From Bolinopsis microptera (lineage: Eukaryota > Ctenophora > Tentaculata > Lobata > Bolinopsidae), in contig NC_087082.1 in assembly GCF_026151205.1 (NCBI RefSeq), positions 584,401 to 648,400 of the forward strand: 64,000 nucleotides of DNA. Reading direction: 5' to 3'. The first letter of the stretch is position 1, and each line of letters starts with the position of its first letter. A program made the translations under genes and the position numbers. The notes beneath the pieces are model-generated. The model was not told the origin of the DNA. It saw only the letters and a list, made by a program, of their open reading frames with translations, and ran no database searches. This document shows positions 1-64,000 of the stretch, in pieces.

Positions 1-136
1 CGGCTAAAACCCTAAGTACTGATACTTGATGGCTGATAAATCCTAGCGTCAGAACCTCGGTATTATTATATTTGTTTAGCTGACAAGATTAATTAAGACT
101 AATATACAAAACATTTGCACTACAGTGAAGATTGTT

Positions 137-2335
137 ATGACCAAGAAGGAAACACAGTACGATAAATACCTGCGGAATGGGAGTGAGATATTTGAAATCT
201 ACTGTTCGACTGGCAACAAACATCCCATCATGTTACCCAGAGCTCCTCAACAAAAGTATGTAGACCTTTACCCTGAAGATCAGCCCGGATGTAGTTTTGA
301 AAACGACAGAAACCAGCAACTCAACTACGAGGCTGAGGTAATTGTATACAGAGCTTTAGAGAAACTGAGTAGTGAAGATTTTATTGTTCTTCATAGTTTT
401 GAATATACTCATTTCCAATATTATTTGGGAGATTTAACCCATGTCAAACGGAAATGTACAGAGTGTAAGAAGAGAGCAACTAACCGAGAAGGCGAGTGCG
501 ACTTTTTAGTGATAACACCAAACTGCTTTGTAATTATTGAAGTGAAGAATATTGGTCATATCGGGAATCAATCAGACCCTGGGTGTAACAACGATCAACA
601 GTCGCAAGCATTGGGCAAAACGTTTCAGAAATCACTGGACCAGAGGAACAAGATGGTAGAATTTGTTAAAAGATTTTGTAAACGGTTAACAGTTCTCCAG
701 TTTACCGTTTACCCTAACTTTGAAAAAACATTCAAGAAAGATTTTCAGCTAAGCAGGGATCAACTTTCGACAATTATTTTCAAAGAAGATTTGGAAGATT
801 TTAGTAATTGGTGGAAAGACAATGTAAGCGATCTTGTCTTGGATGAGCCTTTACATCCTGAGTTTCGCACCAAACATGAACATGTTAGGAACTTATTATT
901 AGCTATTTGGTGCACAGAAAAGACTAATTGTGATAAGTCCAAATGTAGTTTGGGCAAGTGTATAGTTAAAATCGGCGAACAACTGCGTTCAGGAAGATTT
1001 ACCTTTAGGAGCAATAACCCTGAAGTTATTCCATCACCCAAGATCGTCAAGGACTTTTTAGGGATAGACAACTTGACTAAACAACAATACGATTTGATAG
1101 ATTCAAATGAGACGTTATTGTGGATCAATGGACCCGCTGGAGCTGGTAAAACTGTTGTACTACTAGCTAAGATACTACAGCTAGCATTGTCAAGTGAAGA
1201 TAACAAAATTGTGCTATTCTGTGAATCTTGTAACATCGGTGACGCCATGACATCCCCACAGCATCTACAAAAGCCGCTACAAAAAGCAGGTGTTAAGCAC
1301 GTTTCTCTTGTTGTTAGAGAAATGGTTGATAAACCTGCTGATGAAATCTGGCGTAAAATAAGAGGCTATCTTAATGACAATCAAGTTGTCATAATAATGC
1401 TTAGGGATTTTAATACTGAAACTAAGCATATCGGAGGCATCGATAATACATCGCTAATAATCTTAATACGTTTATTTCAAGGAAAAGGAATTCACGTGTT
1501 TTTCGACGATATTCAAGGAGTGTTACGCATGTGGAATAAATTAAAAAAAGAAATCAATAAAAACTATGAGATATTTAAAGCATTGTTTGAACTGTCATGT
1601 TCTTGTCACGTTGGGATCTCATGTGACACGTTACAAAGCCCAATTTATGATACTGATGAGGAGGAAAGGTTGGGACATGACTCTAAACTAACGACACTTT
1701 TTAACAACAAATTATCATCTACACAGCTTGTAAGTCTATCAAAGAATTTGAGAAACACTTCTGATTTGTCGAGAACATTGTCAGTCATTCGAGAACATAT
1801 AATTGAGCCGGAAAACCACGTATCAACATTTATAAATGATTTCGCCATTTTACAAGCTCCCGGGCACTACATACATGGACCAAAAACTATAGTGCATGTT
1901 CTGCAAAAGTTTAACGAGGAACTTATATATTCTATTTTTGACAAAAAATTTAATGAATTATGTTTTGATGATATGATAGATAGTAATGATGTTGGTATTC
2001 TTTACAATGTTGGGGCTAATTTAAGTAAAACGATTGTGGATGGGATATTATTTTCAAAGGATATTACACCATGCCATGTGATGTCAACATATTCAAAAGA
2101 ATGGTCTGCAGTTATAGCACTGCAACAGGTATGTGATCGTGAAGCTGAGACACTGACTGGAGTTTCTGAAAACATTTCAATTGAATCAGAAATTTTATAT
2201 CTTGCTATGACACGAGCACGAGTTAAGTGCACAGTAATAATGTATCCTGCAAAAGGTACTATACTTGATGAATCTTATCGCATATGTAGTCTACTTGATA
2301 AGCTCAAAGACTCTGCTGAAGTAAAATATCACTAA
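137..2335 (+). CDS. NERD-nuclease / UvrD-like (SF1) helicase fusion, intronless
   Basis: Seen: one uninterrupted frame of 732 codons. The frame is open from a GTG at 125, but the first ATG is at 137, so I start there. The N-terminal part has a NERD-like PD-(D/E)XK signature: GECDF at residues 119-123 and EVKN at 135-138. A Cys-rich patch follows near residue 270. The C-terminal half carries SF1A helicase motifs: Q-motif LTKQQYDLI, Walker A GPAGAGKT (332-339), a Walker-B-like FFDDIQ (D457, D458), GISCDTLQ (493-500, motif III-like), KNLRN (536-540, motif IV-like), a motif-V-like STYSKEW, and YLAMTRAR (688-695, motif VI). Known: NERD domains joined to UvrD-type helicases occur in nucleic-acid processing and in bacterial defence proteins. 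Inference: a DNA/RNA-processing enzyme, possibly a laterally acquired or expanded innate-defence family. The absence of introns contrasts with the intron-rich genes further right. It could also be a retrocopy; no poly-A tail is visible. Cellular role unknown. Confidence 0.8.
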   Translation: MTKKETQYDKYLRNGSEIFEIYCSTGNKHPIMLPRAPQQKYVDLYPEDQPGCSFENDRNQQLNYEAEVIVYRALEKLSSEDFIVLHSFEYTHFQYYLGDLTHVKRKCTECKKRATNREGECDFLVITPNCFVIIEVKNIGHIGNQSDPGCNNDQQSQALGKTFQKSLDQRNKMVEFVKRFCKRLTVLQFTVYPNFEKTFKKDFQLSRDQLSTIIFKEDLEDFSNWWKDNVSDLVLDEPLHPEFRTKHEHVRNLLLAIWCTEKTNCDKSKCSLGKCIVKIGEQLRSGRFTFRSNNPEVIPSPKIVKDFLGIDNLTKQQYDLIDSNETLLWINGPAGAGKTVVLLAKILQLALSSEDNKIVLFCESCNIGDAMTSPQHLQKPLQKAGVKHVSLVVREMVDKPADEIWRKIRGYLNDNQVVIIMLRDFNTETKHIGGIDNTSLIILIRLFQGKGIHVFFDDIQGVLRMWNKLKKEINKNYEIFKALFELSCSCHVGISCDTLQSPIYDTDEEERLGHDSKLTTLFNNKLSSTQLVSLSKNLRNTSDLSRTLSVIREHIIEPENHVSTFINDFAILQAPGHYIHGPKTIVHVLQKFNEELIYSIFDKKFNELCFDDMIDSNDVGILYNVGANLSKTIVDGILFSKDITPCHVMSTYSKEWSAVIALQQVCDREAETLTGVSENISIESEILYLAMTRARVKCTVIMYPAKGTILDESYRICSLLDKLKDSAEVKYH

Positions 2336-2958
2336 CACTTCAAACTTTAAAATACAATTTATTAACTGAACCGGATTAATTAATTAACTAGGGATTTAAA
2401 TATATTGTGAATAAACATCGGTATAATTTGAAAAGTATAAGGCCTGATGTTGTACTATTTTATCTTCGCTTGTAGTTGATGATATGATTGAGCCAGGACA
2501 CAGACACAGTTGCAGTGACTTTGTCAGTTTAACAGAATATTTATCATATATATGTAAAAATTGGATTATAACTGTTTTATTAAGTTATTATAACGTGTAA
2601 CAACTGCTTTATAATTATCACTTTACAACATCTAAAATTAAATATCCGTCTAAATCCGGTTTCAGCCCTGGTCCGGTTTAAAAGCTGCTGGAAATCAACC
2701 GGAAATTGCAAACCGTCCAGAGATAATACACGAACACTGCAATACCATGATATAAGAAAAGTAGTTCTGTTATTGTTCTGGACATCGTTGTTAAGTACGC
2801 CGAAAAACCGATCGAAAATACGCCGTTTGTCAAAATTCTAAGAAATACGTGGAATACGGCCCATTTTGCGGTTTCAAAAAAAATTTGTTTGATGTTAAAT
2901 TTTGTCCAAATACGCACTTATTTCTTGCGATAAACGTATCCGCAAAGTACGCAAGTAC
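2336..2958. other. Intergenic stretch, no gene seen
   Basis: AT-rich sequence between the helicase gene and the 3' tail of a LINE fragment. Only short non-conserved frames are present. Confidence 0.5.
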
Positions 2959-2959
2959 T

Positions 2960-4110
2960 TAGATTGATTGATTGATTGAGGAGCACTACCCGAAGGCATT
3001 ACTCGGCACTAACGCCTTAAAATCTTTAATTACAATCAAATATAAATATATGCACACAATGTATAAAGTATTAATAATGTATGAAATATGATTATGCTAT
3101 TAGCAAATTTAAATAGTAGTATTAAGAATTTTAAATAACTCTTATCTCTTGACATAAATTTAGAACAGCGACACAGGGTCTGAAGAATGCGCGGTGATAT
3201 TTTTATCTTTTAAAAGTTGTAAATGACAGTGAAATTGCGCGGTGTCGATAGCATTGTAAAAAATGCTCGAAGATAGTCATATTTTGTTATGAGGTTAAAG
3301 TTTTGTTGCTCGTTATTATGATCAACGTATGTTGTACCAAATTATTTAAATTTCTAAAAGTACGAAATTTGAGTTGTCCCAGTCCTTGTCATCCGGTTTA
3401 TGTGCTTGTGCAGTAAGCACATGCTTGTTGACTGTAGACTTGAATGAATTTAGGAATTTGTCTTGTAGGCAAGTGGTGACATATTTTATGTCCTTGTTAA
3501 TAATGTTGACTGTTTGGTTATATAACTTAGGCCCAATGTAAGAAATGCTCTTGTCTGAATTACATAAACGGTTAAATGGTACTGCAAAGAACTCAGGTTC
3601 TCTTCTAGGTGCGTTTAAGTTTGAAACAGTGAACATTCTTATAATATTTGGTGGTGCAGTGTTAGAATAAACTTTGTGCATTAAGCATAATATACATTTA
3701 GCTATCACGTTCGGTAAAGCTAATACTTCTAGTTTATTGAAAATTTCCTTTGTGTGTGAAGGTGTGCTATTCAGATCTTTGTCATAAAAATAGCGGTGGT
3801 ATTGGTTATCTGCAGCGCGAATGCCCTTTTTCTGGGCCGAGAAGACTCTTTTAACGGAGTTTAGCGATCTTGTTCCCCAAACTGTGCAGCAGTAGTACAA
3901 GTGAGACTGAACAAAGCTGTTGTATATCAACTTGAGTGCTTTGTTAGGTACTGAGCCTTTGAGTTTGTAGAGAATACCCGCATTTCTAGATACTTTAGTG
4001 GCTAAATGTCTAATGTGGTGGGCCCAATTTAGCTTAGTATCAATGATCACGCCAAGAAACTTTTCGTGATAACTTTGCTTTAGTCGCTCACCTCCCATGT
4101 TAATTGACGA
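2960..4110 (-). mobile_element. 5'-truncated CR1-like non-LTR retrotransposon (RT C-terminus and 3' UTR)
   Basis: Seen: a minus-strand frame (to 3346) encodes the C-terminal part of a CR1/Jockey-type ORF2, with NMGGERLKQSYHEKFLGV, IIDTKLNWAHHI, and SFVQSHLYYCCTVWGT. The catalytic RT core is absent because the fragment begins just before the thumb-like region, at about 4110. The 3' UTR runs down to a short (ATCA)n tail at 2960-2978 (TGAT repeats on the plus strand), typical of CR1/L2-like 3' ends. A GC-rich block at 4131-4150 next to the 5' break is nearly identical to a block at 17925-17945, beside the 3' break of the fuller element at 18-20.8 kb. Inference: dead fragment. Confidence 0.75.
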
Positions 4111-4215
4111 TGTCAATTCATGGCAGCTCGGCGCGGCACAGTAGCGCATCTCGCCGATCTAGCCAGGAATTGAGGAATTCCAGCAAGATACGCGCCAAAA
4201 GACGCGCAGTTGCGG

Positions 4216-4495
4216 AGTGATGTCAACGATTACTTTACACACTGATATCATTATAATTTGGCGTGACACACGTGTAATAGTAGAAATTACTAAGCAAGAA
4301 GTATACTTTTACAGGATTGACTTCGTGCAGTGATGTCAATGATTTCTTTGAGTTTGAGCACACCGATGTCATTATAATTTGGCGTAACCTGTGATATATA
4401 TATAATAGTCTGAAAAGGAAAAAAACATGGAGATTGTAGAAATTACCTAATTACTAGACAAGGAGTATACATTTACAGGATTGACTTCGTGCAAT
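4216..4495 (+). repeat. Two-copy diverged direct repeat
   Basis: A block starting GTGATGTCAA and ending TTACAGGATTGACTTCGTGC occurs at about 4216-4330 and again, longer and diverged, at about 4331-4495. Both contain CATTATAATTTGGCGT. The rest of 4150-5275 shows no recognisable gene. Confidence 0.6.
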
Positions 4496-5277
4496 CTTTC
4501 AAGACGGTAATCACATTCAACCGAAAGAACGCGAAATAGATTCGTTCTGACCTATGATATACTTTTTCCTCATCAAGGGTGTACACATGAGACAGCGGGA
4601 CTATTATTAACCCTATTAACGGGACCATTATTAACCTTGCGCAAGTTTGTACAATACCTTATAATAATAACAAATAATTATATTCTCATCTCGGTAACTT
4701 TTTAAACGTTCATGAAGGCAGTTTTCGACAGAATGGCAACTTGTAATCAGTGTTCATTGTCATGTTAAAGGTTTCCTTTATACAAGTGGTAGCTTAGGCC
4801 AACTTAATTATACTGTGTCATAACAGAGTATTTAATATTATTATGCGGCAAGTATCAGTATTTATGCGGCAATGCAAGGAATAAAAGCAAAAGAATCACA
4901 ATGTTAATTGTTCACTCTCCGACCTTCCGCACCCTGACAGAACAGATTGTCCTTGCATGGTTTTACCATTACAACATGATGAATTAGGTAAAACTATAGC
5001 CGAGCACTCCCCAGCAAAAACGTGACCAATGCAATTCAATGTAATTCTACCATATCTATCAATCGTGTTAATGAACACAAAAGCCGGAGGTACACCGGTA
5101 AATATAATCAAGTGGAAAAAGGTGGTAGACATATCACAAAATCTTTGTTAACTTTCATATTCTAATAATTGGGAACAATTTGATTACATACTTTAAAGAG
5201 AACAGTACATGATCAATGATGGAGACATTCGTAAACTATTGACAAATAGATTTACGAGAGTGCTATGGCCAGTACCA

Positions 5278-7890
5278 AATACATACATACATGTTACATG
5301 GCGAGATCTCCATCCAAAAGGATTAGTCTGCGTCATCTGCGTCATTACTTTGTATTATACAACTTCGGCGGGTAATATTTCTCCATCCTTTTCGATCTGC
5401 AGCCAATCTTCTCATACAATCAATCGTGAGTCCATTACGATCCAATCTCTGCTCAGCATCTTCAATAAATACATCATTTAAGCTCTTCCTAGGCCTGCCT
5501 CTTGATCGTTTCCCATGCTTGGGTTTCCATTCAAGTAGATAGTTAGGTAACCGATCTTCAGGCATTCTACTGACATGTCCAAACCAACGTAGCCGTTTTG
5601 TTGCTATTATGTCAGTAAGAGCAGTTATTGAAGCCCTTCTTAAAACATCTTCATTTCTTACTCGATGGAACCACCTCACTCTCAGGATTCTGCGTAAGCA
5701 GTACTGATGGAAAGACTCTAATCTTCTTGTCTGCACTTGAGTCGTGTTCCATATCTCACTTCCATAGGTCAGAATGGTAAGAACAGCTGCGATGTAGATT
5801 CGCACTTTGTTGTTAATGCTTATGTTCTTATTCTTCCAAATGTTATTGAGTTGGTTAAAAGCTCCGGTTGCTTTTCCAATCCTGACACTTATTTCTTTAT
5901 CGATCTTGCCATCCGATGTAATTTTGGCACCCAAATAAGTGAATTGAGTGACCTGCTTTGCAGAGTTTCCATCGACAGTAATATCTATGGTCCTATTCTC
6001 TGGGAGTGGGTGCTGCGACGTATCTTTCCCAATTACCATGATCTCTGTTTTCTTTGCGTTCATCTTTAAACCCCCAAGCCCACAGTATTTCGCAATATTG
6101 TCCGTTGTTTCTTGCAGTCCCTCGACAGTGTCATCCATGCCTGCTATGTCATCAGCATAGTCCAAATCAATGACACATTTTTCCGGTTGTCTGGAACTTT
6201 GTCTGTACTGAAGAGTAAAACCACGCGATATATTTTTAAACTTCTCGGCAAGTTCTAATCCCCAGTTAAGTACAAGGTTGAAAATGGGAGGCCCTTGCAC
6301 ATCACCTTGTCCAGTCCCCGAATCGACATCAAACCATCTTGTCAATTCCCCATTGACACGAACTGCACTTTCAGTTGCTCTAAAGAACGCTTTGAAAACA
6401 TTGATGTATTTTGTTGGAAGACCATAATGTTCAAAAGCTTTCCAAATAAAGTCACGATTGATTGAATCAAAAGCAGCTTTAAAATCAATAAAGTTTATAT
6501 ACAAAGGGACGTTGAATTCTATACAATTGTGTATTATACAATGAAGGGAGTATAGCTGATCTATACAAGAACGGTTTCTCCTGAAACCACACTGATTTTC
6601 TCTAAGTAACTTTTCAAGCCCATTACTTAGTCTTTTTAACAACACGATTTGAAATAACTTCGATACGGTGGAGCGTAGAGTTATCCCTCTGTTGTTGTTG
6701 CAATATGTGAGGTCCCCTTTCTTTGGGATGATGGTGATGATTCCTTTCCTCCAATCACTAGGAATATCCTCACTTTTCCATACAGTTTCAAACAAATCTT
6801 TTAACCAAGGCAGAAGTCCAGGAGAACCGTACTTTAACTGCTCATTTGAAATTTCATCAATTCCAGCACTTTTGTAGTTCTTCAACTTCTTGATAGCTTC
6901 CTCAATTTCAAACAAGGACGGTGGCTCATCATCATTACTAAGATATTCAAAAGAAAGTACCTTTTCGTCCTCATCCAATAGAGAGAAATCCACCGCATCT
7001 GCTGCTGGCGTCAAGAGTTCTTCAAAATATTCGGCCCAGCGATGTGACTGAGCTTCGGGATCTGATATAAGTGTCCCATTCTTATCCCGCACTGCCGCAG
7101 ATCTGTTTACTCTCTTGTTTGTAAGGGATTTTATTTTCTGCCAAACATCTCTTTGTTGACCCTGCTTGGCAGCCTCTTCCAATTCCTCAGCTACTCTAAC
7201 AGCCCAGGCATTATCATCTCTTTTACAGTTCTGCCTAACAAGACCGTTAATCTGCGAGTACTTAGCACGATTCTCAGCAGTACTAGGTTTCTTTTTAATC
7301 TCACCTCGTTCTTTTAGGAGATTCTTAGTATCCTTTGAGAGGTGTTCTGTTCTCTTTTTCCGGCCCCTTTCACCCAGAACTTCAAACGAGACATCAGTTA
7401 TAATGTCTCTCAATTTCTTCCATTGTTCTTCTAAAGGAGAGTTTCCAAGCTCCTGATCGTTGGTATAGTATTTTTCAGCTATTTTGTTACTATATTCCTG
7501 GCTCTTAGATCTATCACGCAAGTTCTCTAAAGCAGGCTGTCTTACACGCTTCTTTCTTTTCTGTGGACACTTAAGCTTAATAGATACATATCCTCTTACC
7601 AGATAGTGAGTAGTATTTATATCTGCTCCTCTCATGCTCCTGACATCAAGCAATGAATGGCTCCATCTCGTTGAAATACAAATATGGTCAATTTGAGTGA
7701 CGGTGTTACCATTTGGGGATCTCCATGTTGTCTTGTGGATATCCTTGTGTTCAAAAAGTGTGCCTCCGATCGTCAGCTGGTGCATAGTACAGAAATCTAG
7801 CATCCGTTTTCCGTTATCATTGGATTCTGTGTGATATGAGTGTTTTCCTATAACACCAGGGTGAGCATCAGTGTCCCTTACCAAATACAC
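5278..7890 (-). mobile_element. 5'-truncated RTE-like non-LTR retrotransposon
   Basis: Seen: a minus-strand frame of 855 codons (7890 to 5323) with the C-terminal end of an APE endonuclease, a full reverse transcriptase and the RTE-type C-terminal region. RT landmarks are NRGITLRSTVSKLF, QCGFRRNRSC, INFIDFKAAFDSI, SGTGQGDVQGPPIFNLVLNW and the catalytic LDYADDIAG. Downstream come YLGAKITSDG and RLRWFGHVSRMPEDRLP, which are usual in RTE/BovB-like proteins. The 3' end at about 5278 carries ATGT repeats. The frame starts inside the endonuclease (DAHPGV), and the usual SDH catalytic triad near the EN end reads TTH, so the endonuclease is both truncated and mutated. Inference: a fairly recent dead-on-arrival insertion, since the RT frame still has no stop. 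Confidence 0.88.
5323..7890 (-). pseudogene. RTE-like EN (partial) + reverse transcriptase ORF
   Basis: Open frame of the truncated RTE-like element. No genuine start codon is expected at 7890: the residues there belong to the middle of the endonuclease domain. The RT active site YADD is intact. The protein ends with an Asp-rich tail (SNDADDAD). Confidence 0.8.
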
Positions 7891-8650
7891 AAATCACTAA
7901 TCATGATTCCTAGCTTTGAATTTACCCGGGAACCCCGGGCTTTGTGTTCTCAAACAGTCGTTATATTAATATGAGACTTAAGTTAATTTTAATAATATTC
8001 AATTGATACGTGTATGAAAACCTAAAACGGGGTCCCCAGGTAATAAGACTCGATCGATTAGATATTTCAACGATTTCGATACGAGAGGTATTTATTATAC
8101 CTCATGCTACTGCTAGCTATGCATTTTCGTATAATACAGCTCAGAATGACATTAACTGCGGAGCACCGTACTAAGTTTCTACAACAAGGTCTATACTAAA
8201 CATGCGAAGATGATTAATCACTCAACACTCAACACATAACATACTTAAACACGTATACTTCAAGTAGTCCTTAGTGACTATTTAGAATCCAAACCCAAAC
8301 TAGAGTGTAGAGCGTATGTTTAAAACCCTAATCCGTACGAGAAATAAGACCAACATCCTTATTTGGTCATACCACCTGGTCATTATAAAGAGGTTCATAA
8401 AACCAAAACATATCCAAATAATTTTTGATCAATTAGGCTTAATTGACGTTCATAAGGCTCAATAACAACCAAACAATTTGTCAAGTCTCAAGAAGAGCCA
8501 TCTTCATAATGTAGATGGCATGGTGGACGGTGGTCAGCTCCAGGTCTTTGTATCTGGAAGACGTATCTCTATGCTTTCTCCATGTATTAGTTAAGCAAGC
8601 TATAGGAATTCCTTGTAATCTCCTGGGCTGGTTGTTGAGTTGGTGGATGT
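7891..8650. other. No gene seen
   Basis: AT-rich sequence with no conserved frame. It contains GGTCCCC-type motifs near 7925-7945 and 8030-8040 that resemble the ends of a small dispersed repeat seen at 11206-11279, 13795-13880 and 47922-48004. Confidence 0.4.
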
Positions 8651-8652
8651 GA

Positions 8653-9266
8653 TTAATTAAGGATAGAAGGTCTCCTATTATATATATAATACACGTCGTT
8701 CCTGTAGCAAGTAGGGATATCGGGAAAGACGATGTTCTGCAGATTGAGATCTTCCCAGGAGGTCTTCGTGATCTTGAAAAGGGTTATTTCGAGTGATGTT
8801 GTGTCACCGAACAGTTGCTTGGAGACAGATCCTCTGACAAGCTCCGCCTCCAGGACGTGATGTCTGCAGGCCATCCAGAGAATCTGTTGATTGAGGAGCT
8901 GCTGAAGAATAGTACCTGCTTTTTTGTGAACTCCAGTATTGAATGTCTTATCAAATCCAACGGCTATTATTTTATCTGCTAGGCTACGGTCGTCGAGCAT
9001 CTTCTTCACTTTGTCTGCTTCGTCCTAGTCCCTGTAGAGTCACTCGTCTTACAGATTGCGAGTATCTTGTTCTCCTCATCTTGTTCTAGGACCACAGCCA
9101 GTCTGTTTACTTTGCTAAATCCTCCGAGGTCTGCTAGGAGTTTTCCGTCGAAATTTATCTGTCTGACATTGGACGTAAAGTCTCTTTTGATATTTGCTGC
9201 TTGCTTTGATCGGACTGAGGCTCTGTGACGACTTGCAGTGGACTCTGAGAGAGATAACAGCTTCAT
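8653..9266 (-). pseudogene. Frameshifted transposase-like relic
   Basis: Seen: two overlapping minus-strand frames. The upstream one (9266-9006) has NFDGKLLADLGGFSKVNRLAVV and ends CKTSDSTGTRTKQ. The next (9009-8653) has VGFDKTFNTGVHKKAG and ILWMACRHHVLEAELVRG. Read together they follow the order DGK..L - RLAV - sGTG - FDxTxxNTG - ILWxACRHHxxE, a combination I associate with a widespread invertebrate transposon-derived protein family. I cannot name its superfamily. The join near 9006-9010 needs a frameshift, and both termini are missing. Inference: inactive. Confidence 0.55.
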
Positions 9267-9319
9267 ATCCCCGTGTATTTACCGAGCAGTGAGATGCAGT
9301 GTCTCCTTGAACTGTCACT

Positions 9320-10145
9320 GAGGGAAAGAAAATAAGATACTACGTGTGAAAATGAGATAATGTTCAACTTCTATCATGAAATTACCAAGGAGATGACAGT
9401 AAATTATTCACAAATCTGATTTATTTTTAACTAACGATGAACATGCAAGAAGGCTTTTAGTTTTAATAACCAGGGTTTAAGCCAGGCAGGATAGTTAAAT
9501 AGTATATACCTGATTTTGAGAGAAACAACCAGACTGCAGCCAAGACTGATAGCAAGACGAATGAACTCCGCAAATTTCTGGTCAAAAATAGACCGTCTTA
9601 GTTTATTGTAGATCCCCTGCTGAGAAATAAGTGTGCGTTCAGAATCTATATAAAACCCATTTATTACGGCTTCTAGCATAGCCGTTCTGTTTAGCGTAAA
9701 AATCGATTGGGATTTTAATAGCTAAGTCTAATAATATCCCAGTTACGTTGGATGAGTTGCATGTATAAAAATTGTTCAAAAAGTGATTGATTACGTAATA
9801 TAAAGTGATTACGTGTACGTAATATGCAAACAAAATACAAATTCATGAGATAAGTGCGTGGCTGTATTGACGTTGATTGATCCATGTTACTTGTTATATG
9901 CAATGTGGTATCTTGAAAATTCCTAACACGTTCAAGTTGTAATATAAACTAGTGTCCTAAACAGTCAACATTCTTCTTAAATTTTTGACGGAAATGACCA
10001 GTAAGTAAAGAAAAAATCAAATATTTTAACCGGAACATCAAAACTATCGTCTTCAACCGGCGAGGTTTTCTTTTTCATTAAAACTAGTAACTTAGTAGGG
10101 TTACCAGTTTTGATGAAACTAATTTGCCAAGTTCACTTTAAGTTA
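9320..10145. other. No gene seen
   Basis: AT-rich spacer with short frames only. Nothing recognisable before the left target-site duplicate of the foldback element at 10146. Confidence 0.45.
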
Positions 10146-10153
10146 CCATTTTC

Positions 10154-11472
10154 GGCACTATCCGTCGCGGAGTAGAGTCCGCGGCGGAGCCGCCGGACTC
10201 CGAGCGGACTCCAGCGGAGCCGCCGGACTCCGAGCGGACTCCGGCGGTGCTCCGCCAAAATGTATTTACACTGGACTCGAGTACATTTTGGCGGACTCCG
10301 AGCGGAGCCGAGCGGACTCCGAGCGGACTTTAAAGTCCGCCGCGGACTCCGAGCGGCGGCTCGGCGGAGTGTCCGCCGCGGACTAAGCCACTAGGCGGAC
10401 TCCGGTCCGCCGCGGACTCCGGCGGAGTGCTTGGCGGACTCCGCCGGACCTCTCCGCCAGACTTGAATCCGGCGGAGTCCGGCGGAGCTTGGCGGAGTCC
10501 GCCAGCTCGGCGGACTCCGCTCGGAGTCCGCCGGACTCCAACAGAGTCCACTGACTTCCGACTTCCGACCCTCGGCTAAATTTGTCACGTGACATACAAC
10601 ATAGCCAATAGCATTTTGCGATATTGTGGTCAGATGATAAACCTTAACCATTACCCTCACAATGTCAATAGTGTACAACTCTAGTCCTAACTTTGACCCT
10701 ATAATGTATAAACGTTGACCCTAACACCTAACCCTCCACCAAACAGCCAGCAGCGAAATATCAATGTCATTGACTGGTCACGTGACCAAAACAATTTTTG
10801 TCATATTATCTCATATAGGGAAGCGTTTTTAGTTTTACCCTACACGTTGCATGTGGCGTCATTCGGCCGGATCCCAGCAAGCAAAAATACGTCGACCATC
10901 ACAGGACGACGCCAGCACTCTCTACGCTCGTCGAGCTCCGATCGTCCTGTGACGAAGTAAGGACGAAGCCTGAGGTCCTCAGGTAACATCGACCACCGAT
11001 TGAAAATTCAGAGATTTTTTGACATAAAGGTCAAATGTAAAACTAAAATCTTGATGTTAATTGATTGACGACGCGACGTCAATTTTTGAGCACAGCGCGA
11101 GCGCATGCGGAAAAGGACCGCGTAGCTAGTCAAGATGTTGATAAATATTTGGCTTGTGGCGCGATGTGTTGCTCTAAGTCTAACTATAGCCCTCTCGCTT
11201 GCAGTTACTGGGCCGCGCTCAGCCTGTCATTCCGCCTAATCTCTATTAACAATATTAAAGCCTGGGGTCCTCAGGTAAGCTTGCAGTAGCGCGCGACCGC
11301 CGGAGGCGGAAATGACCTGGTTAGCTAGGTAAACGCGATGTGCCTTGTAGGATGAAATCCTACTAGCTGACGCCACTCGCAGCTGTGCTGCTCGCTGTAC
11401 GTCAGCGATCGAAATTTATACGCGTATCACCCGTTAAGATGTGCCACCCGACGTGCCACACAATTTTTCTCC
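10154..11472 (+). repeat. Left arm of foldback element
   Basis: Inverted copy of 11747-13020. It carries one extra 82-bp block (74-bp insert plus a duplicated CTTGCAGT) relative to the right arm. Confidence 0.85.
11206..11279 (+). mobile_element. 74-bp nested mini-insertion with CTTGCAGT duplication
   Basis: The left foldback arm has CTTGCAGT at 11198-11205 and again at 11280-11287, flanking a 74-bp block that starts TACTGGGCCGCGC and ends CCTCAGGTAAG. The right arm has a single CTTGCAGT (reverse-complemented near 11980) and lacks the block, so it is an empty-site control. Related blocks: 47922-48004 (inverted) and, more diverged, 13795-13880. Confidence 0.7.
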
Positions 11473-11746
11473 AAAAAGGTATAACAAATTTGGTATTGTG
11501 AAAATTCTCACAGTCTCTAGAAAACAGTGCAGGTACAAAATTTTTTTAAATCCAAGCAACTTTATTTTTATCGTGCACCCCCTATAAGAAGAAACCTAGC
11601 CAGAGTGGAAGTCGGCGCCCTCATTAAATTTTTGGAGAAAATCGCTCGCGCTCGCCAAAATTTGTTGGACCAGGACGATGTCCTAGCCTGGCAGCTCATT
11701 GCGCGTCGCAACGAGCTTCGTTGTTCTTCGACGTGCGACGAGCAAC

Positions 11747-13020
11747 GAGAAAAATTGCGTGGCGCGTTGGGTGGCACATCTTAACGGGTGATACGCGTAT
11801 AAATTTCGATCGCTGACGTACTATACGTATACAGCGAACATCACAGCTGCGAGTGGCGTCAGCTAGTAGGATTTCATCCTACAATGCAAGGCACATCGCG
11901 TTCATCTAGCTAACCAGGTGCTTTCGCGCCGCTGCGGGCGCGCTTGTTCCACAAGTCATTTCCGGCGGTCGCACGCTACTGCAAGCGAGAGGGCTATACT
12001 TAGAGCAACACATCGCGCCACAAGCCAAATATTTATCAACATCTTGACTAGCTACGCGGTCCTTTTCCGCATGCGCTTGCGCTGTGCTCAAAAATTGACG
12101 TCGTCAATCAATCAACATCAAGATTTTAGTTTTGCATTTGACCTTTATGTCAAAAAATCTTTGAATTTTCAATCGGTGGTCGATGTTACCTGAGGACCTC
12201 AGGCTTCGTCCTTACTTCGTCACAGGACGATCGGAGCTCGAAGAGCGTAGAGAGTGCTGGCGTCGTCCTGTGATGGTCGACGTATTTTTGCTTGCTGGGA
12301 TCCGGCCGAATGACGCCACATGCAACGTGTAGGGTAAAACTAAAAACGCTTCCCTATATGAGATAATATGACAAAAATTGTTTTGGTCACGTGACCAGTC
12401 AATGACATTGATATTTCGCTGCTGGCGGTTTGGTGGAGGGTTAGGTGTTAGGGTCAACGTTTATACATTATAGGGTCAAAGTTAGGACTAGAGTTGTACA
12501 CTATTGACATTGTGAGGGTAATGGTTAAGGTTTATCACTAGCGACCTTTTCATCTGACCACAATATTGCAAAATGCTATGTTGTATGTCACGTGACAAAT
12601 TTAGCCGAGGGTCGGAAGTCGGAGGTCGGAAGTCAGTGGACTCTGTTGGAGTCCGGTGGACTCCGAGCGGAGTCCGCCGAGCTGGCGGACTCCGCCAAGC
12701 TCCGCCAAGCTCCGCCAAGCTCCGCCAAGCTCCGCCGGACTCCGCCGGATTCAAGTCTGGCGGAGAGGTCCGGCGGAGTCCGCCAAGCACTCCGCCGGAG
12801 TCCGCGGCGGACCGGAGTCCGCCTAGTGGCTTAGTCCGCGGCGGACACTCCGCCGAGCCGCCGCGGAGCCGCTCGGAGTCCGCGGCGGACTTTAAAGTCC
12901 GCTCGGAGTCCGCCAAAATGTACTCGAGTCCAGTGTAAATACATTTTGGCGGAGCACCGCCGGAGTCCGCTCGGAGTCCGGCGGCTCCGCCGCGGACTCT
13001 ACTCCGCGACGGATAGTGCC
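11747..13020 (-). repeat. Right arm of foldback element
   Basis: Inverted copy of the left arm. It differs by small indels in the GC-rich terminal array and a short alternative block near 11925-11955. Confidence 0.85.
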
Positions 13021-14796
13021 CCATTTTCGATATACCTGCTCAATAAAAGTTACTAGTTTCGATGTACCTTATTCTTCAAGGTAATTAATATTTTTCAGTT
13101 TTCACGTACCTTGTTACTTAGTTTGCTGAAAGCAATCAGTTCTATTAGTGCTTTTCATGCAACAAGTAAAACAAATCCTTTATGTCATGTTTCCAGGGTT
13201 TGGACTGGAATTTCCCGCTTAAACTTTTTCGCCTTATCCAGTGTTCACCTTTCTCGTTTCATCTTGATTTTAGTCTATGACCTATAACTGCAGTGGAAAT
13301 TTTAGTGTATACCCCCTTATATTAATATGAAAGGTAAGCCTAAAGTCTAAACTACATATTGACCGTCATGTAGCTGAATATTTGTTGAAAGGTCAAATCA
13401 CCCGAAAAGCCTAAAACCCAGATTTTGTCGTCTGAACTCGTATATGAATTTCCATCCAGATTAGATATTAGATACGTATGGGCATATGTACAAAATTTCA
13501 CTGCATATACATCTTAAAGGGGAACTTACAAGCGGTTATTTAATGGCGTAACTAAAGGGTTACCATTACAGTCGGCACTCGACTTCATGTAACGTACCAA
13601 TAAAAATCCAAAAGTTCTGGCGTAGACTGATTTATTTCGACTGGTCATGGTGATTAGCATTAGAGCGCGAATAGCGGACATATTCAGGCTAAATGCTGAC
13701 AGAAGTGTTATTTAGATGGAATTATCAGAAACATTTGGTTTGCTATTCTGTGTGAGTGTAACCACAGTTGTGGCATTGTTAGAGCCGCGCGCACGTGTGG
13801 AGTTACTAGGCGGCGCCGGTCAGTCTGTCGAGTCTCTATGTTTATGTACATAGTATAGCCTGGGGTCCCCCGGAAAGTGTTGAATACTAATAATATGTGT
13901 GTGTGTGTGTGCAGTGTGTAAGGGGCCCATTTTTGACATTTAGCAGCTGTACAAATATTTGTTATGACTATATGTTAACGATATCTGCCGTACACATTAA
14001 GACATAATACCAATTAGTAATTACTTTCACTATAATAATATGTTACCTGTTTAAAGAAATATTCTATCCTATAGCACGTTCCCTGATTCCTAATGCCGCT
14101 TTCTGTCTCAATTACTATCTCTAATTTGAACCTGGAAATATCACTAATTTAACAAATGGCAAATAATATCAATAAAACATAATAGGGGGGTTAATTAAAA
14201 GAAGCTATCGAGTAAAGTCAAAAGTGAATTGTTGAATGAATGTACTTGATTCAGAGTATAACTATAAAATAACAACCTTTATCCTATAAGTATAATATGA
14301 ATATGATGATACAGCTTTGAGAATTGAGAAGTGAAGAAGTCTGTCATCTTGCAAATGAAACCACCAATCCGTTGTATGAGGCAGCTCCAGGGCTGGTACC
14401 ATATGAAAAATTCGTTGATCCTCCTTTTTAACATTATCTCCTAAATTATTGCGTTAAGGTTTTAAAAAGCAACTGTCGAAATGTACGTATTTTATGACAA
14501 ATCATAGACTAAGAGGGCTAATTAACCCGACACATCCTTAACAAATACACCACACTCTAAACAAATAGATAGACACGATCGAAATAGACAATAAATTGAA
14601 CATTCGCATAATCGGAACTTCGGTAAGTATTATATGTAGGGCGGGCTAAAACAATTAATCTGTTTGTAGAAATACGTTATAGATAATAACTTACCTTGGG
14701 CTTGAGCGAGTCCTTGACAATTGACGCGGACTATCTCGAAGAGGGAGAGAATGGAATTTAGCTAAAATAGAGAGAGGGTTAAACTGAGAAGAATAA

Positions 14797-14911
14797 GAAT
14801 GCACAGTTGCGTTAATAAAGACGCTGATAAACCTGATTGTTACACTGTGCAGATATGCGAAAACATACATTCACCAACTTACGATAAACAACGAGAACGA
14901 ATAATCACAAT
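14797..14911 (+). repeat. Dispersed 115-bp direct repeat, copy 1
   Basis: Starts GAATGCACAG and runs through TGCAGATATGCGAAAACATA to AACGAGAACGAATAATCACA. Nearly identical to 16569-16683. Confidence 0.75.
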
Positions 14912-16568
14912 ATGTAAGTTCCGTATAATTGTAGGCCTCATTAGCCTACAAGCATTGCAAATAATCTCAGTCATGGATTGTTGACACCTAGGCCCAGAGA
15001 CCGTACAAATTAGAGAGCTGAGGCCATTAATCATTACAACCGGATATTGCTACTGACCTAGGAGGCCACAGTCTAAATTAGTAATTTCGGCTGCAATTAA
15101 TCAATGAGCACTACCGCTATAGTACATACAATATACATATGTATATACAAGTTCTAGAGTTCTGGTTAATAACAAGTATCTCAGTTCCATAATTAAGAAC
15201 CAATAAAAACCATAATTATACGGCTCGGTGGATGCCGGAAGGACTACCAAGAATCACCACCGGAAAAAACGTCATGTTATTGGATTGCAGGATCAAGCTC
15301 ATCGGCTGACTCACAAGGAGTGCCAGTAAAAGTGAATCGTAAAAGTTATCTCTCAATAGTTAATCAACACTTATATAGTTTCGTTTTAAAATTGTTTCCT
15401 TAAGTTCCCGAGTTTCATTTCCGAGTCTACAATCAACTAAAATTACACAACGCATTGAAGTCCTAACTTGGAAGCACTAACTACCGGAGCAAGTCTAACT
15501 CACTAACTGGTAGTTACATAATAGTGAAATTTAGTGGACACCTTGGCCTTATTCGGAATATAGTCAAGGAGTGTACGGGGTAGATTAAAGCGCCAAAGAA
15601 TGAGTGTAAACTAATGTATTTATATTATATGACACACCTTGGAAAAGTGGACTGGTTCATGAACTATATCCAGCTCATGTACTGTCTAGACTCTAGATCT
15701 GTTGCTATGGCGACGGGGACGGGTTACTACTTACTAAGGAGAATTATGCAGTGTAAGAACTAAGAAAGAATATTATTATGAGTTAGTGAGGAAGGCTATA
15801 TGCAATATACCTAGACAAAAAGGGGTGTTGTTATGTTAAGTTAAATTGAGGACAGCTTTTTAGTTGTCTGAAGGAAAATGTTGGACAGTGTCGCCAAGTT
15901 AGGCTGTGTTTGGGTTTTGAAGTGATTTTACCGTAGAAGCTTGTTACGTATTTATACTCTCACCTGCATGTGCAGTAACATCTTGAATAGCTGGGTACAT
16001 TGTTACATTCATAGTTATAGACAAACAGGCCGGACGGTACCTTTGAAATAAATCAGACAACTGAAAACAATTAGACAACTGACAACCAACTCAAGGTGAT
16101 ATCTCAAATTTTGCAGATAGAAACTAGCTCAATCTTACACAGATTATCCGTCCTATAACCACCATACTTTATGGAAAGTTTAAAGAAAATCGTACGGTAG
16201 GATCCGACATAAACTATTGTCCGAATAAACTATTTTCTGAGTCGGACAGATGTCGCTGTCGGACAGATGTCGCCCAATCTGCAGTTAGTATGCTTTTATG
16301 TCATAAACAGCCGGTGATAATGATATACTGTAATATTACGGTCAATTTGACACGACAACTCGTGCATGTTCTACTTAAGGCTGTCTCCATGGTAACCAGA
16401 GTTTAAAATATTCTTCATCTTACATTATGCGGCAGGAGCTATAACACTTAACATATTTTAAGCATTAACCATGTACACGCTATTACATTTTAGTTAAGCT
16501 CAAATAATTTACACTGGGCGGTTGCCTTTTTCCACTAAATCCTTCTAGCGAATCTGGGTAGAATGATA

Positions 16569-16683
16569 ATGCACAGTGCGTTAATAAAGACGCTGATAAT
16601 CCTGATTGTTACACTGTGCAGATATGCGAAAACATACATTCACCAACTTACGATAAACAACGAGAACGAATATAATAATCACA
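16569..16683 (+). repeat. Dispersed 115-bp direct repeat, copy 2
   Basis: Near-identical to copy 1, with one deletion in CAGTGCG and a short TATAA insertion near the end. Nature unknown. Confidence 0.75.
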
Positions 16684-16926
16684 ATTGGTATCGGTCATTG
16701 TTTAGTTGAGATATTGTGATACCATGAAACAAATAATTGAACTTTAAACACTGCACTTCCTTGTGAGGAAAAATAACATTAAGAAATACGTACTAGTGTA
16801 CTGTTACGAAAATCAGCTGGTTCATAAGATTAATCAAGAAAATTCGCAAACACGATTTAAAATAGAATTGTAGCAACGTAATCGAAAGACAAACTGAACA
16901 AATAAAGGTTTCGTACTGAAACGAGC

Positions 16927-17784
16927 TACCGTAGATTGGGGTAAAATCGCCGTGTCGGGGAACTTCGCCACTATTTTTCAAATAATCATTTTACTGTTTT
17001 GAATTGTTAGGAGATCGAGTTTTTGTATAGTATTGTGTTGAACAAATGGTTATAAAGGTATTCCTATTAAAAAATAAACGTTTACCATGTTAATTAAACT
17101 CAGGCAACATGAAATATTGCTATAAAGTGGCTAAAATTTCCTGCTTGCATATTTCCCATATTTTACAATTATATCCTTAACTAATTCTGTGTGACATCAT
17201 TAGCATATGTCCTGTTCATTTAAGGGCAAATTTAGTTAGCCATGATGCACACAACTAATATTATAAAGTTTTTAAATTTGTGTGTGGCGAAGTTACCCTC
17301 TTCTGATCCCATCTGTTCGGCGAAGTTTGGCGCGAAATTCGCGCGCGGCTGGCAAAGTCACGCACGTGTATTGGCGAAGTTCGACTACATTTCTACTTCA
17401 TCCCGGCGATGTTACCCGCAGCATGGCGATGTTACCCCGGCGACCAAATTGCCCATTGTAACACGCAGGCTAGATCTAGATAAGTAAAATTGGCAGGTAT
17501 ATCAAGGAAATATAATTGAGTTTCGAGTGGTATGGTGCTTAGCACCGAATATGGTATAGTTTCAGAATGGCGAAGTTACCCCATATTGCAGGGTAACTTC
17601 GCCCTGATTTCAGTGGCACCAATCTAGCTGACTATTTATGCCTGGCTGATGTGGTTCATACGAAAACATTTGCTTTACCAATCCTGTTCATATGAGCTAT
17701 AAACTTTTTCAAGTACTCGTGTCGTATTTTCTAAATAACATGAAATAGCTGTAAAACAGGGCGAAGTTCCCCCATTCTACGGTA
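16927..17784. mobile_element. TA-flanked inverted-repeat element (MITE-like)
   Basis: Left end TA-CCGTAGATTGGGGTAAAATC (from 16927); right end, reverse-complemented, CCGTAGAATGGGGGAACTTC followed by TA (to 17784). The interior repeats GGCGAAGTTACCC and its complement several times (for example 17567-17602). The TA target and short TIRs suggest a Tc1/mariner-type non-autonomous element. No transposase frame. Confidence 0.7.
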
Positions 17785-17949
17785 TATATCGAGTATAACG
17801 TAGCGCTCGACTCCAATTTGAATTCAAATAAAAATGCGCTCCGGTAGTTTCAACTCCCAGCAGCTGGGAGTTGGAAAACTGGAATTCCCGTTACTGTCGC
17901 TGTGAGAAGCCTTATTAAGTGCGCGGCGCGGCACAGTAACGCATCGCGC

Positions 17950-20308
17950 TACAACTCCCATGTAGATTTCTATATCCTTAGTTTTTTTATTTGTAAAGAT
18001 CATATATTTAGTTTTGCTAGTATTTAATTTAAGCCCGTTATTAGTAGCCCAATCAATTATCAAAGTCAGAATCTCATTCACCAATGCATTAAGTTGTTCA
18101 AATGTATCTGTACTTATTATTAGGTTTGCGTCGTCAGCGAAATAAATATGTTTAGCTAAATTACTAATCTGAGGAAGGTCGTTGATGTAGATTATGAACA
18201 GAATTGGTCCGAGAATGGAGCCCTGTGGTACTCCGTAGTTAAGTTTGAGGTGAGAGGACTTGCAGTTGTTGACGCTCACGTATTGCTCTCTATCGGTTAG
18301 ATATGAGTGAAACCAAGATAAAGCCAACCCCCGAACTCCATAGTGCTCAAGTTTTCTCAGAAGAATACTGCTGTCAACCATGTCAAAGGCCTTGCTGTAG
18401 TCCAATAGAAGCAGTGCTGTGACCTGCTTTTTTTTCTAGTGCCCTGTGAATATGGTTTTGGGCTTTTAGTAAAGCATGTTCGCAGCTGTGCCCAGCCCGA
18501 AATCCGTATTGAGAGTCAAATAGGATTTTCTCTGTCTTTAAGTGATCTAATAGTCGCGCTTGCATAATTTTTTCAAAGATTTTTGAGAAACATGAGAGTA
18601 GTGAGATAGGTCGATAGTTTGAAACTTCAGCACGTGACCCACCTTTGTGAAGTGGAACTACTTTCGCGATTTTCAATTTATGCGGAAACTTCCCCTGATG
18701 TAGAGACGCAGAGACTAGGCAGCTGAGCACTGGTGCAAGTATATTGCTCACTTTTTTCAGGGGAAGTATACTCATATCAGAAGTCGACTTAATCTTCAAA
18801 CCCTTAACTATTTCAATTATTTCTGATGCGGACGAATCTTCTAGATTCATGCTCCGCTGGCATTTGCTATCTTGAGTTTCTGTTACGATAGTCCTGCCCT
18901 CAGAGCATACGAGACCATTTTCTCTCTTAAGAGTCTCAGCTATATTGCAGAAATAGTCATTGAAGCTATTCGCAATTTGCTGAGAATCTGTTATCTCGCT
19001 CCCATTATAGTTAATTTTGTTTATCTTAATTTTGCCTTTTTTCTTTCTGTTTAACAAGTTATTAACCATTTGCCATTGTTTTCTGCTGTCGCTAGAATAT
19101 TTTGTAAAGTACGCGTTGTAATATTTGTTTTTGGCCTTATCCACGTGTTTATTCACAAATTTCTTCATTTTCTTGTACCTAATATCATTTTCAGTGGTCG
19201 GGTTTGTGACAAAATCTTCATAAAATTTATTTTTGCGATCACATGCGCACCGTAACCATTCTTGGATCCACGGCTTTGTGTTTTTACGGCGGCCTGGTTT
19301 ACTCTTTTTTGCCTTAATTGGGAAATTTCGGTCGTATAGTTCACTATATTTTTTATCGAAAGCCTCAAATTTTTCATCTACAGAATCATAGTTATTAACC
19401 AAGTTCCAGTCTACCGCAGAAATGTCGTTCTCGAACTTTTGGATACTGTCATCGTTTATTACTCGAGAAGACATTTCTGTTGTATCTTCTTGAAGTTTAC
19501 AACTGAGCCTATTCTGATCAACCATGATTGTGACAAAAGTTGCCAAGTGGTCAGAGATTGACTCAGAAATTACTCCCGATTTTGTAACAGCGTGGCAATT
19601 ATTGACGAAAATATGGTCAATGATTGTCGCACTGTGATCTGTGACTCTAGTTGGTCTAGATATCACAGGAGCGAATCCATGCTCTGCTAGAGTGTCCACA
19701 TACTTAGTAACAGAGTCTATTCTCCCGTAATCTAGTAGGTCTATGTTAGTATCACCGGCCAGTATGATATTTTTGTTTCGATGTCTTGCTAAGTTACGGA
19801 GGAAAATTTTTAATTGTTCAAGGAAACCATTCAAATCCCCACTTGGAGAGCGATATATATTACAGATTAACGCGTTTTTGTGCCCTTTCAAGGTAAGTTC
19901 TGCAACCAAGAATTCTCCTATCTTAGGATTATCGTGGCAACATAGAGCGCTCTTAACGTTTATGTCAGATAATTCACATAGTTTTTTGTTAACATATATA
20001 ACTAATCCTCCACCACGATTTGACGCTCTGGCGGGAGTCTGAACATACGGTGGATAGAAACCGTCTAGTTCGAGCTCCTCTCCCTGAAAAGGCAAACATT
20101 CCGTGTTACAATTTGTTTCATTGAAGTAGAGAACGTCGTATTTTGTGTATTGATCTATATTCTCCCGAAATTCTTCAATGTTCCCATTAAGTGACCTAAC
20201 GTTCAGCGAGAAAAGTTTTAATTCATACTCCTTCGTATTTTTTATTGCTTTCGCGGTATAGTATTTGCAGTTATTTAGAAGACTAGACGTTGTTTCCCAT
20301 GGATTCAA
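17950..20308 (-). pseudogene. CR1-like ORF2: APE endonuclease + reverse transcriptase (frameshifted)
   Basis: Seen: the first frame (20308-18383) begins MNPWETT and holds an APE endonuclease (LFSLNVRSLNGN, YFNETNC, RGGGLVIYV, LAGDTNIDLL, ISDHLATFV), then RT fingers (VSNYRPISLLSCFSKIFEK, DSQYGFRAGHS). It shifts at an 8-base homopolymer (18428-18435, T8 on the plus strand) into a second frame carrying LDYSKAFDMVDSS, NYGVPQGSILGPILFIIYIN and the catalytic YFADDANLI. One inserted or deleted base in the homopolymer explains the shift; a sequencing or assembly error there is possible. The C-terminus is missing. Inference: inactive copy. Confidence 0.85.
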
Positions 20309-20334
20309 ATCAGCATCAGTATCATCACGATCAC

Positions 20335-20820
20335 CTATTTGATTTGATAGGTGGTCGCGATTAAGGGGTTAAACCTAATAGTGTTACTGAGATTTATCAT
20401 GTGAAGCTGTCTAATGGAGACATCATATGCTGGGAAAATTTTTCTCAAGCATTCTTTGCAGCCTGTTGAGCCAGCAGAACATCTTGTGTGGGATAGGTTG
20501 TCACAGTAGCAACATTTGGTCATTTGTCTTACATTCCCAATTTTTGTGCAAGTGTGACATTTTTCTCGTTTATTGGAGACTGGGATTTGTATAGGCCGTG
20601 ATGGTAATAGAGGCATGACGGCGCCCACTGGAAGAATTTCTGAAATGCAGCTGTAGCAAGACCATTCTCCAGTAAGTTCAGTTATGTCGCAAGGTGTTAG
20701 GTGAGCACATTTTGGGTGATATGCCATATAACAGATACTACAAGTGATGCTTATCTTGTGTGAGACTAGGCGCTTTGTACAGGCCTTACAGCTACTTTTA
20801 ATACTTCGGATAACTACCAT
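20335..20820 (-). CDS. CR1-like ORF1 with PHD-type zinc finger
   Basis: 161 codons from ATG at 20820. Residues about 11-58 have PHD-type spacing: CKAC, then CSIC, H, C, and CYSC. A second Cys/His cluster (CHTC, CCYCDNLSHTRC, CKEC) follows at about residues 88-125. Known: ORF1 proteins of many CR1-clade elements carry PHD or gag-like zinc fingers and act as nucleic-acid-binding partners of ORF2. The stop lies 26 bp before the ORF2 ATG, so the two ORFs fit one transcript. No breaks seen. Confidence 0.75.
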   Translation of the reverse strand: MVVIRSIKSSCKACTKRLVSHKISITCSICYMAYHPKCAHLTPCDITELTGEWSCYSCISEILPVGAVMPLLPSRPIQIPVSNKREKCHTCTKIGNVRQMTKCCYCDNLSHTRCSAGSTGCKECLRKIFPAYDVSIRQLHMINLSNTIRFNPLIATTYQIK

Positions 20821-22010
20821 TTTTTGGCTGTAAATGATACTCTTGTTTAAATGTAGATATAGGTTTGCTACTGTATATTAATATATAATAAAGTACACGG
20901 AAAAACAGTTACTGAAAGTATCTACTCCAGATGAGTGAGCCAAGAAAATGGGGCCAGGGAAGAGTGAGAAAACGTGCGAGGTTTTGTGAACACTCTGTCC
21001 GGGTCCCTAACTTCAGCTCCTAACTAGAGAAATCAATTCAGTTAAGTGTTATTCTGTGGGAATAAGTTTAAAAAGTTAATTGAAGTATGTGAAATGTGAA
21101 TGTGACTTGTATTCTGTATTTGTAACTTGTAAGTGTATGTACTTAGTGGTCTGATTACGTGATTCAAATTAGTAAAGATAAGATTTCGATTAGCCGTAAG
21201 CTGGTGCAGATAAGACATGGTTCGTATACTGTACGATTCTTAGTAGATTAATAATTATGTCCAAATTTTCGATGTAGTATGTTTGTATATTGTATTGCTG
21301 TTCTAAGGTCTGCCCAATGAAGAAACATACTCCCGTCTTAGCGGCCAGTGTTTTCGAATTAAGTAGCTGCGCCCCATAAATTCTTTGACACAGGTAGCAA
21401 GAGAGCGAGCTATCTCTCTCTTGGACAGTACTGTTAGGTGGATTCCGTTTCCATCAGGATCTACAATGACCTCTCTTCTCTGGTATAAAACAGTACAAAT
21501 ATGGTGCGAGTCAAAGAACCATAGCTTAGACACTCTATTGCTTAGTTCAAAAATAAAACTGTTAAAAAGCTTAACCTCCTCATTAAGCCACGAGAAACGT
21601 GTGAGAACTAAAGAATTAAATATAAAAGTCGTGTTAGTACATCATGCTCAGCTGCCACGCGCCGCACATCTGACATCATAATCTGCTTAATCAGTAATCG
21701 GCATCATAATCCGCTTGAATACAAATTGCTACCAAGTACGCAAAACACTCTTGAGAAATACGGATTCGTATGCCGTACGTTTATAAGATACGCTACGTAT
21801 TTCACATCCTTGATAGATACACCTGGGTAAAACACAACCGTGACATTGCTACACATGGGAATAAATGACCAGCAACACCGCATATGCACTGGGAAGTTTA
21901 ATTCTGTTGTTAGAAAAGTTTGTGGTAAAAGAAAAGTCTGCTACGTGTCTGTGTTGTCCCAGTTATGTTCACCCATTGGATTTATATTTCTCAGTTCTCT
22001 AATTTTATAT
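20821..22010. other. No clear gene; probable LINE 5' UTR and decayed DNA
   Basis: The GC-richer block at about 20930-21020 may be the 5' UTR of the adjacent CR1-like element. A 76-codon minus frame (21303-21533) is open but resembles no family I recognise. Confidence 0.35.
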
Positions 22011-22368
22011 TTGTCCGGATTTCAAGCTACTTTTAAGAGTACAAATAAAACCAACTCGAATCCATTGTTAATAAAATGTGTAGTTACTTAAAATATAGAC
22101 AATAATACATTTAGTGTCTAACAAGTTTAGCACAGTTACATTTAAGTAAATTTAATTAGTACTCGTTCAAAACACAGGGATCTAAACTTGCAAAGTAATT
22201 AGTGTCAAATAGTTGAAATAAATGGGACTTTTTCGTTGATTCTGCCAAAATTTCCGGACGTCCGGATTTTCAAAAACCACCCCCTGTCCGGAATCCGGAT
22301 TTGTCCGAAATTCCAAAACCGCACCTCCTCCCCTCCCTATTTGTCGGACGTCCTAAGTAGATGGCCCC
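22011..22368. mobile_element. MITE of the GGACGTCC / GATGGCCCC family (diverged copy)
   Basis: Contains TTTCCGGACGTCCGGATTTT and ends GGACGTCCTAAGTAGATGG-CCCC. It shares CAAGCTACTTTTAAGAGTAC and a CAACTC-rich interior with the copies at 47144-47499 and 47568-47713. Confidence 0.65.
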
Positions 22369-23190
22369 TAACCAATGTTTTTTGCATTAATTGATTGATA
22401 AGTTATGGTGAATAAGGATTCACTCAATAATAGTCGACTGTAGTTGCAAATTGCTGCAATTAATGTGGTCAGTAACAAATGAAAATGCGCAATATAAAAT
22501 ATAAAACGATATGGAAACTGGAAACGTCATCGGACTTCAAAATATAAAATAAAAACTCCTATTTCAAGTGGGCTATAATGCGATCCTTTTTTGTAAATAT
22601 TCATGGTATCTCATAGTTATACAGTATAAACAGTAAACACTAAACAGCATAATTAAAACTGCATTTCTAACACATAAAACTTAATTTATCTTTCTGCAAA
22701 ATCTGCAGTTACATTATTATTAATAATAATTGATAATGCAATTATTAAACTTAATTAACTTCAAATAAAATATGAAATAAAACGCCAGGATATTTATCGA
22801 ACTGATATAGTCTGAGTAAAGCGCGGCGTTGGCTATATACTATATACTATGGACGGAGAGGCGCGATAGTTAAAGAATCTATGCAAAGTTATAATTGTTA
22901 AAAACATAGAAATGTATTTGACACGGTTGAACCCCTAGAGTAGTTGTAAAAAGGACACAAATTTTATTCGTCCTATTTTCAAAGAATTATACCCAAACAT
23001 TTTTGCCATTCTATGCTGGCGGCATCCTAAATTCCTCGGCTAATTAATTTCAAAACATGACTTCACTTAAACATAGACTATTTCTGTCATTTCTTCGCCT
23101 ATAAGCCTATAGCCAAGTCGACAAAATAGTATGAAAATAAAAACGAATCGAAATAAAAATCGAATTAAAACCTATTGAATAAAAGAACTT
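22369..23190. other. AT-rich spacer, no gene seen
   Basis: Only short AT-rich frames. Nothing recognisable before the minisatellite. Confidence 0.45.
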
Positions 23191-23191
23191 A

Positions 23192-25920
23192 TTAAAGCTT
23201 AGCAGTTCCTTGGAGTAAAGGGTGATGTGATTAAAGCTTAGCAGTTCCTTGGAGTAAAGGGTGATGTGGTTAAAGCTTAGCAGTTCCTTAAAGTAAAGGG
23301 TGATATGGTTAAAGCTTAGCAGTTCCTTGGAGTAAAGGGTGATGTGGTTAAAGCTTAGCAGTTCCTTGGAGTAAAGGGTGATGTGGTTAAAGCTTAGCAG
23401 TTCCTTGGAGTAAAGGGTGATGTGGTTAAAGCTTAGCAGTTCCTTGGAGTAAAGGGTGATGTGGTTAAAGCTTAGCAGTTCCTTAAAGTAAAGGGTGATA
23501 TGGTTAAAGCTTAGCAGTTCCTTGGAGTAAAGGGTGATGTGGTTAAAGCTTAGCAGTTCCTTGGAGTAAAGGGTGATGTGGTTAAAGCTTAGCAGTTCCT
23601 TGGAGTAAAGGGTGATGTGGTTAAAGCTTAGCAGTTCCTTGGAGTAAAGGGTGATGTGGTTAAAGCTTAGCAGTTCCTTGGAGTAAAGGGTGATGTGGTT
23701 AAAGCTTAGCAGTTCCTTGGAGTAAAGGGTGATGTGGTTAAAGCTTAGCAGTTCCTTGGAGTAAAGGGTGATGTGGTTAAAGCTTAGCAGTTCCTTGGAG
23801 TAAAGGGTGATGTGGTTAAAGCTTAGCAAGTCCTTGGAGTAAAGGGTGATGTGGTTAAAGCTTAGCAATTCCTTGGAGTAAAGGGTGATGTGGTTAAAGC
23901 TTAGCAGTTCCTTGTAGTAAAGGGTGATGTGGTTAAAGCTTAGCAGTTCCTTGGAGTAATGGGTGATGTGGTTAAAGCTTAGCAGTTCCTTGGAGTAAAG
24001 GGTGATGTGGTTAAAGCTTAGCAGTTCCTTGGAGTAAAGGGTGATGTGGTTAAAGCTTAGCAGTTCCTTGGAGTAAAGGGTGATGTGGTTAAAGCTTAGC
24101 AGTTCCTTGGAGTAAAGGGTGATGTGGTTAAAGCTTAGCAGTTCCTTGGAGTAAAGGGTGATGTGGTTAAAGCTTAGCAGTTCCTTGGAGTAAAGGGTGA
24201 TGTGGTTAAAGCTTAGCAGTTCCTTGAGTAAAGGGTGATGTGGTTAAAGCTTAGCAGTTCCTTGGAGTAAAGGGTGATGTGGTTAAAGCTTAGCAGTTCC
24301 TTGGAGTAAAGGGTGATGTGGTTAAAGCTTAGCAGTTCCTTGGAGTAAAGGGTGATGTGGTTAAAGCTTAGCAGTTCCTTGGAGTGAAGGGTGATGTGGT
24401 TAAAGCTTAGCAGTTCCTTGGAGTAAAGGGTGATGTGGTTAAAGCTTAGCAGTTCCTTGGAGTAAAGGGTGATGTGGTTAAAGCTTAGCAGTTCCTTGGA
24501 GTAAAGGGTGATGTGGTTAAAGCTTAGCAGTTCCTTGGAGTAAAGGGTGATGTGGTTAAAGCTTAGCAGTTCCTTGGAGTAAAGGGTGATGTGGTTAAAG
24601 CTTAGCAGTTCCTTGGAGTAAAGGGTGATGTGGTTAAAGCTTAGCAGTTCCTTGGAGTAAAGGGTGATGTGGTTAAAGCTTAGCAGTTCCTTGGAGTAAA
24701 GGGTGATGTGGTTAAAGCTTAGCAGTTCCTTGGAGTAAAGGGTGATGTGGTTAAAGATCAGCAGTTCCTTGGAGTAAAGGGTGATGTGGTTAAAGCTTAG
24801 CAGTTCCTTGGAGTAAAGGGTGATGTGGTTAAAGCTTAGCAGTTCCTTGGAGTAAAGGGTGATGTGGTTAAAGCTTAGCAGTTCCTTGGAGTAAAGGGTG
24901 ATGTGGTTAAAGCTTAGCAGTTCCTTGGAGTAAAGGGTGATGTGGTTAAAGCTTAGCAGTTCCTTGTAGTAAAGGTTGATGTGGTTAAAGCTTAGCAGTT
25001 CCTTGGAGTGAAGGGTGATGTGGTTAAAGCTTAGCAGTTCCTTGGAGTAAAGGGTGATGTGGTTAAAGCTTAGCAGTTCCTTGGAGTAAAGGGTGATGTG
25101 GTTAAAGCTTAGCAGTTCCTTGGAGTAAAGGGTGATGTGGTTAAAGCTTAGCAGTTCCTTGGAGTAAAGGGTGATGTGGTTAAAGCTTAGCAGTTCCTTG
25201 GGGTAAAGGGTGATGTGGTTAAAGCTTAGCAGTTCCTTGGAGTAAAGGGTGATGTGGTTAAAGCTTAGCAGTTCCTTGGAGTGAAGGGTGATGTGGTTAA
25301 AGCTTAGCAATTCCTTGGAGTAAAGGGTGATGTGGTTAAAGCTTAGCAGTTCCTTGGAGTAAAGGGTGATGTGGTTAAAGCTTAGCAGTTCCTTGGAGTG
25401 AAGGGTGATGTGGTTAAAGCTTAGCAGTTCCTTGGAGTGAAGGGTGATGTGGTTAAAGCTTAGTAGTTCCTTGGAGTGAAGGGTGATGTGGTTAAAGCTT
25501 AGCAGTTCCTTGGAGTAAAGGGTGATGTGGTTAAAGCTTAGCAGTTCCTTGGAGTAAAGGGTGATGTGGTTAAAACTTAGCAGTTCCTTGGAGTAAAGGG
25601 TGATGTGGTTAAAGCTTAGCAGTTCCTTGGAGTAAAGGGTGATGTGGTTAAAGCTTAGCAGTTCCTTGGAGTAAAGGGTGATGTGGTTAAAGCTTAGCAG
25701 TTCCTTGGAGTGAAGGGTGATGTGGTTAAAGCTTAGCAGTTCCTTGGAGTGAAGGGTGATGTGGTTAAAGCTTAGCAGTTCCTTGGAGTAAAGGGTGATG
25801 TGGTTAAAGCTTAGCAGTTCCTTGGAGTAAAGGGTGATGTGGTTAAAGCTTAGCAGTTCCTTGGAGTAAAGGGTGATGTGGTTAAAGCTTAGCAGTTCCT
25901 TGGAGTAAAGGGTGATGTGG
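23192..25920. repeat. 39-bp minisatellite, 70 copies
   Basis: Unit TTAAAGCTTAGCAGTTCCTT + GGAGTAAAGGGTGATGTGG (39 bp). The span of 2729 bp equals 70 units minus one base, and the single missing G is seen at about 24224. Copies are nearly identical, with scattered A/G variants (AGTAAAG versus AGTGAAG). Because 39 is divisible by 3, a minus frame repeating LLSFNHITLYSKE stays open, but there is no ATG start and no gene evidence. The array lies about 570 bp beyond the stop codon of anoctamin gene A. Confidence 0.95.
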
Positions 25921-26490
25921 TTTGGAGACTTCCTCTATAACTTCGTCCGTCGGTGCGTATCTGCAAGTGTAGCAATTCAAAAAAGAAATTGTAGAATTAT
26001 TGAGTCAAACATAAAAATGTATGAATATGAGTTTTAATTGATGTTTGTGTACAATCAGACATGCAACGCAAATTTTTGTTGAACAAATAAATCTCACTAA
26101 TTTATTTAGTCATCATAAGATCATATGAATATGCTTTAATTGATTTTTTTTCGTATGATCAGGGAAAATCGAACACAGCGCAAATTTATATTCACACTCA
26201 TGCAAACTGCAAAGCAAAACAAACTAGTAACACTCTCGCCCTCGCCTCACACTCATACACTCACGGTACACACCTTTCAAATTCGGTTTACTGAGAAATA
26301 AATGTTTTCGTAAAACTACAAGAGTTGTGTACTCTAGTACAGAGTTGTGTTTGCGTAATGCGGGAAACTAAAAACTTACTCTTAAACTTGAAAGCGATAT
26401 TTATTTGTAAAACTGAAATGAAAGGGGTTATTACCATTACCCAGAATGTAAATTATCTAGAACAAATGTATCAGAAAATAGGCTTGTATA
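25921..26490. other. 3' flank of anoctamin gene A
   Basis: Holds ACTTCGTCCGTCGGTGCGTA just after the array. This matches the corresponding 3' flank of gene B (50093-50115), so the flank was part of the gene duplication. Probable 3' UTR or terminator region; no separate gene. Confidence 0.5.
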
Positions 26491-29400
26491 TTACCGTTTG
26501 GACATAAAAGCGCGGGTTATAGTTTCAGTAGCACTTCGGTCGTCACCAACTTCATCCTCACCTCCACTGTCGTCATCAGAGCTGAGCCACTCTTGTGCTA
26601 TCTTCTCTTCCAACACCACTGCAGGCAATACAGGTATAAAACATGGACCTTGAAAGTTTAAACTATTGCATTACTATATTAGTACATATAATGAAAAAAT
26701 GAAAAAAGTAAAATGTACAGGAAAATTCTGTCACTTACTTCTTTCCTTCACAAATTTAGGAGTGCTGTCACAGAGCAGTTCGATGACTCTGACCGCCGCC
26801 CACACCAGGTTTTGGAACAGGAATATGAAGAGCATTCTCGCTAACATTAGCTCCAACCAAAATCTGGACTGATCTGCCCTGGCCGGTTGGATGTAGGACC
26901 AATATCTGGGAATAAAGAGATTAGTATTAGAACGAGGGAACTGACAGCGGGCAATAATACTGAAAAATAAACAGCTGACAGTGAAAATTAATAGTAAAAA
27001 GAATGAAGGTGCATTCTCTCAACTCTGGGTTGTAAAGATGGAAAAAACAAGTTAAACACTGACTATCACGTGACTTGTATGTAAGTATAGTGCTTGTTGA
27101 GAATGGGAACGGCTTCAATGCTTCATTCGCGGTCACTAAAATAATCAATCAGCTTCTAGCAACTTCTCGACTAAATCGAAAATGTGTTTACCTGCACGTT
27201 TGGTTTGTTTGAGATCCATCAGATTCTTCACGGACAAAGTCATGGCTAGCCAGCATGAAATCCACGTAGCTGCTCCCTTCGGTCTCGTAGTTACGCTTAT
27301 ATATCATTAACGGTAACCAATCAAAAGTAAATGCTATCAAAATAGCGTTCACAAGGATGGCTATTCGGGACAGAACTTCTAGAATGTTCATCCACGTTCC
27401 TGAGTGGATGAATTAGTTAGAGGTTATAAATTAGTTTTCTTATCAACTAGGTTACTATCAAAATATCATCAACTGTTCACCGTAAAGTAAAAACTGTATA
27501 CCTTACTCGGGAATATTATGACTGGGATAAAGTGGTGGGTTTTGGAAAATTCCGCCATATTTTCCCCGGTCATTAATTTTCCCAGTCATAAATTAACCCG
27601 CTATAATGTTCCCGAGTAAGGTAAACTAAAAGTAATACATTTTGATGCTTGGTGGGTTTTGGAAAATTCCGCCATATTTTTCCCGGTCATTAATTTTCCC
27701 AGTCATAAATTAACCCGCTATAATATTCCCGAGTAAGGTACTAAATACTAAATACTAAATATTGATTTTTATACATATACCAACATATAATACATGTATT
27801 ATCTTTTGTAATACTAAAAACAGTCACCTATTCCCTCGGATCTGAAGCCGATAGGTCTACGAACCCTCTTTACGTATCTGGTAGCATCCTGACGTAACTG
27901 AGAGGTCCACAGTCAAGTTACTTGAATAAATTAAAAGCTATCATTCCAAGCTATCGTGGCGGAATTTGTCGCAATATGGTAAAAATTTACAATCACAAAT
28001 CTAAATAGCGAATTTTTTAAATGTCAGCAAGAATATTGATGTCATGATATAATTGAATACGAAAAGCAGTACAATTTAAAATTGTTTTTTAATTTTATTA
28101 GGTTATATTACCTGCCATATGTTAATAAAGAGACAAATAAGGGGAGCAAGCGGGAAAGCAGTAACGAACATAGTTAGGAAACCTGTGTGAAATTGGAGTA
28201 AAATGAACACAATAATATACAAGCATTGATGTGTGAGAATAATCACTGTTACAATTAAAATTTTATTCTTAATCTTTGTTAATGAAAAATAATTCGGCAT
28301 TTACAAACAATTGCAGCTTACCAAGCTGAATGATGTTATTGACATACTCCTGGTACATCTCTGTAGGTTCAGCAAGTTCGAAATCTTGAACATATTGAGA
28401 TCTGGAGTTTTCTGGAGATGTTAAATTGAGTTAAAAATTGTAACTTAAAATTAACAACCCAATTCTAACTGAACAATGTTGATCAAGAGTATAATGATTG
28501 AACCATATTAAGGTTTTGTTTAATAATATACTCACTGAAGTCTTCAAGATTTTGTTTGGCCATGTTTTTCCACCTTTGAGCGAATTCACAGCAGCCAACA
28601 AAAGGAGAAAGTAACTTCAACTTCAACTCCTCCTGGATCCTGTTTATATTCAGGGTTCTGATTATGTCCTTTAGTATCGGGACCAGCTGTTTTACTGACA
28701 TGATTAATATCATCTGTATTGATACCTGTGTTGTTGGTTATCAGGTAAATTATAGTGGCAGTTATTTGTCAGTACGTATATAGAAAATCATGGATCATCA
28801 AACGGTATTTCGAAACTGGGAACCGAAAAGGAGGAGAAAGACACTCTCTCTGCATGCTACCGTACTGTGGAGGAAGAGCTGCTTAAACAGAAAATAAGTA
28901 AAGCTGAAAACGCAGCCGATAGATGCAAGAACAAAGAGAGCTGGAATCTTGTTAATGAGGTCAGTGGGAGAAAGAAGAAGCCATGTGGTCTTGTAGAAGG
29001 AGGTAGTAGAGAGGGTAGATTGAGAGCCTGGAAAGACCACTTTACCAAGCTACTTGGACAACCTCCAGTAGTCCCAAACGAAGAAGTGGACATACCAGTC
29101 GTACATCCACCACAAAACATCAGTGTGGATAAGTTCACCAAGACCGAACTGGAGGAGGCTACGAAATCGATTAAAGAAGGTAAGGCATTTGGAGAGGATG
29201 GAGTTGCCCCTGAAGTGCTGAAGAGGGTAGATGTTGATGATTTGATCCTTGACTTCTGCATTAAAGCACTAGTTGATGGCGATGTCCTGACCAATGGAAG
29301 CACCTAAACATTGTGCCTGTTCCAAAGAAAGGGAATTTGACCAAAGTAGATAACTATAGAGGTATTGCACTGACATCTATAGTGAGTAAGACTCTTAATA

Positions 29401-32400
29401 AGATGATACTGAACAGGATCAAACCTGCCGTGGAAGACATCTTGAGGATCAATCAGAACGGATTCAGAGAGAGTAGGTCAACAACTAGTCATATTCTTGG
29501 CCTAAGAAGGGTATTTGAGGGAGCCCGGGATAAAGATCTGACCGCGGTAATGCTCTTCGTTGATTTCAAGAAGGCATTCGACAGCGTGCACCGTGGACTC
29601 CTCATGAAGATCCTCCTGGCATATGGAATTCCCAAGGAGATTGTAGGCTTGATACAAAGAATGTATGCAGATACATTTGCTCGTGTGATTACCGAGGATG
29701 GTCTGAGTGAAGCATTCTTCATTCTAGCAGGAGTGATGCAGGGAGACACTTTGGCGCCCTACCTATTCATAATCGTAATTGACTACATTATGAGGGTGTC
29801 CCTAGAGGGAAGGGACTTTGGGTTTACTCTACACCCTAGAAGAAGCCGTCGCTATCCGGCAGTCAAGGTCACTGATGCGGACTTTGCTGACGACCTTGCT
29901 CTTATAACAGATAGTGTTGCGGAGGCACAAGATTTCCTCAGGAGTCTGGAACTGGCGGCCAACTCAGTTGGACTCCACCTCAACGAGGGGAAAACTAAGT
30001 ACATGGGAATCAACATAAGAGATGATGATAACCCGACTCTGGTTGCTGGGAGTGGGAAGAACATTGAGAAAGTCGATGACTTCGTATATTTGGGTAGTAG
30101 AATGAAGAGTTCGGAGAAGGACTTCGAAGTGAGGAAAGCTAAGGCATGGGGAGCGTGTCACCAGATGAAGCTTGTATGGAAGTCGGATATGCGTAGAGAT
30201 CTCAAGATACGACTGTTCCTGGCTACAGTCGAGTCCATCCTTCTATATGGCTCTGAAACATGGACTGTCAGCCAGACCCTCGCAAAACGTATTGATGGAT
30301 GTTATACGAGAATGCTGAGGATGGCACTGAACATTGACTGGAAAGAGCGGCAGACTAACGCCAAGGTGTATGGACACCTCATCAGAGCATCTGATAAGAT
30401 AGCTGCACGGAGGATGAGACTCGCAGGTCATTTAGCCAGACATGAAGAACTATTGAGTCATCAACTTCTCTTCTGGGAACCCCTTCAAGGACATCGTCGA
30501 AGGGGAAGACCACATCTCACATACATTGACATCCTTCGGAAGGACACGGGGCTTGACGACAGCAAAGAGATTAACAAACTCATGCTGGATAGACAGATTT
30601 GGAAGAAGACTATTTCTGTTCGGACGCTGAAGCCGCCCTAAGTCGAGTCGAAGTCGAACCGAAAATATGCGAATAAATAAGGACCTATATAATTAAGACT
30701 CGGTGTAATTTAAAAGATTAGTGAGGTAATGCCATTACCTCACTAACTAATTACTAACTAATTACTAACTGATTACTAACTAATTACCTCACTCATGCAC
30801 CCTCCAGGAGCACAGCCCTGTATCTTCAGTGAAGTTCCGTACAGATATCTCGGGTTAGATGGCGACGTTATACTGAAATACCGTTGTTATCAACTTTTAT
30901 TTTCCCTACTCTTGCCGAAGGCAAAAAGGTCGTAGGGAATAAGTAATCGGGTTTGGATATATGAGGTGGCCCGATGGACCTGCGATGATGACAAAAGTCT
31001 GCTCCTTCGCAATATAGACCATTCCCCTAAAATTAAGTTTATAGGAAGCGTCTGTTATGCTGCGCGCGACGCTAGCCATGTGTTAATTAATTACAGTGAA
31101 ATTCCTCCTTCGCAAAGTTATTTTCCGAAATTTTCTGGATCCTTTTTTGTTGATGCGCGGCGCTGCATTGGTCAAATAAATTGTCAATTTTTACCATGCA
31201 GGAATCCCACTCATTTATAAAAAAACATAGTATGTAAATATGGTGCACTTTTTTCCAGTCACACTTTTCACTCAAAAGAATTAATGGTACAAGTACATCG
31301 TAGGGAAAATTGATCGTGCGTGGCTTAACCGCGGCGAAATTCTTGTTATATTAGGATTTAGGGGTTACAATAAATTCAGCAATGTAATTAAAGATTTATC
31401 ATTACTAAGTGGCTCATCGTACTCACTTTCCCTTGAAGAAGGCAATATAGAACAAAGTGCTGTAGTAGTTGACAAACTCAAACAGGTAAATTTTAAAAGA
31501 AAGATGATTGTCGTGATCACGCTGTGTTCTGTGATTTTCCATGTTGGTTAACTTGTTCGCTATTATCCTGTACACCTGGTAACATTATCTGTGTAACTAT
31601 GGTAACTAGTAGTGTAACTATGGTAACTAGTAGTGTAACTATGGTAACTAGTACTAGTAGTGTTGGCTAACTTGTTCGCTATTATCCTGTACACCTGGTG
31701 AAGATCAGGAAATATTCATCAAATTTTTAAACCAGTCAAAAAACGTGAGTAAATTAATGCATCAGGTATTCAGTAATGGGAAAGTGTGGTTATTATTCCT
31801 CACAACGTTGTTGACGGAATAAAGGCTAACTTTCTCGACCTAACTGAAGACTTATCTATTAAGACTCACGTATGATAGGCAGATGATAAGCGTAGCGCTG
31901 AGACTTCCCGTCACACAAATAGCTATCTCATTAGCATATTTTCTAGTAAAAGGGTTGTAATCCTTGGCCCTTTGTATTGAAAGGCTTAGCGAGTAGTTGT
32001 AGACAGTTATTGTAAGGGTCATCATAACTGCCATAGCCAGCTGAAATCAGATAAATATATATTAGAAATAGATTAAAAATAGATTTTGAAAATAGATTTT
32101 AAAATAGATTTAAAAAAATAGAAGATTAAAATAGATTTCAATGCTAGACTTTATTACTAATATAGCTACTAACAAATATAGTGACTAACTGATATATAGC
32201 TACTAACTAATATAGCTACTAACTAATATAGCTACTAACTAATATAGCTACTAACTAATATAGCTACTAACTAATATAGCTACTTACTAATATAGCTACT
32301 AACTAATATATAGCTACTAACTAATATAATAATTTTATTGTGTATTAGAGGATCAAGAAATACCTCAAACAAAACTTACGAATTATCTAACATGGATGAT

Positions 32401-34785
32401 TTAGAATTTAACTCTTTCGAATCGAAAGTCAACTAATTTTTTCAGTCCCATGGACTGGGTTTTATTTTTGCAATGATGATTTTCATAATATATAACCTGT
32501 AATACTATTCTGTATATATCTAATTTCGTTTTCCAAAAAAAACAAACTAATATAGCTACTAACTAATATAGCTACTAACTAATATAGCTACTAACTAATA
32601 TAGCCACTAACTAATATAGCTACTAACTAATATAGCGACGACGGTGAACCCCAGGAAGTATTGAGGAAGTCTGTGTAGAAAGGTTATGTGTTGTTCTCTT
32701 GTCTTCGTTACATCATTCCATCGGAACACTTTAGTTTTGGTCAGTTTGTACTTTACCCTCACTTCTGCCTGAATGCAGAGTGAACTAAGAATATCTTGAA
32801 AAATTTAAAATTCGCATGACAGGGATGTGATGATGGTGAACTCATATTAAAATTGATATTATCAATATTTCATTTAATATAGTAGTGTAACTATGGCAAC
32901 TAGTAGTGTAACTATGGTAACTAGTAGTGTAACTATGGTAACTAGTAGTGTAACTATGGTAACTAGTAGTGTTACTATGGTAACTAGTAGTGTAACTATG
33001 GTAACTAGTAGTGTTACTATGGTAACTAGTAGTGTAACTATGGTAACTAGTAGTGTTACTATGGTAACTAGTAGTGTAACTATGGTAACTAGTAGTGTTA
33101 CTATGGTAACTAGTAGTGTAACTATGGTAACTAGTAGTGTAACTATGGTAACTAGTAGTGTAACTATGGTAACTAGTAGTGTAACTATGGTAACTAGTAG
33201 TGTAACTATGGTAACTAGTAGTGTAACTATGGTAACTAGTAGTTAATGTGCCTTACCGAAGCACTCCTACTGTTAGTTGTACCCCAGGTGTGTGCTATAG
33301 TACTCTGCTGTCGCTTCCAAAACGTCACGAATATCGCTAGCCAGGCCATCATGATTATAGAAAATACTATAACTGCACCGTTGTTAGCCACACTCGTTAT
33401 CTACAATGGAGAATCAATAATTCAAAATGTTTATTACAACGAGAACTGGCGAGTACATTATTAACGATGAACAGAAAAAAGTAAATATGAATGAAATAAG
33501 AACTTCTTGATTATTACACTGGTAGTGAAGCAATAGTCTGACAAATAAGTAGCGTTGCAGGTTCCATCTATATAGCAGTCCGCACACATCAAATATTTTT
33601 CCCCGCTTTCACAAATATGCCGTGCTGTGTCAGTCCAAGTCATCTGCAGCAGACCGTATATGAAAACAGCAGTTCCTGCTATAGCAGGTATCACCAGGGA
33701 CATGTTGTAGAATCCTGGAATACACACACCGGCTTTAGTGGGGACTACTCTAAAGGTTTTAAACGGACAAATTAAATTCAAGTGTTCCTAGATGTTTATT
33801 CGCTTATAGTATAGGTCCCAATGTTATTGCGGGTATGGTATTTCTTACTGCACACTACGGTGTTTTGGTGACATAATTCCGATATACTGAGCTACTCCTT
33901 GTATAATGTATATCTGGGTTTATTTAGAAGCATTCAATTCTACACAATTATGAATTGTTTGAAAAGATTTACATTTTTTAAATGTGTGAGTTTCTGAACA
34001 TCCAACTGTATCAGAAGCATGGAAAGTTTGTGACTGGATTCCATAAAAATTATTTGCTAAGTCTATGATGCTGATATCTCAGAAGAAATGTGACTCACCC
34101 ACCCCCCCCCCCCCCCCCCTAGCATGTGACTCACCCCCCCCCCCCCAGTATGTGACTCACCGACATAAGCAAAGTACATGGCAGTAACAGATCCGAAGTA
34201 GTTTCTCACAATGTTGAGGGGTTGGAACTTCCACTTCATATGAGACGAGCTCCAAAAGTACCGCAGTAACTTTCTGGGATTGTCTATCTGTTCTGAGGGC
34301 GAGGAGAGAGCTGTTACTGCTGATCTTGCTGGAAATGAAATAACCTGTTATCATAATCTGATATTTCAGAGCAAAAAGTTAAGACACAAGTGCCATACCT
34401 TCGATGTCGATCTCACTCCACTTTTGTTTTTTTCCAGAGACATCACATCTAATCTTATACCCTCCAGCATGTAGCGGGTATGCTGTTTCAAAACACCCCT
34501 CTCGGTACATGTCGCTCAGCTTGTAACCAGCTTTTAACTTGCTTTCATTTGCTTCTGGGTTTTCGAGAATCCTGAATACCTGGGAGAAACAGCATTACAA
34601 CATCTCGAGTACCAAGGAGACTGAATCAGTCCCTACCAGTCTCAGACTGATAGCGGGCAACATTAACATGATCAAACTGAACTGCAAGTAAGTTTGAAAT
34701 TCCGATTACAAGACCCACAAAAAGGTATTCAATATTAAAATATACTATACGTATTATATATAATAATATATATAATACTAATTAT

Positions 34786-34826
<41 letters not shown>

Positions 34827-37800
34827 ATTACCATTAGTGATCTCTCTGATCTGTTGTAGAACTCAGGGTCATCGTGACCAAGAAATTTAGTTTTCTTTGA
34901 GTAGTTGAACGGAGCTCGGATCGCTCTGTAAAGAAGATATTTGTGAGTAGTTAGTAGCTATATAAGTCTGTTGTATAGTCAGATACAAAACTTAATCTCT
35001 TTAAACCAGGTCAGATGGACAACAAAGATATCAAATGATCTGTATTAAATGATCTGTTCTGATAATTTGCCTTTCTCTAGACTTAGAGTTAGAGTTATAG
35101 AGTATGAGGTATAACTGTACTAAAGTATTTAAAAAACCTGGCGAGGAGATTGTCTTTAGTTAAGTTGAGTCTGTCATCGCTGCGATGTAGGATAGAAAAG
35201 ATAGCGTTCTCTATTTTAGTGGTCCACAACTTGTGATACCGTTCATTTTGGAAGGTAAGTTGTTTGAACGCAGCTGACTCTCTGTACTCGCTTTCACCTT
35301 TCTTCCTACCGTTCTCCATCTAGGTTTATAAATTGTTTAGATTCACAACTAAGCAAGAGCGAATAAACATAATACATATACATTATACATGTATCTATTC
35401 ACTAAAAGTCAAAACAAGCAGTCACTCTATTAATTTTAAAGAATCAAATCTGACTTAAAAATAATAAACATTTTAAATAACCTGCGCTTTTAATCTTGAA
35501 TCGTAGTCCCCCTCCGCATCAGAAGACTCTGACTTGAACTTGCCTATAACACTCTTCACAGCAGACTTCAGTGTCTGAGGAACGTACCTGGAAGCGTCAA
35601 ACGTTCTGCCCCTGTCTAAATCGTCATGTTCTGGAGGGGGCAGTTCGTAGAGACACTCATTGTACATAGCTATCATTCTGTCTACCGGTTTATCGTGCTC
35701 CAAGGTTAGAACAGCTCCTGAGGGCGGATAAATTAATCAGTGCTGGAAGAAAGATAAGCTTCAGAAATAAGGCATTCGGCCATGTCAGGAGTTCGTGTAA
35801 AGAGAGATAATCAGTAATCATGCTAATTGCTAATAGTGGGCGGGTTAAGAGAGTTAATTAGGTCCTTTGTAAAGACTTAAATAAGGATAATGTTAATTAC
35901 TGCGGTCTTTAGGTTACTTTGTAAAGACTTAAATAAGGGTAATGTTAATTACTGCGGTCTTTAGGTTACTTTGTAAAGACTTAAATAAGGATAATGTTAA
36001 TTACTGCGGTCTTTAGGTTACTTTGTAAAGACTTAAATAAGGGTAATGTTAATTACTGCGGTCTTTAGGTTACTTTGTAAAGACTTAAATAAGGGTAATG
36101 TTAATTACTGCGGTCTTTAGGTTACTTTGTAAAGACTTAAATAAGGATAATGTTAATTACTGCGGTCTTTAGGTTACTTTGTAAAGACTTAAATAAGGGT
36201 AATGTTAATTACTGCGGTCTTTAGGTTACTTTGTAAAGACTTAAATAAGGGTAACGTTAATTACTGCGGTCTTTAGGTTACTTTGTAAAGACTTAAATAA
36301 GGATAATGTTAATTACTGCGGTCTTTAGGTTACTTTGTAAAGACTTAAATAAGGGTAATGTTAATTACTGCGGTCTTTAGGTTACTTTGTAAAGACTTAA
36401 ATAAGGATAATGTTAATTACTGCGGTCTTTAGGTTACTTTGTAAAGACTTAAATAAGGATAATGTTAATTACTGCGGTCTTTAGGTTACTTTGTAAAGAC
36501 TTAAATAAGGGTAATGTTAATTACTGCGGTCTTTAGGTTACTTTGTAAAGACTTAAATAAGGATAATGTTAATTACTGCGGTCTTTAGGTTACTTTATAA
36601 AGACTTAAATAAGGGTTATGTTCTAATGATCGTATAACCCTTTGATTAAGTAGTTCTCATACAAGGTTTATATAAGTTTCATGATTTGCACACTGTATCT
36701 CGACATACACTGTATATCGTCACGCATGTTATATCGCCCTGTAGTAGAATGACTTACAGGCATTTTCTGCTCGATACACTAGGGACTCCAGATATTCCGT
36801 ATTTTTGACTGTAGGTATAATTCAAAGTGGTCCTGAGATAATTAGATTGAGTTTACGCGGTTGAAACCCAATTTAGGCCAAAACAACATGTTTTTTTATT
36901 TTTTTATTTTAGAGCAAGTTAATTTCGTTGGCATATCAGCAAAATTTTCACTAAAGTGTATTAGAACTAGCCTCACAAGATAGTATCAATATTGTGCTAA
37001 TATTGCAGGACTTCCCCTGTCAGAAATCCAATCGAATGGCGATATAAGGTTGTCAATATACAGTGTGATTTACTGTGATTACCAAGTTGCATGTATGAGC
37101 TTATAATGATTGCACTTTACAGTAGAGAACGGAGACAGAAAGCATTTGTTTTGACACGCGAACAGCTACCAACCAATCAGCTTGGAGTTAGATATGAACA
37201 AACCCCCTGGACACAACACAATTAACAAATGTTCGTTGGGAGAACCTATTAAACTACCACCATGTTATTGATTTTAGATTATGTTAGATTATAAAATACA
37301 CATGCATATCGGTTTTCGTACATAAACATAGGAAATAAAGACCAGCAATCTCATCAGCATCCTCTAATAATCCCAGCCATAATGAGAGGGTGATTCCACA
37401 GACAAGCAAAGAAATCGTTTATAATCATAATATCTGTAATATAACTCGGAAAATCAATCGAGCACAACATATGTCAGGTAATATGCACATAATATGTCAC
37501 ATGTCACGTGCAGCGAGCTGTTAACTTACGGATCCTGCCCCAATGATCCCTGCCCTCCATGTACCCACTAAGAGAAGGGTAGAGTCTGGGAGGGTGGGTA
37601 GAGTGGCGAGGAGGAGCTGGTTCAGACTGCTGCCGAGTAAAAGAGTGGGAGATTTCGGCTCCCTGTTGTGGTGCACTCCCCTCCGGCATTTCATCACATT
37701 CCTCACACTCTGCTATCACTTCAGCCTGTTCTATTGGACACACGGGTAAAGCTAAATCTGACACTAATATACACTGTATATACGTACTATAACACTGTGT

Positions 37801-40800
37801 ATAACACGGTGCCCAAATGTGCCCATCTTGGCCACCATGCACTAGCTAAGCAAGCGTACCTCGGAGAAATGCAAGAGAAACATGGTTGCTGTGATGATAG
37901 CACGTAAAAACCATGTTTCTCCGACACAACCCCGCAGTTCAGCGCTCACTTCATGGCAAGTATAGCGCTCATTTCATGGCAAGTTCAGCGCTCACTTCAT
38001 AGCAATAATATTTGCTACTTTTCGTGATCAACATTTCATCTCACAACGTTTGACCCTCAGTATTCACCCTAACCCAACCGCAACCCTAAGCCTAACACAA
38101 ATACCCAGACAGACCCAAAATTTGAATGTAGATGGGGTAAAACGTCGAATGATGAAATGTTCGTTCCAATCCAGACAAACCACTCGCTATATAACTCACA
38201 CAAAGTCACACAAACTCACACAAACTCACAACTCACACAAACTCACACATACTGATCACACAAACTCACAAAAACTCACACAAACTCACAACTCACACAA
38301 ACTCACACAAACTCACACAAACTGATCACACAAACTCACACATACTGATCACACAAACTCACACATACTGATCACACAAACTCACACAAACTCACAACTC
38401 ACACAAACTCACACATACTGATCACACAAACTCACACAAACTCACACAAACTCACACAAACTCACACAAACTGATCACACAAACTCACACAAACTCACAC
38501 ATACTGATCACTCAAACTCACACAAACTCACACAAACTCACACAAACTCACACAAACTCACACAAACTCACACAAACTCACATAAACTCACACAAACTCA
38601 CACAAACTCACACAAACTCACACAAACTGATCACACAAACTCACACAAACTCACACATACTGATCACACAAACTCACACAAACTCACACAAACTCACACA
38701 AACTCACATAAACTCACACAAACTCACACAAACTCACACAAACTCACACAAACTCACACAAACTCACACAAACTCACACATACTCACACAAACTCACACA
38801 AACTCATACAAACTCACACAAACTCACACAAACTCACACAAACTCACACAAACTCACACATACTGATCACACAAACTCACACATACTGATCACACAAACT
38901 CACACAAACTCACACAAACTCACACAAACTCACACAAACTCACACAAACTCACACAAACTCACACATACTGATCACACAAACTCACACATACTGATCACA
39001 CAAACTCACACATACTGATCACACAAACTCACACAAACTCACACAAACTCACACAAACTCACACAAACTCACACATACTCACACAAACTCACACAAACTC
39101 ACACAAACTCACACAAACTCACACAAACTCACACAAACTCACACATACTGATCACACAAACTCACACATACTGATCACACAAACTCACACAAACTCACAC
39201 AAACTCACACAAACTCACACAAACTCACACAAACTCACACATACTGATCACACAAACTCACACAAACTCACACAAACTCACACAAACTCACACAAACTCA
39301 CACAAACTCACACAAACTCACACATACTGATCACACAAACTCACACAAACTCACACAAACTCACACAAACTCACACAAACTCACATAAACTCACACAAAC
39401 TCACACAAACTCACACAAACTCACACAAACTCACACAAACTCACACATACTACTCACACATACTACTCACACATACTGATCACACAAACTCACACAAACT
39501 CACACAAACTCACACAAACTCACATAAACTCACACAAACTCACACAAACTCACACAAACTCACACAAACTCACACAAACTCACACAAACTCACATAAACT
39601 CACACAAACTCACACAAACTCACACAAACTCACACAAACTCACACAAACTCACATAAACTCACACAAACTCACACAAACTCACACAAACTCACACAAACT
39701 CACACAAACTCACACATACTGATCACACAAACTCACACAAACTCACACAAACTCACACAAACTCACACAAACTCACACAAACTCACACAAACTCACACAT
39801 ACTGATCACACAAACTCACACAAACTCACACAAACTCACACAAACTCACACAAACTCACATAAACTCACACAAACTCACACAAACTCACACAAACTCACA
39901 CAAACTCACACAAACTCACACATACTACTCACACATACTACTCACACATACTGATCACACAAACTCACACAAACTCACACAAACTCACACAAACTCACAT
40001 AAACTCACACAAACTCACACAAACTCACACAAACTCACACAAACTCACACAAACTCACACAAACTCACATAAACTCACACAAACTCACACAAACTCACAC
40101 AAACTCACACAAACTCACACAAACTCACATAAACTCACACAAACTCACACAAACTCACACAAACTCACTACTCACTACACGCACCCTGTTCGGACTTCTG
40201 TCGAGTGTAGAGGTCCCTGTCTTGGTGTAGTCGACGCTCCGTCCTCCAACCGCTCACTAGGTTATCTTGAGAAACAGGAGGTGTTTGGTGGATCACGGTG
40301 ACTAATGTGTCGTGCTATCATAGCTGCACTATCATATTCTATTTGTTTTATCTGCACTATCATATTCTATTTGTATTATCTGCACTATCATATTCTATTT
40401 GTCTGTAGACCAATATGATGGTACGGTCATGTTGGTAATCAGCCGTTAGTAGAAAAACAAAAAGGATTGCCATTGATGGCTCCAATGACCAATCTCAAAG
40501 TAAAGCCGCTTCAAATTTCAAATTATGTATTTATCATATACTTTTCACCTAGCTATAAGTGGCTTCTCTGTGTAGCTCTCTGATAGCGTAAAATAACGGT
40601 TCTATCAATATTTAAGCGTACCGATCTAAGAATTTCCAAGTCTACTGTTAAAAATAAAAGTAGCAAGCCAGATCTATCATCACTCTTGATGACTCTCACT
40701 CACCAAAAGGTGGCTCCACTGGTTTCATGAGCAGGAACTTTTCTGCCCAGTTGTCCATTGCGTAATCAGTTCCACATATTTTGATCGCTCTATACTCCTC

Positions 40801-41731
40801 AAACTTGGAACAGAAATTCTGAAAAAATAACGTTTCAAAGACATGAACACACTTTAAAAACAGTAACTATTTCTGACGTTAGTTTTTGGTTCAGAAAATA
40901 AAAGCAAAAACCTCAATTTCTATCTCGAGCCCATTCTCCCGGAGCAGGTTGATATATTCGACTCTCATGATGGCCGCTTTATCTCCCTTTGCTCCCTTCT
41001 TCAACTCCTCTATATCATCCTGATCTATCTGTCGGGGGTTTGCGTCCACTGAAGGGGAGGTGTTAGCTGGACATACCCTTCTATATACACATACATACCC
41101 TTCTATATACACATACTTGTGTAGTATGTGTATTAGTATTCTTAATACTAACAACTTTATAAAAACTTCAAGGAAACTGTAAACAGCCTGCACCAAAAAC
41201 TTGACAGAGTGTATTATTACATGTATTTAACTTATTGATTTTAAATCAAACCTAATCCATTGGAAGAGTCCATGTATTTCTTTATGGGTTGGTAGACCAG
41301 CACAAAGTCTATCTTATGGTCCTCCGACCAAGGCTCATAGTTAACTCTGTCCACTACGTCTTCCAACAACTGCAAAACTATTGTTAAATCTGTCCACTAC
41401 GTCTTCCAACAACTGCAAAACTATTGTTAACTCTGTCCACTACGTCTTCCAACAACTGTAAAACTATTGTTAACTCTGTCCACTACGTCTTCCAACAACT
41501 GCAAAACTATTGTTGAGTCTCGTATCATGTAGGGGTGGAGCATGTCGGGCTAACAGAAATACAAGAGATACAATTGTCCGGCCTAATTCGGCTATCAATT
41601 GATTGGTTTACCTGTCTGGCATTTTTTCTGAATTGTCGTCTGAGTTTCTTCTTGGCATGACTCCAAGTTCTTTGAGCGTCTGCTATACTGCACTGATCAC
41701 TTAGAGTGTCAAATGTTCCGGTTCGTGTCAT
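26491..41731 (-). CDS. Anoctamin (TMEM16) family protein, gene A, 22 exons
   Basis: Ten-TM channel/scramblase family. Exons, 5' to 3': 41612-41731, 41252-41369, 40912-41048, 40704-40818, 35482-35717, 35138-35319, 34832-34925, 34399-34579, 34161-34328, 33518-33714, 33257-33400, 32628-32768, 31870-32040, 31427-31476, 30788-30872, 28536-28713, 28322-28411, 28112-28182, 27828-27897, 27192-27399, 26739-26905, 26491-26618. Sum 3051 nt, 1016 aa, ATG at 41731, all phases close. Evidence: cytosolic dimerisation-domain features (KIDFVLVYQP); FQPLNIVRNYFG; first TM FYNMSLVIPAIAGTAVFIYG then a six-Cys loop ending YLSDYC; FVNYYSTLFYIAFFKG; CAPGGCMSE; FLTMFVTAFPLAPLICLF; DATRYVKRVRRPIG; ILVNAILIAFTFDWLP. 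Ca2+ ligand positions are poorly kept (E794 and D830 kept; I726, I730, N797, Q826 changed). Exon 9 has a 2-bp deletion versus gene B, offset by an acceptor 16 nt further in. The C-terminus has an acidic insert absent from B. Channel or scramblase activity is not decidable from sequence. Confidence 0.9.
27499..27740. mobile_element. Small TIR element, internally duplicated, in intron 19 of gene A
   Basis: Left TIR TACCTTACTCGGGAATATTA at 27499; inverted copies end at 27623 and 27740. The body (GGTGGGTTTTGGAAAATTCC ...) occurs twice in tandem, the second time without its own left end. Absent from the corresponding intron of gene B. Confidence 0.75.
28790..30660 (+). mobile_element. RTE-like retrotransposon fragment inside intron 15 of gene A, antisense to the gene
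   Basis: Seen: two plus frames, 28867-29307 and 29313-30641, that join with a one-base shift near 29285-29313 (LNIVPVPKKGN follows after the shift). RT landmarks: DNYRGIALTSIVSKTLNKMI, QNGFRESRS, MLFVDFKKAFDSV, GVMQGDTLAPYLF and the catalytic DADFADDLALI. Then come YLGSRMKSSEKDF, ILLYGSETWTVS, RLAGHLARHEE and RGRPHLTYIDI. The endonuclease is missing (5' truncation). The gene B intron at the same place (52845-52954) lacks it, so the insertion postdates the duplication or was lost from B. Confidence 0.88.
30715..30790. repeat. Donor-site repeat at exon 15 of gene A
   Basis: On the minus strand, exon 15 ends AGTGAG followed by the donor GTAATTAGTTA. GTAATNAGTTA units recur about four times, after which AGTGAG-GTAAT appears again as part of a short palindrome. 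Gene B has a single GCGAG-GTAACT here. Confidence 0.65.
31600..31665. repeat. 21-bp repeat (GTAACTATGGTAACTAGTAGT), short array
   Basis: Three to four copies in intron 13 of gene A. The same unit is present in the matching intron of gene B (53316-53405), so it predates the duplication. Confidence 0.7.
32158..32635. repeat. 16-bp minisatellite spanning the exon-12 splice donor of gene A
   Basis: Unit AATATAGCTACTAACT at 32158-32330 and 32547-32635, split by about 215 bp of other sequence. On the minus strand the unit reads GCTATATTA-GTTAGTA, which is the end of exon 12 plus its donor. Gene B has one GCTATATTT-GTAAGTT there. Confidence 0.85.
32886..33245. repeat. 21-bp minisatellite, about 17 copies
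   Basis: Unit GTAACTATGGTAACTAGTAGT with A/T variation, ending 11 bp from the exon-11 donor of gene A. The open plus frame repeating VTMVTSS is a consequence of a unit length divisible by 3 and is not a gene. Confidence 0.92.
34091..34160. repeat. Triplicated exon-9 donor separated by poly-C/G tracts, gene A
   Basis: On the minus strand, GTGAGTCACAT occurs three times, separated by runs of G. The first is the exon-9 donor. Homopolymer lengths are likely to be unreliable in an assembly. Confidence 0.75.
34786..34825. repeat. (TAG)n microsatellite next to exon-7 donor, gene A
   Basis: On the minus strand the donor GTAATT runs straight into (ACT)n. The gene B intron lacks it. Confidence 0.8.
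35861..36617. repeat. 52-bp minisatellite, about 14.5 copies, intron 4 of gene A
   Basis: Unit includes TTAATTACTGCGGTCTTTAG and GTTACTTTGTAAAGACTTAA. AAAGACT and GGTCTTT can pair within a unit. One A/G variable position (AAGGATAAT/AAGGGTAAT) alternates along the array. Confidence 0.92.
36618..38190. other. Intronic DNA of gene A (intron 4), no exon accepted
   Basis: About 1.6 kb between two arrays. It holds one long minus frame (37504-37842) considered and rejected as an exon (see rejected list). The corresponding intron of gene B is only 126 bp. Confidence 0.5.
38197..40170. repeat. 10-bp satellite (AAACTCACAC)n, about 2 kb, intron 4 of gene A
   Basis: Nearly 200 units of AAACTCACAC, interrupted by TACTGATCAC and CATAAACTCA variants that recur in higher-order blocks (two near-identical ~480-bp blocks around 39300-39780 and 39780-40170). 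Read on the transcribed strand the unit is GTGAGTTTGT, so each copy carries a consensus-like 5' splice-site hexamer. Confidence 0.93.
41343..41515. repeat. 43-bp repeat, 4 copies, covering the exon-2 acceptor of gene A
   Basis: Unit CTGTCCACTACGTCTTCCAA + CAACTGCAAAACTATTGTTAACT. On the minus strand each copy has ...TTTTGCAG followed by TTGTTGGAAGACGTAG, the 3' splice site and first ~30 nt of exon 2. Confidence 0.88.
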
Positions 41732-41802
41732 CCTACGTCACTTATACAGACCACTATCTTACAATTGGAAGTAGTCATGGAAACATGAAGACGATGTACC
41801 TG

Positions 41803-41875
41803 ATCGAGGCGACCCGCTTGTGACTCGACTAGTTTCGGCTTTTTACGGCCATCCACAAGCTCACAAGGGAGTATC
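41803..41875 (-). repeat. Dispersed repeat (CTAGTTTCGGC...GGCCATCCACA)
   Basis: Matches, in inverted orientation, 46095-46150 (TGTGGATGGCCCTCAAAGGC + CGAAACTAGTTGAG). Short dispersed element, class unknown. Confidence 0.55.
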
Positions 41876-41956
41876 ACCTCAATACATTTATTTAATTGTA
41901 GTTGTGAATAGTTTTAAATAATGTTCACAACTACAATTAAATACATTTATTGAGGT
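41876..41956. repeat. Near-perfect 33-bp-arm hairpin just upstream of gene A
   Basis: Left arm ACCTCAATACATTTATTTAA + TTGTAGTTGTGAA; right arm is its complement with two or three mismatches; 15-bp loop. It lies about 145 bp upstream of the gene A ATG. MITE remnant or regulatory hairpin; undecided. Confidence 0.75.
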
Positions 41957-43550
41957 AATACTACAAAAAAAACAACAAACATTACGACATTTCAATGTAT
42001 AAGGCTCAATTTCTTAGTGTTTATAATTTAACTGGACAGCTTACAACTATAAATGACTAGAACTGTGGATATTTATAACAAGTACAATGTACATATACAT
42101 GCGATAATATATACATTTAACAACGTCCAACGCAGAAAGCGAGTAAATGATAATCCAACAACGATTATTGGGATAAACTCGAGAATTTGATCAGTTATCT
42201 GATGTACAGTGAGTTGTAACACAAAACCAGATTAAACTGCAAGAAGCTCATAATTCTTAGCATAATTATAGCGAAATTGATGGAAGGTCTTTATGCATAT
42301 ACCTCTATAACAGAGTGAAGACTAGAAAGGAAGGGGTGTAGGAAGTGTACATATTACTAAGCTAAACCTTAGAGTGAACTCATACTCCTTATTTACGTAG
42401 GACTAGACGAGAGGAATTCTAAATATTTCACAAACACCTCGATATATCATGACGTACTGACTAATGATTATCATAGTAAATCTGATACTTGATATCAATC
42501 GTTGGCATGTCAAACATTTAATGTTTAAGTATCGCAAGTGTAGACTCTCTGTATATCTGAGTGCACCCTATACTGTTGACTAAAACAATATTGTGAGAGA
42601 ACCAACAGCATTCCGAAGATAAACCGACAAGACAAAAGTGAGTTTGAGTAGGCGCTTATAGGATAAGGGGGTCGGGGAAGCGTGTTCAGCAAAGTAACAC
42701 ACATGATGGCTGAACACTGCACAGTAACACACACCTTGTAACACAAAGTAACACATTTCACACCTTGTGCAATGTGCAGTCTCCCTCACAAACTAAAAGT
42801 GAGCATTCTACAAATATCTAGGTTAATATTACTACCATTAAACATGAATAGATGCAATGGTAAGCAGAGTTAAGAAACTGACGGCTTGCAAAACATCGCC
42901 AGAAAAATGTTGGATGGTGGATAAAAATAGGTGCAATATAACAATAACACACTCTCGAACAAGCTATATAACAGATTAGATAAACACAAAGAATTTCATA
43001 TAGATCAACTACACTGCGATGACAAATTACACGCTCTCACACCCGACCAATCACCATTTACAGCTAGGAATGTGTACATTGTACATTGTACATTGTACAT
43101 TGTACTTGGGTATCGTACAGATGTTTTGTGTGAAGGAAACCTTACACAAACAACAGAATAGCTCCTCCCTGCTACAGAATACAAGCGTGTGTAAAACACC
43201 CAGCTGGGAAATGGCAGTGTTTTCAACAAGCATAGAGTTATGCATTATGAGGGGGATGCCAGTGTAACGCTTCTGAACGGGAATATTCAATTAGGTGCAC
43301 AAATGTGTTCACAGGAGAATTTGGAAGGCAAAAAGACTGTATATATAGGATTAGTATCTTAGTATAATATATACTTATATAGGTATATAGTATATATACT
43401 TTATATATAGGCGAATAAATATAAGTTATAACTGTTTGCCGGACTGTCATCTGGACAGTGTACGTATTAACACGGACAGTGTATCAAACAGTGCAGTTCA
43501 GCAATTACGAGAGAGACGTTTTGCATTTATATATAATGGGCAAAAACCTC
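41957..43550. other. Intergenic upstream region of gene A, no gene seen
   Basis: Only short frames. Contains a small (TGTACATT)n run at 43075-43107. Confidence 0.45.
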
Positions 43551-43551
43551 A

Positions 43552-44462
43552 AATTAAAACTATGAAACTATAACACGTTGAATTAAAACTATGAAACTAT
43601 AACACGTTGAATTAAAACTATGAAACTATAACACGTTGAATTAAAACTATGAAACTATAACACGTTGAATTAAAACTATGAAACTATAACACGTTGAATT
43701 AAAACTATGAAACTATAACACGTTGAATTAAAACTATGAAACTATAACACGTTGAATTAAAACTATGAAACTATAACACGTTGAATTAAAACTATGAAAC
43801 TATAACACGTTGAATTAAAACTATGAAACTATAACACGTTGAATAAAAACTATGAAACTATAACACGTTGAATTAAAACTATGAAACTATAACTCGTTGA
43901 ATTAAAACTATGAAACTATAACACGTTGAATTAAAACTATGAAACTATAACACGTTGAATTAAAACTATGAAACTATAACACGTTGAATTAAAACTATGA
44001 AACTATAACTCGTTGAATTAAAACTATGAAACTATAACACGTTGAATTAAAACTATGAAACTATAACACGTTGAATTAAAACTATGAAACTATAACACGT
44101 TGAATTAAAAATATATGAAACTATAACACGTTGAATTAAAACTATGAAACTATAACACGTTGAATTAAAACTATGAAACTATAAGTTATAACACGTTGAA
44201 TTAAAACTATGAAACTATAACACGTTGAATTAAAACTATGAAACTATAACACGTTGAATTAAAACTATGAAACTATAACATGTTGAATTAAAACTATGAA
44301 ACTATAACACGTTGAATTAAAACTATGAAACTATAACACGTTGAATTAAAACTATGAAACTATAAGTTATAACACGTTGAATTAAAACTATGAAACTATA
44401 ACACGTTGAATTAAAACTATGAAACTATAACACGTTGAATTAAAATTATGAAACTATAACAA
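43552..44462. repeat. 29-bp minisatellite, about 31 copies
   Basis: Unit AATTAAAACTATGAAACTAT + AACACGTTG, with occasional 8-bp AAGTTATA insertions and a few point variants (TAACTCG, TAACATG). Confidence 0.93.
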
Positions 44463-44508
44463 GTTCCAAACGCATAACATTATACACGAGTATGACGTAT
44501 CTGGTGCC

Positions 44509-45003
44509 ATAGCGCTACAAGTTTGAAGTTACAATTAAGAAGTGTAGTTCCCAGCGCTACAAGTTACAAAGAAGTGTAGTTCCCAGCGCTACAAGTTACA
44601 AAGAAGTGTAGTTCCCAGCGCTATAAGTTACAAAGAAGTGTAGTTCCCAGCGCTACAAGTTACAAAGAAGTGTAGTTCCCAGCACTACAAGTTACATAGA
44701 AGTGTAGTTCCCAGCGCTATAAGTTACAAAGAAGTGTAGTTCCCAGCGCTACAAGTTACAAAGAAGTGTAGTTCCCAGCACTACAAGTTACAAAGAAGTG
44801 CAGTTCCCAGCACTACAAGTTACAAAGAAGTGTAGTTCCCAACGCTACAAGTTACAAAGAAGTGTAGTTCCCAGCGCTACAAGTTACAAAGAAGTGTAGT
44901 TCACAGCGCTACAAGTTACAAAGAAGTGTAGTTCACAGCGCTACAAGTTACAAAGAAGTGTAGTTCACAGCGCTACAAGTTACAAAGAAGTGTTATAGTT
45001 CCC
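44509..45003. repeat. 32-bp minisatellite, about 15 copies
   Basis: Unit CGCTACAAGTTACAAAGAAG + TGTAGTTCCCAG. Variants CACTACAAG, CTATAAG, TTCACAG. Confidence 0.93.
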
Positions 45004-45346
45004 AGAATGTACAGGGTGTACCGTATAAAGTGTGAAGAATGTATTTAATAATGTTGGTCTGACTTAGACGACGAAGGTGAAAATTGCTATGCGGTAAATT
45101 TGTATACAAGATAGTAATACATTGTGGCTTATAGTTCCGGAGTTGACAAGTTGTAGACTGCTATTTCAAGGAAAATAAACAAAGCGTTCATCGAATCATA
45201 AACTGTAGTTCTATGTGTGTGTAATTGACACGTTTCTGATAGGCTTAAAACCAATTATATGATGGATATTGTTAGTTCATATTCCAGTAGGTATGTAGAC
45301 GTTTTCTACAATCTACACGGAGAGATAGTAGTATAGTGACACGCTC

Positions 45347-45492
45347 ATCAGCACGAGCGTGACGTGATACGAGCGTGACGTGACACGAGCGTGACGTGAC
45401 ACGAGCGTGACGTGACACGAGCGTGACGTGACACGAGCGTGACGTGACACGAGCGTGACGTGACACGAGCGTGACATGACACGAGCGTGACG
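45347..45492. repeat. 16-bp minisatellite with TGACGTGA cores
   Basis: Unit ACGAGCGTGACGTGAC, about 9 copies. Each contains TGACGTGA, close to a CRE/ATF half-site. It lies 3.6 kb upstream of the gene A ATG. Confidence 0.88.
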
Positions 45493-46189
45493 TTCAACAA
45501 GACACAGTACTATACATTATTAACACGACTTTTATACGAGGCAAATCACCATCTGGTGCACTTGTAAAATATAACATATGTATATATATGTATAAAATGT
45601 AACGATACAATTAAAAAATTAAGCAATTACGACAATAAAGCGTGTGAATAAAATTCGGAGCGAATAGCAAGCTGCGGTGCGTATATAAACAATTAACAAG
45701 GAATTTAAGACAGTTCAGAGCACAATAATTGCGTGTGCGCTGGTACCGGTGAAGTGTACAATAAAAGTGCAATTGGACGAGCCCGGAAATAGGAGTGCTC
45801 TTTATTAAGCTGTGTATAAACAGGGCTATAATAACAAACCTGAGACAACTATCTGATTAACAGCGTCTCATACACTAGTAACGCAAATACTACTAGTACG
45901 CTAATAGTAATACTTTCAACACTACTATATAACAAATAATTTGAGGTGACACTCCTGTGGATTTTTTCTGCCCCATGAGTTTGTAACTTTACTATGGATT
46001 TTCAAATTAATTAACCGTATGTTTACTAATATGACATATTCTTCTGATATCAGTTTATTAAATTTATTAAATTTTTGACTTCTGCTAGGTGACAGTGACA
46101 CTCCTGTGGATGGCCCTCAAAGGCCGAAACTAGTTGAGTCTTCAGCAGATCACCCTGGAATACGTCGTATCATTTGTTTGATGACACTT

Positions 46190-46430
46190 AACTAATAGTA
46201 ATAAAGCAAATACGCAACTAGTAATAAAGCAAATACGCTAATGGTAATAAAGCAAATACGCTAATAGTAATAAAGCAAATACGCTAATAGTAATAAAGGA
46301 AATACGCTAATAGTAATAAAGCAAATACGCTAATAGTAATAAAGCAAATACGCTAATGGTAATAAAGCAAATACGCTAATAGTAATAAAGCAAATACGCT
46401 AATGGTAATAAAGCGAATACGCTACTAGCT
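46190..46430. repeat. 23-bp minisatellite, about 10 copies
   Basis: Unit TAATAGTAATAAAGCAAATACGC with AATGG/AATAG variants. Confidence 0.9.
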
Positions 46431-46449
46431 AGTAGTAGCTACACTAATA

Positions 46450-46567
46450 ACAGTGCTGGCAAGCTTGCTCTAACCAGAGCCCTCTCGCTTGTGAAACAAG
46501 CGCGTCACGCAGTACGCGTTTACACATGGCTATGTGAACTGGCAAGCATAACCGTTGCCCTTATAGT
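46450..46567. repeat. Dispersed GC-rich repeat (CAGTGCTGGCAAGC ... CCCTCTCGCTTG)
   Basis: Contains CCAGAGCCCTCTCGCTTG and AACAAGCGCGTCACGCAGTA, both recurring at 48230-48345. CCCTCTCGCTTGCAG also occurs in the foldback arms (11190, 11985). CAGTGCTGGCAAGC recurs at 47713. Confidence 0.65.
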
Positions 46568-46699
46568 TATAGTTATACCTCCCATTTAATAATACTATTA
46601 CCCCCTTTAATGTTTTTTAATGCATTAATAGTCCTAAAAATTCTACTGGATATTTAATACTCATCTACTTTTACCCACTGATTGTGAACATGGCGTTAA

Positions 46700-47143
46700 T
46701 TGCCTCGTGAGTATATTAGTACTTTTAGTACTAATATTTTAAGATTTAAAGGAAAATTATTTTCAAAAATTTTTAATCTTGCTTCAAATATTATAATTTT
46801 GGTACTAAAAGTTGCGTTTGACTACAGACTAAGTTCATTACGATCCTGTAAGAATTATTTCAAAACATTCAATATTTTAGGAGTTATAGGCATTTTGAGC
46901 AATAAATTACCCATTTTTCGTCCTTTGTACACTTTTGCGATGCACAGGAGGCCCACATACAGCTCGACGTTATGGTGAATTTTCATTATTCACACTTAGA
47001 GGCAACTTTTGGTACCAAATTTATCAAAATCAGAGACAAAAAATTCTGTGCCAGCTCATAGCACTTATTAATTACATAGACTAGCTGGTAGAGTTGATGT
47101 AAATTGTGCAAAAACTTACTATATATAATATAAATATACCATA
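46700..47143. other. No gene seen
   Basis: AT-rich; a short 92-codon plus frame has no recognisable family. Confidence 0.4.
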
Positions 47144-47499
47144 GGGGCCATCTTGCATCTACTTAGGACGTTCGCGAAAATCACAAATTTTCAGACCACC
47201 CCTCTCTGGGTGTATCCGAATTTTCAAAACCACCCCCCCCCCCCCTCCCCCGGACGTCCGGATTTCCAGCTACTTTTAAAAGTGCAAATAAATATAACCA
47301 ACTCAAATTCATTGCGTAATTAGTGTCAAAGAGTTGAAATTAATGCCAATGGGACTTTTTGTTAATTCTGCGAAAATTTCCGGACGTCCGGATTTCAGAT
47401 TTTCAGAGACCTCTCCCTTACCGCATTTGTCCGAAATTCCAAAACCACCCCCATGTTCCCCCTCCCTATTTGCCGGACGTCCTATAAGTAGATGGTCCC
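47144..47499. mobile_element. MITE, GGGGCCATCT...AGATGGTCCC family
   Basis: Ends are inverted: GGGGCCATCTTGCATCTACT + TAGGACGT on the left and GGACGTCCTATAAGTAGATG + GTCCC on the right. The interior carries CGGACGTCCGGATTT twice and C-runs. Copies at 22011-22368, 47568-47713 and a right-end fragment at 49088-49127. Confidence 0.78.
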
Positions 47500-47567
47500 A
47501 TGGTAAAACATATATCAACTAAAATTATATTGTTTTCAATTCTTTCGTTCCATGCCAGTTAGATTTA

Positions 47568-47713
47568 GGCGCCATCTACTTAAGACGCGTCCGCCAAAAT
47601 CGCAGATTTTCAGACCCCTGTCCGGGTGTGTCCGAATTTTTAAAACTACCCCTTCCCCCGGACGTCCAGATTTCCAGCTACTTTTAGGAGTACAAATAAA
47701 ACCAACTCAAATC
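47568..47713. mobile_element. Truncated copy of the GGGGCCATCT MITE
   Basis: Starts GGCGCCATCTACTTAAGACG, runs through CCCGGACGTCCAGATTTCCA and breaks off where a CAGTGCTGGCAAGC repeat begins. Confidence 0.72.
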
Positions 47714-47921
47714 ACAGTGCTGGCAAGCACGACCGCCGCCATTATACTTATAGTTATACTCGCCATACTATTAGTAATAGTATTTACCCCCTATACTATT
47801 ATATTTATATCCCCTTTACTGTTTTCAGGCATAAAGACTCACCGAAAGTAATATTTTAATTCAATGTCAAAGATTACAGGAATAAAAAATAGTTGTGTGG
47901 AGGTTTTAAAAAAATGTTTAC

Positions 47922-48345
47922 CTGGGGACCCCAGGCTATTAGTATTATGTTCATAAACATTAAATAAAGATTTGGCGGAATGACAGGTTGAGCGCGGCCC
48001 AGTAAAGAAATTTGTGCAAAATACGAAATTCGGTGAAAAACCCAAAAACGCCATAAAACCCAAAAACGCCCATATTATATTCAGGTGCCTTAAAAACCAT
48101 GTTAAAATTGAGTTAGAGATCTGCAACTTTGCAGGGCGTCTAGACACTAATAGACGGTGACCAAATCGACAGTAACAAAGTTTCAGGAGTATCACTATCA
48201 GGAAATGGGTTTTCTGGAACCCCTGTTTTACAACTTGCTCTAACGTACCAGAGCCCTCTCGCTTGCAGTAGCGCGCGACCGCCGCAGAAACAAGCGCGTC
48301 ACGCAGTACGCGTATACACATGATCGATGGCTATGTGAATTTTAC
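47922..48345. repeat. Composite of small dispersed repeats
   Basis: 47922-48004 is the inverted relative of the 74-bp foldback insertion (TTTACCTGGGGACCCCAGGC ... GGCGGAATGACAGGTTGAGC). 48230-48345 shares CCCTCTCGCTTGCAGTAGCG + CGCGACCGCC with the foldback arms and 46470-46540. Confidence 0.65.
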
Positions 48346-48710
48346 AACAGATTGTCGTGAAGTATATAATTATATTAATTTATGTATTTTAATTTATGTA
48401 TTTGACCAAAACCCATAATCATGGGTAGAGTGGACCTCTGCCAGTGTCTCTCTTTCCCAAACAAAAGGAAATGATATAAATATAATTGATATTAATTTGA
48501 TTGACCGTCTGCAAATGCAAAATGATACCGAAAATGAAATCGGTCGCTCGCTTTTCCCATTAACTTACAATTGTATTTGTAATATATTAAAAATAACTAC
48601 TCGAAGGCAGCTGTACTCGGCAATAAAGATTCAATAAACTTCAGCCTATTCACTAACTACCAGTACTACCCTTATCCCGAAATAGTAATACTACTACTAG
48701 ATATCGACCT

Positions 48711-49012
48711 CAGTGCTGCACGCCGCCGTTTTTTCAAAACGGCGGCAGCGTGGTTAACATCGTCGGCGGCGTAATCGGCGTTAGGTCACGTAATTTCACA
48801 GATTAAATTTTCCTCTTATAGAATAATGCCATGCACGGAGAGCAATTTTAACAGTTTTTTGACACGAGGCTCGTAATATCATTATTTGTGAGTTCGCGTC
48901 GTTCAAAAGATTCTTGCCAAAATTACGAAACGGTGCATAAACAGGTTCAAGCCGTTTGAAAACGGCGGCGGCGGGGTGGCCGGAAAATAATAGGCGGCGG
49001 CGTGCAGCACTG
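48711..49012. mobile_element. hAT-like MITE with 8-bp TSD
   Basis: TIRs CAGTGCTGCACGCCGCCG (48711-48728) and its complement ending at 49012. Flanks ATCGACCT (48703-48710) and ATCGACCC (49013-49020) match at 7 of 8. A CAGTG start plus 8-bp duplication is the hAT pattern. 302 bp, no frame. Confidence 0.85.
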
Positions 49013-49205
49013 ATCGACCCGAACGCAACCCAAAGAGATTTTTACAGCATGTGATTGATGTACCTTATCGGACCTATGGCTATTTGCTGGACGTCCTAAT
49101 ATATATTATATAAGTAGATGGTCCCTTATAAGCAATTATATGGTCATTATCAAGTATAGTATAGTATAGCGTTGATACTATTTAGCATAGCATTTTATGG
49201 TAATT

Positions 49206-49500
49206 AGGGGGGTGGGTGGGGGGTGGGGGGATCATGAGTATTTTTGAATCTGAGAATTTGACCATTTTCGTCAGGATTACTCAAAAATGTCCCAAAAATT
49301 ATTTTTGAATCTGAGAAATTCGGTATGGATTTCTCATTATCTCAAAAATTGTCCACTCAAAAATATTGATATACCAAATCATTCTTCATTTCAGTGCAAT
49401 GTGGTCCAAAAATAAATAATTTTTGAGAATGAGAATTTGGCCATTTTCGTCAGGACTCTCAAAAATACTCATGATTTCCCCCCCCCCCCCCCCCCCCTAA
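49206..49500. mobile_element. Inverted-repeat element with G/C-tract ends
   Basis: Left end G-tracts then ATCATGAGTATTTTTGA; right end CAAAAATACTCATGAT then a C-tract. CCATTTTCGTCAGGA occurs once in each half in the same orientation. Flanks TAATTA on both sides suggest a TA/TWA or TAATTA target. 295 bp. Confidence 0.75.
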
Positions 49501-49815
49501 TTAGCATAGCAGTTGATGGATATCATCAAGACGGCAAAAATCACCATCTATGAATTATATTTCGATTCGATTGTTTTACAATCGATTCTTCATTGTTATT
49601 TAGGCCTGAGGTCGAGTAAGGGAAAGGGCACGGACTACGTCGAACAAATGAAAATGCGTTCAATATCAAAATAAAATATCAAATGATATAGAAGTTCACA
49701 TAATAATTATATTTACCCTCAATAAAGAAGAAGAGAAGTAAAGCATTCGAGTAAAAGTAGATACTAGATCTACTAGATTTAAGGCAGAGTGTTCTCCTGA
49801 AGTAAAGGGACTTTG

Positions 49816-50102
49816 GATTCTTCTTCTTTTTACTTCGTCCGTCTTCTTTTTACTTCGTCCTTCTTCTTTTTACTTCGTCCGTCTTCTTTTTACTTCGTCC
49901 TTCTTCTTTTTACTTCGTCCGTCTTCTTTTTACTTCGTCCTTCTTCTTTTTACTTCGTCCGTCTTCTTTTTACTTCGTCCTTCTTTTTTTTACTTCGTCC
50001 TTCTTCTTTTTACTTCGTCCTTCTTCTTTTTACTTCGTCCTTCTTCTTTTTACTTCGTCCTTCTTCTTTTTACTTCGTCCTTCTTCTTTTCACTTCGTCC
50101 GT
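49816..50102. repeat. 20-bp minisatellite, about 14 copies
   Basis: Unit TCTTCTTTTTACTTCGTCCG/T. The open frame (LLFTSSFFF...) is a repeat artefact. It starts from the ACTTCGTCCGTCG motif that is also present in the 3' flank of gene A. Confidence 0.92.
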
Positions 50103-50453
50103 CGCTGAGTACCTGCGAGTGTTGTAGTATAAATAGTTTAAATACTTAAATAAAGATAGAAATTTGGACAGAATGATCCAAAATTTCAAAAATGGTCTTA
50201 AAGCACTTTTGTCAGAAAACGGCAGAGTTATGCATGTGGTATAATTAATAAAGAATAAACTTGAAAGCATTATCTGTCTTTAAAAGTGAAAGAGAACTGT
50301 CTACCAAAAACAAGAATTTTATAAAGAATTTCCCACGACCCAAACATTGCAATTGCATGTCCCTTTTCGGCCGCTTTTGCACTGATGCGCGATTAAAAGG
50401 GCATACAACGTGTGCCAAGCAAGACAAAATGCAGTTGAAAACATAAGAGCATA

Positions 50454-53400
50454 TTACCGTTTAGCAGGTTCCCCCTCAAGCCACTCTTGTGCAATCTCTT
50501 CTTCTAGCACCACTAAAGGTAAACGTAATATTTACTTTTAGTGTGTTACTGTGTTTACCACACTAATGTTTAACACACTTAATTAACGGATCTGTATCCA
50601 TTTATAGCGATAATCAGAGCTTAGTCTAGATATTTATACGTCATCACTCTCAAAATTAGCAAAAGAATAATATATTTTAAAGAGTAGGATAAAAACGCCA
50701 GTTTTCTAAAATGTCATATAAGGTATGGACAACATTTCTCCATCAGTATAGGGTAAGGAAATTACTTACTTCTTTCCTTCACATATTTAGGAGTACTACC
50801 ACGACGTAGTTCAATCATCTTTACTGCGCCCAACACCATGATTTGGAACAGGAATATGAAGAGCATTCTCGCTAACATTAGCTCCAACCGAAACCTGGAC
50901 TGATCTGCCCTGGCCGGTTGGATGTAGGACCAATATCTGGGAATAAAGAGATTAGTATTAGAACGAGGGAACTGACAGCGGGCAATAATCCTGGAAAATA
51001 AACAGCTGACAGCGAGAATGAATAGTAAAAAGAATGAAGGTGCATTCTCTCAACGATGGGTTGTAAAGATGGAAAAAACAAGTTAAACACTGACTATCAC
51101 GTGACTTGTATATAAGTATAGTGCTTGTTGAGAATGGGAACGGCTTCATTCGCGGTCACTAAAATAATCAATCAGCTTCTAGCAACTTCTCGACTAAATC
51201 GAAAAAGTGTTTACCTGCACGTTTGGTTTGTTTGAGATCCATCAGATTCTTCACGGACGAAGTCATGGCTAGCCAACATGAAATCCACGTAACTGCTCCC
51301 TTCGGTCTCGTAGTTACGCTTATATATCATTAACGGTAACCAATCAAAAGTAAATGCTATCAAAATAGCGTTCACAAGGATGGCTATTCGGGACAGAACT
51401 TCTAGAATGTTCATCCACGCTCCTGATAAAAAAGGTGCATTAGCTTTTTGTCACCACCTATATCCTCAGTTCTAATCCTCAGTATTCTACAGTAACTCAC
51501 CTATATCCTCAGTTTTAATCCTCAGTATTCTACAGTAACTCACCTATATCCTCAGTTCTAATCCTCAGTATTCTACAGTAACTCACCTTTATCCTCAGTT
51601 CTAATCCTCAGTATTCTACAGTAACTCACCTATATCCTCAGTTTTAATCCTCAGTATTCTACAGTAACTCACCTTTATCCTCAGTTCTAATCCTCAGTAT
51701 TCTACAGTAACTCACCTATATCCTCAGTTCTAATCCTCAGTATTCTACAGTAACTCACCTATATCCTCAGTTCTAATCCTCAGTATTCTACAGTAACTCA
51801 CCTATATCCTCAGTTCTAATCCTCAGTATTCTACAGTAACTCACCTATACCCTCAGTTTTAAATCCGATGGGTCTACGAACTCTCTTGACATATCTCGTA
51901 GCGTCCTTGTGTCGCTGACAGGGGGGGGGGTCATGTTACAAGTTCATAGTTAAGATTTTAGAGCAAATCGAATGCTATAATTTCAAGCAATCATGGTGGA
52001 CATAAAGTCCCTATCGTTATCAGTGCTCCTTAATATGATCACCATGTGCATGAGAAACTATGGTGCCATTTCAGTAGACGAAAGAGGTATCCTTACCTTC
52101 GATAATTGTGAAAAAGATGGCATCAGTGGGAAATGGCTATTTTTTAATGAAAGCAAGAGATTATTGAATACGAAAAGCAGTACAATTTAAAATTGTTTTT
52201 TAATTTAATTAGGTTATATTACCTGCCATATATTAATAAAGAGACAAATGAGGGGAGCTAGCGGGAAAGCAGTAACGAACATAGTTAGGAAACCTGTGTG
52301 AAATTGGAGTAAAATGGACACAATAATATACAAGCATTGATGTGTGAGAATAATTACTGTTGCAATTAAAATTTTATTCTTAATCTTTGTAAATAAAAAA
52401 TAATTCGGCATTTACAAACAATTGCAAAACCAACTTACCAAGCTGAATGATGTTATTGACATACTCCTGGTACATCTCTGTAGGTTCAGCAAGTTCGAAA
52501 TCTTGAACATATTGAGATCTGGAGTTTTCTGGAGATGTTAAATTGAGTTAAAGATGTTAACTTAAAATTAACAACCCAATACTAACTGAACAATGTTGAT
52601 CAAGAGTATAATGATTGAACCATATTAAGGTTTTGTTTAATAATATAACAAATTGCTTATACTCACTCAAGTCTTTAAGATTTTGTTCTGCCATGTTTTT
52701 CCACCTTTGAGCGAATTCACAGCAGCCAACAAAAGGAGAAAGTAACTTCAACTTCAACTCCTCCTGGATCCTGTTTATATTCAGGGTTCTGATTATGTCC
52801 TTCAGTATCGGTACCAGCTGTTTTACTGACATGATTAATATCATCTGTATTGATACCTGAGTTGTTTTATTCGTTATCTAAACAAGCAGGGAGGTTATAA
52901 CCAGATGAACGCATGGCTGATCTGATTCAGAGAGAAGACTTTAAAAGGAGTTACCTCGCTCATGCAGCCCCCAGGAGCGCAGCTCTCTATCTTCATTGAA
53001 TTGCCATATACATACCTCGGGTCTGCTGGCGACGTTACACTGAAATAGTATGTATATCATCAATGTCTGATTCAAAGTTCAAACGAGACTTAAAATCAAT
53101 TCAGCAATGTAAAAGATATATCATTACTAAGTGGTTCAGCTCATACTCACTTTCCCTTGAAGAAAGCAATATAGAACAGAGTGCTGTAGTAGTTGACAAA
53201 CTCAAACAGGTAAATTTTAAAAGAAAGATGATTGTCGTGGTCACGCTGTGTTCTGTGGTTTTCCCTGTCCGTTAACTTGTTTGCTATTATCCTATACACC
53301 TGGTAACATTATCTGGTAGTGTAAATATGGTAACTAGTAGTGTAACTATGGTAACTAGTAGTGCAGCTATGGTAACTAGTAGTGTAACTATGGTAACTAG

Positions 53401-56400
53401 TAGTGTATCCGATTCATTATAATGTATCCAACTTTTAAACAATGCATCAACTAATCTGTACTACGAAAGTTAAATCTCGGTCCTCATTTCGCTGTTATGA
53501 CAGAATTCCTTACTGAAACTGAAACATAACGGGATCTGGGGGACGGGCCCTTGTGTAAAATATTAACCTAAAACTAATTTATTATATTACTCAACACTCA
53601 CGTATGATAGGCAGATGATAAGCGTAGCGCTGAGACTTCCTGTCACACAATTAGCTATCTCATTAGCATATTTTCTGGTAAAAGGATTGTAATCCTTGGC
53701 CCTTTGTATTGAAACGCTCAGCGAGTAGTTGTAGACAGTTATTGTGAGGGTCGTCAGTGTAGCCATTGCCAGCTGCAATCAAGAAAAGGAGTTATAAAAT
53801 CTTAATTTCTGTAAATTATGAAAAGCATTTAAATAAGTTTGCCAGATGGGGTTGGTGTATCAGAAATAGTCATTTGAACTTACAAATATAGCGACGAAAG
53901 TGAAGGCTTGGATGTATTTGGGAAGTCTATGGAGAAAGGTCATGTGCTTCTCTCTTTTCTTCGTAATTTTGTTGTACTTGTATCGCAACACGTTTGTATT
54001 GGTCAGTTTGTACTTCACCCTCACTTCTGCCTGAACGCAGAGTGAACTTAGTATATCTTGCAAAGTGTAAACATCACAATCTGACTTCCAACAGAGATGA
54101 TGAGCTCACGCAGCTCACATTAACAAACTGATATGAATATCAATATTTCTTGAAGTCAGCTGCCTTACCGAAGCGCTTCCACTGTTAGTTGTACCCCAAC
54201 TGTGCGCTATAATACTCTGCTGCCGCTTCCAAAACGTCAAGAACATCGCTAACCAGATCATCATGATTATAGAAAATACTATAACTGCACCGTTGTTAGC
54301 CACACTCGTTATCTAGAACAGAGAATCAATAATTCAACATCATCACGATGAGGGCTTCAGTTTATATCATTAAAGCATTTACAGCGTCTAACGTATCCTG
54401 TCTAAAATTATTACTGGTTGCACAAACCAAAAAATGTAAAGATTCAGTATTATAATGATTAATTATACAATGAAAGGTGAATGAATGTAATGTTTGATTA
54501 TTACACTGGTAGTGATGCAATAGTCTGACAAATAAGTAGCGTTGCAGGTTCCATCTATATAGCAGTCCGCACACATCAAATATTTTTCCTCGCTTTCACA
54601 AATATGCCGTGCTGTGTCAGTCCAAGTCATCTGCAGCAGACCGTATATGAAAACAGCAGTTCCTGCTATAGCAGGTATCACCAGGGACATGTTGTAGAAT
54701 CCTGGAATACACACACCGGCTTTAGTGGGGACTGGCTTGGTAATTGGTATTACTATTAAAGTGATACATCTACTACAAAACGTTCAGACATGTATTTATA
54801 GATTTATTTAGTTGTTTCAGAAGAATGCATAATTTTGAAGAAGTGCCAAGAGTAGGTATGTAGGTTGTCTATTTGCTAGTATGTGGGGGGGGGGGGGGGG
54901 TACACTACAAAAAGGCAAAAAGTGTAAAAAAGTGTAGTGTACTTACCGATATAAGCGAAATACATGGCAGTACCAGAACCAAAGTAGTTTCTCACGATGT
55001 TGAGGGGTTGGTACTTCAAATTCATCTTGGAAGAGCTCCAAAAGTACCGCAGTAACTGTCTGGGATTGTCTATCTGTTCTGAGGGCGAGGAGAGAGAGCT
55101 GTTACTGCTGATCTTGCCGGAAATGAAACCAACTGTTATCATAATCTGATCTTTCAGAGTAAAAAGTTAAGAGACAAGTGTCATACCGATGTTGATCTCA
55201 CTCCACTTTTGTTTTTTTCCAGAGACATCACTTCTAATCTTATACCCTCCAGCATGTAGCGGATATGCTGTTTCAAAACACCCCTCTCGGTACATATCGC
55301 TCAGCTTATAATCTTTATCGTCATCTAATTCTGGGCTTTCACTTAATGAGTTTAACTTTCGATATTTCTTTTGTTTTTCGTCATCTGTCTCTGGGTTTTC
55401 GAGAATCCTGAATACCTGTGAGAAACATAGTTGCATGTATAGCTTTTAAGACGAAAAGCTAGAATTTTTCACTTATTTTTAAATGATATATTCCGATTAA
55501 AAACTCCTTATGAATTTTACCATTAACGCTCGCTCTGAAGCGGTGTAAAATTTAGCAGGATCGTCGTGACCGAGAAACTGTTTTCCTTTGGATACCCTGA
55601 ACGGCGCTCGAATGGCTCTGTGATGGAGAAATGTCGGTGAGTTGATATTATATATTATATCAATTATATATAAACTAATAGCCTGTTCAAACCAGGCTAC
55701 ATAACATGAACACTTTGTTGTAACTTGCATGAAAAGCATTCATATGCTTGCTTTTAAACTGAATCATATGGCCGATAAGAATATCGAGATTCGAGTCATA
55801 CATTTTAATGAACATTCTTTACAGTCTTTGGATTCAGATATCTTCAGAATTACTTAGATATTCAACAAGAACCTGATCAGTGGATTGTCTTTAGTTAACT
55901 TAAGCCTGGGATCGTGCCCATATAAGGCATCAAAGATGAAGTTCTCTATTTTGGTAATCCATTTCTTGCTGTGCCATTTGTTTTCAGAGATAAGCTGTAT
56001 GAACGCATCTGACTTTTTGTACTCTTTGTACTTCTTCTTCAACTGAATTCATCAATTCGATCAGACTCACAACAGCAAGCGAGTGTATAATAATATATCC
56101 ATATTTAAAGAATCAATTCTGACTCATTAATATTAAGAATAAATATCTGAAATCACCTGCGCTTTTAATTTTGTTTCGAAGTCCTCCTCCCCATCATGAG
56201 ATTTTGGCTTGATCTTGCGATACATAAAATCCGTCGCTGATTTCAAGGTCGGAACACACCTAGATGGAAGGAATAATGTCCTATAAGAACCTTCTATATC
56301 ATCATGTTCTGGTGGAGGTGGTAGTTCGTAGAGACTCTCATTGTACTTGGCTATCATTCTGTCCACCGCCTTCCCGTGTTTCAGGTGCAGAACAGATCCT

Positions 56401-59400
56401 GGGACAGATAACAGATTATAGACAGAACATTTTAGGAGATAAAAGATTAGATATTAAAGGATCATGAATCATCTTGTATGCTCATTTGCTGATCCTTTTC
56501 AAAATATTCCTAACTCTCACTCACCTAAGGGTGGCTCAACTGGTTTCATGAGCAGGAACTTTTCAGCCCAAAAGTCCATAGCTGTATTGGTTCCCCATAT
56601 TTTTATCGCTCTATACTCCTCAAACTTGGAACGGAAATTCTGGAGAATGTCTTAAAATTATGGGGGGGGGGGGGGGGGGGGGGGGGGTGGTTAAAATAAC
56701 CTTTTTTAAGACACTCTGCTATGCAGATAAAATCAAAGATTGAAAGATTGAAAGCGTGATCTCCGATTTGGAAACATTCCGACTCTACAACTCATGAACT
56801 GCTACTATATATACACGCTAATGTTCCGACTCTACAACTCATGAGCTAATGGCTAAATATTCCTTATCTTAAGAAGTAAGAACTAAGAAAATAAGACCAA
56901 AAACCTCAATTTCTATTTCAAGGCCATTTTCCCGGAGAAGCTTTATGTACTCAATTCTCATGACGGCTTGTTTGTCTCCTTCCTTCCCTTTCTTCGACTC
57001 CTCATAGTCCTCCTTATCTGTTCGTCTGGGATTAGGATCCCCTGAGGGTTTGTTAGCTGAAAACTTCTCAACCGTTTGTTGTATAGTGTTTGAACCAAAT
57101 ATTATTTTGCCAGCAAGCAAAACTTAGAGCTTGCTTTAAAACATATATCTAAAGTTTCACGTGTTTGGATATTGTATTTGCTGATTAGAATCTAACCTGT
57201 GGTGAGTGTAGCTGTGTTGTGTCTTACAGCTGCTGTACTAACCTGTAGTGAGTGTAGCTGTGTTGTGTCTTACAGCTGCTGTACTAACCTGTAGTGAGTG
57301 TAGCTGTGTTGTGTCTTACAGCTGCTGTACTAACCTGTAGTGAGTGTAGCTGTGTTGTGTCTTACAGCTGCTGTACTAACCTGTAGTGAGTGTAGCTGTG
57401 TTGTGTCTTACAGCTGCTGAACTAACCTGTAGTGAGTGTAGCTGTGTTGTGTCTTACAGCTGCTGTACTAACCTGTAGTGAGTGTAGCTGTGTTGTGTCT
57501 TACAGCTGCTGTACTAACCTGTAGTGAGTGTAGCTGTGTTGTGTCTTACAGCTGCTGTACTAACCTGTAGTGAGTGTAGCTGTGTTGTGTCTTACAGCTG
57601 CTGTACTAACCTGTAGTGAGTGTAGCTGTGTTGTGTCTTACAGCTGCTGTACTAACCTGTAGTGAGTGTAGCTGTGTTGTGTCTTACAGCTGCTGTACTA
57701 ACCTGTAGTGAGTGTAGCTGTGTTGTGTCTTACAGCTGCTGTACTAACCTGTAGTGAGTGTAGCTGTGTTGTGTCTTACAGCTGCTGTACTAACCTGTAG
57801 TGAGTGTAGCTGTGTTGTGCCTTGCAGCTGCTGTACTAACCTGTAGTGAGTGTAGCTGTGTTGTGTCTTGCAGCTGCTGTACTAACCTGTAGTGAGTGTA
57901 GCTGTGTTGTGTCTTACAGCTGCTGTACTAACCTGTAGTGAGTGTAGCTGTGTTGTGTCTTACAGCTGCTGTACTAACCTGTAGTGAGTGTAGCTGTGTT
58001 GTGTCTTACAGCTGCTGTACTAACCTGTAGTGAGTGTAGCTGTGTTGTGTCTTACAGCTGCTCTACTAACCTGTAGTGAGTGTATCTGTGTTGTGTCTTA
58101 CAGCTGCTGTACTAACCTGTAGTGAGTGTAGCTGTGTTGTGTCTTACAGCTGCTGTACTAACCTGTAGTGAGTGTAGCTGTGTTGTGTCTTACAGCTGCT
58201 GTACTAACCTGTAGTGAGTGTAGCTGTGTTGTGTCTTACAGCTGCTGTACTAACCTGTAGTGAGTGTAGCTGTGTTGTGTCTTACAGCTGCTGTACTAAC
58301 CTGTAGTGAGTGTAGCTGTGTTGTGTCTTACAGCTGCTGTACTAACCTGTAGTGAGTGTAGCTGTGTTGTGTCTTACAGCTGCTGTACTAACCTGTAGTG
58401 AGTGTATCTGTGTTGTGTCTTACAGCTGCTGTACTAACCTGTAGTGAGTGTAGCTGTGTTGTGTCTTACAGCTGCTGTACTAACCTGTAGTGAGTGTAGC
58501 TGTGTTGTGTCTTACAGCTGCTGTACTAACCTGTAGTGAGTGTAGCTGTGTTGTGTCTTGCAGCTGCTGTACTAACCTGTAGTGAGTGTAGCTGTGTTGT
58601 GTCTTGCAGCTGCTGTACTAACCTGTAGTGAGTGTAGCTGTGTTGTGTCTTACAGCTGCTGTACTAACCTGTAGTGAGTGTAGCTGTGTTGTGTCTTACA
58701 GCTGCTGTACTAACCTGTAGTGAGTGTAGCTGTGTTGTGTCTTACAGCTGCTGTACTAACCTGTAGTGAGTGTATCTGTGTTGTGTCTTACAGCTGCTGT
58801 ACTAACCTGTAGTGAGTGTAGCTGTGTTGTGTCTTGCAGCTGCTGTACTAACCTGTAGTGAGTGTAGCTGTGTTGTGTCTTACAGCTGCTGTACTAACCT
58901 GTAGTGAATGTAGCTGTGTTGTGTCTTGCAGCTGCTGTACTAACCTGTAGTGAGTGTAGCTGTGTTGTGTCTTGCAGCTGCTGTACTAACCTGTAGTGAG
59001 TGTAGCTGTGTTGTGTCTTGCAGCTGCTGTACTAACCTGTAGTGAGTGTAGCTGTGTTGTGTCTTGCAGCTGCTGTACTAACCTGTAGTGAGTGTAGCTG
59101 TGTTGTGTCTTGCAGCTGCTGTACTAACCTGTAGTGAGTGTAGCTGTGTTGTGTCTTGCAGCTGCTGTACTAACCTGTAGTGAGTGTAGCTGTGTTGTGT
59201 CTTACAGCTGCTGTACTAACCTGTAGTGAGTGTAGCTGTGTTGTGTCTTACAGCTGCTCTACTAACCTGTAGTGAGTGTAGCTGTGTTGTGTCTTACAGC
59301 TGCTGTACTAACCTGTAGTGAGTGTAGCTGTGTTGTGTCTTACAGCTGCTGTACTAACCTGTAGTGAGTGTAGCTGTGTTGTGTCTTGCAGCTGCTGTAC

Positions 59401-60317
59401 TAACCTGTAGTGAGTGTAGCTGTGTTGTGTCTTGCAGCTGCTGTACTAACCTGTAGTGAGTGTAGCTGTGTTGTGTCTTACAGCTGCTGTACTAACCTGT
59501 AGTGAGTGTAGCTGTGTTGTGGTCTTACAGCTGCTGTACTAACCTGTAGTGAGTGTAGCTGTGTTGTGTCTTACAGCTGCTGTACTAACCTGTAGTGAGT
59601 GTAGCTGTGTTGTGTCTTACAGCTGCTGTACTAACCTGTAGTGAGTGTAGCTGTGTTGTGTCTTGCAGCTGCTGTACTAACCTGTAGTGAGTGTAGCTGT
59701 GTTGTGTCTTACAGCTGCTGTACTAACCTGTAGTGAGTGTAGCTGTGTTGTGTCTTACAGCTGCTGTACTAACCTGTAGTGAGTGTAGCTGTGTTGTGTC
59801 TTACAGCTGCTGTACTAACCTGTAGTGAGTGTAGCTGTGTTGTGTCTTACAGCTGCTGTACTAACCTGTAGTGAGTGTAGCTGTGTTGTGTCTTACAGCT
59901 GCTGTACTAACCTGTAGTGAGTGTAGCTGTGTTGTGTCTTACAGCTGCTGAACTCTGGGAGGTTCTTTCCACGGGTTTGTAGACCAGCACAAAGTCGATA
60001 TTTTTATTCTTTTCAACTGACCAAGGCACATAGTTCAAGTTTCCTACTGCATCTGCCACCAACTGAAAATAATAAGTAAGCATTACAACACTGTACTAAC
60101 ACTAGGTAGGTAACACGCCACAACTGAACATTCCCAGTGAGCGGGGTATTGATATTACCGCAACTTAGTGTTTTACAGCAAATTCTGGTAATTAATATTT
60201 AGATCTGCGATTTGACTGAAAAGTATTTCTAATAAAATTTGCCTTTTTGTAATTTTGTCTGAGTTTTCTCCATCTTTGAGCTGCACTTATGGTGTCCGTA
60301 TCTGATACCCCTGCCAT
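50454..60317 (-). CDS. Anoctamin (TMEM16) family protein, gene B, 22 exons
   Basis: Upstream tandem paralogue of gene A. Exons, 5' to 3': 60243-60317, 59912-60062, 56905-57041, 56525-56639, 56157-56398, 55873-56042, 55521-55617, 55187-55415, 54947-55132, 54505-54701, 54169-54312, 53884-54030, 53602-53772, 53151-53200, 52955-53039, 52667-52844, 52439-52528, 52223-52293, 51845-51914, 51215-51422, 50770-50936, 50454-50512. Sum 3039 nt, about 1012 aa, phases close. Evidence: exon-for-exon match to A; NIDFVLVYKP; YQPLNIVRNYFG; FYNMSLVIPAIAG; six-Cys loop; FLTMFVTAFPLAPLICLF; DATRYVKRVRRPIG. Exon lengths 4, 10, 11, 13-21 equal those of A; exons 5-9 and 12 differ by indels. Exon 1 needs a GC donor (AAAAAG-GCAAAT), the only in-phase option I found. 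Exon 2 ends inside the first unit of a 46-bp array. The C-terminus is short (EGEPAKR). Ca2+ ligand positions are altered as in A. Exon 1 is the least certain part. Confidence 0.88.
51453..51856. repeat. 43-bp minisatellite spanning the exon-19 donor of gene B
   Basis: Unit CTATATCCTCAGTTCTAATC + CTCAGTATTCTACAGTAACTCAC, about 9.4 copies. On the minus strand each copy reads AACTGAGGATATAG-GTGAGTTACTG, matching the exon-19 end and its donor. Gene A has a single GGGAATAG-GTGACTG. Confidence 0.9.
53316..53405. repeat. 21-bp repeat, short array in intron 13 of gene B
   Basis: Four copies of the GTAACTATGGTAACTAGTAGT unit, shared with gene A at 31600-31665. Confidence 0.75.
56661..56687. repeat. 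Poly-G tract in intron 3 of gene B
   Basis: Run of about 26 G then TGG. A second G run is at 54884-54900 in intron 9. Lengths are uncertain in any assembly. Confidence 0.8.
57197..59948. repeat. 46-bp minisatellite, about 60 copies, filling intron 2 of gene B
   Basis: Unit AACCTGTAGTGAGTGTAGCT + GTGTTGTGTCTTACAGCTGCTGTACT. On the minus strand each unit contains CTACAG-GTTAGT, the exon-2 donor, and a second GCAGCT-GTAAGAC. The exon-proximal unit supplies the in-phase donor at 59911/59912. Variants TTGCAG, TATCTG, GCTCTAC and one inserted G at about 59521. Confidence 0.95.
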
Positions 60318-60910
60318 GGCACCAGCCACCCTTTATCTTTTCGAGCCGACACTAAAGAATGTCTGTTGCATTCTTACATATTTTATATTTTCAATCTGGG
60401 AAGTTCATTTGGGTTAAATAATTATATTACTGATATAGTTAATATTCAGTCAAACTAAAGAATATAGATAATTATGTTATCACGACATTAATGCCATAGC
60501 TTGGCCTAATGGCATCTATTTCTATTGTTGCGATATATTTGTTGCACGTGTTGAATTTAGTTTTATAATAACTTTGCAACGGCGCAAATCGGAGTCTTAG
60601 AATTGCGCGGGAGATTACGCGGGAGATCTATTAGTTTAATTATTGGGCAGTTCGTTTCATGACGTGTTGACTACGTTTCAATATACTTTATCCCTACCGT
60701 TTTATTACATTTTTTACTTTATTTACCTATTACTATACATATTTAATCTTAAATTATCATTTTAGTGGAACTATGTAAAAGGGGATCGTTGCTAGCGTCG
60801 AGATTGTCTTAACCCTGCCTTAGTCAGTTGAAAGTCTGATAGCATATGTTCCGTTTGATTTGACCAAACTAATGCCTTTCATTGCTTTATAACTAATAAC
60901 TATGTGTACT
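60318..60910. promoter_or_regulatory. Immediate upstream region of gene B
   Basis: No gene seen. By position it should hold the gene B 5' UTR and promoter; no clear TATA box or initiator could be assigned. Confidence 0.3.
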
Positions 60911-60914
60911 GTGC

Positions 60915-61160
60915 AGGGGTGTAGGAAGCGGGGGGGGGGTGTAGGAAGCGGGGGGGGGGTGTAAGAAGCGGGGGGGGTGTAGGAAGCGGGGGGGGGTGTA
61001 GGAAGCGGGGGGGGGGGGTGTAGGAAACGGGGGGGTGTAGCAAGCGGGGGGGGGGGGGGGGTGTAGGAAGCGGGGGGGTGTAGGAAGCGGGGGGGGGGTG
61101 TAGGAAGCGGGGGGATGTAGGAAGCGGGGGGGTGGGGGGTGTAGGAAGCAGGGGGGGGGG
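60915..61160. repeat. GTGTAGGAAGC-G(n) array, G-quadruplex-prone
   Basis: About 13 units of GTGTAGGAAGC followed by 5-13 G, 0.6-0.85 kb upstream of the gene B ATG. The Pro-rich minus frames here are artefacts of the array. Confidence 0.9.
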
Positions 61161-61251
61161 GCTGCTAAACAAACCCTCACATACACAACACCACATTCTG
61201 ATCAAATAAAATTGGCTCATCAGAGTGGGAAATGCTGGGGCTATAGCTTAG

Positions 61252-61500
61252 CTATAGTATAGCTATTCACGTGTATTAGCTAGTCACGTGTATTAGCTAG
61301 TCACGTGTATTAGCTAGTCACGTGTATTAGCTAGTCACGTGTATTAGCTAGTCACGTGTATTAGCTAGTCACGTGTATTAGCTAGTCACGTGCATTAGCT
61401 AGTCACGTGTATTAGCTAGTCACGTGTATTAGCTAGTCACGTGTATTAGCTAGTCACGTGTATTAGCTAGTCACGTGTATTAGCTAGTCACGTGTATTAG
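61252..61500. repeat. 17-bp array with fourteen CACGTG boxes
   Basis: Unit TTAGCTAGTCACGTGTA. CACGTG starts at 61268 and then every 17 bp to 61489, fourteen times, never broken; the one variant unit (CACGTGCAT) keeps the box. CACGTG is the canonical E-box for bHLH factors such as MYC/USF. Confidence 0.93.
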
Positions 61501-61819
61501 CTGTCCAAAAAGGAGGGTCAGCAAAGCAAAACAGCGGGAATTCTATTTACAACGTATAGCAAGAGCAGGGAAACAGGCACGCAGCAAACATTTCTCAAAC
61601 ATTTTTATACATTATGTTGTTATCTAGTCTTGCTGCTAAATAGATAAGCCGACAGTGCAGCAGCTCATCGTGACGTGGCTTATAAGCTAATACTACGCAC
61701 ACTGACTACAACACTACAGATAACAGAAACCCCTAGGCTCGGTGGCCCCAATTTAATTGGCCCCTCCTTCCTGATAAGTCCACCGTAGCCCTCCTTGAAG
61801 CGTACGTTTACCTTTCTAC

Positions 61820-64000
61820 ATGACTGAATCGACGGAACGCCCGTTTTGTTTCTCAACTGCAACCTGTTTGGAATTGGTCGATAAACTCATTGTACCTCAA
61901 CTCGACCGCGAATTGCTGCTCTTTGGAGCGACTGACGATGACCTTCAGTTATCCAAGCAATCCAAGCAGAAAATGCTACGTGCACACATTCTTGACAGTC
62001 ATAAGTGTACCTCTACATTAACCGAAACTACTGACAAACTTATCTCTCTAACTCAAACTTTTTCGAGATCGTCCAATGACCGGCCTCCAGAACAGCGTTA
62101 GTGAAGCACAGTCCCTTGTCCAGTCTCTACGTGACCATTCTGCTCACCCTCCTACTCAACCTACAACCACCCTCCCCGAAATACCTGCACCACCAACACC
62201 GGTCCAGACTGTGGAACAGCCCTTCTTCAAGCTCGAAACTGGTGACCAGCTGAAGAGGTTTGACTTTAAGAGATTGGACTCTGAATTAACCTATGATAAA
62301 GTTTTCTCGAATAGAAAGGTTGCATATTTTGGCGATGCTCCATACAAGTATTCACTATTCAGGAGGGTACCACAGGGCAAATCAATTAGACCCTGAGACG
62401 TACCTTGCTGAAATAATTGTAGCAGTTGTTGACGTGTGCAGGACCAACAACATCAACTAACGGGTGATGACTAAAAAATGGGACTTTTTTCAAGGGTCTT
62501 TTTAGTGTCGATAAAACTATTTTTGGTTCAAACCAATGAAACAGCGTTGTAAAACGGGCAATTTTGAACGAGTATGGTCAATGACAAGCGCCCATGAGCC
62601 CATTTTGATTGGTTCAGGAGGGCTTCTTTCATCAAGCTCAAAAATCCGTCTGTACAGTTGGGCCTAAAATCGTGTTGGCGCAGTCTCTTCTTTTGTGCCC
62701 TAAGGCCCATGTATGCTTGTAAGCCATATTCCGGGCATGTACATGTGTTGCCAGGACTCTAAAGAAGTCCTCTATGGGTTGAGATTGTCAAAATTTACTT
62801 TGGTCGATAACTTTTGGGACGAAATTGGCCCTTATGGCAAATAAAGATGTGGTTTTCCCAGAAAAATACGATCTAGCCCCATCCTAACGAACCACCTTCC
62901 ACCCTTTGGGGATATTTTCTTGTAGGAACAACACCTGGCAAGGCTTCAAGCACTTTGATTTTTACGTGGTACCATTATAGACCATGCTAAAGCCGATAGT
63001 TGACCTAGCCTCGATCTTTCACACGGTAAAATTTTACCCCTCAGGTGGTTTTGAGCTCAAATATCTTCTTACTGGTTTTAGCTACGCTGATGGGTGTTGA
63101 ACCCTCGTCTTAAGCATAACATTCGGCATACTCTCTGCTAAATATTTTTTGGTATGGAAGCTTTAACTACCTGTGAGGCGACTTCTGTGAACAGAGCTTT
63201 ACTGTAAAGTTTTTATAGGACCCCTCCCCTAGTTCGAGACTATTATCGGGGACAAAGATCAACCAATTTTATCAAATGGGGGTGGAAACTGTTCGAGTAT
63301 CGTTCAGAGTAACTGGTGGTTGTGGTAAAATATCAAAATTTTGTTCAGGTGGAATCTGAGGGCTAAAAAACATGTAGTCCCATTTTTTATTCATCACCCG
63401 TTATAAGGATTTCCATAGCTGCATGATCATCAAATATGAATCACACGTCTCGTGTAACTGTATACCTCCTCATTCCGATGATGAATCGTGTATAGTACCT
63501 GACAGCATTATACTTACCATTTCCTTGGGGGGGTAAAAGGGATTTAGTAGACGTCCTCCAGGCGAGTATCGCAAAGAAACCGTAACAGTTCAACACGGCG
63601 ACTGTATTACGTTTTACCTTTTTGACCATTCTGTTCCTCCGCAAACTCAGACGGATTTTGAAGGTCCTCGAATCAGCTTAACCTTTAGACAGTTGGCCTC
63701 GGCACATTCCAGAGCAGCCATCATTCGCGACCTCTACCCCCTCTTAAAGTGAACCAGACCAAACGAGTGCTGATACTGTCTGACAGCAAAAATTGTAATT
63801 TTGACTGTTCTCAATTTCGTTCACCTGTCATAGCGTTCCGGAAAAAATTATTTTTTCTCCGCGACTTAAAGGAACACCGGGAATCGATTCAGCAAGCCGA
63901 CATTGTACTCATAAGTGCTGGCATAAACGATATCCAGAAAAACATAGCGAGTGCCGTCCAGCTGCATAATCACATCAGAAGTTTCATTAGAACAGTTCCC
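61820..64000 (+). pseudogene. Decayed element ORF: coiled N-terminus, AlkB-like 2OG-Fe(II) oxygenase, SGNH-hydrolase-like domain (runs off window)
   Basis: Seen in order: an N-terminal frame (61820-62101, MTESTERPF...); a shift to the next frame (62076-62396) with a Pro-rich linker, FDFKRLDSELTYDK and VAYFGDAPYKYS; a 7-bp duplication (TATTCAC/TATTCAG), then YSGGYHRANQLDPETYLAEI; an inserted DNA element at 62460; then YKDFHSCMIIKYE and PPHSDDESCIVPDSIILTIS; a stop after a G7 run; HGDCITFYLFDHSVPPQTQ and GPRISLTFRQL; then, after another shift, RVLILSDSKNC and ADIVLISAGINDIQ to the edge. YKYSGG, HSDDE and RISLTFR match the AlkB-like fold (H-x-D iron ligands); SDS and GIND match SGNH-hydrolase blocks. 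Inference: relic of a mobile-element polyprotein whose remaining domains lie beyond 64000. Confidence 0.65.
62460..63401. mobile_element. TA-flanked DNA element inserted in the AlkB-like relic
   Basis: TIRs ACGGGTGATGACTAAAAAAT + GGGAC (left) and the complement of ACGGGTGATGAATAAAAAAT + GGGAC (right), with TA at 62458-62459 and 63402-63403. Removing the element and one TA restores a continuous frame across the join (NIN-YKDFHS). 942 bp, no convincing transposase frame. Confidence 0.85.

Follow-up and report, generated by a model that had tools for sequence, protein, structure and literature searches.

The anoctamin genes of the comb jelly Bolinopsis microptera raise a puzzling question: why should tandem repeats in their introns contain the edge of an exon together with its splice site? 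A preliminary description of the window (the whole stretch of 64,000 nucleotides that was analysed) reported at least six such arrays in two paralogues, A and B, and suggested, as one possibility, a shared mechanism focused on splice junctions. To place the exons we used spliced alignment to database protein models, P0002 for A and P0001 for B, except that exons 1 and 2 of B were placed by hand. Arrays were found with Tandem Repeats Finder (TRF).

Genes and reliability of the exon boundaries

The window contains two genes:

26263..41731, minus strand: gene A, anoctamin-7-like, 23 exons (spliced alignment to P0002)
50475..60317, minus strand: gene B, anoctamin-7-like paralogue (spliced alignment to P0001)

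Three more paralogues, C, E and D, lie on the same contig. The nearest paralogue of A is C (dS 0.090, dN 0.006 over 1039 codons), and their dN/dS of 0.06 points to host genes that are under constraint. Between B and D dN/dS is 0.58 (927 codons, exons 3-21). A small indel has removed from B the exon 1 donor that D has, and B may therefore be impaired at its 5' end.

Could the arrangement be an artefact, with exon ends misplaced or arrays made by the assembly? Exon ends are placed here from the sequence and database protein models, 5,100 unknown or withheld bases adjoin the window, and assemblies can misstate array lengths. Against this, the paralogues are concordant in exon ends and phases, and the reading frames are open, that of A throughout (0 stops in the alignment to P0002). 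Intron place and phase agree throughout in A, C and D, from exon 3 in B, and from exon 10 in E where placed, the uncertain placements in this comparison being exons 1-2 of B and the last two exons of E. In the B. microptera and Mnemiopsis protein models, no extra residues are seen by eye across the junctions, exon 2 of B excepted. The open frames and the protein models are consistent with use of the exon-proximal splice site. Moreover, inner copies of the arrays carry individual substitutions, and certain kinds of these recur in both B and E. We thus regard an artefact as extremely improbable.

Arrays that contain exon edges

The arrays and associated features in the window are:

57192..59954, minus strand: 46-bp unit, 60 copies, across the exon 2 donor of B (TRF)
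59912..60062, minus strand: exon 2 of B with its putative phase-compatible end (counted from the sequence; comparison with D)
51455..51862, minus strand: 43-bp unit, 9.5 copies, across the exon 19 donor of B (TRF)
53316..53407, minus strand: 21-bp family, 16 bases upstream of the exon 14 acceptor of B (TRF)
41340..41514, minus strand: 43-bp unit, 4.1 copies, across the exon 2 acceptor of A (TRF)
34786..34826, minus strand: (CTA)13.7 run, 5 bases into intron 7 of A (TRF)
34108..34161, minus strand: 26-bp unit, 2.1 copies, at the exon 9 donor of A, GTGAGTCACAT plus poly-G (TRF)
32880..33243, minus strand: 21-bp array, 13 bases into intron 11 of A (TRF)
32545..32636, minus strand: 16-bp unit, 5.8 copies, across the exon 12 donor of A (TRF)
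32156..32328, minus strand: second block of the 16-bp unit, deeper in intron 12 of A (TRF)
31591..31653, minus strand: 21-bp family, 15 bases upstream of the exon 14 acceptor of A (TRF)
30742..30787, minus strand: 11-bp unit, 4.2 copies, from the first base of intron 15 of A (TRF)

Junction-spanning arrays are thus present as described at exons 2 and 19 of B and at exons 2 and 12 of A. The exon 9 case is weak (1 exonic nucleotide), and the array at exon 15 starts at the first base of the intron. At all six places the other gene, A or B, does keep a single ordinary junction. The five paralogues together have eight junction events, with units of 11, 16, 26, 31, 37, 43, 43 and 46 bp, i.e. in the minisatellite range; six of them include 8 to ~41 exonic nucleotides, the one at intron 9 includes 1 and the one at intron 15 includes 0 by TRF. 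Most arrays are not common to all paralogues.

In gene A, the exon 2 acceptor array (30 exonic nucleotides) is absent from C, and the exon 12 donor array (9 exonic nucleotides) is common to A and C, where all 24 exact genome matches of its 16-bp dimer are found. At the C counterpart of the exon 9 donor, two copies of GTGAGTCACAT flank a poly-G run. The intron 15 array, also common to A and C (4.2 vs 6.2 copies), repeats GTAAT in its units, and its far end copies 11 junction bases, AGTGAG|GTAAT. Arrays adjoin the exon 7 and exon 11 donors of A, as was claimed. That at exon 7, 5 bases away, is a (CTA)n run, however, and that at exon 11, 13 bases away, is a 21-mer of a dispersed family, a 34-base pattern of which has 834 matches in the genome. 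The 21-mer array of intron 11, with 17.3 vs 4.3 copies between paralogues, does not evidently appear to have been seeded on the junction.

At exon 2 of B, CTACAG|GTTAGT occurs in 59 exact copies, and all 59 matches of the 46-bp unit in the 264.65 Mb genome (up to 2 mismatches) fall in its own array. The donor does lie in this array, with one correction: judged by comparison with D, it is the array's distal (3') end that holds GTTAGATT, the ancestral donor. The phase-compatible donor would be ACTACAG|GTTAG in the first unit, which would make the protein about ten residues longer. The alternative donor GCAGCT|GTAAGA, ending the exon at 59943, is phase 0 and was not preferred. Scripted bounds for this exon, 60061 and 59950 or 59914, are a few bases off the counted ones.

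The exon 19 donor array is not private to B but common to B, E and D, which hold all 30 genome matches of its 43-bp unit (up to 2 mismatches), in 9.5/14.4/6.8 copies by paralogue. In B, its first unit includes 18 exonic nucleotides and AG|GTGAGTT occurs in each copy counted. In B, E and D alike, the copy next to the exon has the sequence GAGGGTATAG, which none of the inner copies found with up to 3 substitutions shows (0/8, 0/13 and 0/7, respectively). The coding copy thus appears to be held while the inner copies differ.

Two arrays of gene C, outside the window, illustrate the extremes. The intron 7 acceptor, single in A, carries a 37-mer in 83.8 copies (TRF), with 84 copies of the motif CCCAG|GTATTC, true acceptor included (up to 3 substitutions); all 83 genome matches of the unit lie inside these genes. 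By eye, the unit joins 8 exonic bases to the upstream intron at a shared ATTCAG, the structure that would be expected from microhomology-driven duplication. The intron 13 donor shows an exact 31-bp duplication in 2.0 copies (25 exonic and 6 intronic bases) that none of the other four genes has; it reads as a snapshot of the birth of an array. Four of the eight junction units were pattern-searched in the 264.65 Mb genome and matched solely these anoctamin genes, which suggests that these four arose locally. Insertion of a dispersed element at junctions is accordingly ruled out for the four private units and accepted for the 21-mer. The claim that the duplicated unit itself includes exon edge and splice site is borne out by these private units and by the two-copy case in C.

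Junction placement and chance

Are splice junctions special targets? A mutational process aimed at them, e.g. R-loops or repair at exon edges, could have seeded the arrays. We started from 50 array rows with score 50 or more in introns of the five genes. Ten were dropped: poly-C in intron 3 of B, poly-G in intron 9 of C, (CTA)n in intron 7 of A, a 6-mer in intron 4 of C, an 11-mer in intron 19 of E and five in intron 22 of E, where the next exon is doubtful and into which one row extends by 68 bases. The other 40 were merged by common unit and intron into 25 events. This list is our own curation, and dropping rows favours an excess, since the dropped rows, bar one in intron 22 of E, overlap no junction. 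Overlap with a junction was found for 8 of the 25 events; genes A and B account for 6 of the 8.

Under random seeding, with wholly exonic seeds excluded, 5.1 overlaps are expected given each gene's own collapsed introns (P 0.10) and 8.0, as many as observed, given the shortest introns among paralogues (P 0.59). Without the dispersed 21-mers 8/22 events overlap; own lengths predict 4.5 (P 0.04), and shortest introns give P 0.45. If introns 9 and 15 are scored as non-overlapping, P becomes 0.40 and 0.88. Interior arrays lean slightly towards intron edges (mean 0.41 vs 0.50 if uniform, P 0.09, n=17, three arrays having been collapsed by hand for the distances). Yet the exonic share of the units ranges from 0 to ~41 nucleotides, with no common register seen. 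The arrays themselves are beyond chance; their placement at junctions is not clearly so. In short-intron genes, placement at random gives roughly as many overlaps and is enough, with no need for special targeting. The proposed junction-focused mechanism is thus not supported here, and we consider it unlikely.

The location on the contig may add to the number of arrays, since a stretch sampled near the contig start is denser in repeats than one 7 Mb in. In the fetched stretches, the 64 coding-like frames outside the anoctamins are, by eye, mostly transposon-like, with one PDIA6-like gene, near which arrays are also listed.

Surplus splice sites and known systems

The arrays are probably minisatellites of the type called 'mirages', i.e. 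tandem duplications that span a boundary by chance and then grow and shrink as ordinary minisatellites do. A tandem duplication, as seen in intron 13 of C and presumed elsewhere, would copy the exon end with its splice site. The spliceosome would keep to whichever copy is nearest the exon, i.e. the first at a donor or the last at an acceptor, leaving the protein unchanged and turning the surplus copies into intron; splicing at that copy could be why the duplication is tolerated. Slippage or unequal exchange would then alter copy number, which does differ between paralogues, and homogenize the inner copies through turnover, while selection would preserve the coding copy. Of the two explanations offered for retention, that decoy sites are tolerated or that they are useful, we therefore keep tolerance as our inference. 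Tolerance must explain why ~84 copies of a strong acceptor far upstream in intron 7 of C, which might be expected to capture splicing, would not do so. Exon definition could explain the choice of the exon-proximal acceptor.

Alternatively, the repeated AG|GT sites could serve as both acceptor and donor, with stepwise removal of the intron, or as a buffer or regulator of splicing. AG|GT is retained in all matches listed for intron 2 of B (59), intron 7 of C (83, and 84 motif copies) and intron 19 of B, E and D (30, as AG|GTGAGT), and dual-specific sites in tandem repeats are in use in human UBC (PMC10809524). However, AG|GT marks every counted unit in just 3 of the 8 junction arrays, for which reason we do not keep recursive splicing as a general rule. 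In intron 15 of A and C it stands in the first unit and at the far end only, and it is absent from introns 1 and 9 of A, intron 12 of A and C and intron 13 of C. It is also common at ordinary donors here (10/22 in A), and the majority of arrays are not present in all paralogues. Finally, none of the junction units has a length divisible by 3, so one or two retained inner copies would shift the frame. A functional role of this kind seems to us quite improbable. There is some small chance that the long AG|GT arrays (intron 2 of B, intron 7 of C, intron 19 of B, E and D) are working dual-specific ladders, with the intron removed in random copy-to-copy steps. If so, any set of AG|GT-to-AG|GT steps would yield the same mRNA and arrays might lengthen freely.

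The preliminary description knew of no such system, but amphioxus offers the same arrangement. Boundary-spanning minisatellites were named 'mirages' there (PMC3087553), and are described in Adh3 and the globins BflGb6 and BflGb9 and also reported for TnC, with similar repeats in PGBD5 and units of 10-72 bp in Adh3 and about 150-160 in the globins (PMC3087553, PMC3902484). As in the comb jelly, these accounts describe units crossing the exon-intron boundary on the donor or acceptor side, copy-number differences, and inner units that have become uniform, the boundary unit excepted. Mirages are unstable in length between alleles or in the soma; here copy number differs between paralogues. Normal splicing has RT-PCR support in amphioxus, and we infer it here. 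The comb-jelly arrays belong to another phylum, with several per gene, and reach ~60 and ~84 copies, where the two BflGb6 haplotypes have 3 and 6 (PMC3087553, PMC3902484).

Other systems resemble these arrays less closely. The dual-specific sites of human UBC and VCX3A share head-to-tail units with AG|GT as potential acceptor or donor, but UBC units are coding and in frame, whereas inner units here read as intronic, with lengths that are never a multiple of 3, and AG|GT stands in every counted unit in only three of the eight arrays (PMC10809524). In intron gain of the type described by Rogers, tandem duplication likewise provides duplicated splice signals (PMC4974935). Among the placed introns of the paralogues we found no new intron position, existing introns having only been lengthened. 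Introners are repeated sequences that create introns. Their near-identical copies lie across many genes, whereas the four comb-jelly units searched, of eight, are private to one gene family.

The arrays hence look like the mirage-type repeats known from amphioxus rather than a new mechanism, though they form an extreme set. New here are their occurrence in a ctenophore, for which our literature search found no report of boundary-spanning minisatellites, the growth of arrays to ~60 and ~84 copies, and the order of events read from five paralogues. The phenomenon thereby extends to comb jellies, a lineage possibly sister to all other animals, and several of its stages can be compared, namely a newborn of two copies, arrays of medium size, arrays common to several paralogues, and arrays of ~60 and ~84 near-identical sites. 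At junctions that bear arrays, automatically built gene models of such genomes may be wrong. Junction-spanning duplications can accumulate even in a constrained gene, providing a natural experiment on how the spliceosome chooses one site among many equal ones.

Five anoctamin genes and their junction arrays

We placed five anoctamin paralogues with a purpose-written spliced aligner in a genome of 264,652,675 bases in 232 contigs. A and B lie in the window, the others further along the same contig (NC_087082.1). The best protein matches of these genes are two database proteins, P0001 and P0002, each named anoctamin-7-like (Bolinopsis microptera), and a draft of B also matches solved anoctamin structures, the best being anoctamin-1 (E 7.2e-72).

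Gene A: window 41731 to 26263, minus strand; 23 exons by spliced alignment
Gene B: window 60317 to 50475, minus strand; spliced alignment, exons 1 and 2 set by hand
Paralogue C: contig 664.7-683.3 kb
Paralogue E: contig about 691-700.7 kb; matched only from mid-exon 10 onwards
Paralogue D: contig 7,254.5-7,265.4 kb, on the opposite strand

In spliced alignment C, rather than A, is the better fit for P0002, and D rather than B for P0001. A and C are a close pair (dS 0.090, dN/dS 0.06) and clearly constrained. For B and D, dS is 0.073 and dN/dS 0.58. B may be decaying, since its exon 1 (window 60243-60317) has lost through a small indel the donor that D keeps, which points to an impaired 5' end of B.

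The 50 intron array rows of the five genes were reduced to 25 events (10 dropped, 40 merged). Of these, eight overlap splice junctions, namely six donors and two acceptors. They include all six junction arrays that the preliminary description had reported in A and B, those of introns 9 and 15 being the weaker cases. At its far end, the intron 15 array carries a copy of the 11 junction bases AGTGAG|GTAAT in both A and C.

Arrays overlapping splice junctions (unit length and copies)
A intron 1 acceptor: 43 bp, 4.1 copies
B intron 2 donor: 46 bp, 60 copies
C intron 7 acceptor: 37 bp, 83.8 copies
A intron 9 donor: 26 bp, 2.1 copies; one exonic base, weaker case
A and C intron 12 donor: 16 bp
C intron 13 donor: 31 bp, 2.0 copies
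A and C intron 15 donor: 11 bp; no exonic bases by Tandem Repeats Finder, weaker case
B, E and D intron 19 donor: 43 bp; 9.5, 14.4 and 6.8 copies

Local birth and placement of the arrays

C intron 13 offers the freshest example: the 25 bases that end the exon and the 6 that open the intron are present twice, exactly, and only once in A, B, E and D. The C intron 7 unit links upstream intron to the opening 8 bases of exon 8 at a common ATTCAG, and in A its two source places are still apart; the A intron 1 array has a common AAC at its joint (all by eye). Genome searches with four of the eight junction units (B intron 2, C intron 7, A/C intron 12 and B/E/D intron 19) gave 59, 83, 24 and 30 pattern matches, all within anoctamin genes. 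Because the searched units are confined to these genes, these arrays were born on the spot from the junction, in line with the origin at junctions proposed earlier.

Do arrays prefer junctions? Our null model drops a seed of unit length u anywhere in the gene, wholly exonic placement excluded, and junction hits are common under it because the introns are short. For 25 events, the expectation is 5.1 hits with each gene's own collapsed introns and 8.0 with the shortest paralogue introns, against 8 observed (P 0.099 and 0.589). For own and shortest introns in turn, P is 0.040 and 0.451 once the 21-mers described below are removed (22 events), 0.396 and 0.880 when introns 9 and 15 are scored as misses (6 observed), and 0.122 and 0.473 for the events in A or B, 6 of 17 on junctions. 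The 17 interior arrays lie at a mean relative distance of 0.407 from the nearest edge, compared with 0.5 expected (P 0.093). The 25 events in five genes show no strong lean to exon edges under the seeding null. The arrays may lean weakly that way. Random seeding and tolerance are enough to account for them.

Other repeats and mobile elements

Arrays of a 21-mer in A and C intron 11, in intron 13 and in D intron 15 are unlike the junction units: a 34-base pattern of this family has 834 genome matches (434 and 400 per strand; backwards control 0). Among the first places listed, all but two of those on one 26.2 Mb contig (C1) fall within its first 1.45 Mb, and those on another (C2) start at base 1,861 and are dense in the first 3.2 kb, a density towards contig starts as expected of a subtelomeric repeat. 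Around the window, 51,506 of 214,000 bases (5,100 of the latter unknown) lie in arrays, compared with 3,404 of 50,000 at 7.23-7.28 Mb of the same contig. These two stretches suggest that contig ends are repeat-rich, the window being an example.

Reverse-transcriptase-like reading frames, recognized by eye, occupy window 28756-30641 (plus strand), within A intron 15. Since this intron is 2062 bp long in A and 249 bp in C, a retroelement probably entered it after the two genes split. Further such frames lie at 5323-7893 and 17824-20368 (both minus strand, by eye), and the surroundings look transposon-rich. Downstream of A and outside all placed exons, a 39-bp unit is repeated about 70 times (23192-25922). 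A intron 4 holds about 190 copies of TGTGTGAGTT on the transcript strand (38193-40168), a unit carrying a donor-like GTGAGT and present 28 times in C. Upstream of B, the G-rich plus-strand repeats GGGGTGTAGGAAGCGGGGGG (60916-61159) could form G-quadruplexes.

Probable tolerance of the arrays and their significance

The reading frames of the anoctamin genes are open, and in both B. microptera and Mnemiopsis the protein models cross the junctions without insertions (by eye; B exon 2 excepted). No junction unit length is a multiple of three. In splicing, probably the first copy serves in a donor array and the last in an acceptor array, the choice that exon definition would favour. At B exon 2, the phase matches the ACTACAG|GTTAG that comes first in the array as the putative donor, and an exon ending there would be about ten codons longer than that of D. 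In intron 19, the exon-proximal copy is GAGGGTATAG in B, E and D, and none of the inner copies found has this sequence (0/8, 0/13 and 0/7). The coding copy is held while the inner copies drift together.

Amphioxus has "mirage" minisatellites, whose unit spans an exon-intron boundary (PMC3087553). Their list has been extended with TnC and similar repeats are described in PGBD5 (PMC3902484), 792 human introns lie inside tandem repeats and human AG|GT sites are usable in both directions, as donor and acceptor (PMC10809524), tandem duplication is a route to intron gain (PMC4974935), and Tandem Repeats Finder flags 13% of the Hormiphora genome (PMC8527503). Searches of the open-licence literature on minisatellites and intron repeats in ctenophores and on repeats spanning boundaries listed titles and abstract openings in which we recognized no account of such junction arrays in a ctenophore. 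The junction arrays are genuine, striking examples of a type already known, now extended to a new phylum. Their interest for work on RNA lies in how one site gets picked from 60 or 84 near-identical ones.
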